Part shown: piece by piece, positions 1-39,349 of the stretch | How the letters are laid out: every line of letters starts with the position of its first letter | Position numbering within the stretch: the stretch's first letter is position 1 | From: Chromatiales bacterium | Lineage (GTDB): Bacteria; Pseudomonadota; Gammaproteobacteria; Thiohalomonadales; Thiohalomonadaceae | Assembly (NCBI GenBank): GCA_003251535.1 | Contig: QKFD01000068.1 | Coordinates: 1-39,349, forward strand | Direction of reading: 5' to 3' | DNA length: 39,349 nucleotides | The notes under the pieces: generated by a model | Database searches by the model: none | What the model saw: the letters and a program-made list of their open reading frames with translations, nothing else | Told to the model about the DNA's origin: nothing | Translations under genes and position numbers: made by a program

Positions 1-61
1 TATCTAGTCATCTTTAATTATCCCTTCCCAGATTTTTTGGTCACCCATTATCTTGGCATGA

Positions 62-229
62 AAATGCACAGGGTTATTTGCTGGCCACGGTCTATACGTG
101 CCGCAAAAAGCTGCTATGGTATCCGACGTATTGCCAGCTGGCAGTACCTGCCAAAGTAGCATCAATGGCGACTCCCTGAGCATGAAGTTCATTTGGATTC
201 CCGGAAAGTTACCTGGACACCCATCCTGA
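62..229 (+). pseudogene. Possible relict of a SUMF1/FGE-sulfatase domain gene
   Basis: The frame is open from 62 to the TGA at 227-229 and has no convincing start. Its last third reads GDSLSMKFIWIPG, which resembles the opening of formylglycine-generating-enzyme (SUMF1) domains, usually of the form NSLGMKFVWIPxGxFxMGS. Here the glycine-rich continuation is missing and the frame stops 5 residues later, so at most a broken N-terminal edge of such a domain remains. The stretch is less G+C-rich than the genes further right. The match is short and found by eye, so it could be chance. Confidence 0.25.
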
Positions 230-416
230 TGTCCATGAAATGGTTTTCCCAGAACGGCATTGCTTTGGTAAGTGCTTTGAGCGGGTGTCCGAGTCGCTGC
301 GCCGGTGACTCGTTCTGAATAAGTGTGTACACTCGACCGTTATAAAATGACTCGACTAGGGTGCTCTATTGGATGGCACCAGGTGAGGCTCAAGTGGGTC
401 CTGGAGAGGATAAAAG

Positions 417-1238
417 ATGAGAGCAAAGATGCGTGCAATGTATTTTTCTTCTGTCATCCTGTTGATGGTGGTCTTGTCAGGTTGTGTGCCTGTTCGCAAT
501 AAATCATACCTTGAGTATGCTCATGATGCATATCGAAGAGGTGATTTTGTTGCAGCCTATCGGCTTTCCGAAGGTTACTTTGATAATGGGTCATCGGAAA
601 GGGATAGGGCTATTGCATTTGTTGGATCTGATTTGCGCATTATGGCTGCCGGATTATCGACTTTTTCCAAGGCGTCGTTAGAGAGGACGATAAGAAAGCA
701 TGGCAATGAAGCGCAGGCGGCGAAAGAAGAGCGCAATCGGTTGATGCTCTTTAAGCTGGTTGGGACAAGCGAGTCATTTAATGAGGCATTAGAGAATTAC
801 AAGCAGGTATTTCCTGGGTACTACGAGAATTCAGAGCGGCAAGAACAACTGACCGCTGAAGGAAAGCGTGAAGACGAGCTTCGGGAAAAGTCGGAGAGAT
901 TTAAAAAAGATCAGGCTCTGCTCAAAGCAGCCAATGACTATAAGGTGGTGTGTGGTTCGGCGGTGGAGTGCAAGAAAATGTTTGCGCTTACCCAAATATT
1001 CATTAGTGAGTTTGCGACGATGAAGATACAGTTGGCCACTGATGTGATCATCGAGACATATAATATAACTGGCGGGTCCGGCGTGGCCATAAAGGCCGTG
1101 AAGACACCGGGTAGAGGCGCCCGGGAGGAGATCTCCATTCACGTGTCATGCAAGCCGTATCCTTCAGATACTTGTGATAGCACGATGATGACTATTTATG
1201 AGACCTTTCCGGCTTATATAAAAAGTAAGCTTCATTAA
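417..1238 (+). CDS. Predicted lipoprotein with a charged helical middle
   Basis: This 273-aa protein starts with a short basic segment, a hydrophobic stretch and a lipobox L20-S-G-C23, so it should be lipidated at Cys23 and anchored in the cell envelope. The ATG at 417 lies 6 nt after GGAGAGGA (403-410), a good ribosome binding site; an in-frame ATG at 429 is the alternative. Residues about 30-60 (YAHDAYRRGDFVAAYRLSEG) look like one TPR-type helical hairpin. Residues about 95-170 are rich in Lys and Glu and probably form a long helix. The last 100 residues hold four Cys that could form disulfides. It stands alone, followed directly by a terminator. I do not recognise the family. Base composition is markedly less G+C-rich than the operon from 2737 on, which fits later acquisition. 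Confidence 0.8.
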   Translation: MRAKMRAMYFSSVILLMVVLSGCVPVRNKSYLEYAHDAYRRGDFVAAYRLSEGYFDNGSSERDRAIAFVGSDLRIMAAGLSTFSKASLERTIRKHGNEAQAAKEERNRLMLFKLVGTSESFNEALENYKQVFPGYYENSERQEQLTAEGKREDELREKSERFKKDQALLKAANDYKVVCGSAVECKKMFALTQIFISEFATMKIQLATDVIIETYNITGGSGVAIKAVKTPGRGAREEISIHVSCKPYPSDTCDSTMMTIYETFPAYIKSKLH

Positions 1239-1269
1239 GCACCTGGCAACTCTCTGGGTGCATATTTTT
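1239..1269 (+). terminator. Rho-independent terminator after the lipoprotein gene
   Basis: Directly after the TAA stop, GCACC (1239-1243) pairs with GGTGC (1257-1261), with a possible T-G pair extending the stem. A run of five T follows at 1265-1269. The stem is short but position and T-tract fit an intrinsic terminator. Confidence 0.5.
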
Positions 1270-1831
1270 AAGTGAATGAATCTGCCACTTCTTGCTGGAT
1301 CGCTTGGTGTGCCAGAGGCTCCTTGGGGTCCATGATATTTCGTGTGAACGTGGACTTTTGCCCCCTCGGGCCACGAGGCGGGTGTCCGTGTTTCTCTTGG
1401 GGTATTCCTCTGGTGGTGCCAGCCTGGTCTAGTAGGGCGGGCGAAGCCTGGCGCAGCGAACCCTGGATGGTGGGGTAACCTCCATATGCTCAAGGGGTTG
1501 GGGCTGGTCGCAGGAGCGTTTGCGGCCAGCTGCTGAGCTTGGCCAGTGGCGAGGATTTGCCCACCTTTGGGGGGGGGGTCTAGAGGGGGCTTGCCGTGCG
1601 CCGCGAATGGGGGCCAACTCCCATACAAAATGCCATAAATCCGATTTATAGCCAGCCCTGTTTTTGCGAGACAAATAGGTAGCTATTTGCGGAGATATGA
1701 GACTGATTCGATAAAGCTAGTCAGGGCGCTATTGGCGGTTTCTGTTGGAAGAGGATTGCCAAGAACCCAGCAACAGAGGCGCTTCTAGCAGGTTCACCTA
1801 CTATCCAAATGGTTCGATGTGTTGATGGTTT

Positions 1832-1875
1832 CTTGTGGTTATGAACCCATTAACTTGTGGTTATTAACTCGTTAG
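1832..1875. repeat. 22-bp tandem direct repeat, two copies
   Basis: Units 1832-1853 and 1854-1875 both begin with cttgtggttat and match at 18 of 22 positions. They are directly adjacent, AT-rich and lie in non-coding DNA about 860 bp before the large operon. A pair of protein binding sites is possible but not shown. Confidence 0.5.
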
Positions 1876-2298
1876 CCGATGTTATAGCATTGCCTAAATA
1901 GGGCCTCTCTATGATTCTCGGGATGCTGTGTGGTATTGTGGCCCAACTGTACTTTGAGGTTAGCCACTCATCGCGCTGGGTGGTGAGCGTGATCCTGCTG
2001 GTTAATATTGAAGCGTAAGGGCCGAAAAATGGCTTGGATTGAGGGCGGGCTACTTTAAGTTTAAAGGGGCCGCTTTGCTCTCTCTATTCCTTTCTGGCTC
2101 TGTTGCTGCGCATCCCAGCCATTTAGGCAGCCCCCTCGCCGGTAGCGCTTGCTTCTCCGCTCATCTCCCAGCCAACGGAGCTTGGTGCTTAGCCCCGGGT
2201 GGCCTACCGGGCAGGCCATTGACAGCTTGAATCTGTCGCCAAGGCCACTGCTTTTTCTGATCTGTTCACTCCCACTTGTCAATATCTCCGGTGCTGTT

Positions 2299-2332
2299 AA
2301 AACCGCTCCATCCCGTGCGGATGGGGCGTTTT
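2299..2332. terminator. Terminator-like hairpin, possibly bidirectional
   Basis: Starting with AAAAC at 2299, a stem including TCCATCC (about 2307-2313) pairs across a 5-nt loop with GGATGGGGCG and ends in TTTT at 2329-2332. One or two mismatches interrupt the stem. A-rich on one side and T-rich on the other, it could end transcription from either direction. It lies about 400 bp upstream of the giant operon and may insulate it. Confidence 0.45.
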
Positions 2333-2736
2333 GTGATCACGCTTTTTACCGCCCTCTTTAGAGCGTTGTGCGATGGATGAGGGGCGGTTTGATCTGTGAT
2401 CAAAATAGCGCGCCATGCGTCGATAAAATAGTTTCGCTTTGGGTTTGCCTACGTCGCAGACTCATGGTAATTTTTGTGTCCGATTCATCCCCAATATTTT
2501 TTTGCGGGATTCCTGGAGAGATAGTGGGAGTGCTTGCCGTGTCAGGATGTACACAACATGTCCCCCTCATTTCATTTTGGGCCTGGTGCTCTTGGCGTTG
2601 GCATGACGGGGCCGATGTTCCGCGTGCGTTGCCCTGTCGCCGTCCCGTCAATCCCCCCATTGAATCTCTGTCCTGACACCCGGACCTCACTCCTGCATCT
2701 CTCCCTACCCTCTGCCCCTCCGAGCGGGAATTCGCC

Positions 2737-5700
2737 ATGAGCAATAGTCACTCCTCCCACGGCTCCAAGTCGTCGTCCGATAGTGCCCAGAACAGCTCGT
2801 CTCCAGACGATTGCAGCCACTCTGAGGGGCAACACGGCTCCTCTTCCTCCGCGCCGCGCATAGAGGCGGTGAGTTGTGTGGTCAGCGGGGTACAGCCGAG
2901 TTTTCTGTTGCAGTGGCACCAGCACTCCTCGGCCCCTATTGCCATTGTGGTGACCGACGACAGCGGTCAGGCCATCCCTGGCGAGAGCAGCGATCTCAGC
3001 GCCAATGGCGGACGCTGGCAGGCCACGGTGACGCTCGATCCCAGCCTCCGCTACTGGATTCAATTGCTGCCCCAACACGGCTCTGGTTTCGCCAGTAATC
3101 GAGTGGCGCTGCTCTTTATGCCGGTGAGTGGGGTGATGGCGTTTTATGACGGCCTCTACCTCTCCCTGGCCTGGCAGACTCAGCCGGCGACGGAGCAGAC
3201 CCGCATCGAGCTACACACCTCGGCAGGGGTACAGGTGGTGGTGGCGGAGGGGAGTGCCACCCGCTTTGAGGTGGCACCGGGTCTGCGTGATTCTCCCGCC
3301 CCGTGGTGGGTCAATCTCACCCCACTGGCCAGCGCCTCCAGCGGGCCGACCAGCGATCCGCTGCCCATCGCCAGCCGTCGCCCCTCTCTGTTGCGACTCC
3401 AGGTGGTGGGCTCGGCAGGTGAGCTGCCGCTGTTGAGCTATCTACAACTGGCGCTGGAGATCGCTGTGGCAGGGGACGGCAGTGATCTCCCGGCCTTGGT
3501 AGTGGCAGTGATGGATCGAGGCACCACTATCGCCACCAGCGAGCCGTTGTCGGTCTCTTGGCAGCCCGCCGCGGAGGGGGTGCAGGGCAGCCTGACGGCG
3601 GAACTCAACGGTGGGTTTGACTGCGGCGCGGCCCTGGAGGTGGTGGTCCGGCTGAGCGGTAGCAGTGGTGCCACCGGCCCTAGTAGTAGTGCTGTGCCGC
3701 TATTGCTGCTGCCGCCGGCCGAGGTGGCGGTGGTGGTGGCAGAGCAGGGGGAGGCGCTGGAGTTGAGCGCCACCATCACCCCGGCCAGCGGCGCCCAGCC
3801 ACCCACCGGTAACCTCATCGCCATCACCGGTCCTGAGCGGCCCACCGATCCCGGCCAGGCGGCCATGGGCTGTCGCCAGCAGCTCTCCCTAGCGGGGGTG
3901 GTGGCAGGGGGCGAATATCGCCTCTATGCCGCCGCCAGTTGCGGTGTCAGTAGTAGCCAGTGGCTGGGGGCCGTGGGTCGCGTGGCCCAGGGCGATGGGC
4001 CGAATGGGAGCGGGGTGCTGCTCATCACCTCGGCCCCACAGATCGACTCCATCGAGATCGACGCCGGCCTCGCCCGCATCAGCTGGTCGGCGCTCGATGA
4101 GGCCGCAGTGCGCGGTTATCAGCTCAGTGTGAGCAGCGGTGGCCGGCCAGAGCCACGGGGTGAGTTCAGCACCACCATCGCCGAGCTGGCGGTGGCGGGC
4201 CACTCGCTCTGGTTTACTGTCGCTGGTCTGGGGCAGGGGGTCACCGGTCCCAGCTCCCGGCCTGTCCAGGCGCTGGCCAGCGCCCCCACCGGGGCCACCG
4301 CCTGCTGGGCGCCGGCCGGGGGCTGCACCCTCTCTTGGGAGGCGCCGGCGGGGGAGGGGGCGGCCGGGTATCGGTTGGAGATCCGCGCCGGTGATCAGCT
4401 GCTGCATAGCGCCACCACCAGCGACTGCCGTTACCCGCTGCCGACCGGACTGCCCGCTGGGCCGCTCAACTTCCGGGTCGCCGCCGTGGCCAGTGCGCCG
4501 GTGCGGCTGCGCGGTCCGTGGAGCAGGCCGCAGGCGATCCTCAGCAGCGCCCCAGCGGCCCTGCGGCTCCACTACGATGGCGCCACGCTGCACGCCTCCT
4601 GGGCGGCGGTACCCGCGGCGCTCGGCTATCGCTTGACCCTGCTGGCGGAGGGTGAGGCGCAGGGGGAGTCGTTGTTGGTGACCGCCCCCGCTGCCCACTT
4701 CGCGCTGCCGTTTGACCCGGCGCTGCGCTATAGCCTGGCCGTGCAGGCCCAGAGCGGGAGCGATGTGGGGCCGGCGGCGCTGGCAGAGCTGTTCCAAGCA
4801 GGCCTCTACCCGCAGTTTGCTGCTGATCAGACCCCGGCCCTCATCCCCGCTGTGGAGCCCAGCATGGCGGCCCACGTTATTAGCATCGGTCTGCCTGCGC
4901 TCTTTACTACCCCGCCGGATCCGGCCCAGCTGCCCTGCGTCCCCCCATTTACCCTGCTAGCCGCCAACGCCCCTTACGCCTATCAGCTCGATCTCGCCGG
5001 TACGGCGGAGGCCCTGCCGTGGAGTTTTGATGGTGAGCCGATGCGGGCCGATCTACTGGCCGCCTACCGCCGCTTTTTGCTGGCGCTGGAGAGTATCGGT
5101 GCCACCCCTGCGGGGCTGCGGGCGGTGCAGGCGGCCATCGCTGGTGCCATGCCGCAGAGTTTCGCCGAGACCCTGCGTTACGCCTATGGCCTGGCGGCGG
5201 CGGAGGGGTATGTCGATCTGCTGCCGGGTATGGCGCTGCGGGTGGAGTATGAGGCCTATCAGACGCTGCCGGCCGGCACCCCCGATCAGGCCCGTCTCAA
5301 CGGCTACACCACCAGCGCAGTGGCCCGCTATCCCATCGCCAGTTTTTGGGAGGCCGGGAGCCCCTATCCAGTGCTGGATCCCTTTATTGGGGCGCTGACT
5401 GGACTGGCCGGCACCACGGTCTATCCGCCGCAACAGGTGCTGCTCAAGCAGGCGGGGGCGGGCGGTCTCATCGATAGTGGCTACGCCGCGCTGCGGCAGC
5501 CGCTGTTGCGGTTGGTCTATCCCCAGGAGTTTGCCGATGCCGACTCCCCCGGCGCCCCCATCGCCCAGTACTCCGCCATGTTGCTGGCCGCCGCCAGCTT
5601 GCAGCAGCTAGAGGAGGCGACGATCGCTGCTCGCGCCGGCTTGGATGCCAGCCCCTATGCCGCGGTGTTCTACTTCCGCGGCCGTGCCACTCTAGTGCCG

Positions 5701-5994
5701 GAGATCGCCGTGAGCGTGGACGGCGCCAGCCACTGGTTACCGCTCGGCACCACTTTAGGGGATCTGCTGGCCAGCCGGGCGCGGGCACCGGCCAGCGGGG
5801 GGCTGCCGCTAGTGGGGATTGGTCTCACCCGCGGACCCGGGGCAGCGCCGGCCGGTTTGGCGGCGGAGTACTCTCTCAGTGGCACGCCCTTGCGGGTAGA
5901 TTGGGTTCCGGCTGCCCACCCGGCGCTGCTGGCACTGCCGCTGCTGGGCGGGGACTGCATCACGCTAGAGTCGGCAGTGGGGCGCCAGCCATGA
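2737..5994 (+). CDS. Fibronectin-III-like repeat protein, first gene of the giant operon
   Basis: This 1085-aa protein has no signal peptide or membrane segment. Residues 1-40 are rich in Ser, His and Asp. About seven beta-sandwich-like modules of 80-110 aa follow (roughly 43-130, 129-215, 215-325, 327-430, 432-512, 515-600, 604-685). The last three look most like fibronectin type III: each opens with Ser-Ala-Pro, has a Trp near strand B, and a G-Y-x-L strand C. The C-terminal 400 residues are a different domain that I do not recognise. Within it, residues about 986-1013 (VSVDGASHWLPLGTTLGDLL) recall ubiquitin-like beta-grasp or SLBB segments, a weak likeness. The ATG at 2737 follows GCGGGA (2724-2729). 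The stop overlaps the next start as ATGA, so the two genes are probably translationally coupled. A scaffold or binding role is inference from the repeats. Confidence 0.85.
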   Translation: MSNSHSSHGSKSSSDSAQNSSSPDDCSHSEGQHGSSSSAPRIEAVSCVVSGVQPSFLLQWHQHSSAPIAIVVTDDSGQAIPGESSDLSANGGRWQATVTLDPSLRYWIQLLPQHGSGFASNRVALLFMPVSGVMAFYDGLYLSLAWQTQPATEQTRIELHTSAGVQVVVAEGSATRFEVAPGLRDSPAPWWVNLTPLASASSGPTSDPLPIASRRPSLLRLQVVGSAGELPLLSYLQLALEIAVAGDGSDLPALVVAVMDRGTTIATSEPLSVSWQPAAEGVQGSLTAELNGGFDCGAALEVVVRLSGSSGATGPSSSAVPLLLLPPAEVAVVVAEQGEALELSATITPASGAQPPTGNLIAITGPERPTDPGQAAMGCRQQLSLAGVVAGGEYRLYAAASCGVSSSQWLGAVGRVAQGDGPNGSGVLLITSAPQIDSIEIDAGLARISWSALDEAAVRGYQLSVSSGGRPEPRGEFSTTIAELAVAGHSLWFTVAGLGQGVTGPSSRPVQALASAPTGATACWAPAGGCTLSWEAPAGEGAAGYRLEIRAGDQLLHSATTSDCRYPLPTGLPAGPLNFRVAAVASAPVRLRGPWSRPQAILSSAPAALRLHYDGATLHASWAAVPAALGYRLTLLAEGEAQGESLLVTAPAAHFALPFDPALRYSLAVQAQSGSDVGPAALAELFQAGLYPQFAADQTPALIPAVEPSMAAHVISIGLPALFTTPPDPAQLPCVPPFTLLAANAPYAYQLDLAGTAEALPWSFDGEPMRADLLAAYRRFLLALESIGATPAGLRAVQAAIAGAMPQSFAETLRYAYGLAAAEGYVDLLPGMALRVEYEAYQTLPAGTPDQARLNGYTTSAVARYPIASFWEAGSPYPVLDPFIGALTGLAGTTVYPPQQVLLKQAGAGGLIDSGYAALRQPLLRLVYPQEFADADSPGAPIAQYSAMLLAAASLQQLEEATIAARAGLDASPYAAVFYFRGRATLVPEIAVSVDGASHWLPLGTTLGDLLASRARAPASGGLPLVGIGLTRGPGAAPAGLAAEYSLSGTPLRVDWVPAAHPALLALPLLGGDCITLESAVGRQP

Positions 5995-8900
5995 GCCAGG
6001 AGCAGCCATGGTTTTGTCGTAGTGCCGCCGATTCGCGGCTCTACTGGCTGCTAGGGGGAGAGCGGCGGGTGGGTATGCTCTCTTCCAGTTCGGAGGTGCT
6101 GGCCGACGAGGTGACGCTGGATGAGAGTTTGGCCGACCTCTATGGCTGTTGGTTTTGGCTCGATGCCCCTCCCATCGATGACGCCATCTTTGCCAACACC
6201 CTGACGAAGGTGATGGGGTGCAGGTACTCCCGTGCGGTCTGGATTGCCAACGCCGCTGCCGATGGCAGTCAGTGGCGCACTCACTCGTTGGATCTCCTGG
6301 TAACTTCCACCAAATTAAGTGAGGAGACCTTCGACGCCACTGGGGTGCGGCTCACCGCTCAATACCGGGTTCCAGCGGCGGCCTCTACCGCTGCGGATGG
6401 CTATTGGCAGCTCAACCTGAGTGGGGCTGGCAGTGGCTGTACCCTCCAGGCCAACGGTAGTGCCTGGAGGGGCGACGGTGACCTCGCTATCACCTACGAT
6501 CCCAACCGCTCCGGTTGCCTGCTCTGGGAGCTGCCCCTGCCGGCACCGAAGGTGGAAGATCCACTCTCGGCGCTGGAGCAGCTAGGGGTGAGTCTGCGCT
6601 ACTGTGCGCCAGACGCGGAGAACAGCGGCGGGATCGACTGCCTACAGGTCACCCCGCTGCGCCAGCGGGGGGCGCTGCGCCTCTACTGTGCCCTCGATCC
6701 CTTGGCAATGTTCGATCCCCAGCGTACCCGTTTCTCCCTCCTGCCGCCGATTGGGCCGGCGGCGGTGCTGCCGTTTGGTACAGGCTTCATCACTGCCCGT
6801 GGCGAGGCGATAGAGCTACTGCCGGCCGCTGTCGGCAGCCAGCCGCCTGGCTTTGTCTTGGCCCGCCAACCCATCACCAGCGCCGATCCCAACGGTGAGG
6901 CGCAGAGCATCAGCTATCTCACCCCAGACGGGGCCTTTGATCTCAGCGTGGTGGCGCAGGGGGGGAGTGGACAGACCAGCCCATCTTCGTCAGCCCAAGG
7001 GCCCGCCGTGCGTGTGATGTGCGGCACCAGCGGGCTCGAATATATCGGCTTGTCGTCGCCCACAGGGACACGGCTTTGGTTTCGCGCCGGCGGCGCCGCC
7101 TACGCCGCGGCGACCGATAGCGCGCTCAGCCCAGTGGCAACCGCCCTTACCAGCCTCGGTACCACCGCCTGGATCTGGCTCACGGGTGAGTCGGCACCGG
7201 GCTACTACGCCCAGCCGGAGGAGGCGCCGTTCTACAGTGGCGGGCAGGATGGTTTTCTCGAATATCTGGAGCTGCCGGCGGTGGCGCTGAGCAGCACTCA
7301 GGCGACACCCGCCTTCCCCCTACTCGGCTATGCCGGTCTGGCCCCCGCCGCGGCCGCATTGGCGCAGGTGCTGGAGGTGAGCGCCATCGCCCCGGAACGA
7401 CGTAGGGTGATCACGGCGCTGACCGCGGAGCAGGCGGCGGGCGAGTTGCTGCCGTTGGCCCGCGACGCCTCCGTCCAGGTGGCGGTCTCGCCGTCTGGCC
7501 TGGCGTTTGGCTATCACCAACTAGATAGCGCATGGGAGTGGCTTGCCATTGGCAACAGCGCCGGTGGCAGCGTGCCGGATCTCTGCTTTACCGCGGTGAC
7601 TGGCCCCTTCCGCCAGGCGCTGCTCAGCAATCAGCTGTTCATGGTGTTGGGCGTCGCAGACAGCGTGATGGCCAGCGGATCGGTGGCCTACCGCCTGACC
7701 GAGGCCAACCTCGGGTTGGTCGCCGAGCAGGGCGCGGTGCGGGAGCCGATCTTGCTTCAGGTAGCGGTCGCGGCGGCGGTGGCGGACTACCCCATCTACC
7801 CCACCGAGGCGGCGTTCGATGCCATGCTACAGAGTGCCACTGGTAACGCCATCGAGCCGGCGGAGCAGCTGATCTTCCAGCGCTACGCGGGCCTGTTGGC
7901 GCCCACCATCGGTGATTGGTTGTTCCGCCTAGGGCCGCGCAACTGGAGTGCCGATGTCGCCAGTGACCGTTGCCCGACCCGGCTCATCTTCAAGTTCAGC
8001 AGCGGTCGCTCGTTGGCCGATCAGGTGGCCGATCCCTGCGCCTGGAGCTGGCCGGGAGCGGCGGCGGCCAACGGCGATGTGGGGGTGGTGAGTCGAGAGA
8101 TCCTTGCCACCATCCAAGCGGCGCGTGCCGCGCAGGCGGCCAACCCCAATTCACCCTATGGGCCATTCCTGACGGTAGTGGATGACCCGTACTGGAGTGG
8201 TGTGCTGGCGCTCTCCGTGGAGGTGGCCATGGATACCCTGCCGGAGTCGATCCAGCCCCTCGCCGCCGGCATCGATAGCAGCCGCTTCTACGCCCATCAC
8301 CTCGGTTTCAGCGCCACCGGTTTCACCGCCCAAGAGGGTGGGTTGTACTTCGATACCAGCGCCAGTTTTGGCCTCATCGATTACCAGAATCCCGTTGACC
8401 AATACTTCTCCAGTGATACGGCTTTTGCCTTCCGCGTGCAGCAGCTCAGTGTGGCGTTTGAGAACGGCAAACTGAGCCACTTCGCCAGCAGTGTGCAGTT
8501 GATGATCAACCGGCTGTTTGGCAGTCAGACTCAACTCTTTCCCACCCTCCATGGCAATAACCTGATCCTCGACGGCAGCTATCAGTACGAGCGTGACGAC
8601 AGCGGTATCGGGCGGGATACCTATCTCTTCGCCCTGCGTGAGCCGGGTCTATTCCAGCTTGAGCTAGGTGTGCTGGCGGCGGTGGCGGTGGAGCGGGTGC
8701 GCATGGTCACTGCGCGTGCCACCGATCCTGCCAGCGGGCAGGTGACGGTGGTGACCACCTTTGAGTTGGCCGGGCGGCTGCAATTTAGGGAACTGGAGGC
8801 GTTTGATCCCTTCTGCTGGGGGGCGTCGGTCAGCCTGGAGGAGGATACGATGGCGGCGACAGAGGGGGCGGCGGTGATCCTGGATGAGGCGACTAGCGGC

Positions 8901-9602
8901 CTCGCCTTTGCCAACTATGTGGTGACCATGAGCTTCCCGCTGGCCCAGCCCAGCGAGGTCCAATTTGGCGTGGCGGAGGGGGCTATCAGCCTCGACGCCG
9001 AGCGCCATCCGGCCCGCGCCGATGCCCTCTTCAGCCGTTTTCCGCTGCGCTTAGGGGGGCTATTGACCACACCCGATCCGCTACTGACGGGCGAGACCTC
9101 CAGCCAGACACCAGCGAGCCATGGCTTTGTCTCCATCTCCGTCCCACTGCAACAGGGTCAACTGACCCAGCCGTGGTATGGCCTGGTCTATGAGCTGGAC
9201 CTGGGGGGACTGGGGGGATTGGGGGGGGCGCTGAAGATGACCCTGCGGTTGCTGGCGGCCTGGAGCCCGGGGGGGGCCCAGAAGGGGGCGCCGGCCATCT
9301 ATTGCGGGGTTGCCCTGCCCGGAGTCGCGGGGGGGCTCGGGGCCCAGCTGCCGCTTCAGGGGATCCTCGATTTTGGCTTCCGCGCCATCCAGTTCAGTAC
9401 CTACTACGACAGCGCAGGGCGGCGGCAGTACCTACTAAGGCTGCGTGACTTCGGACTCCATGCGCTGGGTTTCTCGCTCCCGCCGGGACACAACGATGTG
9501 TTGCTATTCAGCCAGCCGGATCAGGGGACCAACACCCAGTTGGGGTGGTATGCCGCCTATGACAGCAGCCACTCCACATCCACTTCTCACCGCACCGACT
9601 GA
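5991..9602 (+). CDS. Large beta-rich protein of unknown family
   Basis: I place the start at ATG 5991, inside the ATGA overlap with the previous stop, giving 1203 aa; the open frame runs upstream to 5901 but that extension lies within the preceding gene. The sequence is dominated by alternating hydrophobic/polar stretches with many Gly, Ser and Thr, as in all-beta proteins. There is no signal peptide, membrane span or catalytic motif I can name. Characteristic segments are AAGIDSSRFYAHHLGF (about residues 759-774), a Tyr/Asp-rich run near 860-880, and LGGLGGLGGAL near 1070, encoded by homopolymeric G runs. Codon use matches the first and fourth genes of the operon, so they likely have a shared history. 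It may be a structural partner of the repeat proteins; that is inference from position only. Confidence 0.8.
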   Translation: MSQEQPWFCRSAADSRLYWLLGGERRVGMLSSSSEVLADEVTLDESLADLYGCWFWLDAPPIDDAIFANTLTKVMGCRYSRAVWIANAAADGSQWRTHSLDLLVTSTKLSEETFDATGVRLTAQYRVPAAASTAADGYWQLNLSGAGSGCTLQANGSAWRGDGDLAITYDPNRSGCLLWELPLPAPKVEDPLSALEQLGVSLRYCAPDAENSGGIDCLQVTPLRQRGALRLYCALDPLAMFDPQRTRFSLLPPIGPAAVLPFGTGFITARGEAIELLPAAVGSQPPGFVLARQPITSADPNGEAQSISYLTPDGAFDLSVVAQGGSGQTSPSSSAQGPAVRVMCGTSGLEYIGLSSPTGTRLWFRAGGAAYAAATDSALSPVATALTSLGTTAWIWLTGESAPGYYAQPEEAPFYSGGQDGFLEYLELPAVALSSTQATPAFPLLGYAGLAPAAAALAQVLEVSAIAPERRRVITALTAEQAAGELLPLARDASVQVAVSPSGLAFGYHQLDSAWEWLAIGNSAGGSVPDLCFTAVTGPFRQALLSNQLFMVLGVADSVMASGSVAYRLTEANLGLVAEQGAVREPILLQVAVAAAVADYPIYPTEAAFDAMLQSATGNAIEPAEQLIFQRYAGLLAPTIGDWLFRLGPRNWSADVASDRCPTRLIFKFSSGRSLADQVADPCAWSWPGAAAANGDVGVVSREILATIQAARAAQAANPNSPYGPFLTVVDDPYWSGVLALSVEVAMDTLPESIQPLAAGIDSSRFYAHHLGFSATGFTAQEGGLYFDTSASFGLIDYQNPVDQYFSSDTAFAFRVQQLSVAFENGKLSHFASSVQLMINRLFGSQTQLFPTLHGNNLILDGSYQYERDDSGIGRDTYLFALREPGLFQLELGVLAAVAVERVRMVTARATDPASGQVTVVTTFELAGRLQFRELEAFDPFCWGASVSLEEDTMAATEGAAVILDEATSGLAFANYVVTMSFPLAQPSEVQFGVAEGAISLDAERHPARADALFSRFPLRLGGLLTTPDPLLTGETSSQTPASHGFVSISVPLQQGQLTQPWYGLVYELDLGGLGGLGGALKMTLRLLAAWSPGGAQKGAPAIYCGVALPGVAGGLGAQLPLQGILDFGFRAIQFSTYYDSAGRRQYLLRLRDFGLHALGFSLPPGHNDVLLFSQPDQGTNTQLGWYAAYDSSHSTSTSHRTD
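9203..9276 (+). other. Cluster of long G runs inside a coding region (G-quadruplex candidate)
   Basis: G runs of 6 (9203-9208), 6 (9212-9217), 8 (9221-9228) and 8 (9269-9276) lie in the beta-rich protein gene, the first three separated by only 3 nt. They encode Leu-Gly-Gly repeats. The arrangement satisfies the usual G-quadruplex pattern on the coding strand, and runs of 8 G are prone to slippage. Whether either happens is unknown. Confidence 0.5.
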
Positions 9603-9616
9603 GGGGTCTGCCCGCT

Positions 9617-10984
9617 ATGCCCACCGCCCGTATCACCCTATCCGCTCTCTGGGCCGATCAAGGGATGGCGCACATGCTGCAAACGTTTGATGATGAGACA
9701 ACGGCCACCCCAAGTGGGATTGCGCTGTTTGATTTTGGTACCCACGTCACGGGTCGCATGACGCTAGAAAGGACGGTGGGTCATAGGACGTTTACGACTA
9801 AATCAGCCCCCTCGGTCAATGCGGTGCTTGAGGCATTGCTGGCACAACTGGCGGCAGGACAACCACCTAAGATTGACTATGTGGTGATCTCCCATCAAGA
9901 CAATGATCACTGGAGTTTTCTCTATTGTTTGATGCAGGCGATTGCGGAGATGGAGTTGCCGGTCTGTATTGGCAGGGTCATCTGGGGCGGGAGGGAGTGG
10001 AACAGTTATGGCGTGACGCTGAGGGACTATTTAAAACTCCGGTGTTGTGAGGCGGATCCTGATTGCGTTGGCCCCTTTGTTGAGAATGACTCTGCCTATT
10101 CGGCTTATCAGTGTTCCGACGGGCCACTCGATGTATATGAGTTGGAACGGTTCGGTGAGTTGGGGGATGTCTCTTTACGTACGCTCTATGTGAATTTGCC
10201 GACGGCTCAAACCTCTGATATGAGTTCTGTGCGGAACGCCTCCTCTGCCGTTGTAGTCATCGATTTTTGGGAGCAGCGGATGATCTTGCCCGGTGATGCT
10301 ACGTGGGAGACATTGCAGGCTATTAATAATGTGTTGGCAGAGTGGGGTGACGACAATCCGCTCAAACCCGTGCGCATGATGTCTGTGCCGCATCATGGCG
10401 CCATTGCTACGATGCGTCAATCTGGTGAGGAAATGAGTGTATTGCAGGAATTTATTGGCATCTATACCGAGCCCGAGCGCGTGGTGGCATCGGCCGGGGT
10501 GAGGAATCATTATGGTCATCCAGATAAAAGGGTGATGAATCAGATGGCGGCGCGTGCTATCCCTAGTCGTATAGGTAATCCTCCTACGACGCACCCCTTG
10601 GTTGTTTATTCTGCACGGGATGAACGACTCATTGTAGAGCAGAGCGATATCGCTAAATACACCACGGTCCTGTCGCTGGACTCTCCTGCCCTGGCGGCTC
10701 ATTACTTATTCTCCCTGAGTACCGCGGGTTTTTTCACCGATTGGCAACGTTTTTCCGGTGTTGCTCGGCCTCTCGACGATGTTCCCGCGTCGTCCCCCTC
10801 CCTCCCGCCGGGCAGTCTCTCTAGTTCATCTGCCGCGGGTCCACTCCATGAGAAAGAGGAAGAGGTGTATCCCACGGCGATGTTGCAGCGGGGCACCTGG
10901 TCGCATTCGTTACCTGACCGCCAGCGGCCCTCTTCCCAGCCACCAGCGCGCCGGGTACGTCCCGGTCCATTGAATCGGCAGTGA
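9617..10984 (+). CDS. ComEC-type metallo-beta-lactamase-fold hydrolase
   Basis: This 455-aa soluble protein has the metallo-hydrolase core of the ComEC/Rec2 branch without its membrane domain. Visible are the first strands ending in ALFDFG (36-41), the metal motif SHQDNDHW (H93, D95, D97, H98), the NASSAVVVID strand with the PGD motif (G226-D227), VPHHGA (H259, H260) and NHYGHP (297-302). These are the ligand and active-site positions of the family, so a metal-dependent hydrolase, perhaps a nuclease or phosphodiesterase, is likely; the substrate is unknown. The last 75 residues are Pro/Ser/Arg-rich and look disordered. ATG 9617 follows GAGGGG (9601-9606), 14 nt after the previous stop; starting at the internal ATG 9665 would remove the first core strand. 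The gene is clearly less G+C-rich at third positions than its neighbours, which suggests separate acquisition. Confidence 0.85.
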   Translation: MPTARITLSALWADQGMAHMLQTFDDETTATPSGIALFDFGTHVTGRMTLERTVGHRTFTTKSAPSVNAVLEALLAQLAAGQPPKIDYVVISHQDNDHWSFLYCLMQAIAEMELPVCIGRVIWGGREWNSYGVTLRDYLKLRCCEADPDCVGPFVENDSAYSAYQCSDGPLDVYELERFGELGDVSLRTLYVNLPTAQTSDMSSVRNASSAVVVIDFWEQRMILPGDATWETLQAINNVLAEWGDDNPLKPVRMMSVPHHGAIATMRQSGEEMSVLQEFIGIYTEPERVVASAGVRNHYGHPDKRVMNQMAARAIPSRIGNPPTTHPLVVYSARDERLIVEQSDIAKYTTVLSLDSPALAAHYLFSLSTAGFFTDWQRFSGVARPLDDVPASSPSLPPGSLSSSSAAGPLHEKEEEVYPTAMLQRGTWSHSLPDRQRPSSQPPARRVRPGPLNRQ

Positions 10985-11022
10985 GCTGCCTCCTCACACC
11001 GAACCGTTAGGGATCTCGCACC

Positions 11023-14000
11023 ATGTCTGTTGCTATGCTCAACCTTGAGTTTGAGGCAGCCGCCCAGCAGGGAGAAATTGGCGCCGCCATCTCGCCGCTC
11101 ATGGGGAAACTGGTTGCCACCTTGGGTGTTACATCACTGCTGGTGGGGGGCGCTAGGGCTAGCCGTCCAGCCAATAGCGCCCTCTTGAGCGGGAGCACTC
11201 TCTGGAGCAACAGCCGTTGGCGCCTCACTTTAATCGGTACGGTCAATTCGTCAGGTCAGGACCAACTCGCCCTGACATTGGTGGCAGAAAATGGTCAGCA
11301 GCGGCATCTACTCTCGTCGTTGGTTCCCGATCTGCCCGCTTCGTGGCGACCCTCAACCAATGCCGCTGGGACCCTTAGCCGAGGAGCGTCTGTCTTAGCG
11401 GAACTGGGTGTCCTCCATGCACAGATCGAGGCAACAGCCGTTGGGGATGACACTGAGACCGCCCCACCGCCAAGGCTCTCCGGCAGTTTGCCGCTGCTCG
11501 ACTCCCCCCTTGAACCCTATATTGGCCTGCTCGGTGCCAGCCAGCTGACGCTGACAGGTCAGATTGATCCGCGACTGGAGGCGCCAGCGGAGGCCAAGGT
11601 CGATCTCTCCTGTGCCGCGGTCAATGCGGCCTCCCGTTGGCCTTCGCCCTTGGCAGAGGCGGAGCTGGGTTTGGTTTTAACAACGGCAGAGGTTGACCCC
11701 TTCCCCTTCTTTTCGGGCAGCGGGGCGGGAACCGTCTCCAGCGTTTTGTTGAGGGCCTCTCTGCTGGCGGAGGGTGCGCCGGAGCGCATCTTGGTGGCAA
11801 CGGCACCTCTGTTGCGCGGGGGCCAGGGGCTCGATTTTGTCGGCACCTTGACCCCACCCTTGACGCTGGTTGATGGATTGAGTGGGATCCAGTCGCTGCT
11901 CCCCTCACTGAGTTCGGCCACCTTAGCCCTCCCAAGCGGTGTTTCAGCGCTCAATGCCTTTGGTCTGTCGCATCTACGCATTGGCTTTAAGACCGGCACC
12001 AATGGACTCCCCCAGGTGATCAGCCATACCGGCTTCACCATCTCCTCCACCGCCCCTTGGGATCTGCCCATCCCATTCCTACGTATCGATCAGGTGACGG
12101 CAAGCTGGCTCGCCAACTGGATCGGCAGCCGGCGGGAGTGGCGCGGTTTTCTCTTTGGTGCCATGCAGTTTGGTGAGGAGGGGGGAGCGGGGACAGCGGC
12201 GCCGGTACTTGACGAGGAGGGCCATAGCATCGCCCTAGAGGTGAGTGTGGCACTGCCAGAGTTGGACGTTAAGGCGGTGACCACCCGGCCATTTCTTCTC
12301 AATCTTCCCAGCGCTATGGCGGTCTTCTTCCCCGGCCAGCAGCCGGAGGTCGATAGCTCGCTGCTGGTGGAGCACATCAGCATGGGGGCCAACCTGTCGA
12401 GACAGCAGTATGGCGCCACCCTGCGGACCCGTGGGGGTTGGTCGCTCCCCATCGGTGACGTCACCTTTGCACTGGATGAGGTGACCTTTGAGGTCAATGT
12501 CTCGCAGGCCGCCATCTGGGGGGGCTTGGCCGGTACTGCCGGGGTCTATGTCGGTGGCGAACAGCAGCTATTGCTTGCGGTCGGTGCTTACTACCCCGGT
12601 GGTGGCAGCTGGCAGTTTCAAGGGGGCTTGGCGCAGGGGGAGATCGATCTTCCCACCTTGATTTACGCCTTCCTTGGCCAGCAGGCACCTGCTTGGCTGG
12701 ACGATAGCTCCCTCGCCCTGACTCGCCTGTGGGCGGAGTACTCCACCGGCCTGGGTCACCCCTATGCGGTGGAGGCGGCCCTCGCTGCGCGCTGGGATCC
12801 GCAGCTACTGGGCATCAAGCTGTCGTTGGCGTTGGCGGCCCGCATTGCCCGCCGGCCGCGCGTCACCACCGCTGGCCGCAGAGCAGGGCGCGACCTGCTA
12901 CGCCTCAACGCACTCGCCAGTAACGCCCCGCCACTGTATCGCACCCTGCTGCAAGAGCAGAGCAGCGCCCCCACGACGGCGATGATCTATGAAGGGTCGT
13001 TGCAGGGGAGCTTCGAGTTAAACCGACTCACCATTGGGGTGGACCTATCGTTCCTCAGTGCCGAGATGACCGCCCTCTACCGCCTCCAGCTCGGCGAGTT
13101 CTCCCTGGAGGCGCGTAGCGCCTGGAGCGGGGAGGGGGAGCAACGTCATCAGCTGCTGACGGTGGCGATGCAGGGGGGGACCTTAGGCGAGCTGATCGCT
13201 AGTCTGGCGACCCTCGCCAACCCCAATACCAACTACCGCTTACCGGAGCCGTGGCGTGCCCTCGATGAGATCCCCCTCGGCCGCTTCACCCTTCTGCTCG
13301 ATCCCTCTTTGCAGACGGTGAGCATGGAGTACACCGTTCAGCTCGAACTGGGTTTTATGACCCTCACTCGGGTTGGGGTGCGTTATGACCGGAGTCGCGG
13401 CGAACCGCAGGTGAAGATCGAGCTGGCCGGCCAGTTCCTCGGCAAGCACTACGATAGCGCTACAGGGCTTCAGCCCCTCTCTTGGGACGCCCTCAATGAT
13501 GCGCCACCGCTGGTGCCGGGGGGCGGCCGCGGGCTAGTGGATGTGCGCTATCTCGGCCTCGGTCAGCATGTGGCGCTCAGTGCTGGCGATACCACTCGCT
13601 CGGTGGCAGAGGTGATCGCGCAGATGCGGGCGCAGTTACGCCCCACGGACTCCAGTCAGCGCAATCCGCTCGACCAGCCGAGCGGTAGTCTGCTGCGCTT
13701 TGATGAGCGCAGTCAGTGGCTCATCGGTGTTGAGCTGGTGGCGCTGGAGTGCGCCACGCTCCAGTTGGTTCTGGCCGATCCCGATCTCTATGGCGTTCGG
13801 ATCGCCCTCGCCGGGTCGCAGGCGGGGGCCTTGGCGGGCCTCGCCTTTGAACTCTCCTACCGCAAGTTGAGTAGTGGGATTGGCCTGTTCCAGGGGCGGT
13901 TGCAGGTCCCCACCCGCTTCCGCCAGCTCGATCTCGGCGCCATCGCCCTCACCCTCGGCACCATCGGCGTTGACATCTACACCAACGGCGACTTCAAGGT

Positions 14001-17000
14001 CGATCTCGGCTTTCCCCAGCAGCGCGACTTCTCCCGCAGCTTCGGCCTGCGCTACGGCAAATTCACCGGCAAGGGGGGGATCTACTTTGGCCGCCTGAGC
14101 GGTGCCACCTCCAGCCAGGTGCCGGCCCTCGCCAACGGCCAGTTTGCGCCGGTACTGGAGTTGGGGGTTGGGGTGACCGCGGGGATGCGCTGGGGTCTGG
14201 TGCAGGGGGCACTGAGCGCGGAGTGCGAGCTGTTGGTGGAGGTGATCTTCGAGGGGGTGTTGGCCTGGTTCCACCCCGATGACCAGAGTAGTGCCAAGGC
14301 GATCTACTACTCCGCCCAAGGTAACGCCGCCCTGCTGGGTAAGGTCTACGGCAAACTGGCCTTCAAATTCATCACCGCCGAGGTGAGCTTTGAGGCGCGG
14401 GCGGCGGCCAGCCTCGCCCTGGCCGCCCATCGTGCCACCACCCTCCGCCTTGAGCTGGATGTGGCGGCCCACTGCTTAGTGGAGGTGGGCTGGTTCGAGA
14501 TCTCCTACTCCTTTGCTGCCCGCCTCTCCCTCTCGCAGGTCATCGGCCACGATACCACCCCGCCCTGGGTGCTGGCCGCCGACCAGTCGGGTCAGCAACA
14601 GGCGCGGCGGGGGGCACGGGGCCACACGGCGCTGGCGCGCCAGGCGCCGTTTGGGATCTTGCCGCAGACCAATGCCTCCCGCGCCACGGCCCTCGCCCCG
14701 CGTCGGCGGCCGGAGTTGGGGGTACTGTTCACGCGCCATCTGGGGCGGGCGCGACGGGCCGGTGCAGTAGCGCTCCCCATCACCCGACTGGCGTCCGAGA
14801 TCGCTGATCCCTGCGGCCAGGGGCACTATCAGCTCTCATTCGATCCGTCGGTGCAGGTATTTCCCGCCGGCAGCCCGGCCATCCTCGATGTGCGCCTGGT
14901 ACCTGCCTTCACCATGGCCGAGCCCACGGTGGTCTGGCCTGGTGAGCGGGCGCCCGTGGGGGATGAGGCGACCGACTATCAGGTGGTGATTACGCTTGTC
15001 ATCGATGGCCCTTCGCCGGTGGGGGCAGAGAGCCTGGCAGAGCATCGCAGCGCCCCCTTCAACACCACGGCGCGGGCGATGCGGGGCGCCGAGACCCCCT
15101 TCGCCCGGCTCACTGAGGCGCTGTTCCGCCGCGCCATCGCCAGCCTGGGCCTTGATCCCCTTAGCGCCACCATCACAGCCGGCGATCTCGCAGAGCTGAC
15201 CGCTCAGCTCGCCTGCCCGCAGACCTTCGCCAACGGCTTCTCCTTTGACCAGCTGAGTGCCTTTTTCAACAACAACCTCCAGCTCCATCTCTCCACCACC
15301 CCCAGCGGCGAGGAGCCACCCACCACCATGGGGGGAGTCGCCTTCCCCATGCTGCCCCTGCTCAAGTGGACCTGTGCGCAGATACCGGAGTTGGCCACGC
15401 GCGACTTTGCCAAATACCAGCTGGTGGATGAGGAGTACGCCGCGGCTATCGAGACCTATTTCCGCCAGCTCTCGCCCCAGCCACGGCTGGAGTCAACGAC
15501 GGGGACGGGGATTGCTAGCGGCGAGTCGCTCGCCTCGGTGGTGTTCCGCGAATACCTGCTGTTGTTGACCCGCCTGGCGGTGGAGGCGGCGGAGCAGCTA
15601 CTGGCCCGCTGCCCGGTGGCGCTGGATACGGCGATCACCCTAACCCAGATCGCGCAGCGCTTCCCCACGCTGAGCCTCCCCTATGCGGTGCAGAGCGGCG
15701 ACACCGTGGAGCAGGTGGCTGCCAGCTGCGGCGCCAGCAGCGCAGAGCTGCTGGCGCTCAACCCCAACCTGGAGGGGCTGCTGGAGGCGGCCGAACCGGG
15801 GAGTCAGCTGAGTCTGGTGCTGGGGGTGACGCCGGAGTCCATCGCCGCCGGTAACCCGGAGCGACTGCTGAGTGCCAATTTAGAACTTCAGGTTCCCGCC
15901 TTGGCCACCGAGGTACGGGCCGGCGAGAGTGCCGCCCAGCTCTGCCAGTGGGTGGGGGCAGAGGTGGATCACTGGCTCAGTCAACCGGTGGCCCTGGATG
16001 CCCCCGCCATCACCCGCGCCGGGGCGGGCTTGGCGCTGCCGGCGGGGCCGCTGGTGGTACTGCCTGAACTTACCCTGCGCCAGATTGCCGCCCTGCTCTA
16101 TGTCCGCCTGCGCGCCGGCCAGGGCGTGGCAACCCACACCGCGGGGGCCGACTGGTATGGCGAGGCGATAGTGCAGCTCAACGACAAGAACATCGCCGCT
16201 GATGGGACGCTGCCGTCGCAGATTATGCTGCCTTACCAATACGACAACGTGGTCGCATTGGCCATCCCTTGGCAGCGTTTGGTGGGTGATAGCCTGCCGC
16301 TGCTGGCCGCCACTACCGCGTTGTGGCAGAACCTCGGCATCGATCCTGGGTTTGAGTTGTGGTGGCAGCAGTTGGCACAGCTCAACCCCGACCATGTAGT
16401 GGGTGAAGCGGTGCAGCTACCGGCCACCACCACCGCCCTACTGCCGGGCGAGACACTGCGGGCGCTGGCGGCGCGGCTACTGTGGGTGACGGATCCCTAC
16501 GCCACCTCGGCGGAGCCGACTGGCGACTTCCGCAGCCTGGTGGCCAACGCCGATCTGCTGGCGCCGCTGGCGCCGGTGGTGGTGACCAACTGCACCTTGG
16601 CCACCCAGGGCCAAGAGTCACTGCGCCAGTTCGCCGCCCGCTACGACCTGACACTAGAGGCGGTGGGGCGGCTGGCGGCGGATCAAGCGGGGCTATTCGA
16701 TCCAACCCCGGGGGCGCTGCTGGTGCCTGCGGTGCTGGCCATCGACCTGGATCGGCTAATCCCGCTCCTCACCGCCGATCTACCGCTCCGCGACCTGGCC
16801 GGACAGCTCTCCCGCTTCATGCTCCATGGCCAGCGCCTGCCAACCCCAGACGGCGCCTCCATGCAGGGGCTCTATCAGCTGATTGGTCAGCAGGTGGAGG
16901 CACCAGTGTTCACCTCGTTCCTGCCACTGCTCAGCTTCCTCTTCCAGCTCAACCAGCCCACCCCTTGGATCGAGCTGGTGGGGAGCGCCACCGTTCCCGC

Positions 17001-18555
17001 TGGGGCGGCCGAGCAGGCGGCGCTCCAGGCGGCATGGCCTGAGCTGGCGGCGCGCAACCCCGCGCTGGCCACCGGCGGGTTGCGCCAGGGGATGGTGGTG
17101 GAGACGGCCAGAGTAGATGGGTTGCTCCTGGAGATCACAGCAGCGCAGGCGGCGGCGGGTAACCCCGCCCCATATCTCGCCCCTGTGCTGCCGGCGCTGC
17201 CCAGCGCGCTGCCGCTGTGGGAGGCGGTGGCGCTGCTACGTTACGCCCTGCCGCAGCGACTGACTTGGCAGCTGGCCAACTGGCCGGCGCTGCCGATCCT
17301 GGGCGGGCGCACCAGTGCCGTTGGGATGCCGTCGCTCTGGCCCTTCCCGGCCGATCTCCAGGCCCGCGCTGACGCCACCAATAACGGTCCCTTCCAGCTC
17401 TACGCCAGTGATCCCCAGTTGGATGAGGCGCCACGCGCCATCGAGCGCTTCACCTGGGCCACCCGCGTGGTGATCCGCTTGAGCCGCATCCCTGGCCGCC
17501 CCCACGCCGCGAGTGTCAACGGCAGCGATGCCCAGGGGCGTCAGCGACTGCTGGCGTTGCGCCACTATCTGGCGGCCCACCCGGAGGAGGGGGCGACACT
17601 GCTGCTCGGCTTCGACTACTCGTCGGCGGCCGGGCTCGGTGCCGGGCTCATCTCCCCCAGTGTGGCGGCGGAGTCGGTCTATGTGGTGCGCACCAATCTC
17701 ACCACCGATACCCGCGCTGATACCCCCGCTACGCCGGCCTGGCGCTCGACCGGCGCAGGGGGGGCCGCCTCAGGCCCCTACTTTGCCCCGCTCAGCGATC
17801 CCCGTGGCTTTCTCAAGCTGCTGTGGGAGGCGAGCGTGGTGGGGGGCGATGGCTACTGGCTCGGCTATAGCGATCAAGCGGGGCAGGGGCTCGATGAGGC
17901 GATCTGGCGCCAGGATGGCTACGCCACTATCTCGCTGTTGGTGGTGCTCGACAGCGCTGCCGCCGCCACCCCCAATCGACAGCTGCTACCGCTGCACAAC
18001 GCCGCCTTCATCGCAGATCCCATCGACGCCACCTCTACCCTCCTCAGCGTCGCCGCCGCCGCTGGGCAGGAGCAGGTACGGCGGGCCAGTGTGGCCCAGG
18101 GCCAGATCGGCTTCACCTTGGGGGTTGAGCTACCCGCGCAGAGCGGTGATGACCCCCAGCTGCGGGCGCGCCAGCTATTCCAGCTCACCAGCTACCAGTT
18201 GGCAGAGAGTGACTGTTTCAACGCCAGCCACACGGGCCGGCCCGTGGCACCCCAGCTGCATGGCGGGGCGGCGCTCGATCTCCAGCAACGGAATGGAGTG
18301 GGGGCGGTCGCGGGGCGTTCACAGCAGATCTCCCAGGTGATCCCCATCCACCGCTTTGCCAAACAGAACCCACTGCCACTGGTCCCCGGGCTGCCACCGG
18401 CGGAGGCCAACCCCTACGCCGGGATCGCCTCCGCAGGGACAGAGGCCCCCCCCGTGGTCAGGGTGCTGCTGGGTTTCCACGACGTCTTTGGCAACAGTAC
18501 GGCGCAGACGCCGCCTGTGGCCACCACTGCCAGCACTGAAGGAGCCGGTCCATGA
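11023..18555 (+). CDS. 2510-aa giant protein: beta-rich N-half, LysM-like C-half
   Basis: ATG 11023 follows AGGGAT (11009-11014), 38 nt after the hydrolase gene. Residues 1 to about 1180 are beta-rich and repetitive, including VDIYTNGDFKVDLGFPQQRD near 984-1003. They read like a long beta-solenoid or beta-barrel assembly and faintly recall DUF6603-type giant proteins, a recollection I cannot verify. An Arg/Gln-rich linker spans about 1190-1250. A clear LysM module follows near 1551-1595 (YAVQSGDTVEQVAASCGASS, then LLALNPNL), with degenerate copies near 1630 (VRAGESAAQLCQWVG), 1690, 1808 (LLPGETLRALAARLLW) and 1870 (GQESLRQFAARYDL). The last 500 residues are again beta-rich and end in VLLGFHDVFGNS. 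No signal peptide or membrane span is visible. LysM domains usually bind N-acetylglucosamine polymers such as peptidoglycan; binding is not established for these diverged copies. The stop overlaps the next start as ATGA. Confidence 0.85.
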   Translation: MSVAMLNLEFEAAAQQGEIGAAISPLMGKLVATLGVTSLLVGGARASRPANSALLSGSTLWSNSRWRLTLIGTVNSSGQDQLALTLVAENGQQRHLLSSLVPDLPASWRPSTNAAGTLSRGASVLAELGVLHAQIEATAVGDDTETAPPPRLSGSLPLLDSPLEPYIGLLGASQLTLTGQIDPRLEAPAEAKVDLSCAAVNAASRWPSPLAEAELGLVLTTAEVDPFPFFSGSGAGTVSSVLLRASLLAEGAPERILVATAPLLRGGQGLDFVGTLTPPLTLVDGLSGIQSLLPSLSSATLALPSGVSALNAFGLSHLRIGFKTGTNGLPQVISHTGFTISSTAPWDLPIPFLRIDQVTASWLANWIGSRREWRGFLFGAMQFGEEGGAGTAAPVLDEEGHSIALEVSVALPELDVKAVTTRPFLLNLPSAMAVFFPGQQPEVDSSLLVEHISMGANLSRQQYGATLRTRGGWSLPIGDVTFALDEVTFEVNVSQAAIWGGLAGTAGVYVGGEQQLLLAVGAYYPGGGSWQFQGGLAQGEIDLPTLIYAFLGQQAPAWLDDSSLALTRLWAEYSTGLGHPYAVEAALAARWDPQLLGIKLSLALAARIARRPRVTTAGRRAGRDLLRLNALASNAPPLYRTLLQEQSSAPTTAMIYEGSLQGSFELNRLTIGVDLSFLSAEMTALYRLQLGEFSLEARSAWSGEGEQRHQLLTVAMQGGTLGELIASLATLANPNTNYRLPEPWRALDEIPLGRFTLLLDPSLQTVSMEYTVQLELGFMTLTRVGVRYDRSRGEPQVKIELAGQFLGKHYDSATGLQPLSWDALNDAPPLVPGGGRGLVDVRYLGLGQHVALSAGDTTRSVAEVIAQMRAQLRPTDSSQRNPLDQPSGSLLRFDERSQWLIGVELVALECATLQLVLADPDLYGVRIALAGSQAGALAGLAFELSYRKLSSGIGLFQGRLQVPTRFRQLDLGAIALTLGTIGVDIYTNGDFKVDLGFPQQRDFSRSFGLRYGKFTGKGGIYFGRLSGATSSQVPALANGQFAPVLELGVGVTAGMRWGLVQGALSAECELLVEVIFEGVLAWFHPDDQSSAKAIYYSAQGNAALLGKVYGKLAFKFITAEVSFEARAAASLALAAHRATTLRLELDVAAHCLVEVGWFEISYSFAARLSLSQVIGHDTTPPWVLAADQSGQQQARRGARGHTALARQAPFGILPQTNASRATALAPRRRPELGVLFTRHLGRARRAGAVALPITRLASEIADPCGQGHYQLSFDPSVQVFPAGSPAILDVRLVPAFTMAEPTVVWPGERAPVGDEATDYQVVITLVIDGPSPVGAESLAEHRSAPFNTTARAMRGAETPFARLTEALFRRAIASLGLDPLSATITAGDLAELTAQLACPQTFANGFSFDQLSAFFNNNLQLHLSTTPSGEEPPTTMGGVAFPMLPLLKWTCAQIPELATRDFAKYQLVDEEYAAAIETYFRQLSPQPRLESTTGTGIASGESLASVVFREYLLLLTRLAVEAAEQLLARCPVALDTAITLTQIAQRFPTLSLPYAVQSGDTVEQVAASCGASSAELLALNPNLEGLLEAAEPGSQLSLVLGVTPESIAAGNPERLLSANLELQVPALATEVRAGESAAQLCQWVGAEVDHWLSQPVALDAPAITRAGAGLALPAGPLVVLPELTLRQIAALLYVRLRAGQGVATHTAGADWYGEAIVQLNDKNIAADGTLPSQIMLPYQYDNVVALAIPWQRLVGDSLPLLAATTALWQNLGIDPGFELWWQQLAQLNPDHVVGEAVQLPATTTALLPGETLRALAARLLWVTDPYATSAEPTGDFRSLVANADLLAPLAPVVVTNCTLATQGQESLRQFAARYDLTLEAVGRLAADQAGLFDPTPGALLVPAVLAIDLDRLIPLLTADLPLRDLAGQLSRFMLHGQRLPTPDGASMQGLYQLIGQQVEAPVFTSFLPLLSFLFQLNQPTPWIELVGSATVPAGAAEQAALQAAWPELAARNPALATGGLRQGMVVETARVDGLLLEITAAQAAAGNPAPYLAPVLPALPSALPLWEAVALLRYALPQRLTWQLANWPALPILGGRTSAVGMPSLWPFPADLQARADATNNGPFQLYASDPQLDEAPRAIERFTWATRVVIRLSRIPGRPHAASVNGSDAQGRQRLLALRHYLAAHPEEGATLLLGFDYSSAAGLGAGLISPSVAAESVYVVRTNLTTDTRADTPATPAWRSTGAGGAASGPYFAPLSDPRGFLKLLWEASVVGGDGYWLGYSDQAGQGLDEAIWRQDGYATISLLVVLDSAAAATPNRQLLPLHNAAFIADPIDATSTLLSVAAAAGQEQVRRASVAQGQIGFTLGVELPAQSGDDPQLRARQLFQLTSYQLAESDCFNASHTGRPVAPQLHGGAALDLQQRNGVGAVAGRSQQISQVIPIHRFAKQNPLPLVPGLPPAEANPYAGIASAGTEAPPVVRVLLGFHDVFGNSTAQTPPVATTASTEGAGP

Positions 18556-21500
18556 GTTCCGCCACCCAGGGCCAGATCGATATCACGGTCGGCTACATCG
18601 ATCCGGTGATTGGGGTCACCAGCTGGCCAGCCACCACCACCGCCTGGCTGGTGCTGCCGGCCCTGCCGGGCGCCGCCGGTGCCCAGCTGGCGGTGACTCT
18701 CAGCCTCCAGCCGAGCGCCTTCATCGCCACCGCCACTGCCGCTGGTGGGGCGGCGACGACGCTGGCGGCGGAGTTGGCAGGCCGCTATGCGACCATCTGG
18801 TACCAGCTGATGCAGCCCGATATGCAGGCGACCCTGGCCACGACCCTCCAGCAGTCGGCCACGGCGGCCCCCCAGGAGTTGCCGCTGGCGCTGGCGCCGC
18901 TGCGCTACCACGCCGCCGCCTGTTACGCCTTTGCCGTGAGTGCCGCCCGCTTCACCCCGGCGCTGGTGGCGCTGCCCCCCACGGCCACCCTCGTCGATGC
19001 GCTGGAGCACTACGGCTGCGACTGGCAGGCGCTCGGTCTGGCGGCCCAGGAGCGCCCCCTAGGGGAGCTGATGGTGCTGCCGCAAGGCGGTGTCGATATC
19101 CCCCAGTTCGCCCTCTTCCAGGCCGGTGATACGGTGGCCACGGCGCTGCCAGGGGTGGCGGATCCAGTGGCGGTGCTGAGCGCGAAAGCCAACCTCGCTC
19201 TACCGCTGCGGGTGGGGGTAGAGCTGGTGGTGCCGGCCGTGCAGCGCGCGGTCACGCAGCCAGAGATGCCACTGCGGCTGTTGGCGGCGGCCTGGGGGTT
19301 GCGGTTGGAGAGCCTGGTGGCGGCCAATGCCGCCGGCACCGCCCTACTGCGGCCCGGTTTCATCTTCTCCGCCCTCGGGGTGGAGGTGGAGATCCCCCCC
19401 TTGGGGGAGCCGGGCTGCGATGCCAGCCTCAATGAGGTGGCGGCGCTGTTCCGTGCCAATGGCGTGCCGTTCGATGCGGTGATGGCGGCGGGCGCCAACG
19501 CCGACCAGCCCGGCATGTTTCGCCCCGAGGCCCAACTATGGGTGGACCGCCGGCTCACCCAGGAGGGTTGGAGCCTGGCGGAGAGTGGCACCGGTGTCAC
19601 CGCCTCGGTATTGGCGCAACTCAACAGCACTACCCCAGATCTCTTTCCCGCCGGCACTGCGCTGCTGTTGGGGGTCACCCGCACAGATGGCTTGGCGGAG
19701 GTCCCGCTGGCCGAGGTGGCCCGCACCTACGCCATTGAGCCGGGCGAACTGCTGCGCTACAACAGCGCCCTCCGCCCGCGGGCGTTGCCGGTGGCGGGCC
19801 TGGCGGCGTGGCCGGCGCAGCCCGCCGAGCTGCGCCTCCCCTACCGTATCCGGGCCGGCGAGAGCATGACCGAGATCGCCAACCGTCTCTTGCCCGCCGG
19901 CCCCGACCCGGCGCTGGCGCTGGTGATGGCCAACCGTGCCATGCCTGGCAGCGTGGTGGGCGGGCGCACCATTAGCGTGGCCGGCCAGTCCCTGACCACA
20001 CAGAGCGGCGACAGCTTTGATGTGGTGCTGGCGCGCGCCAATCCACCGCTGAGCATCGAGCAGTTCGCCAGCGCCATCGCCGACGATGGGAATATTTTGG
20101 CCCCCGCTGCTTTGCTGCTCTGCCCACCGGCCCAGCTGCCGCAGCAGGCGCAGGGGGTGACGCTGCTGGAGCTGGTCGAGCGCTACGGTCTCCAACCCGG
20201 CAATCTGCTGAGCGCCAACCTCGCCACCCCCAACCTGCTCTGCCCAGGGGTGGAGGTGACGGTGGTGAGTGGTGGCGAGCGCTACACCCAGGAGACCGCC
20301 GCCGCCGATAGCCTCAACGCCCTCCTGCGCCGCTTTGTCGTCAGTGGGGTGGAGGCGTCGGTGAACGAACTGGTGCGTGACAACGCCAAGGTGCCGCTCT
20401 TCGCCCCGGAGGCATTGCTGCTACTGCCGCCGGCCGAGACCCAACTCAACGTTGCCATCGGGGTCGATGGCTGGCAGTGGCCGGCGGTGATATTCCCGCT
20501 CCAGTGCTGGTTGACCCTGGCCCGTGCCGCGCAGCTGGTGGATCCTGGGCTCCGGGGTAGTGAGGCCGACCCCTCGCCGGTGGTGGCCGCCCGTAGCCTG
20601 TTGACCGCCGACGGCATGACCGATCCGACCGATTCAGCAGGCAGCGCTCAGGGGCTTGCCCTCTTTGCCGCCACCCTCGAACAGGCCATCGCCGGTCTCA
20701 AACTGGCCACCGGAGGGCCGTCATCGGCCAACGGCGAGCTGTGGGGGGTCTCCTTCCTGGCGTCTGGCGGGATCGCCCAGGTGACCATCGCCCCCGACTC
20801 GGTACTGCCTGGGGTGACGGGGGCGCAGCCCCTGAGCTTTGCCCTGCGCCCCCTCTCCACCTCCCTGGAGGCGCGCTACGCCGTCTCCGTCGCCCCCTTC
20901 GATATGGCCACTGGCCAGTGGGGCGAGGGCCAGCTCTGGAATTTTCAGGGGATCGATCTGGAGGTGTGGGCACGCAGCTGGTTGGCCGGGCTCGATCTCA
21001 TCGCCACCGCCCCCTATGCGGAGCCGGCCTATCGGGTGGCACCGGCGGCGCTGGCGCAGCTGCTGGCGGCCAAAGAGCAGCTGGCCGAGGCCATCGCCGA
21101 TGGCCTCTCCGCCATCTTGCAACCCCAGGCCCAGGGGGCGGGGGCCATCGGCGGCGGCGCCTGGCAGGTGGCCCGCGCAGCGCTACTCCAGCGCCTGCTG
21201 CGCCAACTTGTGCCGGCCTACGATACCAGCGCGCTGCTGCAATTCAGCGCCCAGATAGAGGCGCCGGACGCCTGTGCCAACGCCCGTCTGGTGGGGAGCG
21301 GGCAGCTGCTCGATCCGCTGACCGGGGAGGTGGCGGACGATCAGCTGGTACGGCTTAGCAGTGCCAAGACCCCATTAAAGACCGCCGCCGCGGCGCCGGT
21401 CTCCTTTAGCCTCGATCTCTCCCACCTCTGCGCGGAGCGGGCGGTGGCGCTACGACCGAGTTATGTGGTCAACCAGCTGGAGTTTGCTATCACCCTTGAG

Positions 21501-22859
21501 GAGGATGAGTATGAGTCCTCCCACTGGCTGAGCTTTGCCCGGCCGTTTGATCTCTATCCGCCTGCCACCTTCTCCGCCGATCTGGGGCGGCCGGTAGTGC
21601 CGCTACCGCTGCGCGCCTACCCGGACCCGCCGGTGCTGGTGGGCCATCGGGCACGGGTGGCAACGGCCCCCGCCAGTGTGGCGGAGGCGCTGCTCTGGGG
21701 CTACGAGTTTGCCTACACCCACGCGGGTGCGGCGCAGGATGAGATCCGCATCGAACTGGAGTTTAATCGTCACCATGCGCCGCAGCTGCGCACCCAGATC
21801 GCCGATCGACTCTTCCCGGCCTTGGCCCAATATGCCTCCGCCAGTGATCCCCTCTGGCAGATCCTGGAGCGGTTGCAGGCGCCGGAGGCGAGTGCCGACG
21901 ATAGCGTACTGGTGGCCGCCCTCGGCAGCTATGCCAGCTTGGCGACGGAGGTGGCCGAGGGGTGGCAGGAGTGGTGGGCAGCGGGTCTCGCTGCCGCGGC
22001 CGGGGAGGGGATAGTTCCGGCCAGCCGGCAGATACCGGTGGAGGGGACGGCGCACCACCAATTCCACCACTATCTCGCCCGACTGCACAGCCACACCGCG
22101 GAGGGGGTGGCCATCTGCCAGAGTCTGACCCTGCAACGCCTGGGGACGGGTGGCGGGCTCGCCTGGCCGGAGATCGTCGCCGTGCGCGAGGATGGGACGG
22201 AGGTGGCGCTCAGCGCCGGTAGTATCGAGGGCCAGCGCCGCAACTACGACTTCCCCAGCACCGGACCGCTGCTGCCTGCCGCCAGCCGCATCACCCTGCG
22301 CTACACCTTCGGCGGTCTGTCCATCGCCGACTACCAGAATGCCAGTGCCGGAGTCGCGGTGATCCGCAACGCCCGCCTGCTCGGCCCGGAGGGACCGGAG
22401 AGCGCCCCCGACTTCATCTACCGCACCCCGCAACTCAGCTTCCCCGAGCCGCTGGTGCCCCTCATCAACATCGATGAGCGGATCGACATCGGGCCCTGGA
22501 GCAGTGATCCCCAGGAGAATCCGCTGAACGGCGTGTTCACCGCCCTGTTTGGCAGTGACACCACCGATCGGCAGATCGCCTTCGCCATCCGCTACGGCTA
22601 CCGCCTGGTGGCGGCGGGGCCCGACTCCATTGAAACCCTGCTACCGGTGCTGCTGCATCCGCGCTACACCTACGTCGCCAGTGGCAGCGACGCCACCGTG
22701 CCCGCCATCATCACCGCCCTCGACCACTGGCAGAGCGAGACACAACCCAGCAGCAACGGCGCCCTCTGGGGCTTCGGTATCGATCTCTACTCCAACACCG
22801 ACCCCAGCTTGGAGCGGCCACTGCTGCGGCTGAAACGGCTGGTCTCACCTTTGAGCTAA
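18552..22859 (+). CDS. 1435-aa LysM-like array protein, last gene of the giant operon
   Basis: ATG 18552 lies in an ATGA overlap with the giant gene and follows GAAGGAG (18538-18544), a strong internal ribosome binding site. The first 150 residues (DITVGYIDPVIGVTSW) are beta-rich. From about 190 to 640 come perhaps eight degenerate LysM-like units. The clearest is LPYRIRAGESMTEIANRLL at about 428-446; others include PLAEVARTYAIEPGELLRYN and LLELVERYGLQPGNLLSAN. The C-terminal 800 residues form a beta-rich region containing LSFARPFDLYPP and VVPLPLRAYPDPPVL, with no named family. There is no signal peptide or membrane segment. Since the LysM-like array runs on from the preceding protein, the two may be halves of one ancestral chain. 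The operon seems to end here, as 620 bp without genes follow. Confidence 0.85.
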   Translation: MSSATQGQIDITVGYIDPVIGVTSWPATTTAWLVLPALPGAAGAQLAVTLSLQPSAFIATATAAGGAATTLAAELAGRYATIWYQLMQPDMQATLATTLQQSATAAPQELPLALAPLRYHAAACYAFAVSAARFTPALVALPPTATLVDALEHYGCDWQALGLAAQERPLGELMVLPQGGVDIPQFALFQAGDTVATALPGVADPVAVLSAKANLALPLRVGVELVVPAVQRAVTQPEMPLRLLAAAWGLRLESLVAANAAGTALLRPGFIFSALGVEVEIPPLGEPGCDASLNEVAALFRANGVPFDAVMAAGANADQPGMFRPEAQLWVDRRLTQEGWSLAESGTGVTASVLAQLNSTTPDLFPAGTALLLGVTRTDGLAEVPLAEVARTYAIEPGELLRYNSALRPRALPVAGLAAWPAQPAELRLPYRIRAGESMTEIANRLLPAGPDPALALVMANRAMPGSVVGGRTISVAGQSLTTQSGDSFDVVLARANPPLSIEQFASAIADDGNILAPAALLLCPPAQLPQQAQGVTLLELVERYGLQPGNLLSANLATPNLLCPGVEVTVVSGGERYTQETAAADSLNALLRRFVVSGVEASVNELVRDNAKVPLFAPEALLLLPPAETQLNVAIGVDGWQWPAVIFPLQCWLTLARAAQLVDPGLRGSEADPSPVVAARSLLTADGMTDPTDSAGSAQGLALFAATLEQAIAGLKLATGGPSSANGELWGVSFLASGGIAQVTIAPDSVLPGVTGAQPLSFALRPLSTSLEARYAVSVAPFDMATGQWGEGQLWNFQGIDLEVWARSWLAGLDLIATAPYAEPAYRVAPAALAQLLAAKEQLAEAIADGLSAILQPQAQGAGAIGGGAWQVARAALLQRLLRQLVPAYDTSALLQFSAQIEAPDACANARLVGSGQLLDPLTGEVADDQLVRLSSAKTPLKTAAAAPVSFSLDLSHLCAERAVALRPSYVVNQLEFAITLEEDEYESSHWLSFARPFDLYPPATFSADLGRPVVPLPLRAYPDPPVLVGHRARVATAPASVAEALLWGYEFAYTHAGAAQDEIRIELEFNRHHAPQLRTQIADRLFPALAQYASASDPLWQILERLQAPEASADDSVLVAALGSYASLATEVAEGWQEWWAAGLAAAAGEGIVPASRQIPVEGTAHHQFHHYLARLHSHTAEGVAICQSLTLQRLGTGGGLAWPEIVAVREDGTEVALSAGSIEGQRRNYDFPSTGPLLPAASRITLRYTFGGLSIADYQNASAGVAVIRNARLLGPEGPESAPDFIYRTPQLSFPEPLVPLINIDERIDIGPWSSDPQENPLNGVFTALFGSDTTDRQIAFAIRYGYRLVAAGPDSIETLLPVLLHPRYTYVASGSDATVPAIITALDHWQSETQPSSNGALWGFGIDLYSNTDPSLERPLLRLKRLVSPLS

Positions 22860-23478
22860 TGGGGGGTGGTGTGCCGATAGCAAGTATCGTCGGGTGACGC
22901 TGCGCTAACCCGACCCACGATGATCATCGCCGTGGCGAGACATCCTATGGGACGAGTTGATCAGGCAAGCACCTCGAAGTAGACGCTATCCGATGTAGGT
23001 CGGTGTTAGCGCAGCGTCACCCGACCATCCCCACCCCGGCACCGAGGCTCGCCGCTCCACAATGATTGCACCCCCCGCCTGAAACGGTGCGCGACGCCAA
23101 TGTGGGGTGCCTATAACAAGCCGACGGCTGGGCCATTTGCCCGGTGTTCGCTCAGGGCGACATTGGAGATGATAGGCTGGTGCGCGCAAATGGATTTTGG
23201 GTCAGAGAGGGGAGACGCTCCCTGCGAGCGACATCCCCACCGAAGCACCGAGGCAGCGGGTCTGCCATCCCTGGTGGCCATTGATCGAGGGGCCTGACGG
23301 CACGCGCAGCAATGGGCCGCTCTGCCCACCACGGGTTAGCGAAGATTCCGCCGCCTCTCTCAGGAAAAAACAGCCGGTTCGGTCCCCGTTCAGAGGGGGC
23401 TGTCGGTTCGCCCCACCCCGGCCATCCGCCGGTTGAGGTGGGACTTGTTCACAAATCGATTACCCATATGGCCCGTTC
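22860..23478. other. Intergenic region with REP-type element
   Basis: About 620 bp between the giant operon and the VWA gene. The first part holds the inverted repeat listed separately. Further right, AACAGCC near 23369-23375 can pair with GGCTGT near 23398-23403, just upstream of the VWA gene. Open frames here have no ribosome binding sites and no recognisable products, so I call no gene. I cannot point to a convincing promoter. Confidence 0.5.
22889..23025. repeat. REP/BIME-type inverted repeat, 27-28 bp arms
   Basis: The left arm (22889-22915) begins gtcgggtgacgctgcgctaa and the right arm (22998-23025) is its reverse complement with one extra base. The 82-bp interior is not obviously coding. 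Arms of the form YGGGT(T/G)A-CGC-TGCGC-TAACCCGAC are a familiar intergenic repeat in many proteobacteria. The paired inverted arrangement fits a BIME or a small non-autonomous element mobilised by a REP-associated tyrosine transposase; none is encoded in this window. Confidence 0.75.
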
Positions 23479-24960
23479 ATGAAAAGATCTATTCTGCTTG
23501 CCCTCTGTCTCCCTTTGGCACTCCCTGCGTTTGCCGCTCCGCCTCCGCGTGCCACCACTCTACTCGTGCTCGACGCCTCCGGATCGATGTGGGGGCAAAT
23601 CGGTGGGAGAAGCAAAATTGAGCTGGCCCGCGAGGCGGTGGGTGAGATGCTTGGCCAGTGGTCTGCCGATGAGGCGCTGGGGTTAATGGCCTATGGCCAT
23701 CGCCGCAAGGGCGACTGCAAAGATATCGAACTCCTGCTCTCTCCTGCCCCTGGTCAGGCCCAGGCGGTGGCCGGTGCCGTCGGGCAACTGACACCCAAAG
23801 GGATGACCCCCCTCTCCGATGCCGTGCGTCAGGCGGCGGAGACCCTGAAGTACACCGAGCAGCCCGCCACCGTGATCCTCGTCAGTGACGGAGAGGAGAC
23901 CTGTAACGCCGATCCCTGTGCCCTCGGCCGCGAGTTGGAGCAGCTGGGGATCGACTTCACTGCCCACGTCATCGGTTTTGATGTGGCGGATAACACAACG
24001 GCCCGCTCCGAACTCAAGTGCCTGGCTGAAAATACCGGCGGTCGCTATCTCGAAGCGGCCAATGCCGCGGAACTCAACTCCGCCTTGCAACAGGTCAGTC
24101 AGCCGGTCGCTGCGCCCACCCCACCACCGCCGCCAGCGCAGTTGAAGGCGCCCGATGAGGCCGAGGCGGGCTCCCAGATCAACGTCGAATCCACGGGACC
24201 GGTGGGGCCGCGGGCCTGGGTAGGATTCGCCAGCAAAGGGAGTGAACCTGCGGCCTACCTTTCGGGCCACTATTTCCATCCAGAGACCAGCCCAGCCCAA
24301 CTGGAACTGCTGGTACCCGGTGAGCCCGGTGACTATGAGATCCGTTATGTAGCCGAAGAAGAGGCGGGCGCCCAGATCCTGACGGCACATCCGATTCGGG
24401 TGATAGAACCCGAGGCGCGGGTGGCTGGACCGGCCAGTGTGATGGCGGGTGATCGGGTCGTGATCCAGGCCAGCGGCCCTGTGGGGGGCCAGCACTGGAT
24501 CGGTTTCGCTCCGGCGGGTAGTGAGCCTGGGGCCTATGTGAGCGGTGCCTATGATCGACCGACTGCCAAGAATATGGAGTTGACGCTCAATACTCCGATG
24601 GAGCCGGGGGCCTACGAATATCGTTATATCCTCAACGAATCGGAAAAAGTGGTCGCCTCCCAACCGGTCACCGTCACCGAACCCCAGGCCACGCTACAGG
24701 CGCCCGCCTCGGCTGTGGCTGGCACCGAGATCCGCATTGCCTTTGAGGGGCCGCGGGCCGATAGCAACTGGATCGGTTTCATCCCACCGGGCGGCGATGG
24801 GGCGAGCTATGAGAGTTGGGTCTCGATCCCGGCCGAGGGGAGCGAAGTGTTGATCTGGACGCCCCAACAACCCGGTAGTTGGGACCTGGCCTTCGTCGTC
24901 AACAACCAGGTCGTTGCCCGCCAAAACCTGCAAATTACCGCAGGGCAAGGGGGCCAATAG
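23479..24960 (+). CDS. Secreted VWA-domain protein with three Ig-like repeats
   Basis: The 493-aa product opens with a Sec signal peptide, probably cleaved after ALPAFA (residue 19). A von Willebrand factor A domain follows (about 26-205), with the metal-ion-dependent adhesion site D32-A-S34-G-S36 and the family segments MAYGHRRKGDC and VSDGEETCNADPC. A Pro-rich linker (about 212-222) leads to three tandem modules of about 85-90 aa, each with the pattern G-P-x-x-x-x-x-W-[IV]-G-F and later G-x-Y/W-[ED]-x-R-Y, probably Ig-like sandwiches. It is likely a periplasmic or surface protein using divalent metal for adhesion. ATG 23479 has no strong ribosome binding site, but the signal peptide supports it. 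It lies downstream of the giant operon on the same strand, 619 bp away, so it is probably a separate unit. A strong hairpin follows its stop. Confidence 0.88.
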   Translation: MKRSILLALCLPLALPAFAAPPPRATTLLVLDASGSMWGQIGGRSKIELAREAVGEMLGQWSADEALGLMAYGHRRKGDCKDIELLLSPAPGQAQAVAGAVGQLTPKGMTPLSDAVRQAAETLKYTEQPATVILVSDGEETCNADPCALGRELEQLGIDFTAHVIGFDVADNTTARSELKCLAENTGGRYLEAANAAELNSALQQVSQPVAAPTPPPPPAQLKAPDEAEAGSQINVESTGPVGPRAWVGFASKGSEPAAYLSGHYFHPETSPAQLELLVPGEPGDYEIRYVAEEEAGAQILTAHPIRVIEPEARVAGPASVMAGDRVVIQASGPVGGQHWIGFAPAGSEPGAYVSGAYDRPTAKNMELTLNTPMEPGAYEYRYILNESEKVVASQPVTVTEPQATLQAPASAVAGTEIRIAFEGPRADSNWIGFIPPGGDGASYESWVSIPAEGSEVLIWTPQQPGSWDLAFVVNNQVVARQNLQITAGQGGQ

Positions 24961-24973
24961 TCACGCCTGTCGG

Positions 24974-25006
24974 CCAGTCGCTGCCACACGCTGTGGCAGC
25001 GACTGG
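24974..25006. terminator. Perfect 15-bp hairpin after the VWA gene
   Basis: CCAGTCGCTGCCACA (24974-24988) pairs perfectly with 24992-25006 across a 3-nt loop. It starts 13 nt after the VWA stop. Only GGGTTTGG follows instead of a T run, so it may be a Rho-assisted terminator or an mRNA 3' end stabiliser. The region is between convergent genes. Confidence 0.6.
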
Positions 25007-25186
25007 GAGGGTTTGGCTGCACATCTTGCACGTTAGCCCGTGCCAGCCGCGCCGGTGCCTAGAGAGGCCTGGCGGGATGGGCGCCTAGCCCTGGGAAGGG
25101 CACGGTGCTAGAGGAGGGCGAGGCCTTCGCCATGCTGGGCATAACACAACGGCGTGGCTGCTCAATGGGGCTGAATAGTGGGTGAA

Positions 25187-25738
25187 CTATCGAATGGGGT
25201 GATACGCCTGCCTCACCTCTTGTATGAACAAGCGTATCGCTGCCGGTGTGCGCAAATGGTGGACCCGTTTGTGCGTTGCCATCTCCGCAACCAGCTGTCG
25301 GTACCTTGGGGTGAGCTTTTCATGGCAGAGCCGAAGGACGCGATAGCTGTTTAGGGTGCCACGCCAAATCGGGCTGTTCTCAGGCCAACCCTCGGGGGGA
25401 GCGACTAATCCCTTGACTAGGCGTTTAGTGACCCATAGGTAATGGGTCAGGAGTGGTAGATCGACATAGACCAGGGTATCAGCCGCTGCGAAGCGTTCCC
25501 AAGCGGAGGCGACGCAGCCAAAGCCATCGATAATCCACTGCTCACTACGCAGTAACTCCGCATGTATACGAAGGTATTCGTCGTGGGGGATCGCCCCACC
25601 GCCTTTTTTATATTTGATAGTGTCCAGTCCATGCAGCGGTAGCTGAGTGAGCGCCGCAAGCTGCCTCGCCAGCGTGGACTTTCCGCCCCCTGCGTTGCCA
25701 AAGATAGCAACCCGTTGCATTTTGTGTGCTTCATTCAT
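25187..25738 (-). CDS. P-loop nucleoside/adenylate-kinase-like protein
   Basis: This 183-aa cytoplasmic protein has a Walker A loop GNAGGGKST (14-22) right after the first strand, followed by LARQLAALTQLPLHGLD, typical of the small AAA_17/AAA_18 and FlaR-like kinase family often annotated as 'DNA topology modulation protein' or adenylate kinase-like. The WIIDGFG segment (about 68-74) matches the second conserved block, and the family's LID region follows. The substrate is not known. The chosen start (25738) has GGAAG a few bases upstream on the minus strand; an internal ATG at residue 7 would give a tighter fit to the first strand and remains possible. It lies 102 bp downstream of the HAD gene. 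Both are less G+C-rich than the oxidoreductase gene upstream, hinting at a separate origin. Confidence 0.8.
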   Translation of the reverse strand: MNEAHKMQRVAIFGNAGGGKSTLARQLAALTQLPLHGLDTIKYKKGGGAIPHDEYLRIHAELLRSEQWIIDGFGCVASAWERFAAADTLVYVDLPLLTHYLWVTKRLVKGLVAPPEGWPENSPIWRGTLNSYRVLRLCHEKLTPRYRQLVAEMATHKRVHHLRTPAAIRLFIQEVRQAYHPIR

Positions 25739-25840
25739 CTATTGGCTTCCCTAAGCCTCCGTGTGATCGCTCGCCTGACCAAGGGGCGTCTACGCTGTGA
25801 ATAGTCGCGTATGGGTGTCCAGCCCATTCTTCAATTCGCC

Positions 25841-26299
25841 CTAGCTGAAGGCCCGTATGAGGCCCTCCTGGATGGTTTGTTGCCAGTGGTGATCGGAGGG
25901 CTGAACGATGAGGGCTTGGCAACCTTGCGCGTGACACTCCATCCCGACACCCGGCTGATCGTCGATGAGTAGATCAATGCCAAAGGGGCGTGGTGCTTTT
26001 GAGTATTTTGAATCCTCGGTACCGGCCAGTGACGCGGCGTGACGGGTGGCATTGATTACGCCACCAATTTTTATGCCCAATGCGTAAAACCAGAGCTTGA
26101 TGTAGTACTCGCCTCTCAATGAGGTGGTGTATATCCACAGCTCGTGATCTTTTGCTAACCCCTTGAGCAGCTCTATGGTCCCTTTTCGTAACCGCTCCTT
26201 GAAGACTACGTTGATGGGGAAGGGGGCGGGTGCGCTGCCGACGGAGAACTCCGTTGTGGTGGGAACCAACGTGTCATCTAGGTCAAAGGCTATCTTCAT
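25841..26299 (-). CDS. HAD-superfamily phosphatase-like protein
   Basis: A 152-aa protein opening with MKIAFDLDDTL, the HAD motif I (D6, D8, T10), where D6 would be the nucleophile. Motif II is the YTTS segment (57-60), and the acidic motif IV is LIDDQPGV (111-118). A basic residue for motif III is probably K98 or K101. There is no large cap domain, so it is a minimal HAD fold of the kind that acts on small phosphorylated metabolites or proteins; the substrate cannot be read from the sequence. It lies between the FAD/Fe-S oxidoreductase gene (172 bp upstream) and the P-loop kinase gene, same strand. Confidence 0.8.
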   Translation of the reverse strand: MKIAFDLDDTLVPTTTEFSVGSAPAPFPINVVFKERLRKGTIELLKGLAKDHELWIYTTSLRGEYYIKLWFYALGIKIGGVINATRHAASLAGTEDSKYSKAPRPFGIDLLIDDQPGVGMECHAQGCQALIVQPSDHHWQQTIQEGLIRAFS

Positions 26300-26471
26300 C
26301 GCGCACTGGCCTCCCTCTACAACCGTTGGGTCCCTCTCGCGTACCGTCGTTGGGGCACTGGGGACTTAGTGCCGGTCACCTCCTACGCCCCGCGGGCCGT
26401 GTTCGCCGCGCACTGCTCGGCGGCGCCTGCCCGTGGGAGGTTACCGGTGGCTCGGGCGTTGGCGGAGCGGG

Positions 26472-29400
26472 CTATAGCAGTACCCGCTCCACACCACCAT
26501 GGCGTATCTGCTCGATGAACTGCTCCTGCCACTGGGGGCCGAGTAGCCGGTTGGCCAGCTCCACAACAACATAGTCCACCTCTAGGCCGGTATCGTTGCG
26601 GTAGCGGGAGAGGCCCTGCATACAGGCGGGGCAGGAGGTGAGTATCTTGAGTTCGTCGCGCTCGGCCTGCGGGTGGCCGGTGAGCGCCTCGATACCGCGC
26701 CGCAGCTCCTCCTGCTTGCGGAAGCGCACTTGGCTGGCGATGTCAGGTCGCGCTACAGCAAAGGTGCCGGCCTCGCCACAGCAGCGGTCACTCAGCCGCA
26801 CCTCTGCGCCGCCCAGCAGGCCGGCAGTGACCTTGAGCGGGTTGTGGCGTTTCATCGGTGTGTGGCACGGGTCGTGGTAGAGGTAGCGGCCCGGGATCTG
26901 CTCTAGTTTGATCCCCTTCTCTAGCAGGTACTCATGGATATCCAGCAGGCGGGCACCAGGGAAGATCTCCTCGAAGCGGTACTTGAGTAGCTGGTCGAGG
27001 CAGGTGCCGCAAGAGACCAGCACCGTCTTGATATCCATGTAGTTGAGGGTGTTGGCGACGCGGTGGAACAGCACCTGGTTATCGGTGGAGATCTTGCGGC
27101 CGCGCTGCTCGTCACCACCGGAGCTTTGCGGGTAGCCGCAGCAGAGGTAGCCAGGGGGTAGGACGGTCTGTGCCCCTACTTGATAGAGCATTGCCAAGGT
27201 GGCGAGCCCCACCTGGCTGAAGAGCCGCTCGGAGCCGCAGCCGGGGAAGTAGAAGACGGCATCGGCGTCGGTGCCGGCCTTGCTGGGGTCGCGCAGGATG
27301 GGGATCATCTTGGCGTCCTCCACGCCGAGCAGGGCGCGCATCGGTTGTGATGGCAGGCCGGCAGGGAGCGGTTTTTTGACGAAGTTGATCACCTGGGCCT
27401 GCACTTGGGGCCGGCCGGTGGTGCTGGCTGGCCGACGGCCGCCCGGCAGCAGGCCGAGGCCACCGGCGATGCGGTGACCCAGCCGCTGGGCGGCGAAGCC
27501 CCACTCGATCATCGCCTTGCGCATCAGCTTGATGGTGCGCGGATCGGTGATATTGAGGAACTTCATTGCCGCCCAGGTGCCGGGGCTGAAGCGCTTCTGG
27601 CCGCGGTTGCGCAGGATGTTACGGATCCGCACCGAGACATCACCGAAGTCGATATCCACCGGGCAGGGGACGACACAGCGGTGGCAGACGGTGCAGTGAT
27701 CGGCAACGTCATTCATCTCGCTGAAGTGACGCACCGAGATGCCGCGGCGGGTCTGCTCCTCATAGAGGAAGGCCTCGATGATGAGACCGGTGGCGAGGAT
27801 CTTGTTGCGTGGTGAGTAGAGCAGGTTGGCACGCGGGACGTGGGTGGTGCAGACCGATTTGCACTTGCCGCAACGCAGGCAATCCTTGGTCATGCGATTC
27901 AGCTCATCCAGCTCGCTCGCCTCTAGGATCAGCGCCTCCTGCTGCAACAGCCGTAGCGAGGGGGTGTAGGCCCCCGCCAGGCCAGAGCCGGGCATGAGTT
28001 TGTAGCGGTTGAAGTGGTCGTGGGGGTCCACCTGTTTTTTGTAGGTGACGAAGGCCGCTACCGTCTCCGGGTGGAGGTACTGGAATTTGGTGATGCCGAT
28101 GCCGTGTTCACCCGAGATGACGCCCCCCAGTGATTCGGCCAGGTGCATCACCTGATCCACCACCCGGTCCGCCTCCTGCATCATGCCGTAGTCGTTGGAG
28201 TGGACCGGGATGTTGGTGTGGACGTTGCCATCGCCGGCGTGCATGTGGGTGGCGACGAAGAGGCGACTGGCACGCACTCGGCCGTGGATGGCATCAAACC
28301 GCTCCCGTACCCGGGCCAGCTCTTGGCCGCCGAAGATCTCCTTCAGCGGGCGCTCCACCTCGTGCCGATAGGAGACCCGCAGCTCGCGCCGCTGGAGCAG
28401 TTGGAACAGCGTCTCCGCACCGCTGAGCTGCGGCAGGAGCCGTTCGCCCACGAGATCGGGGTAGTCGTGGGCGGGGTGGTCGAGGTGGGCCAGCAGGTCC
28501 ACCCAGCGCTCCCGGGTGGCGGCCAGGTGGTTGCGGGCGGCGGTGCATTTGGCGGCGATGATGGCGTCGTTTTCGTCGCTCTGCTCATAGCCCGCCACCA
28601 CCCGCAGCTCTGCCAACTCGCCATTCAGATAGGCGAGTAACTCATCGATCATCTGGATCTTGTTGCGGGTGGATTGATCGATATTGATGCGTTCGATCCC
28701 CTCGCTGTACTCCGCCAGCCGATCCAGCGGGATCACCACATCCTCATTAATTTTGAAGGCGTTGGTGTGGGCGGCGATGGCGGCGGTGCGGGCGCGATCG
28801 AGCCAAAAGCGGTGGCGCGCCTCGGGGCTGACGGCGATGAACCCCTCGGCCTCGCGGGCATTGGCCATGCGCACGACCGTGGCGGCCGCCTCGCCCACGG
28901 CGACCTCGTCGTCGCTGACGATATCGGCGATGAGCACCATCTTGGGCAGTTCGGCACGTGCCGCCTTGGTGGAGTAGCGTACCGCCCGCACGTAGCGCTC
29001 ATCGAGGTGTTCCAGACCGGCCAGGTGGACCCCTGGCAGGGCGTCGAGATAGTCCTTGGTCTCGACGATGGCGGGCACCGCGTGGCGCAGATCGGCGCCG
29101 AAGAATTCAAGGCAGACGGTGCGGGTGTGGCTCGGCATCCGATGCACCACGAAGCGGGCGGAGGTGATGATGCCGTCGCACCCCTCCTTCTGTACCCCCG
29201 GGAGGCCGCCGAGGAATTTGTTGGTGACATCCTTGCCGAGCCCACTCTTGCGCAGCTCGTGGCCAGGGATGCGCAGGATCTCCGGCTCCCCCACTGGGGT
29301 GCTGCCGTCGTCCGCCAGCCGGGTGACGCGGAATTCGGCCAGCGGCACCTCGTGGATCTTGCCCAGGTTGTGGTTGAGCCGCTCCACCTCAATCCACTCT

Positions 29401-30326
29401 GCCCGCGGCGTCACCATGCGCCAGGAGGCGAGGTTATCGAGGGTGGTGCCCCACATCACCGCCTTCTTGCCGCCGGCGTTCATGGCGATGTTGCCGCCGA
29501 TGCAGGAGGCCTCCTGGGAGGTGGGATCGACGGCAAAGACATAGCCATCGGCCGCCGCCCGCTCCGAGACCCGCTTGGTCACCACCCCGGCGCCGGTGCG
29601 CAGGGTCGGTACCGGTTGCTCCACCCCTGGCAGCGGCAGTGTTTCCACCTTGGCCGAGAGGCGGTCGAGCTTTTCGACATTGATCACCACCGACTCGGCA
29701 TCCAGCGGCACCGCCCCACCGGTGTAGCCGGTGCCACCGCCGCGCGGGATGATGGTGAGCCCCAGCTCGATGCAGGCGCGCACCACCGCCAGCACCTCCT
29801 CCTCGCTATCGGGGGTGATGACGACGAAGGGGTACTCCACCCGCCAGTCGGAGGCGTCGGTGACGTGGGAGACGCGGGCCAGGCCGTCGAACTGGATGTT
29901 GTCGCGGCGGGTGACCGGGGTGAGCCGCCGCAACACCTGCCGCCGCCGCTCCTTCACCCGTGGCAGCCACGCCTCAAACTCGGTGACCGCGGCGCGGGCC
30001 CGCTCTGCCAGCTGGAGGGCCAGCTGGTTGTCGCCGGCGCGCTCGACGATCTGATCGAGCCGATGGTGCAGGGCATGGGCCAGGGAGCCCCAGCGCTTAC
30101 GGTTCTCCAGCAGGTCGTCCTGGATGAAGGGGTTGCGGGTGATGACCCACATATCGCCCAACACCTCGAACAACATCCGGGCGGAGCGGCCGGTGACGCG
30201 CTCTGCCCGCAGCTGGTTGAGGATCTCCCACATCTCCGCGCCGAGGAAACGGATGACGATCTCTCGGTCGGAAAAAGAGGTGTAATTGTAGGGAATTTCG
30301 CGGATGCGAACGGCTTCTTGGCTCAT
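26472..30326 (-). CDS. FAD-linked oxidase / Fe-S oxidoreductase fusion, DUF3683 type
   Basis: A 1284-aa enzyme with the full architecture of the long proteobacterial D-lactate/2-hydroxyacid dehydrogenase-like fusions. An N-terminal DUF3683-like part (1-150) precedes the FAD-binding PCMH domain, whose loop [15 protein letters not shown] lies near 192-206. An FAD-oxidase C-terminal domain runs to about 780 ([16 protein letters not shown]). Two 4Fe-4S motifs follow, [11 protein letters not shown] near 815 and [11 protein letters not shown] near 879. The C-terminal third carries two CCG heterodisulfide-reductase-type domains, with FPGCGSER near 1025, CCGYPQS, VSCGTC, HDPCH and DRCCGEAG. It probably oxidises a 2-hydroxy acid and passes electrons through the clusters to a membrane carrier; the substrate is not evident. 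All motifs are intact. The start gives [17 protein letters not shown], the usual family opening. It is last in a likely operon with the VanZ-like and methyltransferase genes (53-bp gap). Confidence 0.93.
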
Positions 30327-30379
30327 CGAAGGGGTCGCAATGGGGCTTGGGGGAAGGGGGCAATTCTAGCACCCCCAGG

Positions 30380-30811
30380 TTAATGGCGTGGTGTTGCCGC
30401 AGCGGCTAGGGGAGGGGGGCGCTCTAGGCGGAGGGCGAGATCGGCCACGGCGGTGCGGCCGAGGGCGAGCCCCACCGCCACCCCCAGGCTATTGGCTAGC
30501 AGGTCGAGCAGCTCAAACTGGCGTACCCCACCCAACCCCTGTAGCAGCTCCAGGAGGGCGCCCAAGCTGACCAGGGCGATGGCCAGCACCCACCGCTCGT
30601 GCCGTCGCCGCCACCCTTGGAGGGCGCAACCCATCAGCAGCAGGTAGGCGGCAAAGTGCTCCAGCTTGTCGAGGCCGGGGAAGGGTTGCAGCAGCTGCGG
30701 CGGGTGGGGGACAAGGCTGAACCACACCACCCCCGCCACCCAGGCGAGTGCTACGGCGCGCCAGAGGTGGAGGTGGCGCGGCCACCGTCGAACGGTGGTG
30801 TCTGGGGTCAC
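30380..30811 (-). CDS. VanZ-like small membrane protein
   Basis: A 143-aa protein with about four membrane spans (roughly 15-32, 47-64, 72-92 and 100-118). The segment VVWFSLVPHPP followed by DKLEHFAAYLLLMG is the signature of the VanZ-like family, whose prototype gives low-level teicoplanin resistance; most chromosomal members have no known function. The start is GTG at 30809-30811, sharing GTGA with the stop of the methyltransferase gene upstream, so translation is probably coupled. The C-terminus is Pro/Ala-rich and cytoplasmic by the positive-inside rule. Confidence 0.82.
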   Translation of the reverse strand: MTPDTTVRRWPRHLHLWRAVALAWVAGVVWFSLVPHPPQLLQPFPGLDKLEHFAAYLLLMGCALQGWRRRHERWVLAIALVSLGALLELLQGLGGVRQFELLDLLANSLGVAVGLALGRTAVADLALRLERPPPLAAAATPRH

Positions 30812-31506
30812 GGACGGCGCTCGGCGACGATACGGGCGTAACGCCCCTCGCGGCTCAGGTGGGTGTCGATGACGGAGAAGCCGGTGTGCATGAGCAGATA
30901 GCTGAGATCTTCCCGGGAGAAGCGATTATGCTCAATGAAGTGGACGAACAGGTCCTCTAGCTCCTGCACCGGGGTGGCGGGGTCAAAGACCCGCGCCTCT
31001 TCGGTCTGGTGGCGCAGGTAGACGTCGAGCGGCACCCGTGCCCAGTCGAGGATCAACAGCCGGCCGCCCGGCTTGAGGCAGCGGCGCAGCTCCAACAGCG
31101 CCCGGATCGGCTGGTGCATCTCGTGCAGCACCACCGAGGCGAGGGCGGCATCGGCGCTGCCGTCGGCCAGCGGTAGGTGGGGGTCGTGCAGGTCCTCGTT
31201 CACTATCTCTGCCCCTGCCGGTAGCGGATCCACCGCCTCTAGCATGTAGGGGGCGCACTCGACGCCGATGGCGCGGATCCCGGGGGTGCGTTGGGTCAGG
31301 GCGCGTAGGAACAGGCCGGGACCGGCGCCGAGATCGAGGACGACGGGTTGGGGGGAGTAGACCGGCTCGATGAGACGGGCCCAATCGGCCCAGAACGCCT
31401 CATTAAAGCGATTTTCGAAGCCTTGTTTCATCGTTTGGGCGAAGCGGGCGCCGTCACGGTGGTGGCGGGCCAGCTGGGCCCGGGTCTGTTCAATTCTCTC
31501 GGTCAT
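30808..31506 (-). CDS. Class I SAM-dependent methyltransferase
   Basis: A 232-aa Rossmann-fold methyltransferase. Motif I is VVLDLGAGPG (55-64), the acidic ribose-binding residue is in AIGVEC (about 79-84), and the motif IV region reads ADAALASVVLHEMHQP, then LKPGGRLLILDW. This is the Methyltransf_11/25 type, common in cofactor or small-molecule methylation; the substrate cannot be deduced. A Gln/His/Arg-rich N-terminal helix (1-50) may shape substrate access. ATG at 31506 has GAGAG about 10 nt upstream on the minus strand. It is the first gene of the run that continues with the VanZ-like gene, and is divergent from the 69-aa gene, with a 115-bp intergenic region that must carry both promoters. 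Confidence 0.85.
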   Translation of the reverse strand: MTERIEQTRAQLARHHRDGARFAQTMKQGFENRFNEAFWADWARLIEPVYSPQPVVLDLGAGPGLFLRALTQRTPGIRAIGVECAPYMLEAVDPLPAGAEIVNEDLHDPHLPLADGSADAALASVVLHEMHQPIRALLELRRCLKPGGRLLILDWARVPLDVYLRHQTEEARVFDPATPVQELEDLFVHFIEHNRFSREDLSYLLMHTGFSVIDTHLSREGRYARIVAERRP

Positions 31507-31621
31507 GGGAGCTACTCTCAGGACAGGGGGGGAGTGATACAGCGCTTGCCTTCAATGTGTAAGGAAAAGGTCACAAGCGGCTGCTACGTTTAGCCTATTG
31601 ACCAACAAGGAAGCCTATAGC

Positions 31622-31831
31622 ATGAGTGAGATTGTCAGTTTTTATACCACGGCTCTGCCGCGTGTGCCCGAAACCCGCTCCCGTCTGCTCGAAGAGATCG
31701 CCTGGCTGGAGTCACGCCTTATCGAGTTTGACCGTGGCGACTGTGCCTACGAGAAGGCGATGGTCCGCAGCTATACCGCCCTGCTCAGTGCCCGGCGGGA
31801 TGAGCTGGTGGCCCTCTGCGATATCGACTAA
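31622..31831 (+). CDS. Small helical protein of unknown function (69 aa)
   Basis: ATG 31622 follows AAGGAAG (31607-31613) by 8 nt, a clear ribosome binding site that decides against the longer TTG start at 31598. The product is charged and almost wholly helical, with an amphipathic stretch RSRLLEEIAWLESRLIEFD that could dimerise. It ends in VALCDID. There is no signal peptide and no family I know. It lies alone between a divergent methyltransferase gene and the convergent MidA-type gene. Confidence 0.7.
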   Translation: MSEIVSFYTTALPRVPETRSRLLEEIAWLESRLIEFDRGDCAYEKAMVRSYTALLSARRDELVALCDID

Positions 31832-31872
31832 ACCCATCTCCCCCTCTTCAACTGTTTCCCTGTCACCCGTTG

Positions 31873-33066
31873 TCAGAGCCGATGCCGGTCATCGCGCAGG
31901 GCAAAGCCCCGCAGCGGACCGGTGAGGCCGCGGGTGAGGGCGAGGACCTTAAACAGCTCCCCCATCTCCTCTGGACCGGTCAGCCGCCGGATCTCGCCAG
32001 CCACTTGTAACCTCTGCGCCATCTCTTCCGGCATCTCCCCCACCTGATCGAGCAGCCCACAACTGAGTAAGAAGTGGCCTTGGGTGCTGAACCCGGCTAC
32101 GCTCAGGCCGGCGCCATGGGCCGCTTCCGCCAGCGCGGTAAAGTCAACATGGGTGGTGATATCGGCCAATCCAGGCCAGAGGAAGGGGTCGTCGTGGGCG
32201 CGGTGGCGATAGTGGCACATGAGGGTACCTTGGCCGCGCTGGGGGTGGTAGAACTCGTGTTCGGGAAAGCCGTAGTCGATGAGCAGGATGGCGCCGCGGG
32301 TGAGCCGCTCGGCCAGGGTCCGTAGCCACGCCTCGCCGGCCAGATTGAGTTCACTGATGTAGCCCTCGGCCAGGGGGTAACGGCTGCGTAGCGTCTCCGC
32401 CCGTGCCGTTAACTGCGCATCGGCGGGGCGTAGCGCCCAGGCGAAGTGGGGCCCTTCCTGAGTGGCGCTGGCGGTGACGTAAAACTCCTCCACCGTGGTG
32501 GCCGTGAGGTGGAAGCGCTGGGCCGGCAGGGCATCGATCAGCTCATTGGCCACCACCACACCGCTGAACTGCTCCGGTAGCTGGTCGATCCACTCGACCT
32601 GCGCCAATAGGTGGGGGAGTTCGGTGGCGATGCGTTGGCGTTGACGGTCGCGCAGGTCAGCGCTCACTTCCAGGATTAGGTAGCGCTGCGGTAACTGCTG
32701 CTGCGCCTCCAGGGCTTGCAGTAGCTGGCAGGCGAGGGCCCCGGAGCCGGCGCCACACTCCAGGAGATCGGCCGGCCCCAGCTGGCTGAGGAGGTCGCCA
32801 CACTGGCGGGCCAGGGTCTGGCCAAACAGTAGTGAAAGCTCCGGTGCGGTGATGAAATCGCCCTCCGGGCCGAACTTGCGGGACCCGGCGCTATAATAGC
32901 CGAGCCCTGGCGCGTAGAGCGCCAGCTCCATGTAATGGGCAAATGGGATGGCGCCGCCATTGGCCGCGATCTCGGCGGCGATGTGGTCGGCCAGGCGTCG
33001 GCTGTGGCTCAGCGCTGGCCCCGTGGGGGGCGGCAGAGCGCGGGGATCGGCAGCAGATGGGGTCAT
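31873..33066 (-). CDS. MidA/NDUFAF7-family SAM-dependent methyltransferase
   Basis: A 397-aa protein of the DUF185 (Methyltransf_28) family, whose mitochondrial relative NDUFAF7 methylates an arginine of a complex I subunit. The signatures are all present: PFAHYMELALYAPGLGYY (41-58), GDFITAPELS (69-78), the SAM-binding LLECGAGSGALA (101-112), ANELIDALPAQRF (about 174-186), and LIDYGFPEHEFYHPQRGQGT, with MCHYRHR after it. Bacterial members are assumed to methylate a protein, but the target here is unknown. The gene is divergent from the pteridine reductase gene, with a 77-bp shared promoter region, an arrangement often seen in gammaproteobacteria. It converges on the 69-aa gene with 41 bp between stops and no obvious terminator. 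Confidence 0.92.
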   Translation of the reverse strand: MTPSAADPRALPPPTGPALSHSRRLADHIAAEIAANGGAIPFAHYMELALYAPGLGYYSAGSRKFGPEGDFITAPELSLLFGQTLARQCGDLLSQLGPADLLECGAGSGALACQLLQALEAQQQLPQRYLILEVSADLRDRQRQRIATELPHLLAQVEWIDQLPEQFSGVVVANELIDALPAQRFHLTATTVEEFYVTASATQEGPHFAWALRPADAQLTARAETLRSRYPLAEGYISELNLAGEAWLRTLAERLTRGAILLIDYGFPEHEFYHPQRGQGTLMCHYRHRAHDDPFLWPGLADITTHVDFTALAEAAHGAGLSVAGFSTQGHFLLSCGLLDQVGEMPEEMAQRLQVAGEIRRLTGPEEMGELFKVLALTRGLTGPLRGFALRDDRHRL

Positions 33067-33143
33067 ATGATGGCGTACAGTTCCCGGAAAGGCGGTGAAG
33101 GTGCGCGAGAGTTTGCCAACTAACGAGACGGGAGAGAAGGCGC

Positions 33144-33890
33144 GTGGATGAACGGCTCGACGGCAAGGTGGCGCTCATTACTGGCGCTGCCCATCGCATC
33201 GGTGCGTGTGTGGCGCGTCGCCTCCACGCCGCCGGCGCCAATATCGTGATCCACTATCGCACTTCACGTGAAGCGGCCCAGGCGCTCCAAAAGGAGCTGA
33301 ACGAACAGCGTCCGGAGTCGGTGGTGCTGGTGCAGGCCGATCTGATGGGGGCGGAGAAGCTGGCCACCTTGGTAAAACAGGCCTATGCCGCCTGGGATCG
33401 GCTCGATGTGCTAATCAACAACGCCTCCACCTTCTACGCCACCCAGGTGGGGAGCGTGGAGGAGCGCCACTGGGACGACCTCATGGGGACCAATCTCAAG
33501 GCCCCCTTCTTCCTCGCCCAGGCGGCGGCGCCGCTGCTGGCCAAACGCGGTGGCTGCATTGTCAATATTGTCGATATCCACGCCGATCGCCCGCTCAAAG
33601 AGTATCCGGTCTACAGCATCGCCAAGGCGGGATTGGTGATGCTGACCAAGGCGTTGGCCGGCGAGTTGGGACCCAAGGTACGGGTCAATGCCGTCGCCCC
33701 CGGCGCCATCCTCTGGCCTGAGGCGGGGCTGGATGAGGTGACCAAACAGCGCATCATCTCCCGCACCTTCCTCAAGCGGCAGGGTAGTCCGGAGGATATC
33801 GCCAAGGCGGTCCTATTCCTGGTGCGGGATGCCGGTTATATGAGCGGGCAGGTGCTCACCGTGGATGGTGGGCGCTCACTTAACGCCTAA
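33144..33890 (+). CDS. Pteridine reductase (short-chain dehydrogenase family)
   Basis: A 248-aa NADPH-dependent short-chain dehydrogenase/reductase of the pteridine reductase type, related to PTR1 and to FolM of E. coli, which reduce biopterin or dihydromonapterin and can back up dihydrofolate reductase. Visible are the cofactor loop TGAAHRIG (13-20), HYRTSR (37-42, the NADPH-selecting Arg), NNAS (92-95), and the catalytic D144 in VDIHADRP with Y157 and K161 in YSIAK. Aspartate in place of the usual SDR serine is the pteridine reductase mark. The start is GTG 33144, since GGAGAG (33131-33136) sits 7 nt upstream and the ATG at 33148 is out of frame. Confidence 0.92.
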   Translation: MDERLDGKVALITGAAHRIGACVARRLHAAGANIVIHYRTSREAAQALQKELNEQRPESVVLVQADLMGAEKLATLVKQAYAAWDRLDVLINNASTFYATQVGSVEERHWDDLMGTNLKAPFFLAQAAAPLLAKRGGCIVNIVDIHADRPLKEYPVYSIAKAGLVMLTKALAGELGPKVRVNAVAPGAILWPEAGLDEVTKQRIISRTFLKRQGSPEDIAKAVLFLVRDAGYMSGQVLTVDGGRSLNA

Positions 33891-34002
33891 CCCACTGTTT
33901 CCCAGCCTCTTTCACGGCGCCTTAGCGTGCGCTGTTCCACAAAAACAGGCTACGGGAAGGGATTTGATCTATATACATGGTGTCTCGGCGAGCCCGGACA
34001 GG

Positions 34003-34030
34003 CAGCCCACGGTGGTTTCTCCGTGGGCTG
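34003..34030 (+). promoter_or_regulatory. Stem-loop in the leader of the 63-aa membrane peptide gene
   Basis: CAGCCCACGG (34003-34012) pairs perfectly with CCGTGGGCTG (34021-34030) over an 8-nt loop, 27 nt before the ATG at 34058. No T-tract follows, so it is not a classical terminator. It lies just upstream of the ribosome binding site and could influence translation or mRNA decay. Confidence 0.4.
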
Positions 34031-34057
34031 TGGCGTTCTAAGGTGGGAGATGCCGCT

Positions 34058-34249
34058 ATGTATCAAGTCATACTACCGTTGGCCGTATTGGTTGCGATCC
34101 TGGCCCAGCTATTGGTGCGGGCAGAAGAGGTCTACACCGCCCGCCAGGCCCTCTCGGCATCACCACCCCTGTTGGAGGGCGAGTTCATCCGCCCCCTCTA
34201 CTCCCTCGAACCCGAGGCGTCGTCGCTGCTGCCGCGGGCATTGCTCTAG
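34058..34249 (+). CDS. 63-aa single-span membrane peptide
   Basis: ATG 34058 follows GGGAG (34045-34049) by 8 nt. The product begins MYQVILPLAVLVAILAQLLV, one N-terminal membrane span, followed by a 43-residue soluble tail with RAEEVYTARQALSASPPLLE and a Leu/Pro-rich end. It has no lipobox and no clear cleavage site, so it is probably an anchored peptide. The longer in-frame reading from 33977 lacks a ribosome binding site. I do not recognise the family. It lies 167 bp after the pteridine reductase gene, probably with its own leader. Confidence 0.55.
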   Translation: MYQVILPLAVLVAILAQLLVRAEEVYTARQALSASPPLLEGEFIRPLYSLEPEASSLLPRALL

Positions 34250-34329
34250 GGGCGGGTAGCCCAGCGGGCACCGCATCACAGCACCTAAATCACTTACCAA
34301 GTCGGCCCTGTTCTGGCCAGGTATTGGGG

Positions 34330-35379
34330 CTAGAAACGGCTGATCATCCCCTGGCCTGCCGCTTGCCAGATGTAGTGGGTCAGTGACGGATCACGGCTAT
34401 GGAACAGGGCGTGATGCTCCGCCGCACCGCCGCCATAGATGAGCTGGTAGGCCCAGCTGGCGATCGCATCACCCTCGCGGATGAGATTAAGGCCATATTG
34501 GCGGCGTAACGCACGCTCCAAGGCGGTGACATCACAATCGGCGGCGAGGGTGGCTATGGCAATGCTGTTCTCGTCACTGCTTCTAGCCCAGAGATCGACA
34601 TAGGCGCCAAAGTCGGTAACCCGGTAGAGCCGGTAGTGCTCGTGTTGTCCATAGGGGGGCCGCCGGACGGTGAACTCCCGGTACAGTTCCAGACGGGCAA
34701 GCGGGGCGGCATACCAGCACTCCTCTTGAACACACTCTGTCTCATGGTCATACGTCCAATAATATTCGGGATCGTCCTCGTTGATTTGGACGAGCAACAG
34801 CGGAATCTGCTGTTGTGTGCAGGCAAGTTGATAGGCATACAACCCCTCCTTGCCACCATCGTAGTAAGAGGCATTGGGTAGCCGCTGTAGCAGCGGGAGT
34901 GGGCCACACTGGTGGTGTATCAGCAGGGGTGAGTTATCGCTCGCCCTTACCCACTCTTTCTGTGTGGTAATGAGGGTGACGAGGTTATCGTGGTAGGTGG
35001 TGAAGTAGGAGAAGAGCGCCCAATCAAACTGCGCCAGCAGCTTCGTCACTTGCTGGTGGTAAGCATCACTCGACTGGCAATCTTCAATAAAGGGGCCGCT
35101 ATAAGGGGGAGCACTATCCGCGCTCCGCGCTCTCTTTCGGCCCGCTAGGATCCAGGGACGCGAGGTCCTCCAGCTGGGCCATTTGGGGAGACGCTGACGC
35201 AGCGCCTCCAGGCTGGCGATCTGAGTTGCCCTACGCGGAGTCAGCAGCACTACTAGGTGTGAGTCGGCAATGAGTCCACTGAGGGTGCGCTCAAACTCCT
35301 TTTCGCAGCGCTCCGCATCAAGTATGAGGTGGTGGACCTCACCCAAGTCAGGCCCCGAACTCGGCGGGGTTATTGGCAT
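34330..35379 (-). CDS. Uncharacterised 349-aa protein at the end of the rhodanese operon
   Basis: A soluble, acidic to neutral protein with many aromatic residues and no signal peptide or membrane span. I recognise no domain. Residues 15-75 (HLILDAERCEKEFERTLSGL, later VVLLTPRRATQIASLEALRQ) look alpha/beta. The middle contains a Cys/Tyr-rich segment with paired acidic residues (EDDPEYYWTYDHETECVQEE), and the C-terminal part ends in helices. The start ATG (35379) is 4 nt beyond the stop of the DUF4824-type gene, so it is co-transcribed with that gene, yet its base composition is visibly less G+C-rich, as if added later. The first part (about 40-110) is Arg-rich. Confidence 0.75.
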   Translation of the reverse strand: MPITPPSSGPDLGEVHHLILDAERCEKEFERTLSGLIADSHLVVLLTPRRATQIASLEALRQRLPKWPSWRTSRPWILAGRKRARSADSAPPYSGPFIEDCQSSDAYHQQVTKLLAQFDWALFSYFTTYHDNLVTLITTQKEWVRASDNSPLLIHHQCGPLPLLQRLPNASYYDGGKEGLYAYQLACTQQQIPLLLVQINEDDPEYYWTYDHETECVQEECWYAAPLARLELYREFTVRRPPYGQHEHYRLYRVTDFGAYVDLWARSSDENSIAIATLAADCDVTALERALRRQYGLNLIREGDAIASWAYQLIYGGGAAEHHALFHSRDPSLTHYIWQAAGQGMISRF

Positions 35380-35383
35380 TGGT

Positions 35384-36199
35384 CTACTCAGCCACCTTCT
35401 CCGTCCACTCCAGAGGGGTAACTGCCGTCAGCCACGGCTCTAAACGGCGCCCATACTGCACACTCAACTGGTAACGCGGTTTGTCGGCCCAATGGTTGTA
35501 GCCGTCATTGCTATTGGCATAGCGTTCCATTGTTGCGTAGAGATGGGCCGGGACGTGGAGCGATTCGGGGAGGAGGGCGATGATCCGTCCCTCTAACCTC
35601 AATGGCGGGGCGTTCTCCTGTGCGTCGGCGGTGCAGTACATCCGCAGTTTGGCAGCCATCACCAGATAGCGCTGTCTATCGGGGTATCGGCTACGCAGCT
35701 GCGCCGCATCGGGTCCCACATCTACCGGCAGTAGGCGAGATTGGCGGTCACGCACTTGCCGGAGGTACTCCCGCTTGTCCTCCAGATACTCCGGCTCTCT
35801 ATCACCTCGCGCCACCACCTCTCTGGCCTTTTCAACCTCGGCTACCTGCTTTTGGAGCCACGCCTCCCATGCTGGGCCCTCCATCTCCAGCACCACGTAG
35901 CCCAGGCGCGGCAGCGCGTCATAGTGATGGTCACAGACCTTCTCCAGCTGGACATCGAATCCCAGGGGTTGCAGCTTGCTGGCATCGAACCAGTCGGGGC
36001 GGCAGTCGGTTAACTCCAACTCGACGTCGATACCGCTATCTTCCTGGTCGCGCCCCACCCAGCCTAGCGACAGCTCTCGTTCGGTGAGCTGCATGGTCGC
36101 CTCGGGCGGCTCGGCGCGATTGTAGGCGGCCCCTGCCAACACCAAGGCATTGGTCGCCACTAATAGGAGGCCGGCGGCGATTAACAGGTGGCGTCTCAT
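35384..36199 (-). CDS. DUF4824-type membrane-anchored protein
   Basis: I start at the ATG ending at 36199, because it forms an ATGA overlap with the upstream stop and yields MRRHLLIAAGLLLVATNALVLAG, one N-terminal span; the frame stays open to 36904 only as a shadow of the gene upstream. The 271-aa protein has a periplasmic domain beginning with QLTERELSLGWVGRDQEDSG and LELTDCRPDWFDASKL, features I associate with DUF4824 proteins, which usually accompany DUF2157/GDYXXLXY membrane proteins. Function is unknown. A charged helix lies around 130-165. It sits between the DUF2157-type gene and the 349-aa unknown gene. Confidence 0.8.
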   Translation of the reverse strand: MRRHLLIAAGLLLVATNALVLAGAAYNRAEPPEATMQLTERELSLGWVGRDQEDSGIDVELELTDCRPDWFDASKLQPLGFDVQLEKVCDHHYDALPRLGYVVLEMEGPAWEAWLQKQVAEVEKAREVVARGDREPEYLEDKREYLRQVRDRQSRLLPVDVGPDAAQLRSRYPDRQRYLVMAAKLRMYCTADAQENAPPLRLEGRIIALLPESLHVPAHLYATMERYANSNDGYNHWADKPRYQLSVQYGRRLEPWLTAVTPLEWTEKVAE

Positions 36200-37263
36200 G
36201 GGGTGGCCCTCCGTTGGTAGCTGTGTAGCCGGCGCAACACCAGTAGCAACAGGATGGCGATGAAGCCCACCAAGAGAAAGAAGAGGTAGCGCGGCAACCC
36301 ATCCCACCACCAATCCACCAGTCGGGTGTAGAGATAGAGGATAAAGAAGGTGCTCCCCACGTTGATGAGTCCACTCCAGCCGCGGCGGATGCCGTACCAG
36401 ATGGTGAGTCCGGCCAGGAGAAAGCCGAACAGCTGGTAGCCGATCTCCACCTGGTCTTTGGGCAGTGGCAGGTAGCTCACCCTCCCCCAGTGACTCAACA
36501 CCAGGACGGCGATGAAGATGGTCAGCAGCCCCACCAGCCGATAGAGGGCGGCAAAGCCGGGGAGATGGCGCAGGTTTAACAGGCCGATGGTGGTGATGAG
36601 TGCCCCGGCCAACAGAAAATTCTCCGGTCGCTCGCCGAAGGAGAGCCAGTAGCCACCCCCCCAGGTACCCACGGTCGCCGAGAGGTAACCGAGGAGGCAG
36701 AGCAGCCCCGCCACCAGCAGCAGCCGTAGTTCGTAGGCGTAGGCCAGCAGTAGGGCGAAGGCGCCCCAGGCGAGGAAGGCGTTCTGGCTGGGGATCACGT
36801 TGAAGATCCGCCCCAGCATCGAGAGATCCAGTACAAAGGCGGCAAACGCCACCAGGGCAACAATGGCGGCGAAGTAGCGGGTGCGCTCGCGCCGCGCCGC
36901 CCACTCCACCCCCAGCATGGCCACCAGTGGCAGCCCCACCAGCAGCGTCACTTGGAGCGGTAGCGCCAACCCACCCCAGAAGTGGAGGAAGAAGAGATAG
37001 ATCGCCGCCGACAGCGCCAGGGCCCCGAGCAGTGAGGCGATCCGCATCCCCAGAGTGAGCTGTTTCTGGGAGCCGCTGGTGTCCACCTCATACTGCGCCG
37101 CCCAGTGGGCCAGCAGCTGATCGTGGTGTCCTGCCCATTGACCGCGCAACGTCTCCGGTGGCGCCAACCCCTCCTGCGTCAATTGAGCCAGTTCGGTGCG
37201 GAAGGCGTTGATGCGGTCGATGCGCGCCTGGGCCTGGTAGCTATCCTCCATCTCGCTACTCAT
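36196..37263 (-). CDS. DUF2157-type polytopic membrane protein
   Basis: I place the start at the ATG at 37263, inside an ATGA overlap with the rhodanese stop, giving 355 aa; the open frame extends to 37335 but only within the rhodanese gene. The first 70 residues form a soluble helical domain (IDRINAFRTELAQLTQEGL), as in DUF2157. About ten to twelve membrane spans follow, ending in a basic tail RRLHSYQRRATP. Proteins of this type occur with DUF4824 or GDYXXLXY partners and are thought to be envelope components, but no activity is known. Both ends overlap neighbouring genes by 4 bp, showing a tightly coupled operon. Confidence 0.85.
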   Translation of the reverse strand: MSSEMEDSYQAQARIDRINAFRTELAQLTQEGLAPPETLRGQWAGHHDQLLAHWAAQYEVDTSGSQKQLTLGMRIASLLGALALSAAIYLFFLHFWGGLALPLQVTLLVGLPLVAMLGVEWAARRERTRYFAAIVALVAFAAFVLDLSMLGRIFNVIPSQNAFLAWGAFALLLAYAYELRLLLVAGLLCLLGYLSATVGTWGGGYWLSFGERPENFLLAGALITTIGLLNLRHLPGFAALYRLVGLLTIFIAVLVLSHWGRVSYLPLPKDQVEIGYQLFGFLLAGLTIWYGIRRGWSGLINVGSTFFILYLYTRLVDWWWDGLPRYLFFLLVGFIAILLLLVLRRLHSYQRRATP

Positions 37264-37652
37264 CCACAGCCACAGGGTGTGGCGGCTGCCTGGAGATCGC
37301 TGCCGGTGATGGGGTAGCCCTCTCGTCGCCACCACTCCAGGCCACCGATCAGCTCCTTCACCTGGAAACCGAGCCGCGTCATGTTGAGCGCACCCTTAGT
37401 GGAGGCGTTGCAGCCGATGCCGTCGCAGTAGGTGACCACCGTGGCGTTACGATCAAACGACTCCACTGCGCCGGCGTCCATGGTGCGGTGGGGGAGGTTA
37501 ATCGCCCCGGGAATATGCGCCTTGGCGTAGGCCTCAGGTGAGCGGGTATCGATAAGGATGATGGGTTCACCCGCTGCCAGTGCCGTATGCAGGTCCCAGG
37601 CGTCGGTCTCAAACGCCAGCTTGTTCGCGTAGTGGTCGATGGGGCTACCCAC
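37260..37652 (-). CDS. Single-domain rhodanese-like sulfurtransferase
   Basis: A 130-aa rhodanese domain. Visible are LIDTRSPEAYAKAHIPGAIN (33-52), the hallmark strand and HIPGA turn, and the active-site loop TYCDGIGCN with catalytic C76 (C76-D-G-I-G-C81); the second Cys could form a disulfide with it. The end LIGGLEWWRREGYPI is the usual C-terminal rhodanese motif, followed by a Cys-containing tail TPCGCG. It probably transfers sulfane sulfur to a thiol acceptor. The start is GTG at 37652, with AGGGAGGAG close upstream on the minus strand. It is first in the four-gene minus-strand operon. Confidence 0.9.
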   Translation of the reverse strand: MGSPIDHYANKLAFETDAWDLHTALAAGEPIILIDTRSPEAYAKAHIPGAINLPHRTMDAGAVESFDRNATVVTYCDGIGCNASTKGALNMTRLGFQVKELIGGLEWWRREGYPITGSDLQAAATPCGCG

Positions 37653-38364
37653 GGACTCCTCCCTCTTCTGATGGGGTGCCCCGCGGGCGGCTATGGCCCT
37701 GGAGGCAGTCGGTTAGATGGACGTAGAGTAACCTGACCTCATTTATTGGCAAGCCCTGGCGCCCGTCAGCTTGGCCCTCCAGGCGGGCGCTTAGCGCTGG
37801 ATGCCGTGGGGTGTCTCTGGCGTGCGGTGGACGAGGGAGGGCTGGGTCAATGCTTCAAAATAGGGTATCAATTTAATCCGGATTTTGGTGGTCCAGTGCT
37901 GGACAAGAAGAACGGTCCGGTCAGTCCGCTGCCCATAGTGAGACGCTTGAGAACGCAAAAGCCCACCAAACGCCATCCAGTGAAATAGGTTGGGGGAATG
38001 TGGTATGTCTGTAAAGTTTCGTGCCTTGTCCAGCAGATGGAATCATCTCTTTTGAACCGTGTTTTATATGATGCCAGTCCCTTTTATATCGATGATATTG
38101 CTGTCCCTGTGGGAAATGTGTGGCGTTGTATGGGCGGCCTCGCTAGCGTAAATAGAATGACCGACGCTTGGGTGAAGGTCTACAGGTTTTACCTTGTCTA
38201 TGGGGCCAATATTAGAGTAGTAGGGTGTGATGATGTCGGCCGTTGTAAGCGGTGTGATGCGCCGCGTCGTTGCGCAACCGCCTGGACGGCAGGACGGGTT
38301 GCACAAACACAATGAGACTCGAACGCCCAATGGGTTGCGGGCCACTAATGAAAGGGATGGAACG
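37653..38364. other. Mostly non-coding, less G+C-rich region
   Basis: Some 710 bp between the rhodanese gene and the small lipoprotein. The left part should hold the promoter of the rhodanese operon; I see no strong -35/-10 pair. From 37840 on the composition becomes AT-richer. The only frame with protein-like content (37998-38315) is listed separately with low confidence. Confidence 0.4.
37998..38315 (+). CDS. Doubtful hypothetical protein
   Basis: The open frame gives 105 aa and reads like a protein in its middle (SPFYIDDIAVPVGNVWR, then WVKVYRFYLVYGANIRVVGC), but the ATG at 37998 has GGGGGA abutting it and the C-terminus is Cys/Arg-rich noise. A better spaced ATG at 38004 in another frame gives MSVKFRALSSRWNHLF and stops, so a frameshifted remnant of one gene is possible. 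I recognise no family. Confidence 0.22.
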   Translation: MWYVCKVSCLVQQMESSLLNRVLYDASPFYIDDIAVPVGNVWRCMGGLASVNRMTDAWVKVYRFYLVYGANIRVVGCDDVGRCKRCDAPRRCATAWTAGRVAQTQ

Positions 38365-38460
38365 ATGCGGTTTATTGCGCTATTGATGGCAGCTCTGTTG
38401 GTTGTTTCATGCGGGAAAAGTGAGCCCCCTACCCATGCTGCACAGGAGGGGAGGCCGTGA
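38365..38460 (+). CDS. 31-aa lipoprotein peptide
   Basis: ATG 38365 follows AGGGAT (38353-38358) by 6 nt. The peptide is MRFIALLMAALLVVSCGKS plus a short polar tail; V-V-S-C at 13-16 is a plausible lipobox, so it would be a lipidated peptide with about 16 mature residues. Its stop overlaps the start of the next gene, whose ribosome binding site (GGAGGGGAGG, 38445-38454) lies inside it, so the two are coupled. It may be a complete small lipoprotein or the signal part split from the next gene. Confidence 0.5.
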   Translation: MRFIALLMAALLVVSCGKSEPPTHAAQEGRP

Positions 38461-38806
38461 TGCAGTTTCCCATGACGGTTTCAGGCACCTTGGGTGTTGA
38501 AATCATCTCGGGGGATGAGTATGTGAACGGCACCGCAGTAGTGGATGGAAAAAGTGATATCGTCTTTATAAAAGATCTGAGTGTGATAAGGCAGGCTTGG
38601 GTATTACGGAGGATAATCCCCTGTTTCAAGGGGAGGCCTGGTTTGCTCTGGATAAATCTCATGAGTTCCCGCAGTTGGGGGAAGATATGTTCTCGGTGAC
38701 AGACCTCCATCTGTCATTTGGGTGTGCTGAACGATATTGGGGTGACCCGCTTGGGGATCGCCTCTTTCTCATCCAACGCTATCCCACACCCAGGGTGATC
38801 GCGTAG
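38460..38806 (+). pseudogene. Frameshifted gene of unknown function
   Basis: ATG 38460 overlaps the lipoprotein stop (TGATG) behind a strong ribosome binding site. The first frame reads MQFPMTVSGTLGVEIISGDE through DIVFIKDLSV, then turns into unlikely text and stops at 38699. The frame open from 38558 to 38806 continues naturally as DKAGLGITEDNPLFQGEAWF and on to FLIQRYPTP. One lost G near 38585 (gtg-gat-aag becoming gtgataag) would join them into about 115 aa. It is either a recent pseudogene or a sequencing error. I know no family. Confidence 0.5.
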
Positions 38807-39268
38807 CGCTTGACGGATGTTCCTGATAACGCCTCCTAGGCCTGGGCCTTTTCCATACTATATTGCCGCCCCTAGGGGACGCCCACAGGGGGGGCATCGA
38901 ATGCGCGGGGTTAGGGTGGTGGCGGCCAGCTGTGCCAAGATTGAGATGGAAAATAGCCAGAGCGTAGTCATGATATTTTTGTGGAAAAGGGCGGGCAGAA
39001 TAGAGGTCAACATCCTGGTCAACGCGACCAGACCAAAGGGCAAAAGGGACTCTCAAGGCTTGGTTGAGGCCGCTTCGCTGTTCCACTTGTCCTCGTACCC
39101 ACTAGACTCATTTTGAAGTTGATGAATCGCCAGCTCTTATGTCCCAGGGCGATAGGCTGAACGGGACCGATCAAATTTTGACCAATCTGCTTTACAAGTG
39201 CGAGGGCCACCGCCGGTCGGGTCCGACCCCCAACCGGAGGGCAATGGTGGTGAAGAGGCGCGGAGCGG
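38807..39268. other. Intergenic region without a supported gene
   Basis: About 460 bp. Open frames on both strands overlap here; a minus-strand frame around 38858-39043 gives a hydrophobic stretch and CPPCGRP, but no ribosome binding site supports it. GGTCGG (39215-39220) and CCGACC (39223-39228) form a very tight palindrome after the end of the minus-strand gene at the right edge. Confidence 0.4.
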
Positions 39269-39349
39269 CTAGTGAACGGCGCGGGAGGGCGGGTAGCCGA
39301 GCAGGGTGAGCCAGTCGGGTGCCGCATTGCCGGTGAGGGACTGGTGGGC
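39269..39349 (-). CDS. C-terminal end of a gene cut by the window edge
   Basis: Reading leftwards from the edge, 26 codons are open to a TAG at 39269-39271. They are G+C-rich with codon use like the large genes and encode AHQSLTGNAAPDWLTLLGYP followed by six residues. That is too little to name the product. Confidence 0.4.
   Translation of the reverse strand, partial: AHQSLTGNAAPDWLTLLGYPPSRAVH

What the first reader, a model, noticed from the sequence alone, without database searches (positions are those of the whole stretch)
2737..22859. Five-gene operon of giant FnIII-like, beta-rich and LysM-like proteins around a ComEC-type hydrolase
Seen: 20 kb of same-strand genes with junctions ATGA, 14 bp, 38 bp and ATGA, encoding 1085, 1203, 455, 2510 and 1435 aa, none with a signal peptide. 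Known: FnIII and LysM modules bind proteins or glycans, and ComEC-type MBL domains are hydrolases. Inferred: the products form one assembly with a single enzyme. I know no named system of this make-up. Alternatives are a secreted or lysis-released antagonism complex, a cytoplasmic defence complex, or a surface scaffold.
Basis: partly seen in the sequence, partly recalled or inferred. Interest (0 to 1): 0.85.

Follow-up and report, generated by a model that had tools for sequence, protein, structure and literature searches.

The report
Giant-protein cassette with swappable nuclease slot
A rare set of bacterial genes makes giant proteins around one interchangeable enzyme of nuclease type; the same set turns up in four distant bacterial phyla, I found no description of it, and it looks like a carrier whose enzyme cargo gets exchanged.

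Summary
The five-gene operon is real and as described. It belongs to a cassette found at 20 loci in 19 genomes or records of four phyla. Family A (gene 2) and family B (gene 4; gene 5 is often fused to it) are in 20 of 20 (B was mostly the bait). Full order C-A-enzyme-B: 10 of 20. The gene beside or between A and B is an enzyme slot: ComEC-like metallo-beta-lactamase (MBL) in 8 of 20, DNase-I-like EEP in 6, neither in 6. MBL loci are one clade in both A and B trees, so enzymes of unrelated folds but like chemistry took the same place. In one comparison of near relatives (Tistrella vs G1070) most windows are 81-100% identical, but the MBL is 25-47%, and the A tail (63%) and first 500 residues of B (52-64%) drop with it: best explained by joint exchange of enzyme and docking surfaces. 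A and gene 5 match no known family; B holds LysM. Best reading: a carrier of an exchangeable phosphodiesterase, probably for antagonism. Assembly, activity, release and target are unproven; a defence role remains open.

The parts
2737..5994 (+). Gene 1, component C: variable FnIII-like N-terminal part plus a conserved ~345-residue C-terminal domain
   Evidence: C domain in 11 of 20 loci
4933..5967 (+). Conserved C domain (residues 733-1077), proposed docking domain
   Evidence: profile C2, E 1.2e-142; weakest true member 6e-100, best noise 0.7
5991..9602 (+). Gene 2, component A (1203 aa), core scaffold family without known relatives
   Evidence: in 20 of 20 loci; no Pfam or NCBIfam match; one chance-level PDB row (E 0.19)
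9617..10984 (+). Gene 3, component E: ComEC-like metallo-beta-lactamase in the enzyme slot
9893..9910 (+). Metal-binding motif HQDNDH (residues 93-98; HxDxDH as in ComEC)
   Evidence: invariant in A1; ComEC H598/D600/D602/H603 named as Mn2+ ligands (PMC12455585, passages)
10814..10984 (+). MBL tail, disordered-looking by eye, ending in a basic ARRVR motif of a kind seen in 6 of 10 MBLs
   Evidence: docking tag is inference
11023..18555 (+). Gene 4, component B (2510 aa), core scaffold with LysM
11023..12672 (+). B residues 1 to about 550: proposed enzyme-docking part, by homology with the block that differs together with E between Tistrella and G1070
   Evidence: inference
13156..14589 (+). 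B core domain (residues 712-1189), the part of B found in all 20 loci
   Evidence: A6 profile
15682..15774 (+). LysM in gene 4 (residues 1554-1584)
   Evidence: Pfam PF01476, 21.4 bits, cut-off 20.9
18552..22859 (+). Gene 5 (1435 aa): a separate gene here and in 7 other loci, fused to B in 11 loci

Best explanation
The cassette encodes a large carrier complex. A and B (with gene 5) are the scaffold, C is an exchangeable binding arm (FnIII in some loci, laminin-G in Nostoc), LysM-type modules sit in B, and the enzyme E is docked between the C-terminal tail of A and the N-terminal ~550 residues of B. The enzyme is a phosphodiesterase, most likely a DNA nuclease: EEP type in several branches, ComEC-like MBL in the clade of this window. 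The complex probably leaves the cell by lysis or an unknown route and brings the enzyme to a target cell or surface, i.e. it works like a polymorphic toxin whose cargo is a separate, exchanged gene. Shown: recurrence and order of the genes, different enzyme folds in one position, joint divergence of E with its neighbours' ends in one close pair. Inferred: physical assembly, docking, exchange by recombination, nuclease activity, release and antagonism.
For: Gene order and junctions. E lies between A and B in 13 of 20 loci (8 MBL, 5 EEP). MBL loci are one clade in the A and B trees (100/100 and 100/99; 0 of 500 shuffles as clustered), with EEP loci in several places of the rest. Catalytic residues: EEP 6 of 6, MBL 7 of 8 aligned (10 MBL genes known, the other two read intact). 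ComEC's MBL domain cuts DNA (PMC12455585, passages); Nostoc's EEP is weakly like MnuA nuclease (E 1.8e-5). Tistrella vs G1070: blastn blocks of 90-92% end at 19884 and resume at 21482, none over the MBL; per 100 residues HINT 87-100, C 89-96, A 81-100 but 63 in its last 70, E 25-47 (against G1070's second MBL), B 52-64 up to 500, 81 to 600, then 91-100, gene 5 90-100; inside the block G1070 is about as close to Magnetospirillum as to Tistrella, outside it is not. Two tandem MBLs in G1199 and G1070. Adhesion-type modules: fn3, laminin G, LysM. HINT proteins upstream in 5 of 20; the G182 EEP has a signal-peptide-like start. A profile finds A only at the cassettes in 11 genomes (12 matches).
Against: The exchange block rests on one pair of types (G1199 and G1070 are close to each other, so this is one event), its A-side edge is gradual (88, 85, 81, 63), and B's N-terminus varies more than the rest in other pairs too, so fast local divergence is not excluded. 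No immunity-like gene is conserved: in the 20 stretches held, the recurrent families are the cassette's own plus flanking and mobile genes, odd for an antibacterial toxin. No core protein has a clear signal peptide, though several B starts are hydrophobic; no secretion apparatus recurs in the flanks held. One MBL (G1376) is catalytically dead. Six loci have neither MBL nor EEP. The AlphaFold models are poor (mean pLDDT 53 and 46), so docking rests on sequence alone. Activity is untested; EEP and MBL folds also act on other phosphoesters.
Confidence: 0.42

Rival explanations
1. A cytoplasmic defence complex against phages or plasmids: A/B sense invasion, and E, a nuclease, is let loose inside the cell.
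For: The window's MBL matches MBLs of defence systems (LmuA E 7.7e-10, RTasMBL 1.3e-9; 6A-MBL 1.6e-6, Avs1a 1.9e-5). MBL nucleases were acquired repeatedly by Hachiman, AVAST, Lamassu and DRT, and occur with caspases in canu loci (PMC12799240, passages). Rare, often on plasmids (8 of 72,556 plasmids); type III-B CRISPR genes a few kb from the A. lipoferum locus, with insertion sequences between; caspase-like genes near two loci; a NAL1-like protease in the Paenibacillus locus; no clear signal peptides, no immunity gene.
Against: PADLOC holds defence families only, so its matches cannot tell defence from other use; in NCBIfam ComEC is about as good for the window (5.6e-6) and clearly best for the Embleya MBL (9.6e-9 against 5.6e-4 for 6A-MBL). 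No NTPase or other known sensor domain in genes 1, 2, 4, 5; no protease fused or paired with the MBL. FnIII, laminin G and LysM modules, and one EEP with a signal-peptide-like start (G182), speak for the outside of the cell.
Confidence: 0.25
2. A surface or extracellular nutrient or biofilm machine: the complex holds a nuclease or phosphatase at the cell wall to digest extracellular DNA or phosphoesters.
For: LysM and FnIII/laminin-G modules; enzyme types of phosphoester chemistry; no immunity gene.
Against: Strong divergence of the enzyme with its docking ends between near relatives is not expected of a feeding enzyme; no clear signal peptides on A, B or MBL; rare (3 of 398 Pseudomonadota genomes, own included).
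Confidence: 0.15
3. B is a lipid-carrying or membrane-spanning beta structure and the enzyme acts on lipids; the cassette moves or modifies membrane lipids.
For: One of the two longer stretches of the B model with pLDDT about 70-84 (residues about 940-1150; the other is 1-90) is an antiparallel beta meander; Foldseek lists LptD first, ApoB at rank 17 and MTP at rank 21; VIA-align lists porins (Z 10.6-12.9, rmsd 4-10 A in the 50 rows shown).
Against: Model confidence is low (mean pLDDT 53, pTM 0.32) and TM-scores to the hits are about 0.1 on the model's length; Gram-positive members without clear signal peptides cannot use it as an outer-membrane barrel.
Confidence: 0.1

Closest known systems
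ComEC/Rec2 MBL domain (DNA uptake)
   Same: HxDxDH, GD and HHG motifs; best PDB matches (E 0.009 and 0.01) and NCBIfam TIGR00361
   Different: No membrane or competence domain; small separate gene with a long tail
MBL nucleases of AVAST, Hachiman, Lamassu, DRT and canu defence loci
   Same: Profile matches to the same kind of MBL, far below the families' own cut-offs
   Different: No trypsin-like or caspase activator gene beside the MBL, no NTPase or helicase partner
Polymorphic toxin systems (Rhs, CDI, TcdB/TcaC types)
   Same: Constant scaffold with changing enzymatic cargo; HINT proteins beside some loci (HINT in such systems: PMC3482391, passages)
   Different: Cargo is a separate gene, no RHS or filamentous repeats in the Pfam scans, no conserved immunity gene
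Tc toxin complexes (features recalled)
   Same: Several giant proteins around an enzyme
   Different: No Tc or RHS Pfam match in genes 1-5; order and parts differ

Membership tests
Tc toxin complex | TcA/TcB/TcC proteins with RHS repeats | tested here: not met
   Pfam scans of genes 1-5 and of B relatives show no Tc or RHS family
Polymorphic toxin system | exchangeable enzymatic domain on a constant carrier | tested here: met
   in the form of a separate gene: MBL or EEP in one position, divergence block in one close pair
Polymorphic toxin system | cognate immunity gene next to the toxin | tested here: not met
   no conserved small neighbour in the 20 stretches held; unrelated immunity genes in single loci are not excluded
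Polymorphic toxin system | export signal or dedicated secretion system | tested here: inconclusive
   crude screen only; no recurrent secretion genes in the flanks held
MBL-nuclease defence systems (AVAST type 1, Hachiman, Lamassu, DRT) | MBL nuclease of the ComEC-like kind | tested here: inconclusive
   profile matches but far below cut-off (27.5 of 220 bits for 6A-MBL), and ComEC matches as well or better
MBL-nuclease defence systems (AVAST type 1, Hachiman, Lamassu, DRT) | trypsin-like protease fused to an NTPase or other defence enzyme | tested here: not met
   no such domain in genes 1, 2, 4, 5
ComEC | membrane channel with MBL domain | tested here: not met
   455-aa protein; PDB match covers residues 207-317 only
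EEP (DNase-I-like) superfamily, for the slot enzyme of other loci | conserved E, H, D-N and D-H residues (which ones are catalytic: recalled) | tested here: met
   6 of 6 sequences; Pfam Exo_endo_phos, below its cut-off, in 2 of the 4 EEPs scanned at E up to 0.05

The most novel reading that the evidence does not exclude
A categorically new class of giant, non-RHS carrier complex: A and B form a scaffold that takes its enzyme as a separate subunit through a swappable docking unit (A tail plus B N-terminus), so that cargo genes are exchanged between strains and even across folds (EEP and MBL) while the carrier stays; spread, often on plasmids, over at least four phyla.
Probability: 0.4. Interest if true: 0.9.

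Novelty: categorically new. Interest (0 to 1): 0.78.

Why it matters
If the carrier reading is right, this is a delivery or effector platform built from protein families that no library used here names, with a cargo slot filled by enzymes of unrelated folds. The block that differs between close relatives points to where cargo docks, which makes the mechanism testable at once and makes the slot a guide to further unknown effectors. If instead it is a defence system, it would be one without any recognised sensor domain.

Tried and rejected
Structure prediction of B 1-1197 and A 1-1195 with five-row alignments gave low confidence; I drew no fold assignment from them. Foldseek on the PDB and BFVD, and VIA-align, gave only generic beta-sheet matches. 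Profile searches of the PDB with A1, A5, A6 and A7 gave nothing significant (one chance-level row for A7, E 0.19), nor did the Nostoc EEP alone. DUF6603, recalled as a possible relative, has no Pfam match here and no paper. A possible C-like lipoprotein in G421 (535 aa) seemed alike by eye but the C profile does not find it, so I do not count it. The VWA gene 23479-24960 and the lipoprotein-like gene 417-1238 were considered as parts and dropped: no relative of either at E 1e-4 in the stretches held of the other 19 loci. Profile comparison of A, B core, C and gene 5 shows no kinship. Names such as YkuD-like, M15-like, aegerolysin-like and SKICH-like for small neighbours came to me by eye and memory; Pfam did not support those that I scanned, so I do not use them. 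Paper searches gave listings in which no title or abstract start describes the cassette: (open-licence PMC papers only, no preprints).

Bias and exceptions. Most loci were found with B as bait, so B in 20 of 20 is by construction. Independent counts: A in 20 of 20; A-like hits in plasmids (6 and 7 records) all lie in the 8 B-bearing records (the eighth, A. lipoferum, has an A found only by profile); A in 3 of 239 Pseudomonadota genomes, of which own and G182 have B, while G140 has a truncated A with no B in the 20 kb around it; whether G140 was in the B sample the output does not show. In one search the root is a midpoint for drawing only; the EEP label needs 4 changes but starred branches force only 1, and 37 (A tree) and 61 (B tree) of 500 shuffles are as low, so that EEP is the older enzyme is inference.

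After the one-time check I mended: full gene order (10 of 20 loci, three phyla, not all), the pLDDT statement, the defence-MBL row (now inconclusive), several counts, and lowered the main confidence from 0.45 to 0.42 because the exchange block is a single event with one gradual edge.
Full report
What was checked. The window lies at contig C37:1-39349 of a 4.63-Mb draft genome in 130 contigs. G+C is 58-71% through the operon and about 49% in the first 2 kb. No Rfam family at gathering score and no tRNA.

Relatives. In the same genome contig C30 carries a second, divergent copy with all five genes, the fifth cut by the contig end; identities to the window are 48, 57, 41 and 54% for genes 1-4. 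Trees place the window copy outside a group of the C30, Magnetospirillum and Tistrella-type copies, with 87/98 support for A and 71/47 for B, so the two copies look like separate acquisitions rather than a fresh duplication. In 56 genomes searched with gene 3 (own included) only the own genome has strong matches; two others have weak ones (E 1.3e-4 and 4.3e-4). The five-gene order recurs on Tistrella mobilis plasmid pTM1 and in Magnetospirillum fulvum. tblastn of gene 4 against 72,556 plasmids gave 8 records: Tistrella, Embleya, Nostoc, Mycetohabitans, two Azospirillum, Paenibacillus, Lysinibacillus. Phages: no match in 50,697 records with three B queries. One IMG/VR contig. Whole-genome searches with the B core profile: 3 of 398 Pseudomonadota (own, G182, G421), 1 of 296 in the phylum of the Streptomyces seed (the seed itself), 3 of 298 in the genus of G182 (G182 included), 4 of 337 in the class of Magnetospirillum (Magnetospirillum and Tistrella included), 2 of 295 in the genus of the Streptomyces seed (seed included). 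That makes 20 loci in 19 genomes or records: Pseudomonadota, Actinomycetota, Cyanobacteriota, Bacillota, and one unassigned viral-collection contig.

Composition of the cassette (profiles built from the loci themselves). A (gene 2): 20 of 20, in G421 fused to the B core. B core (gene 4): 20 of 20, mostly by choice of bait. Gene-5 part: 19 of 20 (not G421), a separate gene in 8 loci and fused to B in 11. C domain (end of gene 1): 11 of 20, with a clean gap to noise. Enzyme slot: MBL 8 of 20 (window, C30, Tistrella, Magnetospirillum, Embleya, G1199 and G1070 with two each, G1376); EEP 6 of 20 (Nostoc, Streptomyces, A. lipoferum, G182, G765 by a weak match of E 1e-5 and its motifs, G808 read from the frame). 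In 13 loci the enzyme gene lies between A and B; in G182 the EEP lies upstream of A. The full order C-A-enzyme-B holds in 10 loci (the 8 MBL loci, Nostoc, Streptomyces), i.e. in three phyla; both Bacillota loci have A-B without MBL or EEP. Of the six loci with neither, Paenibacillus has a NAL1-like protease gene upstream of A, Mycetohabitans and Azospirillum B510 have small related proteins (SK) there, and Lysinibacillus, the IMG/VR contig and G421 have no recognised enzyme. HINT proteins precede 5 loci. In an all-against-all comparison of the stretches held, nothing else recurs that looks like an immunity gene. With the A profile, 11 cassette-bearing genomes give 12 matches, all at cassettes; with the MBL profile the same genomes give cassette matches plus one weak match elsewhere in G765 (E 6e-6).

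Scaffold families. Genes 2, 4 and 5 have no Pfam family except LysM in gene 4; PHROGs, NCBIfam, PADLOC and PDB sequence searches add only weak or partial matches. LysM is found in 6 of 12 B proteins or halves scanned, with E 2.4e-32 in Streptomyces and 1.9e-16 in Embleya. Gene 1 relatives carry fn3 (Embleya) or laminin-G (Nostoc) before the C domain; those of Streptomyces and G182 are short and carry neither by size.

Enzyme. The MBL holds HQDNDH, PGD and PHHG, invariant in the first three copies aligned; the corresponding residues of ComEC bind Mn2+ and its MBL domain cuts DNA (PMC12455585, passages). In the eight-sequence alignment the motifs are intact in 7 and lost in G1376. EEP residues are intact in 6 of 6. 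Both folds include DNA nucleases; neither protein was tested.

Replacement and exchange. In both the A and the B tree the eight MBL loci are one supported clade that spans Actinomycetota and Pseudomonadota, while EEP loci sit in several places of the remainder. The simplest history is a change between EEP and MBL at the base of that clade; that EEP is the older state is inferred, since the root is unknown. On a short time scale, the Tistrella and G1070 cassettes match in two blastn blocks of 90-92% identity that stop at Tistrella locus position 19884 and resume at 21482, i.e. on both sides of the MBL gene. In protein windows of 100 residues HINT is 87-100, C 89-96, A 81-100 except its last 70 residues at 63, E 25-47, B 52-64 up to residue 500, 81 to 600, then 91-100, gene 5 90-100. 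In the low block G1070 is about as close to Magnetospirillum as to Tistrella; outside it is far closer to Tistrella. So A tail, enzyme and B N-terminus differ as one block. Recombination is the simplest cause; against it stand the gradual edge in A (88, 85, 81, 63), the generally more variable B N-terminus in other pairs, and the fact that G1199 and G1070 are close to each other, so this is one event. Between G1199 and G1070 the first MBL (71%) has diverged more than A, B or the second MBL (94, 91, 87%). MBL tails end in a basic RRV-type motif in 6 of 10 genes, a possible docking tag.

Interpretation. The block, the occupation of one position by two unrelated phosphoesterase folds, and the adhesion-type modules speak for a carrier with exchangeable cargo. 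The missing immunity gene and the lack of clear signal peptides speak against a plain secreted antibacterial toxin; likeness of the MBL to defence nucleases (PMC12799240, passages) keeps the defence reading open, although ComEC matches it as well. I give 0.42, 0.25, 0.15 and 0.10 to carrier for antagonism, defence, surface or nutrient nuclease, and lipid machine.

Known or not. Seven paper searches in the open PMC library gave no title or abstract start that describes the cassette; preprints and subscription papers were not searchable.

Noticed in passing
window 1-2600: Low-G+C stretch (about 49% in the first 2 kb) before the operon, with a 1.5-kb gap between genes and a strong stem-loop followed by T at 2304-2328 (5 terminator-like sites found, 2.7 expected).
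   Followed up: partly
window 417-1238: Lipoprotein-like protein (by eye) with matches to PHROG 16082 and 4186 of unknown function.
   Followed up: no
window 23479-24960: VWA protein (Pfam VWA_2) with a signal-like start and similar repeats after the VWA domain, by eye; no relative beside the other cassettes.
   Followed up: partly
L054 13499-14533 (G1376): MBL in the slot with lost metal ligands and no HHG: apparently a dead enzyme kept in place.
   Followed up: partly
L050 10958-13734 (G1199) and the matching place in L053 (G1070): Two tandem, divergent MBL genes in one slot; the first differs more between the two genomes (71 against 87% identity).
   Followed up: partly
L061 (G140) 9420-12014, minus strand: Truncated A gene without B in the 20 kb held.
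   Followed up: partly
L016 4769-15968 (Mycetohabitans): B read as two genes, with a TGA inside the core match: possibly broken, or a sequencing error.
   Followed up: no
L015 30132-32276 and L048 3795-4895: Related caspase-like genes lie near two cassettes, outside them.
   Followed up: no
L026 9326-10202 (G182): Two small related proteins (132 and 136 aa) directly before C; no Pfam match.
   Followed up: no
L020 24355-30801 (A. lipoferum plasmid): Type III-B CRISPR genes a few kb from the cassette, with insertion sequences between.
   Followed up: no
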